64,000 nucleotides of DNA from Ehretia macrophylla. Taxonomy: Eukaryota; Streptophyta; Magnoliopsida; Boraginales; Ehretiaceae. Below are positions 1 to 64,000 of the stretch, one piece after another. Position 1 is the first letter of the stretch, and every line of letters starts with the position of its first letter. Where the stretch lies: the NCBI GenBank assembly GCA_037974665.1, contig CM075767.1, positions 27,491,498-27,555,497 on the forward strand, in the 5' to 3' direction. The position numbers and the translations under genes are program-made. The notes under the pieces are model-generated. The model worked only from the letters and a program-made list of their open reading frames with translations, made no database searches and was not told the origin of the DNA.

Positions 1-440
1 AACTCATTCAGTGTGATCTCAATTCTATGCACGTGAAAGTCCAAGATCAAAGGAGAGTATGATGGTGGAAGACACTACAAGATCAAGTCTACCTGAAGTC
101 GGGGATCCATGACGAAACCAAATGCCTCTAATTGAGTTACCAAGTAAATCATTCTGATGCAGTGCTAGCTCACGTCATCCCCTTCCTCAAGTCTCATACT
201 AAAAAGCTCATGGGTCAACTGGAATCTCATAAACTGACTGCGCTCACCAAAGGATTCCTCCAAATAATGAATGATATCTACGGAAAGAGGCAACCTCTCA
301 TAGAATTTACGCAGATCATCGCTCATTGATGAAAGAATGTATCCCCTAGCACGCATGTCATCCTGGACCCACTTATAGTAGGTGACCTTGTCGCTCTCGG
401 AAGCAGTCTCATTAACAAGAGCAAATGTCAGGACATCGAA
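1..440 (-). pseudogene. Ty1/copia gag fragment (UBN2-type), runs off the left edge
   Basis: Minus-strand translation from about 440 gives a recognisable copia Gag. A segment with KVTYYKWVQDDM leads into YILSSMSDDLRKFYE and then LEESFGERSQ, the conserved core of UBN2-type Gag proteins. This family packages retrotransposon RNA into virus-like particles. The next part, near 1-120, reads as DPRLQVDLILQCLPPSYSPL and FHVHRIEITLNEL only after a change of frame near 122-165, so the copy is broken. The rest of gag and all of pol lie left of the window. The long non-coding stretch to its right, ending in a minus-strand PBS at 10102-10114, fits as this element's 5' leader, interrupted by N1. The family assignment is recognised from motifs; the link to the PBS is inferred. 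Confidence 0.75.
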
Positions 441-912
441 ATATACTCAATTCTCTCAAATCGGAGAACTACCCTTAAACTTTTGTACCATTTTTCAAAG
501 TTTGGTCCAACTAAATAATCATGATTAAGGATGGACAAAATATGATTTATGAACGAAGCCATTAAACTGCAGAAAAAGTAAATATAACATAAAGTAAGAT
601 TGTAGGCTAATAAGAATATATGTAAAACTATTAAATTGCAAGATATAATAGCTACTCCCACTATTTGTTTTAAATCTCATACTCCCTAAATGAGAAAACA
701 TGAATCTATGAAAAGACTCTAAGTGGGATGACCAAGTTCCTATGATCAAACACATTTCTCAAACCTTTGTGGCTATGTTGAAACATGAATACCAAAGGTC
801 AACAACTCCTTGTTGTCTATTTCTTTAAATAGGGTATGGTATACTTTAGTCCCTAAATCACTTAATCTCAAACCTTTGTGGTTATATTTGATTAGGTGAT
901 CTAGTTAGATTG
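441..912 (-). other. Copia 5' leader, part next to gag (non-coding)
   Basis: AT-rich, no usable frame. It lies between the copia gag and the N1 insertion and continues at 8275 after N1 is removed. It contains two copies of a ~22-nt motif (CTCAAACCTTTGTGG, 758-780 and 867-890); a third lies beyond N1 at 8321-8344. The last five bases (908-912, GATTG) are the left TSD of N1. Confidence 0.5.
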
Positions 913-3869
913 TGTGACACCCCGAACCCAGTACTTCATTAATTGCATTCATTAAATGGTTAACTTATATGTAATTTAGCTAATTACTTTATTTTTTTAT
1001 ATTTCCATAAATTTAAATATTTCTTTTCATGCATTTTATATTTTTATAAAATACTACATATTTTTAGGGGACTATAGCCCCTAACCGTGCGAGCATTGCA
1101 TATCGGGATCAACGGGAAAAAATTCGCGAAATGTCTGATGAATAGTACCAGCGGGATTTTTCCAGATTTTTCAGATTTTTGGCCTTTTATTTTGCTGAAA
1201 TTTAATCACCCAAATGTCCATTTACCCTTACTAAAATACCCTATTTGCTTGCCCTACCCTTTGACCATCTAATGAGAATATTAAAAGCCAAGAAACAAAA
1301 AAAAAGGGGTCAAAAAAATGGCCAAAAAAGAGTTACGGGAATAGTAACTTCTCAAAAAAAAAAATTACTCCTTGCTTCATTCTTGCTTCCATTGCTTCCC
1401 AAATTGGTTGTGCTTCATCCTTAGGACCTTAAGACCATTCTTTGATATTCAAAAGAGGTGAGGGTGCATTCTATTTTTGTATTAAATTCAATTAAAATTT
1501 GTATTATTATTTTTGTGATCTAATATTGTAGTGGTTTAATCTTTGTTCCGTTGATTCTTATATACTCTAATGACTTCATAGAATATGTTTGATGGTTTAA
1601 AATGCTTGTTGAATGCTTGAAAATGAAAATGGCACATGGGGAAGATGATGAATAGTACTAAACTAGGGTTTTCGAAAAAAGTTACAATTTATTCGATTCG
1701 AGGCTTCTAGTAGTTGCTAATTAGGTCCATAAGCGTGGGAAAAATGTTAATTGCACTTGTTATGTTCAAAATTTGAGAAATTTGATCAAAATAGGCTACT
1801 TTAATAAGGGGTTTCGGGTTTAACTTGAATCCGGGCACGTTTCGAGATTATGACTAGTCTTTATTAAGTATTGAAACCTTAGAAGTGCTTTCGTTTCGCT
1901 TGTTTGGGTTCCGAAATTGGTACTTGTAGTGTAAACCCACAAAGAGGCATTTTTGGTGTTTTCGTGTACTTGTGCTCTAGGTTATGATTTGGAGGTTCTA
2001 AATGAGGTATTTAGGTATCCTTAGATTGGTAGGATGGTTAGCTAACTTAACTTGATCATTGAATTCTGATAGGAAGCTAAATAGCCTAGTTGAACAAAGG
2101 GGAAATGAATGAATTAATTGTTTTAGTACTTGTATTGCTTTGTAGTTGCTCATAGTGTGTCTAAATGCTATTCTAAGGTATGTGTGAGCTTTTGGTTAAG
2201 TTTTGTGAAAAGTATAATATTGACCTCTTTGTGTTCGCAAAGTTAATCTCATGATAATTGCTTTATAATTGAGTAATTAAATGTTTATATGCCTTTGTGT
2301 AGTGTACGTATTATAGTAGTGAAGTCTCGTGAATTAAGTTGCTTGGCTTACATGGATTTGGTTGAGTATGAATTTAGAATGGACTAAAGGAATTAGTAAT
2401 GAACCATGGTAATAATTGTTGTTAGTTGATTCTTGATTGATTGGATAAATGTTTAAATGTACTTATGTAACAAGTTCATCTATTCGGAGAAGTTGTGAGT
2501 TAAGTTATATCGATACTAGTTAAAGATTGAGTAACATGTTTATATTGCTTATTAATTGCATTATATGTGTAAAGATACGCTTATATAACTTATTGGTTAG
2601 ATGTTATATAGTGTTTCTACTTATATGAATGGCTATGTATATGTTATTTATTATGCTATTGTCTTTGTCTAATACTTAGAAATTAAAGAATGTTGCATAT
2701 AGTTGATTATATTAGGTAGTGATAATTAAAGGGAATTAATGCTTTTGGCGAATATTGAGGGAATCTTGGCTTAATTCGCGCAGGTTTGGCTTCCTAAAAG
2801 GTGAGGGACCTGCATCCTTACGTGCATTATAGCTTATTTTCTTGCTAAAAGAGTATATTGTTTAGTATAATTGCGTAATTGATATATGCTTATTGTTGCT
2901 AAATTGTAACTTGGTGCGAGGACAACCTACTTTTTGTCCTTAAATGTGTTTACTGATTATATTGTCATTGTTATCATTCTTGCATTGCATCGTGGTTGCG
3001 CAACCTCATTGTCGTGGCGGATGCGATGGCCTCGCTGGGCGGAATCGGGCTTGCCAGTGTTGGTTGCCTTTGCTCCGTCTGCTATTCCCTCACTCGCCTG
3101 GTCCGGAGATTGCCAGGGGGTGTTAGGTCGTAGGATCGGGTACATCCGGAGTACCCATTGGTGTAAGGGATGCTGGCATATCGAGATTGAGATCGTGGTT
3201 CGTGGATCGGGGATCGAAGGTTTGGAGTGATAAGGGTTATCAATTGTATCCTTTTAAAATGTGGTATTAGAATTGTTATTTACTGTTTATCTATTGTATT
3301 AATTGTGTTAAGTTGCTGCATTGCACGTCCCCGGTAGACCTTATCCCTCACTGAGCAATTGTGATTGCTCATACCTCGCTAAACATGTTTCAGGTGGTGC
3401 AGTTGGAGGAGTTGCGTTGGTTGCTGTGTACTATTACTTGAGATTGGAGTGATTGCTTGCTAAACTGTAGAAGACCTTGCTTGTCTACTTTATGTTCTAT
3501 TTTGGAGCCTAAGGGCTTATGTAAATATATTTGAGTGGTTGTAATTTGAAAGCTAAGTGGATGTAGTAAGTGTTATGGAATTGTGGCATGTAATAACTTA
3601 TGCTTCTGCTTCTAGCTACGTTGCATGCTTGTATGTGTTTATATTGTCTTGTGTTGCTTAAGGCTCGGATGGCCTTGAAGTTGGGATTTCAATTAGAAAT
3701 GTTGTTCCTTTGCTTCGTGTTTTATTTGAATGCTTACAGGTTTCCAGAATGTCCACGGTACAGGGAAAACTCTGTCCGTTTTTCATAAAATATGTTCCTG
3801 GGTTGGGATGCAGTTGAGAATAGCATGGTTACTAGAGCCTCCGGTCTCGTGAGGGATCGGGGCGTTACA
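913..3869 (+). repeat. N1 5' LTR
   Basis: 2957 bp, TG..CA. From left to right it holds an AT-rich start, a CT-rich stretch near 1365-1440, a splice-donor-like AG|GTGAGG (intron would start at 1458), and a long AT-rich middle. Next comes a GC-rich island at about 2990-3160 opening with the palindrome GGTTGCGCAACC (2994-3005). A perfect 8-bp hairpin (3352-3371) and TTTCAG|G ending at 3393 follow. The short ORFs inside lack convincing starts and family matches. Confidence 0.92.
3352..3371 (+). promoter_or_regulatory. LTR hairpin of N1 (second copy 7757-7776)
   Basis: TGAGCAAT-TGTG-ATTGCTCA forms a perfect 8-bp stem with a 4-nt loop. It sits just after CCTCAC and 22 nt before a TTTCAG|G. A hairpin of different sequence occupies the same place in the other LTR families in this window. 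Its function is unknown. Confidence 0.6.
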
Positions 3870-3871
3870 GG

Positions 3872-3887
3872 TGGTATCAGAGCTTAG
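3872..3887 (+). promoter_or_regulatory. N1 primer binding site (initiator-Met tRNA type)
   Basis: TGGTATCAGAGC lies two bases after the end of the 5' LTR. It complements the 3' end of plant initiator methionine tRNA and primes minus-strand DNA synthesis. Confidence 0.92.
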
Positions 3888-3908
3888 ATGCTCTCAACCG
3901 GGATAGGG

Positions 3909-3930
3909 TCCTCGGACTGCTGGGTAGTGA
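3909..3930 (+). promoter_or_regulatory. N1 conserved leader motif (possible packaging signal)
   Basis: CCTCGGACTGCTGGGTAGTGA lies ~22 nt past the PBS. Counterparts lie at a similar distance in N2, A, B and C (consensus roughly TCTCGG-n2-TG-TGGGTA-R-n-G). Because N1 codes for nothing, a cis-acting role in packaging or dimerisation is inferred, not shown. Confidence 0.5.
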
Positions 3931-5280
3931 ACCTCGAGTGCATGCTTGTGAAATGTATCTTGATTAGGTGTGTGCTTCGTGTGCCTTGAGAATGTGAGTG
4001 TCTTTGGTGCAATCTTGTATCCTGAACTTAATATGTGATCTATGTGATAGTTATGTGTACTGTGTGTTAAATACTTGTCAAGTGTAGTGATATAGCTAAT
4101 CATGAATCGAATTGATCTTATGAATTGCTACTTGCTCGAAATATTGATTGTAACGTGTATACTTGAGTATCTCGGCATAGTTGTGTTGTGAATTGTATTC
4201 ATTGCATGTGACTCATATTTGAACTATCTTGTTGATTAACTTTGTGTTATAAAACTTCTGGTTATATAATAGCTTGTGTGATATATGTCATAATCTCCTG
4301 ATATATGAACATTACATCAATTACATTAGGTGATATCTTGGCATTCATGCATTGTCCCCTTAAATCGGTAAGTAAGCATTCTCCCCTGAAAGAGATGGCC
4401 ATTGATGCTGACTGGTGAGAGAATAATGGTTCAAGCGGCTATTGGGATCAGTGAAGGGATTTGATGCCCCGATGTTAAATTTGAACTCTCTTGGCACTTC
4501 TTAAACGGTACTTCTTGGCTGGAACTCCTATTTGGGAATCTCGGATAGATCTTCTAGTTGGCGTCATATATGGAGGTCTTATTTGATACTCTTATTCAAA
4601 ATAATTCATGTTTATGAGTATTGGTCAGTATTCTTTGCGCACACTCCCACTTGGATTTCTTGTTCGGGATTTTACCTATGGTACCACCTTGATATTTTTA
4701 TTGGGTATTTTCTTCAGTATTTTTGTCTGGTATTCTTGCCTAGAGATTATTTGGTATTTCCTCTGGACTACTGGTATAACGAGCATATTGGGGATTCTTA
4801 TATGGTGATTCATAATTAGAGAGATTCTTATTCTAACTTCTGGATTCGTATACTTATTTGGAGCCTTTATTTGGCATCCTTAATCAGATTTATTGGTGGT
4901 ATTTTCTCGGAGTCCCAAGCCGGACATCTAATTAGGCCTTTATTTGGCAATCTTGAGCCTTTATTTGACAGTTAGAGTTGGGATTCACCGGACTTCCTTC
5001 TTGGGAATTTCTTGATATTATAAGGGCATTTTGGATATTAGCTGCATACTCTTCTTAATGGGATTTCTTTTGGTGCTCTCTCAGCATTAGTGAATGGCCT
5101 CCTCGTGTGACATTCTTACCGGACTCCTATTGGGTATTTTCATAGGAGCCTTTATTTAGCTACCCTACTCGGGTTTCCTTCAGTGACGTTCGCTCTTCTT
5201 AGTTTCCTTCGGCATTACACTTCTTGACTTCAAGTCCAACGAAAACTATTGCAGTTATTGGAAGTCATTTTAGCTCAAGA
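3931..5280 (+). other. N1 internal region, non-coding, degenerate short repeats
   Basis: No retroelement protein domain in any frame. From about 4380 the sequence repeats loose variants of TTTATTTGGCATCCTT and GGTATTYTT at irregular intervals of 20-40 nt. The internal region of N2 is built the same way on the opposite strand. The longest reading frames (95 aa at 4532, 66 aa at 4608) look like by-products of this T-rich repeat. I see no known gene. Confidence 0.6.
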
Positions 5281-5316
5281 AATTGCGAGGATGCAATTTT
5301 TCTAAGGAGGGGAGGA
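5281..5316 (+). promoter_or_regulatory. N1 pre-PPT hairpin and polypurine tract
   Basis: AATTGCG-AGGA-TGCAATT (5281-5298) forms a stem with one G-U pair at the loop. The purine tract AAGGAGGGGAGGA (5304-5316) follows and ends exactly at the 3' LTR. Polypurine tracts prime plus-strand synthesis. The hairpin occurs in the same place in all six elements that have a PPT here. Confidence 0.8.
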
Positions 5317-8274
5317 TGTGACACCCCGAACCCAGTACTTCATTAATTGCATTCATTAAATGGTTAACTTAGATGTAATTTAGCTAATTACTTTATTTTT
5401 TTTATATTTCCATAAATTCAAATATTTCTTTTCATGCATTTTATATTTTTATAAAATACTGCATATTTTTAGGGGACTATAGCCCCTGACCGTGCGTGCA
5501 TTGCATATCGGGATCAACGGGAAAAAATTCGTGAAATGTATGATGAATAGTATCAACGGGATTTTTCCAGATTTTTCAGATTTTTTGCATTTTATTTTGC
5601 TGAAATTTAATCACCCAAATGTCCCATTTACCCTTACTAAAATACCCTATTTGCTTGACCTACCCTTTGACCATCTCATGAGAATATTAAAAGCCAAGAA
5701 ACAAAAAAAAGGGGTCAAAAAAATAGCCAAAAAAGAGTTACGGGAATAGTAACTTCTCAAAAAAAAAATTACTCCTTGCTTCATTCTTGCTTTCATTGCT
5801 TCCCAAATTGGTTGTGCTTCATCCTTAGGACCTTAAGACCATTCTTTGATCTTCAAAAGAGGTGAGGGTGCATTCTATTTTTGTATTAAATTCAATTAAA
5901 GTTTGTATTATTATTTTTGTGATCTAATATTGTAGTGGTTTAATTTTTGTTCCGTTGATTCTTATATACTCTAATGACTTCATAGAATATGTTTGATGGT
6001 TTAAAATGCTTGTTGAATGCTTGAAAATGAAATGACACTTGGGGAAGATGATGAATAGTGCTAAACTAGGATTTTCGAAAAAAGTTACAATTTAATTCGA
6101 TTCGAGGCTTCTAGTAGTTGCTAATTAGGTCTACAAGCGTGGGAAAAATGTTAATTGCACTTGCTATGTTCAAAATTTGAGAAATTTGATCAAAATAGGC
6201 TACTTTAATAAGGGGTTTCGGGTTTAACTTGAATCCGGGCACGTTTCAAGGTTATGGCTAGTCTTTATTAAGTATTGAAACCTTAGAAGTGCTTTCGTTT
6301 CGCTTGTTTGGGTTCCGAAATTGGTACTTGTAGTGTAAACCCACAAAGAGGCATTTTTGGTGTTTTCGTGTACTTGTGCTCTAGGTTATGATTTGGAGGT
6401 TCTAAATGAGGTATTTAGGTATCCTTAGATTGGTAGGATGGTTAGCTAGCTTAACTTGATCATTGAATTCCGATAGGAAGCTAAATAGCCTAGTTGAACA
6501 AAGGGGAAATGAATGAATTAATTGCTTTAGTACTTGTATTGCTTTGTAGTTGCTCCTAGCGTGTCTAAATGCTATTCTAAGGTATGTGTGAGCTTTTGGT
6601 TAAGTTTTGTGAAAAGTATAATATTGACCCCTTTGTGTTCGCATAGTTAATCTCATGATAATTGCTTTATAATTGAGTAATTAAATGTTTATATGCCTTT
6701 GTGTAGTGTACGTATTATAGTAGTGAAGTCTTGTGAATTAAGTTGCTTAGTTGACATGGATTTGGTTGAGTATGAATTTAGAATGGACTAAAGGAATTAG
6801 TAATGAACCATGGTAATAATTGTTGTTAGTTGATTCTTGATTGATTGGATAAATGTTTAAATATACTAATGTAACAAGTTCATCTATTCGGAGAAGTTGT
6901 GAGTTAAGTTATATCGATACTAGTTAAAGATTGAGTAAACATGTTTATATTGCTTATTAATTGCATTATATGTGTAAAGATACGCTTATATAACTTATTG
7001 GTTAGATGTTATATAGTGTTTCTACTTATATGAATGGCTATGTATATGTTATTTATTATGCTACTGTCTTTGTCTAATACTTAGAAATTAACGAATGTTG
7101 CATATAGTTGATTATATTAGGTAGTGATAATTAAAGGGAATTGATGCTTTTGGAGAATATTGAGGGAATCTTGGCTTAATTCGCGCAGGTTTGGCTTCCT
7201 AAAAGGTGAAGGACCTGCATCCTTAGGTGTATTATAGTTTATTTTCTTGCTAAAAGAGTATATTGTTTAGTATAATTGCGTAATTGATACATGCTTATTG
7301 TTGCTAAATTGTAACTTGGTGCGAGGACAACCTACTTTTTGTCCTTAAATGTGTTTATTGATTATATTGTCATTGTTATCATTCTTGCATTGCATCGTGG
7401 TTGCGCAACCTCATTGTCGCGGCGGATGCGATGGCCTCGCTGGGCGGCATCGGGCTTGCCATTGTTGGTTGCCTTAGCTCCGTCTGCTATTCCCTCACTC
7501 GCCTGGTCCGGAGATTGCTAGGGGGTGTTGGGTAGTAGGATCGGATACATCCGGAGTACCCATTGGTGTAAGGGATGCCGGCATATCGAGATTGAGATCG
7601 TGGTTCGTGGATCGGGGATCGAAGATTTGGAGTGATAAGGGTTATCAATTGTATCCTTTTAAAATGTGGTATTAGAATTGTTATTTACTGTTTATCTATT
7701 GTATTAATTGTGTTAAGTTGCTGCATTGCACATCCCCGGTAGACCTTATCCCTCACTGAGCAATTGTGATTGCTCATACCTCGCTAAACATGTTTCAGGT
7801 GGTGCAGTTGGAGGAGTTGCCTTGGTTGCTGTGTACTATTACTTGAGATTGGAGTGATTGCTTGCTAAACTATAGAAGACCTTGCTTGTCTACTTTATGT
7901 TCTGTTTTGGAGCCTAAGGGCTTATGTATATATATTTGAGTGGTTGTAATTTGAAAGCTAAGTGGATGTAGTAAGTGTTATGGAATTGTGGCATGTAATA
8001 ACTTATGCTTCTGCTTCTAGCTACGTTGCATGCTTGTATGTGTTTATATTGTCTTGTGTTGCTTAAGGCTCGGATGGCCTTGAAGTTGGGATTTCAATTA
8101 GAAATGTTGTTCCTTTGCTTTGTGTTTTATTTGAATGCTTACAGGTTTCCAGAATGTCCACGGTACAGGGAAAACTCTGTCCGTTTTTCATAAAATATGT
8201 TCCTGGGTTGGGATGCAGTTGAGAATAGCATGGTTACTAGAGCCTCCGGTCTCGTGAGGGATCGGGGCGTTACA
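5317..8274 (+). repeat. N1 3' LTR
   Basis: 2958 bp, same order of parts as the 5' copy: donor-like site with intron start at 5862, palindrome at 7399-7410, hairpin at 7757-7776, acceptor-like site ending at 7798. It is followed by TSD GATTG (8275-8279). Small ORFs shared with the 5' LTR, such as the identical 62-aa frames at 3600 and 8005, are shared because the LTRs are duplicates. Confidence 0.92.
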
Positions 8275-10101
8275 GATTGTACCCGCTATCACTTAGTTAT
8301 CCCTCAAATTGAATCAATAGCCTCAAGCCTTTGTGGCTATGTTGACCGTTAGATTTTGGCAGACAATCACATCACTATGTTTCATTCTAGCGATTTTATT
8401 AAACTTACTTTGAAACATATCCTCTATCTTTGGGTAAGAAGGATCGTATTCATTTGGGTCTTATTAAATATCCTAGGATGGCAGAGGACTACGATAAAAC
8501 TCCTTTTACCATTTTTTAATAATCTAATATTCATTTGCATGTAGGGAGTTAATATAATCTTATCAAATCATTAAGCATTCAACATACTATAAGCTAACAA
8601 TCTCAATTATAGCAATTTAAATAGTATGAATGCAAAGATATATGAATAGTGGATCATGGGCTTGACTTTTAGGCTAAAAGAAATAAAACTATTCTATGTA
8701 AAAGATCTTCAACACTTTGAAATCTTCATTGGGCCTCCAAATCCTTAGAAAAGTCCATTGGGCCTCCAACTCCTTGGAAAAGCCCATTGGGCCTTTGTCA
8801 AGTTATCTCTTGAAGAATTACATAAAAGTCCTCACTACATAATTCTCTCAAATCACAAGAAATAAATTGAGACTTACGTCTCATATTACAACCCAATAAC
8901 TTTTGACCCTAAAGCCCAAGTCCATGATCATATTCACCACTCTCAAAATAATAAATATGCATGATTATTCATATCAAAATATAATAATCAACATATTAAT
9001 TTCTTGCATTCAAGTTTAATCTACTCATCAATTATGAAAGAATAAACTAAATCAATGCCCTTTTGCATAATTATAAAACTCCTTTTATATATGAAAGTCA
9101 TAATGGCCCATTAATTCATAACTCCTTATAATTAATTATATTCACATATAAGTCCAAAACTTTAAAGAAAAACACAAGTCCATGGCCCGTTAACACAAAG
9201 TGGGCCAATAGGTTAAAATTGAGCACGAGTAGATGTACACAAGGCTCAAGCCCAAATCAACATGTCTCTAAAAGCCCACATACATTAACTATAGCCCAAT
9301 AGTCCTTTGAAAGTATTATATCATTAGATGATCAACTTTCAATTTTCTCAAATTTAGAAATATCTCAATACTACTTATTAGATAATTTCTAATTTCAAGA
9401 TTAAAACATATAGGCCAACTATGTGACATATATTTTGCCATATTCAAGACACATAGATAAGTTGCAATCTTGACTATTAAACAATTTTAATCATCAAGTA
9501 GTCCTTATATGCATGATCATATAAAATAAGCTAAAACTATCTTTTAAACTTTTATTCCAACACATTCATATAATAGAAATAATCTTTTGAGGACTTCAAG
9601 GCAACTACTATCATCTTGTCATATACAACAAAAGAAAATCAATCTCCTACAACAAAGATAATTCCGGCCAACACCATATAAATGGAAAACTTGTCTTTTC
9701 TAAAACTTTGACTTTATACATGCAAGAGAAAACCCCTTTTTAATATGACTCTTTTAAACATAGACTTTTATCCAAAGTCTATTATTAACATGCAAAGACC
9801 AAATACATCATTGTCTTTTCATTTAAGCTCATATATCAAGAAGGCAAAACATCTCAAGCATCCTAGTGATTTAGGCCATCACTACAAATAGGTGTAGCAT
9901 GCAAGTTCAAGCTAAGACATATACACACAAATATATATTCAAGATCTACATTATCAATCAAAGATCTAAACTAGACATGAACATGCATGTGTGTAGACTA
10001 AAGTCTTAACATGAAAAACTTGCAAATCAACAAGTACATTTTCGGCCAGAGGGTTCAAAAACACATGACCAACATTTGATAACCAATGGACATAACAACA
10101 T
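8275..10101 (-). other. Copia 5' leader, remainder (non-coding)
   Basis: Continues the leader interrupted at 912. It starts with the right N1 TSD and a third copy of the ~22-nt motif (8321-8344). No coding frame with a family match was found. Between about 8655 and 9300 it holds roughly eleven TGGGCY/RGCCCA hexamers. At ~1.83 kb, plus 0.47 kb left of N1, the leader is long for copia. Confidence 0.5.
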
Positions 10102-10114
10102 GGCACTGATACCA
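10102..10114 (-). promoter_or_regulatory. Copia primer binding site
   Basis: The minus strand reads TGGTATCAGTGCC, one mismatch from the usual TGGTATCAGAGCC. It is followed two bases away by the TG edge of the LTR at 10117. This places the 5' LTR of the minus-strand copia element to the right, consistent with gag to the left. Confidence 0.65.
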
Positions 10115-10116
10115 CT

Positions 10117-10334
10117 TGAAAGGGTGCTAGCCAACATAAGATATCATGTCATAACATAATCATAAGTTGGATTCAAGATCGAGAATGTCATGCATGGACA
10201 CCTTGACATAGCCGAAAACTACATAGGCTATCTACAAAAATTTTGCAAGTTTCGTAACAAAGATCAACATGCTAACATGTCATTATACCCATTGATTATC
10301 AACACATATATATATAAACAAAAGGAGGTTCATA
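10117..10334 (-). repeat. Copia 5' LTR, portion nearest the PBS
   Basis: Begins TGAAAGGGTG on the plus strand next to the PBS and is interrupted by the solo LTR after TSD TCATA (10330-10334). The other portion is 22956-23888. Without the insertion the LTR would be about 1.15 kb, running from TGTTGGGGCCC to CACCCTTTCA on the minus strand. Confidence 0.6.
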
Positions 10335-10808
10335 TGTAACACCCCGATCCCTCTCGAGACCGGGAGTTCTATCAATCAATCTAATCACAACCCAATTCTA
10401 AACTCGGGCATAAAATTTTTAGGAAAAGATGGACGGAGTCTCCCCTGTTTCTAGGCAAAATGCAAAACCTGCAATAGCATATAAGTGGACCAGCACCGTG
10501 TCCAACCATACAAACACCTCAAGGCCATTCGAGCCTTGTTTCTCAACAATTAAACACAACAAGTATACATACATTTCCAAGTACCCAGACTATTCTAACT
10601 CTTACTTTTAGACAATACAATCATGCATTGAAGTTAACTATACTAACTGAATACATAAACTAGCTTTTCAAATCACTTCAATAATCTAGTAAAACTTAAA
10701 TTACATTCCTTTTAACATTAAATACATACAACACATGAAACATACATCTTTGCATCTTTGACAACTCAAGCCACATAGCACGCAAGACAACTCTTCAAGC
10801 ATGATCTT

Positions 10809-13296
10809 TGTCACGCCCCGACCCAACCCCCAAGCTAAAGGTTAAGTCCGGACCCGACACACGGACAGAGTCTCCCCTGTACCGTGGACATTCCAAAAAC
10901 CTGTAAACACCTAAACAAAGTCCCAACAATACAATACAAGCTTTTCTCAATTAAACAACAAAGCTATAAGGCCATCCGAGCCTTATGGTACACAATATCT
11001 CCAAAACACACAAGCATGCGAGAACTTGTTATCAGCATAGTTTTATAATCATAACATTCTAGGAAATCAATAAAACAACTTAAAGGATAATGCATTCTAC
11101 ATTAACCATCCACTCCCAAGCATGCAAGGAAATAAAGGCAAGAATAAAAGTTATTACAAGACATCGCTTCCAATTCTACACCACAATCTACTATCCTTCA
11201 ATTTGCACAACAACATATACATAGCCCTTAGGCCACAAAATAGTACGTAAAGTAATCAGATGAATCTTCCACATAGCAGCAAATTCATTAACCACCTCAA
11301 GCTATCAGGCACAGCAACTAAGGTAAAGGCTCAATCTGAACTTCTTCTTCCTCAACTAAATCAACAAGCTGGGGATCACCCTCAGCGTCTCCTGAAACAG
11401 ATATTGAGGTATGAGCAACCACTGTTGCCCAGTGAGGGATATAGTCCCGGGGCGTGCAATGCAACATATAATACAATTATACAACAATAACACTTAGACA
11501 ATTAAAGAAACAACGATAACTTAAATAACCACACATTTAAAAGGATACATTTCACTCAATCCCCTATACACCAATCTTCACTGGTCTTCAATCACGATCC
11601 ACGAACCACGATCACGATCACGATAAGCCGGCATAACCCCAATCACTCCAGTGGGTGTACTCCGGATGTACCCCGAATCCTACGACCCAACATCCCCTGG
11701 CAATCTCCGGACCAGGCGAATGAGGGACTAGGGCACGGAGTTTGAATATCCACCGGCAAGCCCTCTGCCGCCCAGCCGATATTCAACACATCCGCCCCTG
11801 ACACTATGGTTGCGCAACCACTATGCAATGCACTTAACGATGGCAAGTTAATAGCAATAATATAAGCATTAACACATATGAGGATCAACAAAGTAGGTTG
11901 ACCTCGATGCAATCAGAATAGAACAATTATATAAGCAAATATGCAATTTTGCAAAGAGACATTACAAAATAACCATAGGATTATACCAAAAGCTCCAAAT
12001 CAACTTAATATCACATATAAACACTCAAGAAGTCATGCCGTGCATTTAGAAGTGTGAGACAACCGAAATTACACTTAACCCCTTCATTTTACAAACTATT
12101 TCTCTTCCAAACCAAAGTTAATGATTTCATTTTCAAAGGAAACTCTTCCAACCTTCTAACTAACTCTCAAGGTACCCTCTCAACCCTCTAACTCATTCAA
12201 ATGCCCGCGTTTACCCCGAAAGCCCTAAATTCCCTCTTATGGCTTTAAACTACACATACATTGTCCGGGCTTCAAACAAGGGATATCAAGGCATCTATAG
12301 CACCTAGGTAGCCTAAGGATACTAGAATTGAAGCCCGAATCCACCCGGATTCGCATTAACCCCAAAAGCCCCAAGGTAAAGTCGGATATTTTCCATTTTT
12401 AGGCGATTTAAGGGCAATGCAAGTGCACGGGGCTATTAGGTTATCTTCACTAGCACCTAAGGCATCTATTAGAAGCATTAAAACAAGCTAATTCGAGCAA
12501 TTACACAAAACCCTAGAAAAAATGTCACTATTCACCCTAAAAATCAAACTAACGATTCTAACCGTTTAAATTGCGAAACGACAGTTCAAATGTGTTCTCT
12601 AGCATTCATATAGATGGTATATTAGCATAGATAACAATTACAATGGCATTTAATCATATTTTCAACAAATCAAGAAATGAGCAACTATTTAAAAATGCAA
12701 AAACAAGTCGTGAAATCCCTCACCAATGCGCGTAGGAGCCTCTAGGAAGCTTGCACACACCCTAATCTAGTTTCTCTAGGCTTGGAGTGGCTTGAATCGA
12801 AGAGTTGAAGAGCAAAAATGGTTTTTCCTCACTGTTTGCTGCTGTCGGCCAGCTCCTGCTCCAATTTCAGCTTTTATTTATTTTTTCTTTGTTATCTAAT
12901 GAGCTAAATAAGGTTATTTAATGATTGGCTAAGGTAGGGTCTTGATTGGGTGCTTATGTGGCTTCTAAAATGCGCGTAGTAAGCTTAAAAATGAGCCTAA
13001 GGTGAAACATGTGTGCTAGTTAATTAAATCTTTAAGTTAGTTACGTAACACTATTCATTCAACTTCAAAAGTCATTTTCTAAACGAGCTCTCCTATCGCC
13101 TCTAGCTCAAATGCACATTTTTCTCATTACTTTAATAATTAATATGATTTAATAAAAATGCTAATTAACTAATAGAAGGCAATTTAAAAATGGAGTGAAT
13201 AGTAGTCATAAAAGTCAGTTAGTAAGGCACAGAAATAAATGCGCAAACAAGGGATGCAACAGTAATTAAATGCATGGCTAAATCTCGGGCGTCACA
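10809..13296 (-). repeat. Element A 3' LTR
   Basis: 2488 bp; on the minus strand it starts TGTGACGCC and ends GGGGCGTGACA. Sense features: donor-like G|GTGAGGG (intron start 12723), palindrome GGTTGCGCAACC (11808-11819), hairpin 11412-11431, and TTTCAG|G (intron end 11392). The pol frame runs ~78 nt into it, to 13219. Confidence 0.93.
11412..11431 (-). promoter_or_regulatory. LTR hairpin of element A
   Basis: In the sense (minus) strand TGGGCAAC-AGTG-GTTGCTCA forms an 8-bp stem with one G-U pair. On the opposite strand that pair would be A-C, so pairing is better in the sense transcript. The same hairpin is at 35678-35697 in B. Confidence 0.55.
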
Positions 13297-16200
13297 TCCT
13301 CTCCCCCTTAATCTAATTGCGTCCACGCAATTCTTACATGATTCGGCGAATAACTCTGGATACCGTTCCCGCATCTGATCCTCTCTTTCCCACGTCGCAT
13401 CCTCTACTCCGTGATGATCCCACAGAACTTTAACCATCGGAATGCTTTAGTCCTCAGCTCCTGAACTTTCTGATCAACAATTCGAAGAGGTTTCTCAGTG
13501 TAGGTCAAAGTTTCACTGATCTCTAGCGGTTCCGGTTCAAGTATGTGAGAGGGATCTGGCTGATACTTCCGAAGCATAGAAACATGGAATACATCATGAA
13601 TTCTGCCCAGACTGGGAGGTAAAGCTAGACGGTAAGCCAAATCACCAACAGTTTCAGTTATCTCAAATGGTCCCACATATCGAGGACTGAGTTTACCTCC
13701 TTTACCATGCCGAATCAACCCCTTGCGAGGAGAAATCTTCAGAAATACTCGATCCCCTACAGTAAATTTCAGATCACGACGGCGTCTATCTGCATAACTC
13801 TTTTGCCGACTCTGAGCTGTAAGCATTCTTTTTCTGATAAGCTGCACATGATCAATCATTTTGTTCATTTCAGGTAAGAGAGTAGGGTCGATAGTCTTCA
13901 TTTCACCAACATCATCCCAGTAGAGAGGAGACCGACATTTACGCCCATAAAGTGCCTCATAAGGTGCCATACCAATAGTAGCTTGATAACTATTGTTGTA
14001 GGCGAACTCTGCTAGTGGCAAATACTTCTCCCAACTCTTACCGAAGTCTAGAATACAAACCCGCAACATATCCTCGAGGATTAAGATAGTTCTCTCGGAT
14101 TGACCATCTGTCTGAGGATGATAAGTTGTACTGAAATTCAAATTCGTGCCCAAAGCTTTCTGAATCTTCTGCCAGAACTGAGATGTGAATCTGGGATCTC
14201 TATCTGACACGATACTCTTTGGAATTCCATGTAGCCAGACAACATTCTCAATATACAACTCTACCAGTTTATCAAGAGAATCAGACTTCCTTTTAGCAAT
14301 AAAATGAGAAGTCTTGGTCAGTCTATCCACAATAACCCAGACTGAGTCATTACCCCTCGAAGACCTCGGTAAATCTGATACAAAATCCATAGTAATATGA
14401 TCCCATTTCCAAACAGGAATAGCCAAAGGCTGCAACAACCCTGCAGGTCTCTGATGTTCTGCTTTAACTTTCTGACAAGTAAGACATCGGGCAACATAGT
14501 CAGCAATTTCTCTCTTCATATTATTCCACCAGAAATTCTGCTTTAAATCTTTATACATTTTCGTATTGCCTGGATGGATAGTATATCGAGAACTGTGTGC
14601 TTCAGCAAGAATATCCTTCTTTAGAGTTGGATCATTCGGAATACAGATTCTACCCTTGAATTTAAGAATACCATCGTCGTGCAGTTTGAAATCCGACTCT
14701 CCCCCTTTAGAATTCTCTAAGACTTTCAACAATTGAAGATCAGCCTGTTGAGCTTCTCGAATCCTGGATAACAACAGAGATTGAATCTGCAAACTTGCAA
14801 ATTGAATACCAGAATTTGAAGTACTAGGCTTCCATAAGCACAATTCTTCCATGAATTCCCAATTCTTGATAATCAAGCTAGCAACAGTAGCCTTTTGGCT
14901 TAAAGCATCAGCAACAATATTGGCCTTACCCGGAAGATAGTTAATGGTGCAGTTATAGTCCTCAAGTATTTCCAACCATCGCCTCTGCCTCATGTTCAAC
15001 TCTTTCTGTGAAAACAGATATTTCAAGCTCTTATGATTAGTGAAGATTTCAAATTTGTTGCCCCAGAGATAATGACGCCATTTCTTTAATGCAAGGATGA
15101 TAGCTGCAAGCTCAAGATCATGAGTCGGATAGTTGAGTTCATAAGGCTTCAGTTTCCTGGAAGCATAAGCAATAACCCGGCCATTCTGCATCAATACACA
15201 ACCCAGACCTTCCTTCGAAGCATCACTATAGATCACCAGATTATCATAACCCTCAGGTAAAGCAAGAATAGGAGCTGTAGTCAATCTCTTCTTCAATTCC
15301 TGGAAGCTGGCCTCGCATTTATCATTCCAGTCAAACACTGTTTTCTTCTGAGTAAGCTGAGTTAAAGGCCCTGCAATCTTAGAGAAATCCTTGACAAACC
15401 TCCGATAATACCCAGCTAAACCAAGGAAGCTACGAATTTCCGTGACAGTTTCAGGTCGTTTCCAAGATAACACAACTTCAATCTTCGCTGGATCAACAGA
15501 AATACCATCCTGCAAGATAATATGGCCAAGAAAAGCAACTTGCTTAAGCCAGAATTCACATTTGCTAAACTTTGCAAATAACTGATGCTCCTGAAGAGTC
15601 TGCAACACAATTCTGAGATGTTGTTCATGTTCCGCCTCAGATTTAGAATAGACAAGGATATCATCAATAAATATGACCACAAATTGGTCCAGATAAGGAC
15701 GGAATACCCTCTGCATTAAGTCCATGAATGCGGCGGGAGCATTAGTAAGACCAAACGGTAAGACAACAAACTCATAATGGCCATATCGAGTTCTGAAAGC
15801 AGTTTTAGGAACATCATCTTTCTTAATCCTCAGCTGATAATAACCCTGCCTCAGATCAAATTTAGAGAATACCCTGGCGCCTTGCAACTGATCAAATAAC
15901 TCTTCGATTAAAGGCAAAGGATATTTATTTTTGATGGTTACCTGATTAAGACCCCGGTAATCAATGCATAGGCGAAGAGATCCATCTTTCTTTTTAACGA
16001 ATAGAACTGGCGCACCCCACGGTGAAGAACTCGGCTGAATGAATCCCTTCTCAAGCAAGCCCTGCAATTGAACTTTCAATTCCTGCAATTCAGGTGGAGC
16101 CATTCTGTACGGAGTCCTAGAGATAGGTGAAGTCCCCGGCAATAAATCAATCATGAACTCTATCTCTCTATCAGGCGGTAACCCAGGTAATTCCTCAGGA

Positions 16201-17117
16201 AAGACCCCCGGAAACTCCCTCACGATAGGTACATCATTCAATTTCAATTGATCCCCAGGTTGATTAATCAAATATGCAAGATAAGCCTCACAACCCTTGC
16301 TCAATAATTTAGATGCCCTAATAGAAGAAATAATAGGAGTTCCCGTAGATTTTCTACTACCAACTATTTTAAGTACAGGCTGGTCAGGCATTTCCAGATA
16401 CACAATCTTCTTTCTACAATCAAGCTGGGCATAATATTTACTTAGCCAGTCCATCCCTAATATAATTTCAAAGTCATTGAAGGGTAGGATAACCAAATCA
16501 GCAGGAAAAACACGACCCTCAATAAATATACTACATGCTCTGCAAATAGATCTAGTAACAAACTTCGGACCCATAGGAGTATAAACCACAATCTCATGCA
16601 ACAATTTATCATGTTTCAATTTAGCATTTTGTGCACAAGTAGGAGTAATAAAAGAATGTGAAGCCCCGTAATCAATTAAAACCTTAACTGACTGATCATT
16701 AAGAAGAAAAATACCTTCTACCACAGCAGTAGTGTCCGGAAGCTCCTCAGCATCCAAAGCAAATACACGGGCCAGACCTCGTGGTGGTGGTGCTGCAGCT
16801 GGTGCCCTGGTCTGAGAGTTCTGAGCTGATGTCTGACCCCTAGGGTTCTTAAATTTCTGACAGTCCTTAACCCTGTGCTGATCACTGCCGCAACCTGTAC
16901 ACTTGTTATGTTTCTTCCAACAAACATCCTCAGTGTGGCCCTGGCACTGACAGAAGCTGCACTGCTGGTGACGTCTTGCAACAGTGCCTCCCGAAGGAGC
17001 TCTGTAAGTAGAGGTAGCGGAACTACCCTGCTGGGAACGGGAAACTGCTGGACGAAACTGACTCTGAGTCTGACTTTGGACTGGTCGTGCCTGAGTCTGA
17101 GTAGGCCCGGTGTAACT
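13219..17117 (-). pseudogene. pol: Element A pol: protease, RT, RNase H, integrase, chromodomain-like tail (one frameshift)
   Basis: Counting from the codon at 16757: the protease active site is DYGA at residue 29 (Ser of the usual DSGA replaced by Tyr). RT spans about 215-400 with FIDD at 363-366. RNase H has D512 and E549, but the third acidic site reads N574 in TNHKS. Integrase has zinc-finger residues H721, H728, C758 and C761 and catalytic D791, D852 and E888. The CCHC knuckles lie upstream of residue 1 in the same open frame, between 17117 and 16757. A 1-bp deletion near 13447 diverts the frame, so the tail [13 protein letters not shown] is read from a second frame ending at 13219. That tail resembles the truncated chromodomain of Tekay/Del elements. 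Apart from the frameshift there is no stop in ~3.7 kb. The enzymes would copy and integrate the element, but the altered active sites argue against activity. Confidence 0.92.
13297..13332 (-). promoter_or_regulatory. Element A polypurine tract and pre-PPT hairpin
   Basis: The minus strand has TAAGGGGGAGAGGA (13310-13297) touching the 3' LTR. It is preceded by AATTGCG-TGGA-CGCAATT (13332-13315), a perfect 7-bp stem that also lies inside the end of the pol reading frame. Confidence 0.85.
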
Positions 17118-17990
17118 CTAAGTCTGCCTCGGCTGTGAACTCTGCCCAACTGATACAACCTGCCCCTGGTACCCTTGACTCTGAGACTGATACCGTTTAC
17201 TCGATTGACTGGTCTCGGCTAACACATCGGCCTTCCGTTTCTCATATCTCGAGGCAGCTTGGACTACTGCAGCATAGTTAGGAAAATCATTTGAAGACAA
17301 GTTCAGCATAATATCTCTCCTCAAACCCAGGATGAACCTCTGAATCTTCATGTCCTCCGGCTGAATTAAAGCTGGTGCATAACGGGAAAGCCGGGTAAAA
17401 GTAGCCTCGTATTGATCTACCGTCATACTTCCCTGCTTCAAGTTTATGAACTCAGTTTGTCGCCTCTCGCGGGCAACTACCGATATATACTTGTCTCGAA
17501 ATTCTCGGACAAAGTCGGCCCACGTATGATGAACTCCCTCAGCTCCCCATTTCTCACTGATGGTATTCCACCAATCTTCAGCATCACCCTCGAGAAGGAA
17601 AGTAGCATAAGTAATCTTCCTGTCATCATGGCACTCCAGTATTGCTGCCACTCTCTCAAACTTCCTTAACCACATCTCAGCTTTCATATCGTCCGGCTCC
17701 CCAAAGAAAGTATAGGCCCCATGATGTATAAACCGATCATAAAGATTACCTCCGGTAGGGCCACTACCTCCGGCTCTCACAGTCTGATTACCTCCTACGA
17801 CCCCTGGCTGACCCTGTTGTGTAACAAACTGGGCGATAGTGTTCATAGCAGTGGCCATCGTGGCCAAGATCTGTGCAGTGCTCGGTTCTTGAACCTGCGG
17901 TGCATTTTCGGCTACCTCAGCTTCTTGCCCATGAACCCCCTCGGGTTCTCCACCAACATTCGGATTATCAGCACGACGGCGAGGCCCCAT
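17118..17990 (-). pseudogene. gag: Element A gag, ended by a premature TAG
   Basis: ATG at 17990 opens a 290-residue frame starting MGPRRRADNP. It contains the retrotransposon Gag core: WLRKFERVAAILECHDDRK, then YATFLLEGDAEDWW, then ADFVREFRDKY and QYEATFTRLSRYAP. It stops at TAG (17120-17118), where the B copy has CAG. Downstream the same frame continues into two CCHC-type knuckles (CX2CX4HX4C) and pol, so this is one polyprotein interrupted by a single C-to-T change. Gag would form virus-like particles. Start choice: it is the first ATG after the PBS in this frame, and B starts identically. Confidence 0.9.
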
Positions 17991-18275
17991 CTCGAATAGC
18001 TAGAATGCAAAGTGTTATGACAGGTATATATGTGTATATATGCAATTTTTAAGTAAACACATAAAGAAAGTCCAATTAGATTCACATAAAGTCAAGTACA
18101 TAGAAGTTCAAATAAATATTCCACATTCTTGAAGTACACATAAATCACTAGATCATACTTGACATTCTAGACTCTTGATATTCCATTTCCATGCTAGCAT
18201 GTTCATTCCTTATTCAAATTTCACTTAGGTCAATCAAAATCAAGGACTCATGTATTCACAAAGTCACATAACAAA

Positions 18276-18335
18276 TCTCTACCCACAGACCGAGAAATTT
18301 AACCCAGCTTCATGCAATCTATAGCTCTGATACCA
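18276..18335 (-). promoter_or_regulatory. Element A primer binding site and leader motif
   Basis: TGGTATCAGAGC (18335-18324, minus strand) lies six bases from the 5' LTR and matches initiator Met tRNA. Further along (18295-18276) the leader reads TCTCGGTCTGTGGGTAGAGA, the A counterpart of the motif in N1, N2, B and C. Confidence 0.85.
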
Positions 18336-18341
18336 CTTAAG

Positions 18342-20828
18342 TGTCACGCCCCGACCCAACCCCCAAGCTAAAGGTTAAGTCCGGACCCGACACACGGACA
18401 TAGTCTCCCCTGTACCGTGGACATTCCAAAAACCTGTAAACACCTAAACAAAGTCCCAACAATACAATACAAGCTTTTCTCAATTAAACAACAAAGCTAT
18501 AAGGCCATCCGAGCCTTATGGTACACAATATCTCCAAAACACACAAGCATGCGAAAACTTGTTATCAGCATAGTTTTATAATCATAACATTCTAGGAAAT
18601 CAATAAAACAACTTAAAGGATAATGCATTCTACATTAACCATCCACTCCCAAGCATGCAAGGAAACAAAGGCAAGAATAAAAGTTATTACAAGACATGGC
18701 TTCCAATTCTACACCACAATCTACTATCCTTCAATTTGCACAACAACATATACATAGCCCTTAGGCCACAAAATAGTACGTAAAGTAATCAGATGAATCT
18801 TCCACATAGCAGCAAATTCATTAACCACCTCAAGCTATCAGGCACAGCAACTAAGGTAAAGGCTCAATCTGAACTTCTTCTTCCTCAACTAAATCAACAA
18901 GCTGGGGATCACCCTCAGCGTCTCCTGAAACAGATATCGAGGTATGAGCAACCACTGTTGCCCAGTGAGGGATATAGTCCCGGGGCGTGCAATGCAACAT
19001 ATAATACAATTATACAACAATAACACTTAGACAATTAAAGAAACAACGATAACTTAAATAACCACACATTTAAAAGGATACATTTCACTCAATCCCCTAT
19101 ACACCAATCTTCACTGGTCTTCAATCACGATCCACGAACCACGAGCACGATCACGATAAGTCGGCATAACCCCAATCACTCCAGTGGGTGTACTCCGGAT
19201 GTACCCCGAATCCTACGACCCAACTTCCCCTGGCAATCTCCGAACCAGGCGAATGAGGGACTAGGCCACGGAGTTTGAATATCCACCGGCAATCCCTCTG
19301 CCGCCCAGCCGATATTCAACACATCCGCCCCTGACACTATGGTTGCGCAACTACTATGCAATGCACTTAACGATGGCAAGTTAATAGCAATAATATAAGC
19401 ATTAACACATATGAGGATCAACAAAGTAGGTTGACCTCGATGCAATCAAAATAGAACAATTATATAAGCAAATATGCAGTTTTGCAAAGAGACATTACAA
19501 AATAACCATAGGATTATACCAAAAGCTCCAAATCAACTTAATATCACATATAAACACTCAAGAAGTCATGACGTGCGTTTAGAAGTGTGAGACAACCGAA
19601 ATTTCACTTAACCCCTTCATTTTACAAACTATTTCTCTTCCAAACCAAAGTTAATGATTTCATTTTCAAAGGAAACTCTTCCAACCTTCTAACTAACCCT
19701 CAAGGTACCCTCTCAACCCTCTAACTCATTCAAATGCCCGCATTTACCCCGAAAGCCCCAAATTCTCTCTTATGGCTTTAAACTACACATACATTGTCCG
19801 GGCTTCAAACAAGGGATATCAAGGCATCTATAGCACCTAGGTAGCCTAAGGATACTAGAATTGAAGCCCGAATCCACCCGGACTCGCATTAACCCCAAAA
19901 GCCCCAAGTTAAAGTCGGCTATTTTCCATTTTTAGGCGATTTAAGGGCAATGCAAGTGCACGGGGCTATTAGGTTATCTTCACTAGCACCTAAGGCATCT
20001 ATTAGAAGCATTAAATCAAGCTAATTCGAGCAATTACACAAAACCCTAGAAAAAATATCACTATTCACCCTAAAAATCAAACTAACGATTCTAACCGTTT
20101 AAATTGCGAAACGACGGTTCAAATGTGTTCTCTAGCATTCATATAGATGGTATATTAGCATAGATAACAATTACAATGGCATTTAATCATATTTTCAACA
20201 AATCAAGAAATGAGCAACTATTTAAAAATGCAAAAACAAGTCGTGAAATCCCTCACCAATGCGCGTAGGAGCCTCTAGGAAGCTTGCACACACCCTAATC
20301 TAGTTGCTCTAGGCTTGGAGTGGCTTGAATCGAAGAGTTGAAGAGCAAAAATGGTTTTTCCTCACTGTTTGCTGCTGTCGGCCAGCTCCTGCTCCAATTT
20401 CAGCTTTTATTTTTTTTTCTTTGTTATCTAATGAGCTAAATAAGGTTATTTAATGATTGGCTAAGGTGGGGTCTTGATTGGGTGCTTATGTGGCTTCTAA
20501 AATGCGCGTAGTAAGCTTAAAATCGAGCCTAAGGTGAAACATGTGTGCTAGTTAATTAAATCTTTAAGTTAGTTACGTAACACTATTCATTCAACTACAA
20601 AAGTCATTTTCTAAACGAGCTCTCCTATCGCCTCTAGCTCAAATGCACATTTTTCTCATTACTTTAATAATTAATATGATTTAATAAAAATGCTAATTAA
20701 CTAATAGAAGGCAGTTTAAAAATGGAGTGAATAGTAGTCATAAAAGTCAGTTAGTAAGGCACAGAAATAAATGCGCAAACAAGGGATGCAACAGTAATTA
20801 AATGCATGGCTAAATCTTGGGCGTCACA
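18342..20828 (-). repeat. Element A 5' LTR
   Basis: 2487 bp, near-duplicate of 10809-13296. The GGTTGCGCAACC palindrome has one change here (GGTTGCGCAACT). It is followed on the plus strand by TSD ATCTT (20829-20833), after which the solo LTR resumes. Confidence 0.93.
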
Positions 20829-20891
20829 ATCTTTCACGTAACCACGAACTTTCCAGCTAACATGGCATTCCTGAAATGTGGTGGTGAGGAG

Positions 20892-20916
20892 TGAGTATAC
20901 TCAACACGTATACTCA
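20892..20916 (-). promoter_or_regulatory. LTR hairpin of the solo LTR
   Basis: TGAGTATAC and GTATACTCA form a perfect 9-bp inverted repeat around a 7-nt loop, flanked by CCCTCAC in the sense strand. It sits where N1 and A carry unrelated stems, just before TTTCAG|G (20871). It is also found at 59621-59645 in N2. Confidence 0.55.
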
Positions 20917-22955
20917 GTGAGGGCGAGACATATATCGAGGTGGAGAGAAAGAAAGTCGTGCAATGCAAATAAGACAGTTAAGCAATATAACTGACATGTA
21001 AGCAATCAATATAAACAATCAATTCAATAATCAATTAATAAAAGCATTAACACAACCATTCAAAGCTATACCACACTATGAAGGCTATGGTTCATTCAAA
21101 TGAGTAATGTACCGATCATGATTTCGGTGACTTTAACGATGACGCGCTGGCTCACCCACCTTATAATTTCTTTTTAGAGTACTCCGGACATACTCTGTCA
21201 ATTCTACAACCCAAAACTCCCTGGGCGGCAACCCAAGCGAGAACGGGAATAGGACACGGAGCTAGAGCAACCAACCCTGGCAGCCCGAGACTACCCAGAG
21301 AGGCCCGTCACTCACGCGCCTGACACAATGCAATGCAATACGGAGAATATAACGATAATCGAGCAAGGCACTGAAGTGCAGGTTAGTAACAACATGCGAT
21401 ACAATAAACATTTACAATCAATAAAATAACAAGAACAACACTAACAAGCATTATCAACAATTGATATATAATTCAATCATAATCAAGTATAACGAGCATA
21501 ATAATCCACAATAAGCATTATATAAGCAAGCATTATAAAAATCAACTAAAACACTAAATGACCCCAACTTTCTCAATGCTACTACTTCCAAACAAGCTAT
21601 GAGTTTTGGAAACCGACTTCACCACTCCTCCTAGAACACCATAAGGCAAGTCTAAAGACCACGAAACCCTACTTTACCCTAGAATTTCTGCAAAGCCCCG
21701 ATTTCCCCCTTTGCTCGTTTGAACTACAACTACCTCAACTAATCACCCAACCAATGTCTTAACTGCACCGAAAGTGCTTCCATGGCCTCCCGAGACAATG
21801 CCATCACGCAAAACGAGAAAACGCTAAACTCGACCTAGACGACCCCAACATGCACTAAGCCATTTTTCTCCATTTTTCCATTACACAATCCAATTTAACC
21901 ATAGATTTTGTTATTCTAGCATATCTAGCACCTTCCTACATCAACAGAACGCAAAACGAAGCAACTTTAAAGTAACGAGGGTTTACTATTCATATTTTAC
22001 TATTCCATTAGCATTTAAAATTTCAATTGCTATATTCAACCGTAGAAAATGCTAAAAGTCTACAAATACATGTTCTACAATTGTCGAGGAACATTCTTTA
22101 AGCATCAAAACGAATAAAATAACAATCTATGGCTAAAACCCAAAAATTAAAGTTTAGACATAATTATTTCAAATGCGCAAATAATGATGAAACCCTCACC
22201 TTAGACGCTCTTAGACGCTAGGAAAACCACGCTGGAAGCCTCGGACACAACCCCGTGCAAGCTCTCGTGAATATTTGAAGTTTGGAAGTTGAAATCTTTT
22301 TTTTTTCTTTTCCCTCAAGTTTCGGCCTTTGCTTCTTTTTTTCAGCTTTGTGCTTTGATTTTGCAATGTGTTATGCATAAATAAGATGACAAGTTGAAGT
22401 CAAATGGTCAAGGCTTGGTCAAAGGTTATTTAAGTTGGTCAAATAAGCTTATTTTAGGCATTTTAAGGCTAAAACAACTAACACAAATCTAATTCTAGTT
22501 AACAACAACTAAAATACTAAAATTAAAACACTAAATACTACTTTTTCACTATTTGCTGAGGACTAGAAAACGCTCTCTAACTATCGCTCTCGATATGCTA
22601 TGCACAAAACGACGACGAACGAATAACACCTAAATATTATGGAATATAAGGAAAAATATAATTTTTGAAAAGCAACATAGTTCAAAATTTACTTCGGCTC
22701 GGAGCTACTTTTCATTTAATTGAAAACCGAGCATTAATGTGCAAGAAAATTAAACCAGGTAACATAAATATGAAAAGTAGTTGATACTCCGATAAAATAA
22801 TTAACTCAAGTATTATTTAATTACTTCTAAAAGAAAAATGAAAATAATGCTACAAATGAATGTTTAACTAAAAATAAACACAAAATTCAATGCTAACATT
22901 TAAGATGACACTTAATTAAATGCCATTAAATGCATGCCGGGTTCGGGTTATCACA

Positions 22956-23737
22956 TCATAGGTATACCTCACTAGTAGAACACTTTGGAGAAGGTAATGT
23001 TAAAAGACAAGCTATTGAACCCTTCTAACTTGAAGGCCCTAGTTAGTCCACCAAGCATCCAAAGCTTAACCCCACCTTGAAGATAGATTGTGCTAGTATA
23101 TCTTCAATGTACGAAGCTATGTAAATGTGGTTTTGGATCAAAAGGAAAAAGCTTCATGAACTACATGCCAGGGCTGAAAGTTCTAGCTCAAGGTTGAAGA
23201 AGATGAAGTTCTCTCTCCTTTCAAATTATGCCTTGGCCGAATTGTATGTGCATGTATGTGTAGTTGTCACATGATGAGAGAGAGTTTTGTCATCTAATAT
23301 AAGCTAATAATAAATTAAGTGACCAATCACTATTGTCACATTTTCTTGACAAGCCATGCAAGCCATTTGATTTAAATCATTAGCTTTAGATGATGAAAGA
23401 TGATCATCTTCTCTCTCCTCTACCCCTTGGCCGAAATTGCAAGTCGGTAGTGAGAGAAGATTGTCATCTTTTATTATATATATAAAACATACTCATATAA
23501 TTATATATATAATGTTACTTTATTAGTTGGTCAATCACAATTGCTTCATTCTAAACTAAAAACCATGCAAGCCTTAGGATTGATGACATGGACTATCCTA
23601 GTCATCAACCTCTACATGCAAATGCCACATGTAATTACCTAGTCATTAAATTGCAATTTCACCTTTTGACAACTAAGACGATGACGTGACATTTCACAAA
23701 TCACATCATCATTACACATATACATATATATAAACAC

Positions 23738-23814
<77 letters not shown>

Positions 23815-23888
23815 TTTTTCCAATTTTAATCTCTATTAGAATAAACATATTAAAACAAGTTTTCAATAATTATAGTTGGGCCCCAACA
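22956..23888 (-). repeat. Copia 5' LTR, distal portion
   Basis: Resumes after the right TSD of the solo LTR and ends at ...GGGCCCCAACA, giving a TGTTGGGGCCC start on the minus strand. It holds a (TA)n tract. The other copia LTR is off the window, so its TSD cannot be checked. Confidence 0.55.
23741..23808. repeat. (TA)34 microsatellite
   Basis: 68 bp of uninterrupted TA, flanked by shorter TATA-rich runs. It lies inside the copia LTR and accounts for the Ile-Tyr frame on the minus strand. The length may vary between alleles and is prone to sequencing error. Confidence 0.98.
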
Positions 23889-23954
23889 GTTTTAATAATT
23901 ATAATTTGACCCCAAAACTTTTCAAAATTACACTTTTGGCTCAAATACTAACAT
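23889..23954. other. Short spacer between two copia LTRs
   Basis: 66 bp, AT-rich. TAATAATTATAATTTGACCCC here imperfectly repeats the LTR edge before it (23858-23888). No gene or clear boundary signal. Confidence 0.35.
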
Positions 23955-24516
23955 TGATGACTCTTAATACCTTAAAGCCACCAACCACAAAATACATCCT
24001 TCCGGTGAACTTATTCATGATACTTATTAGTGTGTGACCTTTTAGATTCATAATCGTGTACCGATGAGGGACCTGATAAACCTCCTTATCTATTTCGGAA
24101 ATGTCTCCGTCATTTATCGAAATACCCTCATGCTTATAAGTGACGCACTAGCAACGAATGTATCATGAGAATGTATACGATAATGAAGATGACATCTTTC
24201 ATGAATCTATTTAACCGTCAAGAATTAGCGTGCAGTCATATCCTTCTGTTATAAGTGCCCCGATCGGGAAAGGACCATGAAATGGTTAAGGCCACATCCG
24301 ATACTATGTATAAATCTAAATCGGTGAAATGAGAGATGACCACCATGGAAAAACACATTTCCATCACTTCATAGTCGCCTTGGCCAAGGACTTGCTCGTT
24401 TACCAACCGATCTCAAATATCATAGGACATTGCCTCTAGTCGGAGGTTAACATATCCTATCTTGACAATTACCTATCGGTTCATACCACAAGACTAAAAT
24501 GCAAAAGGTCGTAACT
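23955..24516 (-). repeat. Second copia-type LTR, left portion (boundary uncertain)
   Basis: The join of 23955-24516 and 29878-30435 is ~1.1 kb. It starts TGATGACTC on the plus strand and ends GGCATATCCCCAACA, i.e. TGTTGGGGATATGCC on the minus strand, a common start of plant copia LTRs. I found no PBS to the left, no polypurine tract to the right and no matching TSD, so it is a truncated LTR or an old solo LTR. Element D split it. The left edge is a guess. Confidence 0.45.
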
Positions 24517-25888
24517 GTGAAACCCCACTTTTCTACTTTAACTTGATTTACGTGCTTTGTCTCGTTTTGCATGCATATGACATGTTTATATGCTATAGGG
24601 TCTAGAATGTTATAATTTTGATATCAATACTCCTAATACGTGCTAAATGTGCATTCATGAAATTTTCATAAAAAACGGAGTCAGAAATTTTATCGTCGAT
24701 TTTCAATGAATAGTATTTTCGAAACACGTCCGCTAAAATTTTGAAAATGGTCTTTTTAACCCTTATAGACCTAGTCCACGGACTTTAATAGACCTGTGTT
24801 TGATGAAAACGGTTTTGAAATTGGCTTAAGAATTTATTAGGGTTTTTACACCGACTTTTGCGAAAATCGAGTTTTAAGCCGACTCGGGTGAAATTGTTTG
24901 ATTGTAAAACTTCTTGTCACCTAAAAATATTTTACTTGAGCTAGCTTGGGTGTTGAATAATTGTTTTGAACTTTGGTGATCAAGAAAACGCATTTAAAGT
25001 CAAGAAAACACAAAAAAATGCTAAGTTTCAACTTTGACTTTCATTTAAATGGTTGACCAACAAGCTTATATCACCAACACACACTCACAAAGCACAAAAA
25101 CACCCACAATTACACACACATTGCCGAGAGGGAGAAGAGAGAAAAGAGAAAAGAGTTTTCAAGGTTTTCCAAGCAAAAAATCAAAGAAAAACCTAGTTTT
25201 TGTCTGTAGAACTTCGTGCCAACTTGGATTCCGCTTGTTGGGCACGCATTGCACGCATTGCACACATTCCTAGGCTTATATCGCATCAAAGGTGAGAGAA
25301 AAATTCTAGATCTCAAAAGTTATCTTTTACATCTTTGCGTATAAATGAAAATTGAACCGTTAGAATTCTAATATGATGTTAGATTATTGTTCCTTGCATG
25401 CTAGGGATCATTTAGCTGTAATACTACGAGTTTTTATCGGTTGTAGCATAACTTTTATTTTTTAGGTATTTAAATTTGATTAATTTGTTCAATGTTGATT
25501 AAATTGAGTTGTGTTGATCGGAATCGATTGCCGTTGATTTCTAAATGTTTGATAATTACGTGGTAGCGCCGTTGTAATGCCAAATTTTCGATTATGATGT
25601 TTGGGTGAAAATCCAGAAATTTCAGCCATGACACACTAGAGTTTTAGGGTTGTTGAGCATGATTTGGATGTGTTTTGGCTGGTTTCCGAGGGGGTTAATG
25701 TAGTTGGTTGAATGGGTGAGTGATATAAACTGATTTGGAGTTGTTTGGATTAGTACAATGTAGGATATGATTATTTGAAGTTAGGTTGTCTTTCTTCAAA
25801 ATGTTAGATTGAGCCTTAGTGGATTGAGTGTGGGTTGAGTAATTGAATTGTGAGTTGTTGACGAGTAAATTAGGGTTGATTGTGAGTC
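24517..25888 (+). repeat. Element D truncated 5' LTR
   Basis: About 1.37 kb aligning with 27448-28815. It keeps the proposed promoter side: a TATATC motif near 25070, an ACAC- and purine-rich stretch, and donor-like AAAG|GTGAGAG (intron start 25292). It has lost the hairpin and acceptor-like site. Confidence 0.88.
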
Positions 25889-26272
25889 GGATGTATTCTT
25901 ATGTAGGATGGCCGAGTTATTGCCTATGCTTCCAGGAAGCTGAAGCCTTATGAGGTGAATTATCCGACTCATGATCTTGAGTTGGCAGTAGTTGTCTTCG
26001 CACTGAAGAAGTGGCGTCATTATCTATGGGGCAGTAAGTTCGAGATTTTCACTAATCATAAGAGTCTGAAGTACTTGTTCTCACAGAAGGAGTTGAATAT
26101 GCGCCAACGGAGGTGGATGGAGCTTCTTGGAGATTATAATTGTTCTATCAATTATCTGCCTGGCAAGGCAAATGTTGTAGCAGGTGCTCTCAGCCGGAAG
26201 GCGAGTGTTGCTTGTTTGGCTGTCAAAAATGGGAGATTCTTGAGGAATTCACTTATTGGAGACCGGGGTTGA
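25889..26272 (+). pseudogene. Element D RNase H remnant
   Basis: The frame opens inside the [11 protein letters not shown] region of RNase H, where CAG has become TAG (25904-25906). It continues with [19 protein letters not shown] (catalytic Glu) and TNHKSLKYL, where the usual Asp of TDHKSL is Asn, as in element A. It runs through [10 protein letters not shown] to a 1-nt frameshift near 26228 and stops at 26272. Upstream RT sequence is absent because of the LTR-pol fusion. The closest relative in the window is C. Confidence 0.85.
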
Positions 26273-27537
26273 CTTAGGTTGGGGTGATGTGTTCACATCT
26301 CCGTATTCAACCTTTATTGTTGTCTCAGATCAGGGAAGCTCAACAATTTGATGTTAAACTTCAGAAGATCAAGGATCAGATCACGAATGATCAGTCTGAC
26401 TTTAAAGTGCTTGAGGATGGTATTCTTCGGTTTCGGAACAGGGTATGTGTTCTCCATGAACCGGGCTTGAGGCGAGGTATTCTGGAGGAAGCTCATAATT
26501 CTAAGTATACTATTCATCCCGATGGAACCAAGATGTATCAGGATTTGAAACAACATTACTGGTGGAATAATATGAAGAGGGAGGTTGCTCAGTTTGTATC
26601 TAGATGTTTGACTTGTCAGAGGGTGAAAGCCGAGAATCAACGACCTGCAGGTTTGCTTCAGCCGTTGGCTATACCAGAGTGGAAATGGGAGCATATTACG
26701 ATGGATTTCGTCACTGGTTTGCCTAGAACTCCGAGGGGTAATGATGCAGTTTGGGTTGTCGTGGATCATTTGACGAAGACAGCTCATTTTATTGCGATGA
26801 GGATGGGAGATGAGGTGACAAAGTTGACGGGTCTTTATTTGGATCAGATTGTTAGACTTCACGGTATTCCATCTAGTATTGTCTCAGATCGAGAATGTTC
26901 AATTGATCAGGCAGAGAATGCTTACGGCGCAGAGTAGATTCAAGAGTTATGCTGATAAGAATCGTCGGGATTTGGAGTTTACAGTCGGAGATCGGGTTTT
27001 CTTGAGATTGTCTCCTCGTAAGGGGTTTGTTCGTTATGGTAAAGGTGGAAAGCTGAGTCCGAGATTTGTTGGGCCGTTTGAGATTACCGGCAGGGTTGGT
27101 AAGTTGGCATATCAGTTGGGTTTACCGGAGAACTTCTCTAATGTCCACGATGTATTTCACGTGTCTAATTTGCAGAAATATAATCCAGATCCTTCTCATA
27201 TTCTTGAGCCAGAGCCGTATAGCTTCGTGAGAATCTGACTTATGATGAGCATCCGATTCGTATTCTTGATCAGATGGAACGAGAGTTGAGGTCGAAGAAG
27301 ATTCCGATGGTTAAGGTGTTGTGGAAGCATCACGGTATCGAGGAAGCTACTTGGGAGAGACGGGAGCAGATGCAGCACCAGTACCCAGATCTGTTCAATA
27401 CATCAAGTAAGAATTTCGAGGGCGAAATTTCTTTAAGGGGGGGAGAATGTGAAACCTCACTTTTCTGCTTTAACTTGATTTACGTGCTTTGTCTCGTTTT
27501 GCGTGCATATGACCTGTTTATGTGCTATAGGGCCTAG
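26273..27537 (+). pseudogene. Element D integrase and chromodomain-like tail, with internal deletion
   Basis: 26284-26880 encodes the integrase zinc finger (HNSKYTIHPDG ... CLTCQ) and the first catalytic Asp (TMDFVTGLP). The frame breaks at about 26893, where IVSDRE joins [10 protein letters not shown]. About 340 bp present in C, including the catalytic Glu region, are gone. The joined ends share a short GAGA-type match, which suggests illegitimate recombination. The rest ([26 protein letters not shown]) continues in another frame. Near 27216 a further frameshift precedes the tail VLWKHHGIEEATW. The last frame runs through the polypurine tract into the 3' LTR. Confidence 0.85.
27412..27447 (+). 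promoter_or_regulatory. Element D pre-PPT hairpin and polypurine tract
   Basis: AATTTCG-AGGG-CGAAATT (27412-27429) is a perfect 7-bp stem, followed by AAGGGGGGGAGAA (27435-27447) touching the 3' LTR. Compared with A, B and N2 the central G-C pair is T-A, a paired change. Confidence 0.85.
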
Positions 27538-29877
27538 AATGTTATAATTTTAATATCAATACTCCTAATACGTGCTAAATGTGCATTCATGAAATTTTCA
27601 TAAAAAACAGAGTCAGAAATTTTATCGTCGATTTTTAATGAATAGTATTTTCGAAACACGTCCGTTAAAATTTTGAAACTGGTCTTTTTAACCCTTCTAG
27701 ACCTAGTCCACGGACTTTAATAGACCTGTGTTTGATGAAAACGGTTTTAAAATCGGCTTAAGAATTTATTAGGGTTTTTACACCGACTTTTGCGAAAATC
27801 GAGTTTTAAGCTGATTCGGGTGAAATTGTTTGATTGTAAAACTTCTTGTCACCTAAAAATAATTTACTTGAGCTAGCTTGGGTGTTGAATAATTGTTTTG
27901 AACTTTGGTGATCAAGAAAATGCATTTAAAGTCAAGAAAACACAAAAAAATGCTAAGTTTCAACTTTGACTTTCATTTAAATGGTTGACCAACAAGCTTA
28001 TATCACCAACACACACTCAAAAAGCACAAAAACACCCACAATTGCACACACATTGCCAAGAGGGAGAAGAGAGAAAAGAGAAAAGAGTTTTCAAGGTTTT
28101 CCAAGCAAAAATTCAAAGAAAAACCTAGTTTTTGTCCGTAGAACTTCGTGCCGACTTGGATTCCGCTTGTTGGGCACGCATTGCATGCATTCCTAGGCTT
28201 ATATTGCATCAAAGGTGAGAGAAAAATTCTAGATCTCAAAAGTTGTCTTTTACATTTTTGCGTATAAATGAAAATCGAACAGTTAGAATTCTAATCTGAT
28301 TTTAGATTATTGTTCCTTGAATGCTAGGGATCATTTAGCTGTAATACTACGAGTTTTTATCGGTTGTAGCATAATTTTTATTTTTCGGGTATTTAAATTT
28401 GATTAATTTGTTCAATGTTGATTAAATTGAGTTGTGTTGATCGGAATCGATTGCCGTCGATTTCTAAATGTTTGATAATTACGTGGTAGCGCCGTTGTAA
28501 TGCCGAATTTTCGATTACGATGTTTGGGTGAAAATTCAGAAATTTCAGCCATGACACACTAGAGTTTTAGGGTTGTTGAGCATGATTTGGATGTGTTTTG
28601 GTGGTTTCCGAGGGGGTTAATGTAGTTGGTTGAATGGGTGAGTGATAGAAACTGATTTGGAGTTGTTTGGATTAGTAGAATGTAGGATATGATTATTTGA
28701 AGTTAGGTTGTCTTTCTTTAAAATGTTAGATTGAGCATTAGTTGATTGGGTGTGGGTTGAGTGATTGAATTGTGAGTTGTTGACGGGTAATTTAGGGTTT
28801 GTTTGTGTGTTTAATGCATGTTCGGTTAGATGACCTACTTTGTCATCTAACTTAGTTATATGTTGTTAAATTGGTTATTGATGTTATTATGATGATAATA
28901 TGATTATTGATGATTATTGATGATTATTGATTGATGATTGATGTCGGGAGATAAACAGTTCTGCTACACTGTCCTCTTGTGAATGATTGATGTTTATTAT
29001 TATTGTTGGGTCTCTAGTATGTGTGTGCCACCTCTCGGGCAGCATTGGGCTGTCGGGTTGATAATGGCATGACTATCAGAGATTGCCTCCAGCTCGCATG
29101 ACAGAGGTGTCATGGAGGGAGAGGTTATTGGGGGTACCCCGGGTGCGTGAGTTTATGGGAGTCACAAGAAGGCTATTATGATCGTGATGGTGTTTGGAGC
29201 TACACCAACTAGAGTATCCTTTATTGAATGGTCATATAGTTATGTGATGATATTATTATTGTTGTTATTGTGTGTTTACTGACTCAAAGGATTATTCCAA
29301 GGAGTTTAGTAGACCTTGCTCGAGATCTATCGGATCCTCGCTGGGCTTATTTTATATAAGCTCACTCTCTATTATTGCATGCATACAGGTGTACTTTCGC
29401 AGGATTACAGGTACGTGCCTCCTGAAGAGGAGAATGTGGAAAACGTGCCTTACGTGGATGAGTCCTACGTTCCAGAGTCTTATCTGTGATGTCGTACATG
29501 TTTTATTATCTTGTAAATTAACTTAGTAGACTTTTATCTGCTTTGTAGTTTATAATGTATAAGATGTTGATAAGTTAATGAATTAGTTGATGTTGTCTTA
29601 GTAGCCTTTCTTTTGTTTATGATTAGGTTGCTAGATTGGCTCAATATGTTTTTGTATTGTATATTAAGGTTTATGTATTATGTTGGAACGGAGGCGTATA
29701 ACGAGGAATGATTATTGTATAATATAGTTATGATGTATGTTGTATGATTGTGGAGTTGATGTATGTTGTTCTATTGAGGTTGGTTTAGGACCTCGGTATC
29801 CTATTTACTGTCGTTATACTGCCGAAATTCCGTTGCGTCCTAACTGATAATAGGAGGGGTCGAGTTGGGGCGTGACA
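27448..29877 (+). repeat. Element D 3' LTR
   Basis: 2430 bp, complete. Contains TATATC near 27998, donor-like AAAG|GTGAGAG (intron start 28215), a GATTATTGAT-rich stretch near 28900-28945, hairpin 29342-29364 and acceptor-like ATACAG|G ending 29388. Confidence 0.92.
29342..29364 (+). promoter_or_regulatory. LTR hairpin of element D
   Basis: TGGGCTTAT and ATAAGCTCA pair over 9 bp with one G-U, around a TTTAT loop, right after CCTCGC. C has the same hairpin with one pair broken (45721-45743 and 53197-53219). Confidence 0.5.
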
Positions 29878-30435
29878 GTAACCCACCTTAGAAGACGGGC
29901 ATTGTCCAGACGTAGTATTTAGCCCCTAATATAACCGGCAGCCGTAATCTCTCAAGTCTGAGGATTAATTTGCACAATTCTTAAATAAATAGTAAACTAT
30001 TAACCTGAAATCATGTAGTTCACTATTTATTGTCAGATTCAATGATCCATACATAGACGATCACTCATATATTTATTAGTCCACATTACCATGTTGTTCT
30101 GGCATTTCGCATGCCATTCCTTATCATCAACATCACTATGTTAATCAAAGGTAATAACATATGATAACCCGTACTCGATTTTTCTAGTCCCGGTTGAATA
30201 ATCTGAGGGGCTATGAATCATTTCTTAATGCTTATCATATCGAAGAGAAAGTGCGAAATATCATAAACCATTTTAGAACATTTCTCTTCTCGGATAGGCA
30301 TTAGGGACATATTCATATTGAACCGAAGAATATGAACATCCTACAAATAACATTGTGTATAAAACACAAAAGCATATTCTTATTAAACCCTAATAAGGTC
30401 ATCTTAAACTTTAGCATTAGGGCATATCCCCAACA
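29878..30435 (-). repeat. Second copia-type LTR, right portion
   Basis: Continues from 24516 after element D; the first five bases are the D TSD. It ends GGCATATCCCCAACA at 30435. No polypurine tract adjoins it; the sequence changes character to the organelle-like segment. Confidence 0.5.
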
Positions 30436-33400
30436 GCTATTGGTTCTGGGTTGCATTGAGTAGTGTGCATCAAGAGGAGTTTGGTAAGGAGTGGCAAGGT
30501 TAGTAGTTAAAGCATTTAAGATGTGCAGCCAACGTTAGTATGGAGAAAAGTAGTGGTAGTGTTAAGTAGTGAATTCTCCCTCACTTACACCGATCGTAAC
30601 TTTTTGTTTATCTAGTGATATATAATTGGTATTTTACCTACACATAATACCTCTTCTTAGACTTAGAGTGGAATACCTAGTTATTCTCTTTCCTCTCGGC
30701 CTTAGACAGAGTAAGCTTAGTATGCCTTTCGGCAAAGAAGATTTGTTTGCTTTAGACTTCCCTGCGTCAAGTAGAAGCGAAGCGACGATCGGACCAACAT
30801 GGTCTTTATTTGGATAAGGAGGGAAAGAGTTTTATTATTCCCTTATTATAGGACTTAGGACGTAGCCTTCTATCTCTTGCGGAAAGGTAAGAGATGTGTG
30901 CTTGTTGTAGCTTCTTTCGTAACCCCACCCACGTCCCCTATCAGTGTATTCTTTGAATGCCTTATTGTGGCATTGGTTCTGCCAATCCGTAAAAGGCCAG
31001 TGTATGTAAAGCGTAATCAGTGTCTCTTCCAGATCCTCGTGTAGTTTCGGTGAGGAAAATGTGGAAAGTCTGCATGAAAGCGATATGTTAGCATTTCCTC
31101 GGTCGATATATCTTTGAGTAAACATTTTCGATCTGTCAGTCCTTGGGTTCCAAACCTGCAATCAAGAAATCGGGAATTGCTTAAAAGAAAGAAGCATGAA
31201 AAGAAGGGATCCAAAAAGGGTCGTTAACTGCGAATTCGAGGTGGGAGCTGGTATGATATACGACGAAATGCTAGGCTATCAATGTTGTTACTAAATGTTG
31301 CTTAGGAAGAGTGGCATTGTAGCCATTGGCTGTAGCCCCATAGCTAAGCTAACAAACCGTGTTTGCGAGACTAGTCTTGCGAAGATGTAGTTGTTGAACC
31401 ACGCCTATCTCTTCTTTGATCTCTTTCCTGAGTAAAGACCTTCGATCCGCTTTCGACAGAGACTAAGACTCTGCATATCCCACTGCTCTTTTACCTCTTT
31501 CATGGGACAGGTCACTAGTCCCCAGTTCTATTAGAAATATATTCATTATTTATTTTCTTACCAATAGACAGTCTATTGCGGATCTTCACTTCAATCATAG
31601 GAAGTAGAGGGGACTAGATCTGGATACCGTAAGGCACATGCAACAACATGAAAAGCGTCAGAAAAGGGGATGTGACGATGAAGAGGTTGGGCTGGTTTTG
31701 GATCTTTCCTATTTCTTTTTTATATATGCAAAATGCAACTTATTAAAGAAGAGAAAAGGCATCCATCCTAACAAAGAAGGGCTCTAAACCTTACTTTTCT
31801 ATATCCTTTTCTCTATGGTATGGTAGATAGAATATAAATTTCTTCTTCTTGTGATTCTTTCGGCTGTTCACCTGAACGAATTCTTTTCTCTATTGTACCT
31901 GAACTGAATCCCCAACCTTTGTCTCATTCTTACTTTACTTGAGGCACACTGACTTTATTCTGCAGAGGTTGGCAAGAGCTTATTTCACGGCTTCACAAGA
32001 CTGAATTGAATTAGCCTCGGGGAACTGAACTACCTTGATCTGAATCCCTGGAACTCACAGAAGACCAAGACAAGTCCACTCTCGATTCAGCATAAGCTTT
32101 GGATCTTTCTTTCCTAAAATAAAACATTTCCCTTGAAGCCAGGTCTTTCTTCTCTTCTTTAAAGCCAGGAGCTGGACTTCTTCTTCCTGACTCGATTCAC
32201 AGTTTAATCACACTAAGCCAAAGCCCAACCAGGGTGAGAAAGATAAGAGAGTAGGGATGGGGAACAAATGTCACCAACTTAACTAGCTTTCTCTGATCTT
32301 TGAATAGACAGAGAGAGATGCTCTTCTTGTGGACCAAGAGCATATTCGTTTAAAAAGCTAGCAATGACTTTCTTCCTACCCAGAAATCGTAGTAAGTCGG
32401 GAGAAAGACATATTCACCTAGGCACGGGATAACGGGAAAGAGAAAGTTGAGACTACAAACCGCTAATTGCTACGAATCTGGGAAGGACGTTAATGGTAGC
32501 TCAGAAACGTCTGGATCCCAGCCTCAATATCCCAGGGCGGTAAGGATGAAGAGTGGCAGTGAGAGAAGGTGATGAAGGCTTGGATCGAGAGAGAGAAGAT
32601 AAAATAGATAGATAGGAAATGGTGGAGCTAGGAGTAGTTGTATAAGCTAGCACACGAGGTTGTTTGCGGGGGTTGCTTGCTAGGGAAGTGAGTGAACAAT
32701 GGTTTGTGCCAGACAATGAAGATACTAAATCCAAGCTGCAAACGCCTTTCGCAGGCCGATCACAGAAGCAAACTCACAGCCGAACCTCACCACCGCCCGG
32801 GGCCCCCTCTTGGGATAATCATCCAAGGTTCGTGGGGAAAGAAGAGGTTGGCTTGAGCGAAGTAGCAGAAATGATAGGATTTTTCCCTGTCGTAGGTTGG
32901 GCAGAAATCGATTCCGCGGGAATAGGATTATTAATGTTTCTGTTTATACCAATAATATCCCATCCGCGTATGGATATTGGATTGGCCCATGATGAATGTT
33001 AGAGCCGCCACGTCAGCAGGCTCTTGAATACCGAGACTCAATTATGGAGCCATCAATAAGCTCCAAGAGTAGACGATTATTGAACACTTTCTTAAACTCC
33101 TAGAGGGCAGGAATTATCCAAAGCATAAAGCCCATACCATATGGATTCCTACGAAAGAGGTTGCTTGCAAAGTGTAAGAAGTGAATACTTTACTCGCTAC
33201 GGCCTTGTGAGATCTTAGGTCATCCGTTTGCAGGTGTCACTTCTCCATCAATGTTGTTTATACATGGTTCGGAATAGTTGGTTTGTTGCAATTAGTAACT
33301 TAGGGACCATCACTACTCTACACCTTGATTGCTTCAGTTCCAGTTAACTTCGAGTGAGCACCATTGGCGTTTGTGGTTAGACTTTAGCCGAATGGGCCAC

Positions 33401-35070
33401 TTGCTGCTAGCTATCGGGTGACAATATATGTGACGTTGACCTTTCACTATACGAAACGAGAGAGAAAGCTATGATTCTCGGGGCTAGTGATCGGTAGTTT
33501 CAGAATGAATGGTAGAATTATAGGCGGAAGGGGCTACCTGTATGTTGCATGAGGGGGCTAAGTTGCATAGAAAGTCGTGATTGGCAGCCTCGCTGCATCA
33601 ATAAAAAACAAAAGTGAAATTAGCTAAATCAACATAGGATTATACATCAGAAACGAGTTCAGAGTCGGAGTAGGATTCTATCATTCCTCCCTGACTAGTA
33701 GAACTGTTGGACCATTGGCTTATTAGTCGACTTGTTCAAATGGGTATTCTGAAAAACCAACAGAGTGAAGGTGCTACTACGGCAATCAAAAGTTGGTTAG
33801 CACATCAATAAATGAACCACTAATCTCCACCATTGAAGACCGAGGAATGCCGATCAAGAGAAATCCTGCATCAGATTGAAAGAAATAAATAGCCCCGCAA
33901 AGCATTTACCAGCAGTGTCATCGGTGCTTTAGTAACAAAAGCTTTCCTAGCTAAAGTGAGTGGGAGGATGAAGTCAAAAAGATTCGGGTTCACTATCCAC
34001 TTCCCTGGAAAAGGGCTTATGAGCAAATCAATCAACACAACTGTGACTATTCCCTGCCATAAAACTTGGCCAAACACGGAAAAAAAAGCACAAGGACTTG
34101 AGTGCATCATCCTTGTATCCTGTCACCTGACTTGTATACGCGGTTGTATCCCTCACGAGCCTTCACTGCCCGCTCCTTATGGAACTCAGAAAAAATGGTA
34201 AGACAAATCAGCTTCTTTAATCAGTCATCCGAATGGCACTCCATTTGGCCAAGGTGGTTGTGACTCGTACAGCAATCGAAGCTTGAATGGGTTAACAATG
34301 TGCGAGTTATCACCTTTCATCACCATCCGGTGTAAAAGCGACGGAGAAAGAATTTTACATATCCTTTATGGGATAGTGAGAGGATGCAAAACAGCAAGAC
34401 GTGGGAAGGTCATGTACAGCAGGGGTGGAATCCTATATTACTACAGCTCCAGTAGGCTTCGGCGGTGATGCTCCTGTCGGTTAGACTTTTGAACTGAGCT
34501 GAGGCTTGAAATCACCATGGTTTTCTACTTTAGCCAAGCGGATACCTCAATTCGATTTCAACATTCTATAGGAAAGTCGGGAATTTGGGCTAAGCGGTTA
34601 AAGATTCAGGAACTCATAGTTGAATAGGGATTGGAAAGCTATCCATTTGTGGGCCTCTGTTATATCCTCGTTTCTCATCAGCATTTAGGTAGCGAAAGGA
34701 TGGAAATAATACCGTGACTCCAGTTCGATCAAACATAGTCTTGGTCCGGGCATACGAAAGGATAAGAACGAGACCGAAACTCCAGTTCAGTGTCTTGGGG
34801 GTCTTGGTTGGTCAGATAGTCCTCCCTCCAACAGAGACGTTGGTCCGGCATTCAAAAAAGGTTGCAGTCAACTTAGTACCGTGGATTCTGACAGAGGTCC
34901 GAGTTCGGGGTTCAGTCGAGAGGTTTCCTTATCCCTATCAGTTGAGCTGAGCTACCGCTCTCCTTTGACTGTCACATGGGTCCAATAACAGTCAGGATAA
35001 TGCAACAAGCAAGGAGTCATCAACTTATGTTGTCACAATTAGTCAATTCGAACCAGACAATCATGGAGGG
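30436..35070. other. Mitochondrial-type DNA segment, part 1 (possible NUMT)
   Basis: The character changes here: higher GC, many short purine and pyrimidine runs such as CTTTCTTCC and GGAAAG, and no LTR-element features. This resembles plant mitochondrial intergenic DNA, and it continues after B and C are removed. I recognise no mitochondrial gene, rRNA or tRNA. The 112-residue frame at 32664-33002 (contains PVVGWAEIDSAGIGLL) starts with TTG and matches nothing I know. The last five bases (GAGGG) are the left TSD of B. The organellar origin is judged from sequence character only. Confidence 0.45.
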
Positions 35071-37561
35071 TGTCACGCCCCGACCCAACCCCCAAGCTAA
35101 AGGTTAAGTCCGGACCCGACACACGGACAGAGTCTCCCCTGTACCGTGGACATTCTAAAAACCTGTACTCACTCAAACAAGGTCCCAACAATACAATACA
35201 AGCTTTTCTTAAATAAACAACAAGTTCTAAGGCCATCCGAGCCTTATAGTACACAATAGTTCCAAAACACACAAGCATGCGAGAACTTATTATCAACATA
35301 GTTTTATAATCATGACATTCTAGGAAATCAATTAAACATAATTGAAAGACCAAACCTTTCTACTTTAAGTCATTCACTCCCAAGCAAGCAAAGCGAATAG
35401 AAGTAGATCATAAGTTATTACAGTTCATAGGCTTTCAAAGCTACAACACAACCAACTAGTCTTCAACTTATACAACAAGCATATACATAGCCCTTGGGCT
35501 ACAAAATAGTACATAAGGTAATCAGATGAATCTTCCACATAGCAGCAAATTCATTAACCACCTCAAGCTATCAGGCACAACAACTAAGGTAAAGGCTCAA
35601 TCTGAACTTCTTCTTCCTCAACTAAATCAACAAGCTGGGGATCACCCTCAGCGTCTCCTGAAACAGATATCGAGGTATGAGCAACCACTGTTGCCCAGTG
35701 AGGGATATAGTCCCGGGGCGTGCAATGCAACAGATAATACAATTACTCAACAATAACACTTAACCAATTAAAGAAACAATGATAACTTAAATAACCACAC
35801 AAATTAAAGGATACATTTCAACAATCCCCTATACACCAATCTTCACTGGTCTTCGATCACGATCCACGAACCACGAGCACGATCACGATAAGCCGGCATA
35901 ATCCCCAAACACTCCAGTGGGTGTACTCCGGATGTACCCCGAATCCTACGACCCAACATCCCCTGGCAATCTCCGGACCAGGCGAATGAGGGAATAGGGC
36001 ACGGAGTTTGAATATCCACCGGCAAGCCCTCTGCCGCCCAGCCGATATTCAACACATCCGCCCCTAACACTATGGTTGCGCAACCACTATGCAATGCACT
36101 TAACGATGGCAAGTTAATAGAAATAATATAAGCATTAACACATATGAGGATCAACAAAGTAGGTTGACCTTGTTGCAATTAGGATAGAAGCAAATATAGA
36201 AGCTAATAAGCAGTTTACAAATGAACATATACCAAATAAGCATAGAATCATACCAAAAGCTCCAAATCAATTTAAAATCACATATAAACACTCAAGAAGT
36301 CCTGACATGGGTTTAGAAGTGTGAGACAACTTAAATTGCACCTAAACCCCTTTGTTTTTCGAACTATTTCTCTTCCAAACCAAAGTTAATGATTTCATTT
36401 TCAAAGGAAACTCTCCCAACCTTCTAACTAACCCCCAAAGTACCCTCTCAACCCTCTAACTCATTCAAATGCCCGCGTTTACCCCGAAAGCCCCAATTTC
36501 CCTCTTTTGGCTTTAAACCACACCTACATTTTCCGGGCTTCAAACAAGGGATATCAAGGCATCTATAGCACCTAGATAGCCTAAGGATACTAGAATTGAA
36601 GCCCGAATCCACCCGGATTCGCATTAACCCCGAAAGCCCCAAATTAAAGTCGGCTATTTTCCATTTTTAGGCAATTTAAGGGCAATGCAAGTGCACGGGG
36701 CTATTAGGCTATCTTCACTAACACCTAAGGCATCTATTAGAAGCATTAAATCGAGCTAATTCGAGCAATTACACAAAACCCTAGAAAAAACGTCACTATT
36801 CACCCTAAAAATCAAACTAACGATTCTAACCGTTTAAATTGCGAAACGACGGTTCAAATGTGTTCTCTAGCATTCATATAGATGGTATATTAGCATAAAT
36901 AACAATTACAATGGCATATAATCATATTTTCAACAAATCAAGAAATTAGCAACTATTTAAAAATGCAAAAACAAGTCGTGAAATCCCTCACCAATACGCG
37001 TAGGAGCACCTAGGAACCTTGCAAACACCCTACACTAGTTGCTCAAGGCTTGGCTTGGCTTGAATTGAAGAGTTGAAGATGAAAAATTTCTCCCAAGTGC
37101 AAAGAGGGGCTGTCGGGTTTGGCTCTTGATTTCAGCTTTTTATTTTTTTTTCTTTTGCATTATATGAGCTTAAGTGATATAATAAAGGGGTTAAGTTGAG
37201 GTGGGGTCATTTGGGTGCTTAAGTGATCTAATAAAATGCGCGTAGTAAGCTTTAAAACGAGCTTAGATAGTAAAATATATGCTAGCTAATTAATTACCTA
37301 AGTTAGTTATGTAACACTATTCACTCAACTACAAAAATCATTTTCTAAACGAGCCCTCCTAACGCTTTTAGTTCAAATGCACATTTTTTCCACTACTTTT
37401 ACAATTAATATGATTTAATAAAAATGCTAATTAACTAATAGAAGGCAGTTTAAAAATGGAGTGAATAGTAACTCAAGAAGGCAGTCAATAATGCACATAA
37501 GGAAATGCGCAAACAAAGATGCAACAGTAATTAAATGTATGGCTAAATCTCGGGCGTCACA
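35071..37561 (-). repeat. Element B 3' LTR
   Basis: 2491 bp. Sense features as in A: palindrome GGTTGCGCAACC at 36074-36085, hairpin at 35678-35697, TTTCAG|G just after it, and the GC-rich island around 35920-36085. The pol frame reads into it to 37427. Confidence 0.94.
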
Positions 37562-40500
37562 TCCTCTCCCCCTTAAACTAATTGCGTCCACGCAATTCTT
37601 ACATGATTCGGCGAATAACTCTGGATACCGTTCCCGCATCTGATCCTCTTTTTCCCATGTCGCATCCTCTACTCCGTGATGATCCCACAGAACTTTAACC
37701 ATCGGAATGCTTTTAGTCCTCAGCTCCTGAACTTTCTGATCAACAATTCGAAGAGGTTTCTCTGTGTAGGTCAAAGTTTCACAGATTTCTAGTGGTTCCG
37801 GCTCAAGTATGTGAGAGGGATCTGGCTGATACTTCCGAAGCATGGAAACATGGAATACGTCATGAATTCTGCCCAGACTGGGAGGTAAAGCCAAACGGTA
37901 AGCCAAATCACCAACAGTTTCAGTTATCTCAAATGGTCCCACATTTCGAGGACTGAGTTTACCTCATTTACCATGCCGAATCAAACCCTTGCGAGGAGAA
38001 ATTTTCAGAAATACTCGATCCCCCACGACAAATTTTAGATCACGACGGCGTCTATCTGCATAACTCTTTTGCCGGCTTTGTGCTGTAAGCATTCTTTTTC
38101 TGATAAGTTGCACATGATCAATCATTTTGTTCATTTCAGGTAAGAGAGTAGGGTCGATAGTCTTCATTTCACCAACATCATCCCAGTAGAGAGGAGACCG
38201 ACATTTACGCCCATACAGTGCCTCATAAGGTGCCATACCAATAGTAGCTTGATAACTATTGTTGTAGGCGAACTCTGCTAGTGGCAAATATTTCTCCCAA
38301 CTTTTACCGAAGTCCAGAATACAAGCCCGTAACATATCCTCAAGGATCAAGATAGTTCTCTCAGATTGACCATCTGTCTAAGGATGATAAGCTGTACTGA
38401 AATTCAAATTCGTGCCCAGAGCTTTCTGAATCTTCTGCCAGAACTGAGAGGTGAATCTGGGATCTCTATCTGACACGATACTTTTTGGAATTCCATGTAG
38501 TCAGACAACATTTTCAATATACAACTCTACCAGTTTATCAAGAGAATCAGACTTCCTTTTAGCAATAAAATGAGAAGTCTTGGTCAGTCTATCCACAATA
38601 ACCCAGACTGAGTCATTACCCCTCGAAGACCTCGGTAAATCTGATACGAAATCCATAGTAATATGATCCCATTTCCAAACAGGAATAGCCAAAGGCTGCA
38701 ACAACCCTGCAGGTCTCTGATGTTCTGCTTTAACTTTCTGACAAGTAAGACATCGGGCAACATAGTCAGCAATTTCTCTCTTCATATTATTCCACCAGAA
38801 ATTCTGCTTTAAATCTTTATACATTTTCGTACTGCCTGGATGGATAGTATATCGAGAACTGTGTGCCTCAGCAAGAATATCCTTCTTTAGAGTTGGATCA
38901 TTCGGAATACAGATTCTACCCTTGAATTTAAGAATACCATCGTCGTGCAGTTTGAAATCCGACTCTCCCCCTTTAGAATTCTCTAAGACTTTCAACAATT
39001 GAAGATCAGCCTGTTGAGCTTCTCGAATCCTGGATAACAACAGAGATTGAATCTGCAAACTTGCAAATTGAATACCAGAATTTGAAGTACTAGGCTTCCA
39101 TAAGCACAATTCTTCCATGAATTCCCAATTCTTGATAATCAAGCTAGCAACAGTAGCCTTTCAGCTCAAAGCATCGGCAACAATATTGGCCTTACTTGGA
39201 AGATAGTTAATGGTGCAGTTATAGTCCTCAAGTAATTCCAGCCAACGCCTCTGCCTCATGTTCAACTCTTTCTGTGAAAACATATATTTCAAGCTCTTAT
39301 GATCTGTAAAGATTTCAAACTTGTTGCCCCAGAGATAATGACGCCACTTCTTTAATGCAAGAATGATAGCTGCAAGCTCAAGATCATGAGTCGGATAGTT
39401 GAGTTCATAAGGCTTTAGTTTCCTGGAAGCATAAGCAATAACCCGGCCATTCTGCATCAATACACAACCCAGACCTTCCTTCGAAGCATCACTATAGATC
39501 ACCAGATTATCGTAACCCTCAGGTAAAGCAAGAATAGGAGCTGTAGTCAATCTCTTCTTCAATTCCTGGAAGCTGGCCTCGCATTTATCATTCCAGTCAA
39601 ATACGGTTTTCTTCTGAGTAAGTTGAGTTAAAGGCCCTACAATCTTAGAGAAATCCTTTACAAACCTCCGATAATACCCAGCTAAACTAAGGAAGCTACG
39701 AATTTCTGTAACAGTTTCAGGTCGTTTCCAAGATAACACCACTTCAATCTTCGCTGGATCAACATAAATACCATCCTGTGAGATAATATGGCCAAGAAAA
39801 CCAACTTGCTTAAGCCAGAATTCACATTTGCTAAACTTTGCAAATAACTGATGCTCCTGAAGAGTCTGCAACACAATTCTGAGATGCTGTTCATGTTCCG
39901 CCTCAGATTTAGAATAGACAAGAATATCATCAATGAATATGACCACAAATTGGTCCAGATAAGGACGGAATACCCTCTGCATTAAGTCCATGAATGCGGC
40001 GGGAGCATTAGTAAGACCAAACGGCAAGACAACAAACTCATAATGGCCATATCGAGTTCTGAAAGCAGTTTTAGGAACATCATCTTTCTTAATCCTCAGT
40101 TGATAATAGCCCTGCCTCAGATCAAATTTAGAGAATACCCTGGCGCCTTGCAACTGATCAAATAACTCTTCGATTAAAGGCAAAGGATATTTATTTTTGA
40201 TGGTTACCTGATTAAGACCCCGGTAATCGATGCATAGGCGAAGAGATCCGTCTTTCTTTTTAACGAAGAGAACTGGCGCACCCCACGGTGAAGAACTCGG
40301 CTGAATGAATCCCTTCTCAAGCAAGCCCTGCAATTGAACTTTCAATTCCTGCAACTCAGGTGGAGCCATTCTGTACGGAGTCCTAGAGATAGGTGAAGTT
40401 CCCGGCAATAAATCAATCATGAACTCTATCTCTCTACCAGGCGGTAACCCAGGTAATTCCTCAGGAAAGACCCTCGGAAACTCTCTCACGATAGGTACAT

Positions 40501-41431
40501 CATTCAATTTCAATTGATCCCCAGGTTGGTTAATCAAATATGCAAGATAAGCCTCACAACCCTTGCTCAATAATTTAGATGCCCTAATAGAAGAAATAAT
40601 AGGAGTTCCCGTAGATTTTCTACTACCAACTATCTTAAGTATAGGCTGGTCAGGCATTTCTAGATACACAATCTTCTTTCTACAATCAAGCTGGGCATAA
40701 TATTTACTTAACCAGTCCATCCCCAATATAATTTCGAAGTCATTGAAGGGTAGGATAATCAAATCAGCAGGAAAAACACGACCCTCAATAAATATACTAC
40801 ATGCTCTGCAAATAGATCTAGTAACAAACTTCGGACCCATAGGAGTATAAACCACAATCTCATGCAACAATTTATCATGTTTCAATTTAGCATTTTGTGC
40901 ACAAGTAGGAGTAATAAAAGAATGCGAAGCCCCGAAATCAATTAAAACCTTAACTGACTGATCATTAAGAAGAAAAATACCTTCTACCACAGCGGTAGTA
41001 TCCGGAAGCTCCTCAGCATCCAAAGCAAATACACGGGCCTGGCCTCGTGGTGGTGGTGCTGCAGCTGGTGCCTTGGTCTGAGAGTTCTGAGCTGATGTCT
41101 GACCCCTAGGGTTCTTAAATTTCTGACAGTCTTTAACCCTGTGCTGATCACTGCCGCAACCTGTACACTTGTTATGTTTCTTCCAACAAACATCCTCAGT
41201 GTGACCCTGACGCTGACAGAAGCTGCACTGCTGGTGACGTCTTGCAACAGTGCCTCCCGAAGGAGCTCTGTAAGTAGAGGTAGCTGAACTACCCTGTTGC
41301 GAACGGGAAACTACTGGACGGAACTGACTCTGAGTCTGACTCTGGACTGGTCGTGCCTGAGTCTGAGTAGGCCCTTTGTAACTCTGAGTCTGCCTCGGCT
41401 GCGAACTCTGCCCAACTGATACAGCCTGCCC
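37427..41431 (-). pseudogene. pol: Element B pol with four premature stops
   Basis: Same domain order as A in one continuous frame, broken by TGA at 39163-39161 (end of RNase H), TGA at 38503-38501 (a Trp codon in A), TAG at 38380-38378 (CAG in A, within HPQTDG) and TGA at 37966-37964 (a Gly codon in A). The protease reads DFGA where most relatives have DSGA. RT keeps FIDD. RNase H keeps TDHKSL, so its third Asp is intact, unlike A, C and D. The integrase finger [14 protein letters not shown] is present. The chromodomain-like tail [13 protein letters not shown] is in frame, without the A frameshift, and the frame then runs through the PPT into the 3' LTR, ending at 37427. No functional polyprotein is possible. 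Confidence 0.92.
37562..37597 (-). promoter_or_regulatory. Element B polypurine tract and pre-PPT hairpin
   Basis: Minus strand TAAGGGGGAGAGGA touches the 3' LTR (37575-37562). AATTGCG-TGGA-CGCAATT (37597-37580) is a perfect 7-bp stem before it. Confidence 0.85.
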
Positions 41432-42257
41432 CTAGTACCCTTGACTCTGAGACTGAAACCGTTTACTCGATTGACTGGTCTCGGCTAACACATCGGCCTT
41501 CCGTTTCTCATATCTCGAGGCAGCTCGGACTACTGCAGCATAGTTAGGAAAATCATTTGAAGACAAGTTCAGCATAATATCTCTCCTCAAACCCAGGATG
41601 AACCTCTGAATCTTCATGTCCTCCGGCTGAATTAAAGCTGGTGCATAACGGGAAAACTGGGTAAAAGTAGCCTCGTATTGATCTACCGTCATACTTCCCT
41701 GCTTCAAGTTTATGAACTCAGTTTGTCGCCTCTCGCGGGCAACTACCGATATATACTTGTCTCAAAAATTCTCGGACAAAGTCGGCCCACGTATGATGAA
41801 CTCCCTCAGCTCCCCATTTCTCATTGATGGTATTCCACCAATCTTCAGCATCACCCTCGAGAAGGAAAGTAGCATAAGTAATCTTCCTGTCATCATGGCA
41901 CTCGAGTATTGCCGCCACTCTCTCAAACTTCCTTAGCCACATCTCAGCTTTCATATCGTCCGGCTCCCCAAAGAAAGTATAGGCCCCATGATGTATAAAC
42001 CGATCATACAGATTCCCTCCGGTAGGACCACTACCTCCGGCTCTCGCAGCCTGATTACCTGCAACGACCCCTGGTTGACCCTGTTGTGTAACAAACTGGG
42101 TGATAGTGTTCATAGCTGTGGCCATCGTGGCCAAGATCTGTGCAGTGCTCGGTTCTTGAACTTGCGGTGCATTTTCGGCCACCTGAGCTTCTTGCCCACG
42201 AACCCCCTCGGGTTCTCCACCAACATTCGGATTATCAGCACGACGACGAGGCCCCAT
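41432..42257 (-). pseudogene. gag: Element B gag with a frameshift and a premature stop
   Basis: ATG at 42257 (MGPRRRADNP) matches A over the first 165 or so residues, including WLRKFERVAAILECHDDRK and EGDAEDWW. A 1-bp insertion in an A run at about 41763-41768 shifts the frame just after ADFVREF. The Gag sequence resumes in the next frame (MTVDQYEATFTQFSRYAP) and ends at TAG 41434-41432, where A has CAG. Beyond it the two CCHC knuckles are still legible. Without the two lesions it would be joined to pol in one frame, as in A. Confidence 0.9.
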
Positions 42258-42543
42258 CTCGAATAGCTAGAATGCAAGGTATTATGACAGGTATATATAT
42301 GTATATATGCAATTTATAAATAAACACATAAAGAAAAGTCCAATTAGATTCACATAAAGTCAAGTACATAGAAGTTCAAATAAATATTCCACATTCTTGA
42401 AGTAAACATAAATCACTAGGTCATACTTGACATTCTAGACTCTTGATATTCTATTTCCATGCTAGCATGTTCATTCCTTATTCAAATTTCACTTAGGCAG
42501 ATCAAAATCAAAGACTCATGTATTCACAAAGTCACATAACAAA

Positions 42544-42603
42544 TCTCTACCCACAGACCGAGAAATTTAACCCGGCTTCATGCAATCTATAGCTCTGATA
42601 CCA
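42544..42603 (-). promoter_or_regulatory. Element B primer binding site and leader motif
   Basis: TGGTATCAGAGC at 42603-42592 is six bases from the 5' LTR. The leader motif TCTCGGTCTGTGGGTAGAGA is at 42563-42544, as in A. Confidence 0.85.
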
Positions 42604-42609
42604 CTTAAA

Positions 42610-45100
42610 TGTCACGCCCCGACCCAACCCCCAAGCTAAAGGTTAAGTCCGGACCCGACACACGGACAGAGTCTCCCCTGTACCGTGGACATTCTAAAAA
42701 CCTGTACTCACTCAAACAAGGTCCCAACAATACAATACAAGCTTTTCTTAAATAAACAACAAGTTCTAAGGCCATCCGAGCCTTATAGTACACAATAGTT
42801 CCAAAACACACAAGCATGCGAGAACTTATTATCAACATAGTTTTATAATCATGACATTCTAGGAAATCAATTAAACATAATTGAAAGACCAAACCTTTCT
42901 ACTTTAAGTCATTCACTCCCAAGCAAGCAAAGCGAATAGAAGTAGATCATAAGTTATTACAGTTCATAGGCTTTCAAAGCTACAACACAACCAACTAGTC
43001 TTCAACTTATACAACAAGCATATACATAGCCCTTGGGCTACAAAATAGTACATAAGGTAATCAGATGAATCTTCCACATAGCAGCAAATTCATTAACCAC
43101 CTCAAGCTATCAGGCACAGCAACTAAGGTAAAGGCTCAATCTGAACTTCTTCTTCCTCAACTAAATCAACAAGCTGGGGATCACCCTCAGCGTCTCCTGA
43201 AACAGATATCGAGGTATGAGCAACCACTGTTGCCCAGTGAGTGATATAGTCCCGGGGCGTGCAATGCAACAGATAATACAATTACTCAACAATAACACTT
43301 AACCAATTAAAGAAACAATGATAACTTAAATAACCACACAAATTAAAGGATACATTTCAACAATCCCCTATACACCAATCTTCACTGGTCTTCGATCACG
43401 ATCCACGAACCACGAGCACGATCACGATAAGCCGGCATAATCCCCAAACACTCCAGTGGGTGTACTCCGGATGTACCCCGAATCCTACGACCCAACATCC
43501 CCTGGCAATCTCCGGACCAGGCGAATGAGGGAATAGGGCACGGAGTTTGAATATCCACCGGCAAGCCCTCTGCCGCCCAGTCGATATTCAACACATCCGC
43601 CCCTGACACTATGGTTGCGCAACCACTATGCAATGCACTTAACGATGGCAAGTTAATAGCAATAATATAAGCATTAACACATATGAGGATCAACAAAGTA
43701 GGTTGACCTCGTTGCAATTAGGATAGAAGCAAATATAGAAGCTAATAAGCAGTTTACAAATGAACATATACCAAATAAGCATAGAATCATACCAAAAGCT
43801 CCAAATCAATTTAAAATCACATATAAACACTCAAGAAGTCCTGACATGGGTTTAGAAGTGTGAGACAACTTAAATTGCACCTAAACCCCTTTGTTTTTCG
43901 AACTATTTCTCTTCCAAACCAAAGTTAATGATTTCATTTTCAAAGGAAACTCTCCCAACCTTCTAACTAACCCCCAAAGTACCCTATCAACCCTCTAACT
44001 CATTCAAATGCCCGCGTTTACCCCGAAAGCCCCAATTTCCCTCTTTTGGCTTTAAACCACACCTACATTGTCCGGGCTTCAAACAAGGGATATCAAGGCA
44101 TCTATAGCACCTAGATAGCCTAAGGATACTAGAATTGAAGCCCGAATCCACCCGGATTCGCATTAACCCCGAAAGCCCCAAATTAAAGTCGGCTATTTTC
44201 CATTTTTAGGCAATTTAAGGGCAATGCAAGTGCACGGGGCTATTAGGCTATCTTCACTAACACCTAAGGCATCTATTAGAAGCATTAAATCGAGCTAATT
44301 CGAGCAATTACACAAAACCCTAGAAAAAACGTCACTATTCACCCTAAAAATCAAACTAACGATTCTAACCGTTTAAATTGCGAAACGACGGTTCAAATGT
44401 GTTCTCTAGCATTCATATAGATGGTATATTAGCATAGATAACAATTACAATGGCATATAATCATATTTTCAACAAATCAAGAAATGAGCAACTATTTAAA
44501 AATGCAAAAACAAGTCGTGAAATCCCTCACCAATACGCGTAGGAGCACCTAGGAACCTTGCAAACACCCTACACTAGTTGCTCAAGGCTTGGCTTGGCTT
44601 GAATTGAAGAGTTGAAGATGAAAAATTTCTCCCAAGTGCAAAGAGGGGCTGTCGGGTTTGGCTCCTGATTTCAGCTTTTTATTTTTTTTTCTTTTGCATT
44701 ATATGAGCTTAAGTGATATAATAAAGGGGTTAAGTTGAGGTGGGGTCATTTGGGTGCTTAAGTGATCTAATAAAATGCGCGTAGTAAGCTTTAAAACGAG
44801 CTTAGATAGTAAAATATATGCTAGCTAATTAATTACCTAAGTTAGTTACGTAACACTATTCACTCAACTACAAAAATCATTTTCTAAACGAGCCCTCCTA
44901 ACGCTTTTAGTTCAAATGCACATTTTTCCCACTACTTTTACAATTAATATGATTTAATAAAAATGCTAATTAACTAATAGAAGGCAGTTTAAAAATGGAG
45001 TGAATAGTAACTCAAGAAGGCAGTCAATAATGCACATAAGGAAATGCGCAAACAAAGATGCAACAGTAATTAAATGTATGGCTAAATCTCGGGCGTCACA
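42610..45100 (-). repeat. Element B 5' LTR
   Basis: 2491 bp, ~99.4% identical by eye to 35071-37561. Palindrome at 43613-43624. Followed by TSD GAGGG. Confidence 0.94.
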
Positions 45101-45191
45101 GAGGGAGCCAATCAATAAAATCCAAACCAAACTACGGATGGAGAACAATGTGATCAAGAGTCTTGCGACGACACAACGTTTTGTCGGGCAT
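45101..45191. other. Mitochondrial-type segment, part 2 (between B and C)
   Basis: 91 bp that join 35070 on one side and 55116 on the other once B and C are removed. The first five bases are the B TSD and the last five (GGCAT) the left TSD of C. No gene. Confidence 0.45.
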
Positions 45192-47630
45192 TGTCATGCC
45201 CCAACTTGACCCCTCCTATAATCAGTCAGGACGCAACGGAATTTCGGCAGTATAACGACAGTAAATAGGATACCGAGGCTCTAAACCAACCTCATTAGAA
45301 CATCATACATCAACTCCATAAACCATACAACAAACAACTCGTCAATAAAGTAACAACATACAACATAACCATATTATAGAATAATCATTCCTCGTTATAC
45401 GCCTCCGTTCCAACATAATACATGAACCTTAATACACATTGCAAATTATATTGATACCAACCTAGCAACCTATACATAGACAAAAGAAAGACTACTAGGA
45501 TAGCATCAACTAATTCATTATCTTTTCAACATCTGATACATTATAAACTACAAAGCATATAAAAGTTAACTAGATAATATACAAGATATTAAAACAATAC
45601 AACATCAATGATAAGACTCCGGAACATAAAACTCATCCACGTAAGGCACATTTTCCTCTTCAGGAGGCACGTACCCGTAATCCTGCTCAAGTACACCTGT
45701 AAGCATGCAATAATAGAGAGTGAGCTTATATAAAATAAGCCTAGTGAGGATCCGATAGATCTCTAACAGTATTCACTATACTCCTTGGAAATAATCCTTT
45801 GAGCAAATAAACACACAATAACATCAATAATACTATCATCACATAATCTATAATGACCATTCAATAAAGGATACACTAGTTGGTGTAGCTCCAAACGCCA
45901 TCACGATCATAACAGCCTTCTTGTGACTCCCACAAACTCATGCACCCGGGTACCTCAATAACCTCTCCCTCCATGACACCTCCGTCATGCGAGCTAGAGT
46001 AGTCTCTGGTAGTCATGTCGTTATCAACCCGATAGCCAGATGCTGCCCGAGAGGTGGCACACACATACCAAAGACTCAGCAATAATAATAAACATCAATC
46101 ATTCACAGCAGGACAACCTTTTCCGTTGACTATCTCCCAATTCATCAATCATCAATCAATAATCAATCAATAATCATATTATCATCATAATAACATCAAT
46201 AATCAATTTAACAACAAATAACTAAGTTAGATGACAAAGTAGGCCATCCAACCGAACATGCATTAAACACACAATCAAACCCTAGTTTACCCATCATCAA
46301 CTCACAATTCAATCACTCAAACCACACAAAATCAACTAAAGGCATAACTTAACATTTTAAAGAAAGACAACCTAAAGTTCAAATATTCATATCTTACATT
46401 CTACTAATCCAAACAACTCCAAACCAGTTTCTATCACTCACCTATTCAATCAACTACATTAGCCCCCTCGGAAACCAACCAAAACACATCCAAATCATGC
46501 CCAATAACCCTAAAACCCTAGTGTGTCATGGCTGAAAATTTTGGACTTTAGCACCGACCTCGCAATCGAAAATTCGGCATTATAACAGCGCTACCTCGTA
46601 ATTAACAAACTTTTAAAAATCGACGGCAATCGATTTCAACCAATACAACTCAAGATAATCAAGAAATGGCAAATAACTCAACTTTAAATACCCGAAAATA
46701 AATAATTATGCTACAACGGTTCAAATCTCGTAAGATTACATATAAATGATCTCTAGCATGCATGGAGAAATAATCTAACTTCAAATTAACATTCTAACTG
46801 TTCAATAATCAACTCTACGCAAAAACATAAAAGATGAGTTTTGAGATCTAGAATTTTTCTCTCACCTTTGATGCGAAATAAGCCTAGATATGCGTGAAAT
46901 GCGTTCCCAACAAGCGGAAACAAACTCGGCACGAAAATCTACGGATAAAAACTAGCTTTTTCTTTGAAAATTTGCTTTGAAAACCTTGAAATTTCTTTCT
47001 CTTTTTTCCTGTCCTTCCCCACGGCAATGTGTGTGCAAATGGGTATGTTTTTGTGCTTTGCTTGTGTGTGTTGGTGATATATGCATAAAGGTCGACAACT
47101 TAAATGAATGTCAAAGTTGAAACTAATTGATTTTTAGTGTTTTCTTGACTTTAAATTCATTTTTTTGATCACCATTGCTCAAAACAATTATTCAACACCC
47201 AAGATAGCTCAAGTATGTTATTTTTAGGTGACAAGAAGTTTTACATCCAAACAATTCTACCGAGTCGGCTTAAAACTCGATTTTCGCAAAAAGTGGTGTA
47301 AAAACCATAATAAATTCCTAAGCCGATTTGAAAACCGTTTTCAACAAACACAGGTCTATTAAAGTCCGAGGACTAGGTCTAGAAGGGTTAAAAAGACCAA
47401 TTTCAAAATTATAGCGGACGTGTTTCAAAAATACTATTCACTAAAAGTCGACGATAAATTTTCTGATTCCGTTTTTTATGAAAATTTCATGAATGCACAT
47501 TTAGCATGTTCTAGGAGTATTAATATCAAAATTACCACATTCTAAGTCATATAGCAAATAAACAGGTCAATTCATGCAAAACGAGAATAAACACGCAAAA
47601 CGAGACAAGATAGAAAAGTGGGGTTTCACA
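45192..47630 (-). repeat. Element C 3' LTR
   Basis: 2439 bp. Sense features: donor-like AAAG|GTGAGAG (intron start 46865), imperfect hairpin 45721-45743, acceptor-like TTACAG|G (intron end 45697). The plus-strand edge TGTCATGCC has a T where its partner has C (TGTCACGCC). Confidence 0.92.
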
Positions 47631-50600
47631 TTCTCCCCCCCCCCCCTTTAAAGAAATTTCATCCTCAAAATTCTTACTTGATGTACTGAACAGATCTGGG
47701 TACTGCTGCTGCATCTGATCTCGTCTCTCCCAAGTAGCTTCCTCGATGTCGTGATGCTTCCGCAACACCTTAACCATCGGAATCTTCTTCGACCTCAACT
47801 CTCGTTCCATCTGATCAAGAATACGAATCGAATGCTCGTCATAAGTCAGATTCTCACGAAGTTGTAACAGCTCTGGCTCAAGAATATGAGAAGGATCTGG
47901 ATTATATTTTCGCAAATTAGACACATGAAATACATCGTGGACATTAGAGAAATTCTCCGGTAAAGCCAACCGATATGCCAACTTACCAACCCAGTCGGTA
48001 ATCTCAAACGGCCCAACAAATCTCGGACTCAGCTTACCACCTCTACCATAACGAGCAAACCCCTTACGATGAGGCAATTTCAAGAAAACTCTATCTCCGA
48101 CTGCAAACTCCAAGTCCTGACGACGCTTATCAACATAACTCTTGAATCTACTATGCGCCGTAAGCATTCTCTGCCTGATCAACTGAACATTCTCAATCTT
48201 CTCAAGAAGCTCTGGCATGATAGTCGGATCAATAGTCTTCATCTCCCCTACCTCATCCCAATATAAAGGTGAATGGTACTTACGACCGTAAAAAGCTGTG
48301 AAAGGTGCCATCCCAATAGTAGCTTGATAACTATTGTTATAGGCAAACTCGGCAAGTGGTAGATGTTTCTCCCAGTTCTTCCCGAAGTCCAGAACACAAG
48401 CCCTAAGCATATCTTCCAGAATCTGAATAGTCTGCTCAGACTGACCGTCAGTGTGTGGATGATTGTGGTACTGAAGTTCAACTGAGTACCCAAGGTCTCC
48501 TGAAGTTTCTCCTACAAACGAGAAGTAAATCGAGGATCTCGATCTGAGACAATAATAGATGGAATCCCGTGAAGTCTAACAATCTGATCCAAATAAAGAC
48601 CTATTAATTTTGTAACTTCATCTCCCATCCTCATCGAAATAAAATGAGCTGTCTTCGTCAAACGATACACAACAACCCAAACTGCATCATTACCCCTCGG
48701 TGTTCTAGGCAAACCAGTGACGAAATCCATCGTAATATGCTCTCATTTCCACTCTGGTAAAGCCAACGGCTGAAGTAACCTTGCAGGTCGTTGATGCTCG
48801 GCTTTCACCCTCTAACAAGTCAAACATCTAGATACAAACTGAGAAACCTCCATCTTCATGTTATTTCACCAATAGTGTTGCTTCAAATCCCGATACATCT
48901 TGGTTCCACCGGGATGAATAATGTACTTAGAATTATGGGCTTCCTCTAGAATACCTCGCCTCAAGCCCAGTTCATCGGGAACACATACCCTGTTCTGAAA
49001 CCGAAGAATACCGTCCTCATGCAATTTAAAGTCAAACTGATCATCTGTGAACTGATCCTTGATCTTCTGAAGTTTAACATCCAGTGGCTGAGCTTCTCTG
49101 ATCTGAGACAACAATAAAGGTTGAATACGGAGATGTGAACACATTACCCCAACCTGAGTCAACTCCGGTCTCCAATAAGTGAATTCATCAAGAATCTCTC
49201 ATTTCTTGACAGCCAAACAAGCAACACTCGCCTTCCGGCTGAGAGCATCTGCCACAACATTTGCCTTTCCAAGCAGATAATTGATAGAACAATTATAATC
49301 TCCAAGAAGCTCCATCCACCTCCTCTTACGCATATTCAACTCCTTCTTTGAGAACAAGTACTTCAGACTCTTATGAATAGTGAAAATCTCGAACTTACTG
49401 CCCCACAGATAATGACGCCACTTCTTCAGTGCGAAGACAACTGCTGCCAACTCAAGATCATGAGTCGGATAATTCACCTCATAAGGCTTCAACTTCCTGG
49501 AAGCATAGGCAATAACTCGGCCATCCTGCATAAGAACACATCCCAAGCCATCCTTGGATGCATCGCTGTAAATAACCATATTATCAGTCCCCTCTGGTAG
49601 AGCAAGTACTGGAGCAGTAGTCAACCACTTTTTCAACTCCTGAAACCCACTCTCACACTTTCATCCCAAGCAAAGATGGTCTGTTTCTGAGTCAACTTAG
49701 AAAGTGGCCCAGCAATCTTCGAGAAGTCCTTTACAAACCTACGGTAATAACCCGCCAAGCCAAGAAAGCTACGGACCTCAGAAACATTCTCTGGCCATTT
49801 CCAAGACATCACCACTTCAATCTTAGTGGGATCTACAGATATACCACTCTGTGTAATAACATGGCCAAGAAAATATATGCGTTGCAGCCAAAATTCACAT
49901 TTGCTAAACTTGGCAAACAACTGATGCTCCTGCAGCTTCTGTAAGACAAGTAGTAGATGTTGCTCATGCTCCGATTCAGATTTAGAATAGACCAAGATAT
50001 CATCAATAAAGATTACCACGAACTGGTCTAAATACGGCTGAAAAACCAGATGCATAAAATCCTTGAATGCTGTCAGTGCATTAGTTAATCCAAAGGGCAT
50101 AACAACAAACTCATAATGCCCGTACTGAGTCCTAAAGGCAGACTTCGGAACATCCTCCGTACGAATCCGAAGCTGATAATACCCCTGCCTCAAGTCAGAT
50201 TTTGAATAGACTTTAGCTCCCTGAAGTTGATCAAACAACTCGTCAATCAGTGGCAAATGATATGTGTTCTTGATGGTCACATGATTCAAACCACGGTAAT
50301 CAATACACAATCTCAAGGTACCATCCTTCTTCTTCACAAATAAAACAGGAGCTCCCCAAGGTGAAGAACTCTGCTGAATAAATCCTTTCTCCAATAACTC
50401 CTGCAACTGAGTCTTCAACTCCTTCAACTCAGTTGGTGCCATCCGGTACGCTGATTTAGAAATAGGTTGAGTACCGGGAACAAGATTAATCACAAGCTAT
50501 ACATCTCTCTCTGGCGGTAACCCTGGCAACTCCTCAGGAAATACATTGGGGTATTCCTGAATAATAGGAACTTCCTCCAGCTGTAGCTTATCAGATGGCT

Positions 50601-51123
50601 TGTTGATCAAATAAGCTAGATAACCCGAACACCCCTTACTCACCAACTTAACATCTTTAGTTGCTGAGATAACAAAGCTCGTCTTACCACCCCGATTCCC
50701 TACTACCTCTAGTACTGGCTGATCTGGCAATCGAAACCATACTACCTTGGTTCTACAGTTCAACTGGGCATCATACTTAGAAAGCCAATCCATACCCAAG
50801 ATAACATCATACCCCCGGATAGGAAATAAGATAAGGTCCGAAGGAAAACTATGCCCCTTAACATGTATTTTACAATCCTTACATACTAAGCCAGTAACAT
50901 ACTTATCAGTCAAAGAGGTACTAATCTCAACCACATAAGGCAATCTTTCAGGTTGCATATTAACACGTTGCACACAAGCAGGAGTAATGAAAGAATGCGT
51001 AGCACCAGAATCAATCAACACTTTAACAAGTTGATCAAGTATAAGGAAGTTACCTTCCACCACTGTAGTCTTCTCAGACATCTCCTCCAAATCAACTGTG
51101 TAGGCCCGAGCTTGGACCCACTG
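47547..51123 (-). pseudogene. pol: Element C pol with six stops and two frameshifts in the enzymatic part
   Basis: The protease has the standard IDSGATHSF. RT ([11 protein letters not shown] through [11 protein letters not shown]) is open apart from TAG at 50499-50497 just before it. A 1-bp deletion near 49665 shifts into RNase H, where the third acidic site is Ile (TIHKSL). Stops follow at 49201-49199 (TGA), 48868-48866 (TGA), 48814-48812 (TAG), 48745-48743 (TGA) and 48514-48512 (TAG). A second frameshift lies near 48468, in the integrase segment before the catalytic Glu. The final 287-residue frame holds the integrase C-terminus ([11 protein letters not shown]) and the tail [18 protein letters not shown]. 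It continues through the PPT into the LTR to 47547. Four stops replace Trp codons and one a Gln codon. Confidence 0.9.
47631..47672 (-). promoter_or_regulatory. Element C polypurine tract with 12-G run and pre-PPT hairpin
   Basis: A pure C12 run on the plus strand (47635-47646) gives G12 in the sense strand next to the 3' LTR; D has G7. Before it AATTTTG-AGGA-TGAAATT (47672-47655) still pairs, with two G-U pairs near the loop. Confidence 0.8.
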
Positions 51124-52359
51124 CTACTGAGGTGCACTAGCCGCAGGTTGGCCCTGATAACCCTGAGTCGATGTCCGACCCTCAGTCCTTGAATATCTAG
51201 GGCAATCCCTCGCCCTGTGCTGATTGCTGCTGCATCCTAAACACGTCCCTGCCGTCACTCTGCAATCGGCCTCCACATGCCCCGTGCGCTTGCAGTGTGT
51301 ACACTGCGGTGATGATGCACTAACACTGCCCCTGGAAGAACCAGAAGCTGAAGAAACAGCTGAACCAGCCTGCTGCTGAGGCCTTACCAAACTAGGCCTG
51401 TACTGACCCTGAGACTAGGCTGGCCTAAACTGGGACTGAACCTGATATGACCCCTGCTGAAACTGAGGCCGATAATAACTCTGCTGTCCCTGTGGCCTAA
51501 AAGAACCCTGCTGAGCTGGTGGCCTGTACACAACCTGCTGTACGGGAGGCCTATACATACCCTGCTAAAACTGCGGCTGATACGGCCTCTTACTGGGCTG
51601 ACTAGACACAAGCTGATCCCCCTTTCTCTTTTCTAACCTAGAAGCTGCATCAAAGGCCTCAGTGAATATATCATACCGATTCAGAGCCATCGCATCCTGA
51701 ATCTCGGGCCTCAACCCCAACATGAATCTACGAGTCCTCCGCTCCTCATCAGCCACATACTCCGATGCATACTGGGACAATCGAGTAAAGGTGGCCTCAT
51801 ACTGAGCCACTGAGGCATCCCCCTGAATCAGAGATAGAAACTCAGTCTCTCTCCTCTCCCGTGCAATCCTCGGGACATACTTCTCCCGAAAAGCTCTCAA
51901 GAAGGTATCCCAGGCATAAGGAACACCCCGAGTCTCCCAGTTAGCTCTCACTGTGTGCCACCATTCCTCTGCCTCATCATCGAATAAGTATACGGCAAAG
52001 GTAACCTTCCGCTCATCAGTGTAATCAAGAGGATCATAAATCTTCTCCACCTTATTAATCCACGCTTCAGCCTTCCGATCATCGGGTTCCCCCTGAAATC
52101 TAGGTGGATGATACCCTAAGAACTCTTTCAGGGTACCACGCCCGTGGTTTCCACCTTGCACATTCAATAACTGAGCCTGCCAAGCCTGAGTCTGGGCAGC
52201 CTGCCCTGCTATCAACTGTGCCTGCCCGGCCATTAACTCAGCAATCCTATCCATAGCTGCCCTCAAACAATCATCACCCCTATCACGGCCCGGTGCCGCA
52301 TTACCAGGAGTCTCATCTACTACCTCGGGCCTACCTCTGGTCCTTGGTCTATCGGCCAT
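51124..52359 (-). pseudogene. gag: Element C gag with three premature TAGs
   Basis: The start is taken as ATG at 52359 (MADRPRTRGRP), 18 codons inside the open frame, because it resembles chromovirus Gag starts. The Gag core is clear: WINKVEKIYDPLDYTDERK, YLFDDEAEEWW, FREKYVPRIARERRETEF, QYEATFTRLSQYA. TAGs at 51567-51565, 51417-51415 and 51126-51124 all lie in a Gln/Pro-rich linker or next to it and look like CAG codons changed by one base. Between the last two are the CCHC knuckles CTHCKRTGHVEADC and CLGCSSNQHRARDC. The frame continues into protease without a shift, so gag and pol were one polyprotein. Confidence 0.9.
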
Positions 52360-52603
52360 TCTACTAATCAAAGAGTTAGCACACGTTATAGCACGTAAAC
52401 AAGTTATAAACAACTATTAACACATAAACAACAAACTCATATTAAGCACATAAATCACATAAAACACATAAATCACTTAAGTATCAATCACATAAATAAA
52501 GACATAATCATATAAACACTTTAATCACATAATCACTTATCATTTAATCATGTTAACACATATTTCACTTTTCTTTCTTTCCATACATACTTTCACGCTA
52601 AGA

Positions 52604-52661
52604 CCATTACCCACATTCCGAGAATACCCTGGCTGACAACTAAACATGCGCTTTGATACCA
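52604..52661 (-). promoter_or_regulatory. Element C primer binding site and leader motif
   Basis: TGGTATCAAAGC (52661-52650) lies six bases from the 5' LTR and differs by one base from the PBS of the others. The leader motif reads TCTCGGAATGTGGGTAATGG (52623-52604). Confidence 0.8.
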
Positions 52662-52667
52662 CTTAAA

Positions 52668-55110
52668 TGTCACGCCCCAACTTGACCCCTCCTATAATCA
52701 GTTAGGACGCAACGGAATTTTGGCAGTATAACGACAGTAAATAGGATACCAAGGCTCTAAACCAACCTCATTAGAACATCATACATCAACTCCATAAACC
52801 ATACAACAAACAACTCGTCAATAAAGTAACAACATACAACATAACCATATTATACAATAATCATTCCTCGTTATATGCCTCCGTTCCAACATAATACATG
52901 AACTTTAATATACATTGCAAAATATATTGATACCAACCTAGCAACCTATACATAGACAAAAGAACGACTACTAGGATAGCATCAACTAATTCATTATCTT
53001 TTAAACATCTGATACATTATAAACTACAAAGCATATAAAAGTTAACTAGATAATTTACAAGATATTAAAACAATACAACATCAAGGATAAGACTCCGGAA
53101 CATAAGACTCATCCACATAAAGCACATTTTCCTCTTCAGGAAGCACGTACCCATAATCCTGCTCAAGTACACCTGTAAGCATGCAATAATAGAGAGTGAG
53201 CTTATATAAAATAAGCCTAGTGAGGATCCGATAGATCTCTAACAGTATTCACTATACTCCTTAGAAATAATCATTTGAGCAAGTAAACACACAATAACAT
53301 CAATAATACTATCATCACATAATCTATAATGACCATTCAATAAAGGATACACTAGTTGGTGTAGCTCCAAACGCCATCACGATCATAACAGCCTTCTTGT
53401 GACTTCCATAAACTCACGCACCCGAGGTACCTCAATAACCTCTCCCTCCATGACACCTCCGTCATGCGAGCTGGAGGTAGTCTCTGGTAGTCATGCCGTT
53501 ATCAACCTGACAGCCCGATGCTGCCCGAGAGGTGGCACACACATACCAAAAACTCAGCAATAATAATAAACTTCAATCATTCACAAGAGGACAACCTTTT
53601 CCGTTGACTATCTCCCGGTTCATCAATCATCAATCAATAATCAATCAATAATCATATTATCATCATAATAACATCAATAATCAATTTAACAACAAATTAT
53701 TAAGTTAGATGACAAAGTAGGCCATCCAACCGAATATGCATTAAACACACAAACAAATCCTAGTTTACCCATCATCAACTCACAATTCAATCACCCAAAC
53801 CACACCCAATCAACTAAAGGCATAACTTAACATTTTAAGGAAAGACAACCTAAAGTTTAAATATTCATATCTTACATTCTACTAATCCAAACAACTCCAA
53901 ACCAGTTTCTATCACTCACCCATTCAATCAAATGCATTAGCCCCCTCGAAAACCAACCAAAACACATCCAAATCATGCCCAATAAGCCTAAAACTCTAGT
54001 GTGTCATGGCTGAAATTTCCGGACTTTAGCACCGACCTCGCAATCGAAATTTCAGCACTACAACGGCACTACCACGTAATTAACAAACTTTTAGAAATCG
54101 ACGGCAATCGATTTCAATCAATACAACTCAAGATAATCAAGAAATGGCAAATAACTCAACTTTAAATACCTGAAAATAAATAATTATGCTACAACGGTTC
54201 AAATCTCGTAAGATTACATATAAATGATCCCTCGCATGCATGGAGCAATAATCTAACTTCAAATTAACATTCTAACAGTTCAATAATCAATTCTACGCAA
54301 AAACATAAAAGATGAGTTTTGAGATCTAGAATTGTTCTCTCACCTTTGATGCGAAATAAGCCTATATATGCGTGCAATGAGTGCCCAACAAGCGGAAACC
54401 AACTCGGCACAAAAATATACGGACAAAAACTCACTTTTTCTTTGAAAATTTACTTTGAAAACCTTGAAATTTCTTTCTCTTTTTTCCTCTCCTTCCTCAC
54501 GGCAATGTGTGTGCAAATGGGTGTGTTTTTGTGCTTTGCTTGTGTGTGTTGGTGATATATGCATAAAGGTCAACAACTTAAATGAAAGTCAAAGTTGAAA
54601 CTAATTGATTTTTAGTGTTTTCTTGACTTTAAATTCATTTTTTTGATCACCATTGCTCAAAACAATTATTCAACACCCAAGATAGCTCAAGTAGGTTATT
54701 TTTAGGTGACAAGAAGTTTTACATCCAAACAATTCTACCCGAGTCGGCTTAAAACTCGATTTTTGCAAAAAGTGGTGTAAAAAACCCTAATAAATTCCTA
54801 AGTTGATTTGAAAACCGTTTTCAACAAACACAGGTCTATTAAAGTCCGAGGACTAGATCTAGAAGGGTTAAAAAGACCAGTTTCAAAATTATAGCGGACG
54901 TGTTTCAAAAATACTATTCACTAAAAGTCGACGATAAATTTTCTATCTCCGTTTTTTATGAAAATTTCATGAATGCACATTTAGCATGTTCTAGGAGTAT
55001 TAATATCAAAATTACCACATTCTAAGTCATATAGCACATAAACAGGTCAATTCACGCAAAACGAGAATAAACATGCAAAACGAGACAGGATAGAAAAGTA
55101 GGGTTTCACA
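52668..55110 (-). repeat. Element C 5' LTR
   Basis: 2443 bp; donor-like site at 54343, hairpin 53197-53219, acceptor-like site at 53173. Ends GGGTTTCACA on the plus strand, followed by AGCAT. Confidence 0.92.
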
Positions 55111-58100
55111 AGCATGCACAAAAAGAAAGCTACCATAAGTCCTTCAAGCGTCTAATTGGCAAAGAAAGTAAAAATTTGGGTCAAAAAGAGCGTCCTTCTC
55201 AGTCTCTCTCGGAATCCTAGGTCAGTAGGCTAATTGGGCGAGACTCACATTTTTTTCCACTTCACCGGAAGAAGGGTTTTTAGGGAGCAACATTGCCAAG
55301 ACCATCAGGACGGTAACTCACCAACATGCCAGAAAGGAAGCCATACATGAAGTTTCATTCAAGATAAAAAAGAAAGTCTGTCATCAACGTCGTTAGAGTG
55401 AAGTACATCGAAATCTGCGAGTTAACGTCTGCATGTCGGGTCACGCTTCCATCATTGTCTTTCCCATCTATACTAGATTTGGATGTAGAAAAGTGATTTG
55501 AAGTGAAAAGAACTATGGAAGGAATGAGTACTTCTTAGCCTGAAGTCAACATAACATCAACTTTCAGTCATGCAATTTGGGAAGAGTGTTTCGATCCCTT
55601 TTAGTCGAGCTTTTTCTCTCTGAGGGCGAGGATCAAGAGTTTTTGTTGAATCAAGCTCTCGCTTTCATTTATCATTCTATGGGAGTTACGGCTAAGCAAC
55701 TAAAGATTAGGTAAGGAGGATTCTCAGGTTGAACGCGAGAAAGAAACTAACTTTCTTCGGCATACACCATCTATACAAGGTTTGGATGAAAACAGAGTTG
55801 CGATAGAACTAATGAGCGATTGCAATAGATACTGATTCTCAAGCATGAAGATAGGAAGTATTAAAAGACAGATCGATAAGATATCTATTTTAACGCATAG
55901 CCTGATTGCAACAGCTTATCGAGACTTGTTACTTGACCAATAAAATACCCTAGAAGAGAGCTTAAAGAGGGTTGCAGTTTAAGGCGGCCATAAAGCCGAT
56001 CTCTCCTATCAGTCAGACAAATGCGATTGTTAGAGATTCAAGATTCCCGGTTGGACCGATTCAAGCGATTGAAAGGGGAAGAAAGACCTATTGATAGAGG
56101 TTGAACGGATGACCATGTTACCAGATGAGCTACTTTGCCAGACTTGTTTGAAGTTGAATTCACTTCCTAGCCTAAAAAGAGAGCCCTTTTTTATAGTGAT
56201 TTCTTGTATAGTAAATAGTCGTCTATAGTCAAATAGATAGTACGAGATTTTAGCTAGCAGACTCGCTCATTGGCAGCTTCTTTGATTCTCTCATCTGAAA
56301 AGACTGTGACTATCATGGTTAGGGAACGAAGGGTCTTCCTCCGCGAAATCACCCAGGCAGAGCCAGTTAACATGATAACTGCTGACAAGGAAGATTGGCG
56401 AGAACCCTTCTAAACTACCTCAAGGAAGGCTACTTGAAGACTGAGCTAAACGGGCTGAAGTACGAAGGCGTGCAACCAAGTTCATCATGTGGAAGGATGC
56501 CCTCTATAAGCGATCACTTGATGGGATCTATATGAAGTGCATAGCCAGCCAAAGAACGGATATTCAGAGCAATGCAAGAGGTCCACGCGGGAGTGTATGT
56601 GGCACACCAAACGGGACCAAAGTGACAAATGCAATTCAAATAGGATATTACTGGCCAACCATGATATCCGACTGCATTGAATACGCCAAAAGCTGCAAGG
56701 TCTACAAGTAGCACGCAGACTATATTCATCACCAGCTTCTGGAACCATTGCACATCACAACATACATGCTCATGGCCTTGGGGATGGATATCATTGGAGC
56801 CTTCACGCCGCTGTCGTTAGTAGGGCAGAAGTCTTTATTGGCCGCTACCAACAATTTTTCTAAGTGGGCTGAAGTGATTGCTGTAAAGGATTTCAAAAAC
56901 ACAACGGTGTCCGAGTCCATACAAACCCACATCATCTACTGGTTTGGAATTCCAGACAACATCATCTTCGATAAGAGCAACCCTTCATAGGTAGCCCCCT
57001 CTACTGGTTGTATGCCAAATAAAATATCAAGCCTTCTCCTTTCCAAAGAAAGCCTTTCTCTTTCTTTAGGAATGAATCAGAGATTTCCGAGTATGAACTC
57101 CTAAATCATTTGGTTGTTCGACTTGCCTTCTTTCTTGGTGCCCCATGAAAGAGGATTAGAGCCAAGAAATATACATTACGATATACATCCTATATACTTC
57201 AATAGAAAGAAAAGAAGAAGCACTTTAAAGCATTTTCCACTATTTCAAATAGGGTGATCCCGGGGGGTTGATAACTAACTCTTCTTTCCGCGTCTTCTAG
57301 ACTCTCCATAAAAGGGAGAATAAATGCTATTTTCTATCGGAAGAGGATCGATGGAAGCTGGTGCATTCCTTTCATTCCCACCTTCATAAGAAAGATCTTC
57401 CAGTTCCCTCCGATCGATGGTTGAATATTAGCTGTTACTAGTAAGTGAAGCAATCAAGCTAGTCTTCTTTTCCAAGGTAAGAATTAGTCGCTGATCCACG
57501 GTTACTCTTATAATAAGCTTTACTGCCACTGATCCACTGTTACTACGACTATCGCATATTAGCTGTAGGTATACTAGTACTCTAACTGATGCTTCTTTCC
57601 CCTGCCCTTTCTCTGGTCTTGTTGTTGTTGTTCTCTTTTTTATTTAGTTATGTCGTCTTTATTCTTGCTTTTCTGTAGCTCCTGCTTTTGGCTCCGCTAG
57701 CTGCTCTGGGGCATGCTTGCCGGACCCCTTGTTGTGAGTGTTTCGGTTTGTTCCTTCTTTATTTTTTTCCAAATTTTTCTGCCACCGCCGTTGAGGTTGT
57801 TTTTAGACCGGCTAGAGGCTAAAGACGCCACAAGGAGGAGGTTGGTTTTCGCCAGGGACCACAATTAAAGATCAACAAAGGAAAGTCTTTTAACATACAC
57901 GTCTTATAGATCAGTCTAAATTCCCTCCAATTGAAAAATGGTTGAGTTTCCTCGTGCTTCTATCAAAGAAGCAAAGCCCTTGCCGCAAGCGGCAGATTCA
58001 CCTGCTCACTTAGTTGCAACTATTGTGCTCGTGCCTCTCCCAAAGTGTTACCCCTACCTTATATTAGAATAAAGTAAGAAGAAAAGCCCGGTTAAGACCA

Positions 58101-58999
58101 TATCTTATGTTACTCTTTCAATTCCGATTGAAGGGAAAGCGCGGAGCCCAACAAAAGAGCAGAGAATGTAGGCATTTCGATGGATGGAACGAGAGGATAT
58201 TTTGGTACATATCTGCCAGTCCGACCAGTATATGGGTAATCTTTCTATCTCTTTAGAGTAGCAATTCGATTTCAATATAGCAATAGCAGGAAAGACCTCT
58301 GAAAATTTTATTACTTAAGATAGTTTTTTCAAACGGGCAGGCATTCATATTGGTCAAGATTATGCGGTCTTTGTCTTATCCGGGCGATCACTTTCTCTGG
58401 TCAATCTAAGAATGGATAGGGATGGAGGAGAGGAAGTAAGCAAGTGAAATGTTAGCGGTCTTTCAAATGTTTTGAGACCTCATTTCCAAGGGTCACATGT
58501 GGTTGGATACGAATCAATAGGTTGCAGTCCTTATGGCTTTCTAGCTAAAGGAAGACTCTGGCTTTTAATATTCTCTTTTTCTTTATCGATAGCCGGATAT
58601 TCTTGCCAAAGTCCTTCATCTGGGTAGAGCTTATAGCCCTCTACATACTGAATTGAAAGCTGAATACGCCCCTAGAAAAGTGGTTCTAATAGGATAAAAT
58701 CAAAACTACTACTTTTCACTGACATTACCCCGACCCTCTTTGTCATAGCTGCATTCACTTGTATATTCTTACCTTAGAAAAGTCCATTCCCTCGCTCTAT
58801 GCGCCTTACTATAAAGCAGTCGAAAGTGCTTACCACTAGACTAAAATAAGGAAAAGTGAACGGAAGCCTAAGTCACTACCCAAGATACCGTCTGTGATCT
58901 ATAAGCTTCTCTCCCTTGATCTTAGAACCACTTTTCTCTTAGCTTCTAACCTTATAGGTAGGCTAGCCTGCCTTCTTCCTAGGAAGATCCCCTTGCCTT
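55111..58999. other. Mitochondrial-type DNA segment, part 3
   Basis: Same character as 30436-35070, directly following element C. It includes a transposon integrase fragment at 56368-56989. I recognise no mitochondrial gene. A short phrase near 55677-55720 (GGGAGTTACGGCTAAGCAAC) resembles one near 34573-34605, as in dispersed mitochondrial repeats. It ends at the edge of N2; GCCTT (58995-58999) would be the N2 TSD. Confidence 0.45.
56368..56989 (+). pseudogene. Ty3/gypsy (Tat/Ogre-like) integrase fragment
   Basis: Plus-strand reading gives DKEDWREPF, a frameshift, then MWKDALYKRSLDGIYMKC, GTHQTGPKVTNAIQIGYYW and ISDCIEYAKSCKVYK, the integrase zinc-finger region. A TAG (56709-56711) interrupts it and the same frame goes on with GMDIIGAFTPLS (first catalytic Asp), NNFSKWAEVIAVKDF and FGIPDNIIFD, the usual place of the second Asp. 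It ends there and the catalytic Glu is missing. These are signatures of the Tat/Ogre/Athila group, distinct from the chromoviruses in this window. Such nuclear fragments are known in plant mitochondrial genomes. No LTR or TSD is attached. Confidence 0.8.
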
Positions 59000-61838
59000 T
59001 GTAACACCCCGATCCCTCACGAGACCGGAAGTTCTATCTATCAATCTAATCACAACCCAAACCAAACCCGGACAAACTTTTAGGGAAAGACGGACAGAGT
59101 CTCCCCTGTTTCTAGGCGAATTGTAAAACCTGTAATAGCATATAAATGGACCATCACCGTATCCAACCATACAAAACTTCCTCAAGGCCATCCGAGCCTC
59201 GGTTCTCAACAATTAAACTCAGCAGGTATACATACATTTCCAATTTAAAAACTAACATGTCTCTTTTCATTTTTGACAAGTGCATTCAAACTTGAAAATT
59301 AAACCATACTAAGCTACTACATAAAATAAACTATCATGCCATTCTAGCTCTTTTCCTTTGGACATTACAAACATGCATTGAAGTTTAAACTACAATAACT
59401 AGATACAAAATCTTACTTATCAAACTACTTCAACAATCTAATGAAACTTAAATTACATTCTTTTTGACATTAAATACATACAACATATGAAAGCATATAT
59501 CTTTACAACTTCGACACTCAGGCCACATAGGCACGCAAGACAACTCTTCAGGCACGAACTTTCACAAAATCACGAACTTTCCAACTAACATGACACTTCA
59601 TGAAATATGGTGGTGAGGAGTGAGTATACACAACACGTATACTCAGTGAGGGCGAGACAGATATCGAATTGGAGAGAAAGAAAGTCGTGCAATGCAAATA
59701 GGACAGTTAAGCAATATAACTGATAAGTAAGCAATTGAGACAACCAATCAATACAATAAGCAATTACTGAAAGCATTAACACAACCATTCAAAGCTAAAC
59801 CACACTCTGAAGGCTATGGTTCACTCATACGAGCAATGTACCATTTCACGAGCGATACATCAATCTCGAGCTTGATGTTGACAACGATGACAATAAGCGC
59901 GCAACCACCTTATAACACCAGTTTGGAATACCTCGGAAGTATCCATCAATCTACGACCCAAATCTCCCTGGGAAGCAACCCAAGCGAGAAGAGGGAATAG
60001 CTACGGAGCTAGAGCAACCAACACTGGCAACCCGAGGCTACCCAGAGAGGCCCATCACTCACGTGCGAGACACTATGCAATGCAAGACTCGATACAAGGC
60101 AATAAACGAGCGATAGCACAACAATACAACTACTGACAACAAACGAGATAACAAGCAATCACAATCAATACTAGCATTCAACTAACTTTTCAAGCATAAC
60201 AAGCAATAATAAGCAACAATAACACCAATTAAACAAGTAACAGCAGTTCAAACACGAAAACAACAAATATCACTATTCAACCCCAACTTCCAAGGACAAT
60301 TACGAGCAAATGAGCTACGGGATTAGGAAACCGATTTCACTACATTCACTCAGGCACTACAAGGCACGTTTCTATGTCACTAAACTTCACTTTCTCACCC
60401 GAGACCCGAAAGTCCACCTACTGCGTTTGAACTACAGCTATGCTAACCGGTCATTCAATCCACGCCACAACTGCGCCAAAAGTGCTTCCATACCCTCAAT
60501 TACAAAACCCCCAACTCAATTCGAGCACGGTCAACTTTTGGTCAAACGGCCCCTTTACGTTTCTTTGTCTAATTTCCAATTTTAACAAAGGCCGATCCGT
60601 TTTTATTTCACATTTTATCTTTCTATCATTAATGGCACCTATCCAAATCAATCAATCGCAATTCGGATCGAAATCCAAAATTCTAGGGTTTACTATTCAT
60701 AATTTACTATTCATGTTATTCCCCAATTTCAAATACGCAGTTTCAACCGTAAAAATTGCTAAATAACTAACAAGCAATGCTTTACGAACCCTAAGCAAGC
60801 TATTTCAAGCAATAACAGACATTATAACGCGATAAATATCAAATCTGAAAAATTGACTCAAAAATTAAATTCGTATTAAAATGCACAAAAGCGTGAAAAC
60901 CCTCACAGAGATTGAAGACCAAGACCCGCAAGGACCCGAGCCACGACCCCCGAGCAGTTCCACGCACGATTGTAGAAGAAAATGCAAGCAAAATATTTTT
61001 TTTTCTCCTGCAAAGCTTCGACCATGGGGGAGGGACAAAAAGGGAATTTATGGTTTCGTTTTTGACTCATTTTTGCCTTGTTTTTAATTTAAATGGTGAC
61101 AAGGGCATTTCGGTCATTTGCAAAATCAAACTTTAATTAAAAATAGTCAAATAAGCTTATTTTGATGCCATTAAATCTAATTTAAGTTAAAACAATGCAA
61201 TTAAATGAAAAACAATTAAAACTAGTTAAATTAAGCTAAAAACATTTTTCACTAAATCCGAAATATATTTCTCTAACTCTTATTTTCGAAATTCTACGAT
61301 CGAACGGTCAATAATCGATCGCTAATAAAGTGATGAGCAATAATATAAAACTTTAATTCTTTGAAAAGTAGAATAGTAGAATAGTTTAAAATTCACTCCG
61401 GCTCGGAGTTACTTTCCTTGTTTATTTGAAAACCGAGTGATTTTAATGCAAAACAACCAAAACCGATTATTAAAATAATCAAAACAATCAAGGTAATCAA
61501 TATTCATTTAAAAATAATTAATTTAACTATTTCTAGAACATTTTAAAGAATTATGAAGTTCATGTTAAGTTACAAATGAACAAATAAATATAAACATGTA
61601 ATCAAGTGCAATTAAATATTAACATTTAAGATGACACTTAATTAATCACAAGAGAATAGATTCAATTACTATAATTATTAGAAATAGGTAATAATCTTTT
61701 AATCAATTAATATAAATCATTTTCGAATTCTTCTAAAAGAAATAGCAAAACAGTGAAAATTAGATGATTTAACTAATTAAACATTTAATCAAATGCAGTT
61801 AAGTGCTATTAAATGCATGCCGGGTTCGGGTTATCACA
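59000..61838 (-). repeat. N2 3' LTR
   Basis: 2839 bp, plus strand TGTAACACCCC ... GGGTTCGGGTTATCACA. Sense features: GTGAGGG near 60906-60900 (preceded by CT rather than AG) and the 9-bp hairpin 59621-59645. The acceptor-like CAG of the solo LTR is CAT here (near 59600). Small frames of 67-108 aa inside have no family match. Confidence 0.9.
59621..59645 (-). promoter_or_regulatory. LTR hairpin of N2
   Basis: TGAGTATAC and GTATACTCA, a perfect 9-bp stem with a 7-nt loop, next to CCCTCAC in the sense strand. Same stem as in the solo LTR. Confidence 0.55.
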
Positions 61839-61874
61839 TCCTTCCCCCCTTAAAACAATTGCGTCCTCGCAATT
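61839..61874 (-). promoter_or_regulatory. N2 polypurine tract and pre-PPT hairpin
   Basis: Minus strand TAAGGGGGGAAGGA (61852-61839) touches the LTR. AATTGCG-AGGA-CGCAATT (61874-61857) is a perfect 7-bp stem, although N2 codes for no protein here. Confidence 0.8.
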
Positions 61875-63407
61875 CTTCTTCCAATAGGATTCTGCATCAT
61901 CTAAAATCCAACCCTGATAAATCTTCATCGGTTACTGAGCAAGATAATGTATAAGAATGCTCATAGGAAATCCCGAATATAAATTCCAATCAAGAATGCC
62001 GAGGAAATACCAACTAAAGACTGAAGCAAAGATACTGTAGATATTATCAATACCACATACTAATGGCAGGAAGAGTACCGAAGGAATACCCTATTTAAGA
62101 ATCTTCAATAGAAGTCTAACAAGTACCAAATAAGAAAGTTAAGAGATAGCCAGAGTAGATGTACCTCATGCAGTGCTGATTACTGTAAATAGACCCAGCT
62201 GAAAGTTCTGTAAAAGAATATAGAGAAGAATACCAAAGGCCAACCTCTAAATAAAATCTTTCAAATCATTGAGTTCCTACCGCAACATCTTAGTTAAACA
62301 GCAAGTATAGATTCCCCTGAGTGGAAAGGCCGAAGGAGAAGCCGTAAACAGTACAAGATAATATGTCCAAGCAGAATTCCAAATGTAGGATCTTCCAATA
62401 AATGCCAATAAGGAAAATACTAGTAGAATGCCTAATAAGAATTCCAAAGAATACCGTAAGTAATATGAGATAATGAGTCTGATAGGAATTCCAGTTACCA
62501 AACCAACTGAGGGATGCCAAAGAAAATACCCGAACAATGCTCTAGTAAGAAAGTATCAAGAATTGCCCAATAAGTAATACTAAATAAATGACCACTAAGA
62601 ATCCTAGAGAATGCCATTGAAGGATTTCTAATGAGGAATGCCAGTAGCACACCAATAAAGACCGAGACACATATACCCTAGATAATACTGTGTAGTAAGG
62701 CCGATTGGAATCCCAATAGCCAAATCCACCGAGAAATGCCAACAGAAGTCTCCAAAGAACACTTATTAAGAAAACCAAAGAATGCTCCAGAGAACAACTA
62801 AATAGAACCCCAAAAGAAGACTACTCTTTCACAACTGTTAAGCACAGAGGAGGACCCTAGAGTTTCGCCAATAACCGAGCTCCAAAGGCAAACACCAACT
62901 CCCAAATAAAGGCGAATTAAATGCCATTCATTTCCTGCCAATCCATACACCTTGAAAAGCCCGCGGTGAACCACTTTCTTCAGGGGGGAAAGAGGACTTA
63001 CTTACTATTTCCACGGGACATGTATGAATGCCAAGATATCACATTTATACACATGCCTTAAACTATTATGCAAGCAAGTTTACAAAACAGTTTATTCAAC
63101 AAAGTCACTCAAGCACGGCAATCAAGTCATAATCAATTCAAATCACGGCATAGCTAATTCAAGACATTCTGTACACACATTACAAGTAATAACTCAAGCA
63201 AATAACAATTCACGAGGTCAATTCAATTCACGATGCCAATTCAATAAGTCAATTCGATAGACAACTAGACATTTCACATTTCTTGAGAAACATTTAACAC
63301 ATAACACACAACTTTATCGCATAAGTGCATACAATCAAGTCAAGACACACAATCTCACATACAAGCATACACTTTCAAGACACACTTAACAGGCACACAT
63401 TCAAGGG
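61875..63407 (-). other. N2 internal region, non-coding, degenerate repeats
   Basis: On the plus strand AATGCC, AATAAG, GAATTCC and AATACC recur every 15-30 nt from about 61940 to 62800 (e.g. AATGCCAATAAGGAAAATAC). This is the reverse complement of the style seen inside N1. The minus-strand frames of 78-90 aa follow this repeat and match no family. From 63000 to 63400 it is A-rich with ACACAT words. I see no known gene. Confidence 0.6.
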
Positions 63408-63468
63408 TCACTACCCACCAGACCGAGGACCCTGTCCCGGCTTATGAGCTAGACAAGCTCTGATACCA
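63408..63468 (-). promoter_or_regulatory. N2 primer binding site and leader motif
   Basis: TGGTATCAGAGC at 63468-63457, two bases from the LTR. The leader motif TCCTCGGTCTGGTGGGTAGTGA at 63429-63408 is nearly identical to N1 (3909-3930). Confidence 0.85.
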
Positions 63469-63470
63469 CC

Positions 63471-64000
63471 TGTAACACCCCGATCCCTCACGAGACCGGA
63501 AGTTCTATCTATCAATCTAATCACAACCCAAACCAAACCCGGACAAACTTTTAGGGAAAGACGGACAGAGTCTCCCCTGTTTCTAGGCGAATTGTAAAAC
63601 CTGTAATAGCATATAAATGGACCATCACCGTATCCAACCATACAAAACTTCCTCAAGGCCATCCGAGCCTCGGTTCTCAACAATTAAACTCAGCAGGTAT
63701 ACATACATTTCCAATTTAAAAACTAACATGTCTCTTTTCATTTTTGACAAATGCATTCAAACTTGAAAATTAAACCATACTAAGCTACTGCATAAAATAA
63801 ACTATCATGCCATTCTAGCTCTTTTCCTTTGGACATTACAAACATGCATTGAAGTTTAAACTACAATAACTGGATACAAAATCTTACTTATCAAACTACT
63901 TCAACAATCTAATGAAACTTAAATTACATTCTTTTTGACATTAAATACATACAACATATGAAAGCATATATCTTTACAACTTCGACACTCAAGCCACATA
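63471..64000 (-). repeat. N2 5' LTR, partial
   Basis: The first 530 bp on the plus strand of the second LTR, matching 59000-59529 with about four single-base differences (e.g. GACAAATG versus GACAAGTG). Continues beyond the window. Confidence 0.92.

Follow-up and report, generated by a model that had tools for sequence, protein, structure and literature searches.

A covarying hairpin close to a putative 3′ splice site in the LTRs of Tekay-like retrotransposons of Ehretia macrophylla

Introduction

How LTR retrotransposons apportion their transcripts to translation and to replication remains an open question. In retroviruses such as HIV-1, suboptimal 3′ splice sites are spliced weakly, which leaves full-length RNA. 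For the plant elements Ogre, EVADE and BARE1, the available excerpts of PMC12786077, PMC6317226 and PMC3735527 describe RNA that is partly spliced, with the unspliced RNA serving as the genome; in these excerpts, the introns belong to the internal coding part of the element (between ORFs, at the gag end or over the protease) rather than to the LTR, and a hairpin at the acceptor is not mentioned. According to the extract of a 2025 review, plant elements are generally without introns, with few exceptions, and the term "intronless LTR" is used there for intronless elements (PMC12786077). Titles and abstract openings, drawn mostly from outside the subscription journals, gave no report of a plant LTR that contains an intron. 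In yeast, "downstream stems" have been proposed to help splicing by shortening the path from the branch point to the acceptor and hiding the AGs in between, and an excerpt of PMC12350175 reports such stems in 21 of 88 introns.

Here we describe a hairpin in a 64,000-nt stretch (the window, to which all coordinates refer) of contig CM075767.1 in assembly GCA_037974665.1 of one plant genome, Ehretia macrophylla. The hairpin is real, and it lies at a single fixed place in the LTRs of nested plant Ty3/gypsy (Tekay-like) elements.

Results and Discussion

Element A has two LTRs, and its Pfam matches follow the order gag, protease, RT, RNase H and integrase, which places it in Ty3/gypsy; the integrase core scored below the curated cut-off, and the zinc-binding and SH3 matches above it. 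Scanning of the C fragment and an A ORF gave no Pfam chromodomain match at E 0.001; some homologues carry one (PF00385). LTR length, LTR ends and known motifs suggest that the elements are Tekay-like. Long LTRs are also reported, in the excerpts of PMC3485330 and PMC6317226, for the Retrosat2/RIRE3/RIRE8 group of Tekay (Del), whose LTR ends (TGTCACACCC...GGGCGTGACA) are similar to those of A (TGTGACGCCC...GGGCGTGACA); in PMC3485330, "intron" and "hairpin" do not occur and "splic" occurs once. No relative of the query proteins was detected among viral contigs. The scan of contigs from other genomes yielded seven loci, of which six, all on short contigs from bacterial assemblies, were taken for plant contamination. 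L005 and L006 alone of the foreign contigs reach the LTR region, neither with a clear hairpin by eye.

Seven stem types were compared, and the hairpin occupied the same LTR place in each. On the + strand, it was located at 3352..3371 in the 5′ LTR of N1 (TGAGCAAT-TGTG-ATTGCTCA), at 7757..7776 in its 3′ LTR, and at 29342..29364 in the D LTR (TGGGCTTAT-TTTAT-ATAAGCTCA). On the − strand, it was present in the 3′ and 5′ LTRs of A (11412..11431, TGGGCAAC-AGTG-GTTGCTCA with G-U at pair 3; 18945..18964), B (35678..35697; 43217..43236) and C (45721..45743; 53197..53219), in a solo LTR (20892..20916, TGAGTATAC-GTGTTGA-GTATACTCA) and in the N2 LTR (59621..59645, TGAGTATAC-GTGTTGT-GTATACTCA). A previous sequence-only reading of this DNA had placed inverted repeats at seven positions, and all seven were found as described; the imperfect hairpin that it noticed in C corresponds to a mismatch at pair 2 (TAGG/CTCA) in both C LTRs of the window. 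Its statement that the stems are nearly unrelated was wrong, since all the stem types listed share their four outermost pairs, TGRG/CTCA, and N1 is closely related to A/B. The inner pairs vary on both arms.

Scanning for stems (G-U allowed, loop 3–9, threshold 8 bp) revealed that 8 of the 62 CCTCRC sites on both strands of the window are followed by a stem of at least 8 bp, and all eight are LTR hairpin sites; as background, such a stem starts at 0.56% of the window positions on the + strand and at 0.92% on the − strand. One B LTR (43236-43217) has CACTCAC in place of CCCTCAC and carries the hairpin too. Compared with shuffles, the local folding energy (75–101 nt around the hairpin) was not unusual in N1 (z −0.27), A (−0.52) and C (−0.58), deviated weakly in D (z −1.33), and reached z −2.06 in the solo LTR and z −2.18 in N2. 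Since the energy is unusual in few families, the case for the hairpin is built on position and covariation.

For the analysis of covariation, stem types obtained with a genome-wide pattern that leaves the inner stem free were pooled with those of the window, and 11 distinct arm pairs entered a shuffle test of the inner pairs. We observed pairing in 40 of 44 cells, versus a shuffled mean of 25.5 and a maximum of 39, and none of the 10,000 shuffles reached 40. We found C-G or T-A at pair 5, A-T or T-A at pairs 6–7, and T-A, C-G or A-T at pair 8; pair 3 shows an A-U/G-U exchange across the pooled stem types. The genome-wide pattern, in which only the flanking sequence and the four outermost pairs were fixed, had 7,961 matches in the genome and 0 in the control; overall, anchored patterns recovered thousands of copies versus 0–2 control matches. 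A purine at stem position 5 was rejected as a mark of general new stem types, its 85 matches looking mostly like decayed copies in which that pair is broken.

The two-sided changes at pairs 5–9 and the exchange at pair 3 support the selection on sense-strand RNA structure that had been proposed, and the G-U at pair 3 reported for the sense strand of A, B and D was confirmed in the sequence. It is extremely improbable that the inverted repeat acts as DNA (a cruciform or a protein site) or is neutral: the perfectly palindromic arms of several families would suit this idea, but A, B, D and L083 have sense-strand G-U pairs, which are G-T in DNA, and the spacing to the acceptor is nearly constant.

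The sequence-only reading assigned no role to the structure and overlooked its splice-site context. The CAGG that it described after the hairpin, altered to CATG in N2, looks like a 3′ splice site, and a putative 5′ splice site, GTGAGRG, lies 1.0–1.9 kb upstream in the same LTR. Searches specifying GTGAGRG found one at all 10 of the window sites examined, at a distance of 0.9–2.2 kb upstream, and at 46 of the 68 loci fetched, 1.05–1.49 kb upstream. The putative introns on the + strand (carets mark the predicted junctions) are those of the 5′ and 3′ LTRs of N1 (1458..3393, AAAGAG^GTGAGGGT ... TTTCAG^GTGG, 1936 nt; 5862..7798, 1937 nt) and that of D (28215..29388, CATCAAAG^GTGAGAGA ... CATACAG^GTGTAC, 1174 nt). 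On the − strand, they would span 11392..12723 (GCATTG^GTGAGGGA ... TTTCAG^GAGACG) and 18925..20256 in the 3′ and 5′ LTRs of A (1332 nt each), 20871..22199 in the solo LTR (CGTCTAAG^GTGAGGGT ... TTTCAG^GAATGC, 1329 nt), 35658..36991 in the 3′ LTR of B (1334 nt), and 45697..46865 and 53173..54343 in the 3′ and 5′ LTRs of C (1169 and 1171 nt); in the 5′ LTR of B the first base of the donor is 44530, and the donor motif of N2 is at 60906.

The donor is usually preceded by AAG, GAG, TAG or TTG, with ACG in L059, TCT in N2 and ATT in L085 as exceptions; L086 has GTAAGAAT and not GTGAGRG, and no clear donor was picked out in L083, L084 and L088. The acceptor is (C/T)AG, and the next base is nearly always G (in L084 it is A, AG^A). 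A GT donor and an AG acceptor in matching context correspond to a U2-type plant intron. Such introns are typically richer in U than their exons; in eight window LTRs, the T content was 0.36–0.39 in the putative intron, 0.22–0.32 in exon 1 and 0.34–0.43 in exon 2. Exon 1 was discarded as the coding start of an acidic exon-2 frame, as the open stretch before the donor has no ATG in 7 of 7 LTR sequences, and a search in C/D for splicing from the pol end (GTAAGAAT) to the 3′ LTR acceptor gave 0 junction matches. A further intronic hairpin, with a TCCGGA-type loop, was seen roughly 200–300 nt upstream in several families.

Plant branch points have the motif YTNAY, about 18–45 nt before the AG. In every stem type, the CTCA of the 3′ arm and the following base form CTCAY, which fits this motif, with an AG ending 20–26 nt after CTCA. 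Of 71 rows from the genome, 70 have a first AG that ends 21–25 nt after CTCA; the rows cover 66 of the 68 loci L008–L075 (L021 and L075 fall outside the pattern, and four rows repeat sites of overlapping loci); the distance was 20–25 nt in 10 of 10 window sites, in N2 only through an AG other than CAGG, and 22–26 nt in 6 of 6 further loci. CTCAY, which is CTCA+T in N1, is the likely branch point. The CCTCRC before the hairpin was rejected as a general branch point because it lacks the A, reading CTCGC, in most of the approximately 100 matches listed for the genome-wide pattern as well as in D, L085 and L087.

These observations bear on the possibility that the hairpin helps splicing, shortening the path from an upstream branch point, CCTCAC, to the acceptor and hiding the AGs between them. 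There is a precedent in the yeast stems, and in the 71-row set the AGs that precede the acceptor, counted from CCTCRC, do fall inside the hairpin; nevertheless, we consider it unlikely, given that the upstream motif has no branch A in D, L085, L087 and most of the listed matches and that CTCA is constant in the 3′ arm. The locus resembles the known acceptor-hairpin system in having a short hairpin near the 3′ end of an intron, just ahead of its splice site, but here the stem contains the branch motif, and the putative intron is a plant one, of 1.2–1.9 kb, in a retrotransposon LTR. A downstream stem is one of 6 bp or more that separates the branch point from the acceptor, whereas in our case the stem has 7–9 bp or more and its 3′ arm is itself the likely branch motif.

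Precise intronless genomic LTRs were found in two of the four families searched. They are two complete solo LTRs, each with a 5-bp target duplication, that lack exactly the predicted intron. In L076, of the same type as the solo LTR of the window, the junction is CTAAG^GAAATG, the LTR measures 1363 nt, the duplication is ATGGG, and the similarity blocks meet at the predicted sites; in L089, from another family, the junction is CATTG^GTGGTG, the LTR 1163 nt and the duplication GTTTC. The exon end of L076 with the donor intact was present in 6,681 copies versus one spliced copy. Searches limited to exact matches found no spliced junction in the C/D family or in the L087 type.

These two LTRs could also be chance microhomology deletions, in which case there would be no LTR intron and the hairpin would have another role. 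Each junction has 3–4 nt of microhomology (AGG/GGTG), which would permit deletion without splicing; position pairs 1–2 kb apart that share a 3-mer within one LTR are numerous (19,214 in A and 31,937 in N1), the families have thousands of copies, and two of the four lack an intronless junction. However, the junction patterns allowed 31 spacings for L076 and 18 for L089, and each independently recovered the predicted one alone; moreover, like donor and acceptor motifs recur across diverged families. We regard chance deletion as very unlikely. The data argue strongly that L076 and L089 derive from reverse-transcribed spliced RNA, and on sequence grounds a putative intron within the LTR is well supported.

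We propose, as a moderately probable reading, that the LTR intron is spliced in some RNAs and kept in the genomic RNA, and that the branch-point hairpin holds splicing back. Each long LTR would contain a spliceosomal intron of 1.2–1.9 kb in the transcribed leader, with the hairpin as its 3′ control element, in which TGRG of the 5′ arm would pair with CTCA of the branch-point motif CTCAY. With the branch motif paired, the stem would have to open before U2 snRNP binding; by weakening the branch site, it would leave the intron in enough transcripts for these to act as genome, with splicing limited to some of them. That the hairpin restrains splicing rather than helping it is held with moderate confidence. 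Against this proposal stand the broken pair 2 in both window LTRs of C and the ordinary folding energy of most families. Such partial splicing, with the unspliced form as genome, would be like that of Ogre, EVADE and BARE1 as far as their excerpts go. The weak splicing would also recall the suboptimal 3′ splice sites of HIV-1, although the sequences are unrelated and the intron here would lie inside the repeated LTR, so that copying of a spliced leader would erase it.

A distinctly unlikely alternative is that the hairpin is a signal for packaging, export or dimerisation of the unspliced RNA, and is intronic since only unspliced RNA should carry such a signal. The intronic position, the further hairpin with the TCCGGA-type loop and the great rarity of intronless LTRs are consistent with this role, but the loop varies in sequence, the acceptor follows at an almost fixed distance, and the arm that does not vary is a branch-point motif.

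A broader version of the splicing proposal, possible but doubtful, is that the element uses its LTR intron to switch between messenger and genome: translation would take place from the spliced RNA, and only unspliced RNA, carrying intronic copying signals and a splicing lock, would be copied. The copying signals would include hairpins that present a palindrome, UCCGGA, in the manner of dimerisation loops, and the lock would consist of the branch-point hairpin together with pairing of CCCUCRC with the GUGAGGG donor. As a spliced copy would lose the switch, intronless LTRs would be about one in thousands.

An LTR intron with a covarying hairpin over its likely branch point, and with a record of its splicing left in the genome by rare intronless copies, would make the division of transcripts directly testable. 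The intron might partly explain the great length of these LTRs and would alter LTR annotation, and a branch-site hairpin could account for how very abundant plant retrotransposons keep full-length genome copies.

A GTGAGGG/CCCTCRC helix between the intron ends was rejected in part in a comparison of 15 introns. In A (two copies), B, C (two copies), D, L085 and L037, the intron 5′ end paired better with the true 3′ end than with almost any other window of the intron; the gain was middling in N1 and the solo LTR and hardly present in N2, L087, L020 and L016, and this pairing was absent from L086. A second control, in which interior pieces were matched with the true 3′ end, gave weaker support, with 0–44 of 122–218 pieces equally good, and 110 of 146 in L086.

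A hairpin at a fixed place in the LTR

The window consists of nested plant Ty3/gypsy elements with repeated LTRs 2.4–3.0 kb long; one of them, element A, has gag, protease, RT, RNase H and integrase domains. The sequence-only reading had described an inverted repeat between CCTCRC and CAGG in several LTR types. All of the hairpins that it listed were found where it placed them, and the imperfect stem that it claimed for element C corresponds to a broken second pair. A stem 8 bp or longer follows 8 of the 62 CCTCRC sites of the window, all eight being the LTR hairpins; as background, such stems start at 0.56% (forward strand) and 0.92% (reverse strand) of all window positions. The whole analysis is based on the DNA of one genome (assembly of 1.58 Gb in 20 contigs), in which a pattern containing only the upstream flank (GCATTGCACG, a gap and CCTCAC) gave 20,360 matches, versus 2 for the reversed control. 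When the flanks and the outer four pairs were fixed and the inner stem was left free, 7,961 matches were obtained versus 0 in the control, revealing new stems such as TGGGTAAC-TTTG-GTTACTCA, TGGGTAAC-TTCG-GTTACTCA, TGAGTAAC-TTG-GTTACTCA and TGGGCAAC-TTT-GTTGCTCA.

Across seven stem types, two-sided changes were observed at pairs 5 to 9, and pair 3 is A-U or G-U. We reduced 27 strings (19 among about 100 listed inner-stem-free matches, and 8 from the window and fetched loci) to 11 distinct arm pairs, in which pairing holds in 40 of the 44 inner cells; permuting the 3' arms 10,000 times gave a mean of 25.5 and a maximum of 39, a control that is optimistic because the copies are related. Against selection on the stem we counted the broken second pair in C, the position-5 purine variants (n = 85), which are mostly copies with pair 5 broken, and the folding-energy z-scores, unremarkable in four of six sequences.

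A putative intron ending 3' of the hairpin

The 3' arm of the hairpin holds CTCA, which with the next base reads CTCAY; this is a plant branch-point motif, here at a usual distance from an AG. The first AG ends 21–25 nt after CTCA in 70 of 71 rows, which represent 66 of the 68 loci L008–L075 and include four rows for sites already seen from an overlapping locus; the exception (L029) has CCG replacing CAG. At nine of the ten window sites the distance is 20–24 nt, and in all six further loci 22–26 nt. In N2 (59621-59596, minus strand) the hairpin is retained, the acceptor CAGG has become CATG, and a later AG ends 25 nt after CTCA. The candidate acceptor reads (C/T)AG with a G after it in all 70 rows, the 9 window sites and five of the six further loci, L084 having A after the AG.

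A candidate donor, GTGAGRG, lies upstream in the same LTR at all 10 window sites examined and in 46 of the 68 loci fetched. These counts show position rather than conservation, because this motif was specified in the scripts for window sites and loci alike, and the loci, fetched with a flank of 1.5 kb, are too short to include the N1 donor. The preceding bases are mostly AAG, with GAG, TAG and TTG as well, and ACG (L059), TCT (N2) and ATT (L085) as oddities. L086 has GTAAGAAT in the donor place, and no donor stood out in L083, L084 or L088. The donor GTGAGGG (e.g., 12723, 22199) is the reverse complement of the CCCTCAC adjoining the hairpin; in the possible pairing with CCCTCRC, R would face U as U-A or U-G, and support across 15 introns was mixed.

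LTRs without the intron

If the LTR is spliced and the spliced RNA is occasionally copied, LTRs without exactly this intron are expected. We searched the genome for the end of exon 1 and the start of exon 2, separated by a free gap, in four families. The solo/N2 type gave a single junction match, exactly CTAAG/GAAATG (L076), and the N1/A type another, exactly CATTG/GTGGTG; none was found for the C/D or L087 types. Each is a complete solo LTR that begins with TG, ends with CA and is flanked by a 5-bp target duplication (ATGGG for L076, GTTTC for the other), the N1/A-type copy being inserted, as judged by eye, in the pol gene of another element. Between L076 and intron-bearing copies the similarity is interrupted at the predicted sites, the matching blocks overlapping by 3 nt. 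Microhomology deletion instead of splicing is possible for either LTR taken singly. In a DNA search with the L076 junction, 40 of 2,010 candidates were scored, and these included no second copy of it. The matching exon 1 end with an intact donor occurs 6,681 times, which puts spliced copies at about one in thousands, a rough ratio because the spliced pattern additionally required the exact exon 2 start.

Possible restraint of splicing and relation to known elements

For the elements to retain such an intron, the usual template would have to be unspliced RNA, because a spliced leader would delete it from the daughter LTR. A hairpin with the branch motif as its 3' arm would be a simple means to restrain splicing. 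A paper on BARE notes as a general matter that retrotransposons have to prevent spliced RNA from being copied and to keep RNA pools separate (PMC3735527). Alternatively, the hairpin might aid splicing, by analogy with yeast downstream stems, for which a helping role is proposed (PMC12350175).

The case belongs to a known kind, partial splicing in a retroelement, with a structured 3' splice site; the position of the putative intron inside the LTR appears to be new. We call this location new because a 2025 review describes introns as generally absent from plant LTR retrotransposons, Ogre and EVADE being among the exceptions (PMC12786077), neither "intron" nor "hairpin" occurs as a word in work on the related Retrosat2 elements (PMC3485330), and no description of an intron within a plant LTR was found in the literature searched. 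It may have been overlooked because Tekay elements are missing from those found expressed in a sunflower study (PMC7730604).

Additional features of the LTRs

Directly from the acceptor, a short acidic reading frame opens in phase 1, its first codon divided as G/GN, and runs to a stop. It is present in the window at 11391-11318 (minus strand) and 29389-29489 (plus strand) and, read by eye, in L085, L086, L087 and L010; it is not present in L083, L084 or the N1 type. Up to the stop it reads GDAEGDPQLVDLVEEEEVQIEPLP in A/B, GEAEVNPQLIEEEEVYVDQNP in L085 and GVVEADPLEVIEEEEQVEVFP in L087, and it is longer in C/D. The open stretch of exon 1 lacks ATG in seven LTRs. A donor-like GTAAGAAT, also in phase 1, lies at the pol end of A, B, C and D, about 40–45 nt before the 3' LTR; joined to the 3' LTR acceptor, it would append the acidic tail in C/D and yield a stop in A/B. 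No genomic copy spliced in this way was found for C/D.

Another intronic hairpin lies about 200–300 nt upstream of the main one (e.g., 3138-3156, plus strand), with the loop (A/T/G)TCCGG(A/G) and varying stems (GGGTAC/GTACCC, GGGATAC/GTATCCC, AGAGTAT/GTACTCT); in N1 and A a second loop also carries TCCGGA, and the hairpin was not found in C/D. TCCGGA is palindromic, as in dimerisation loops. The shuffle test supports this hairpin modestly: the observed pairing was reached in 84 of 10,000 shuffles (56 rows from 87 sites).

The "solo LTR" (22955-10335, minus strand) is a single LTR with target duplication TATGA, its exon 2 split by the entire element A, and a truncated D-type LTR (24516-25913, plus strand) comprises only the first ~1.4 kb and adjoins pol fragments. 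Short contigs of bacterial assemblies (L001–L006; Mycobacterium, Streptomyces, Robertmurraya and others) encode a plant-type Ty3/gypsy RT and are probably plant contamination; the LTR in L001 holds CAG/GTAAGT.
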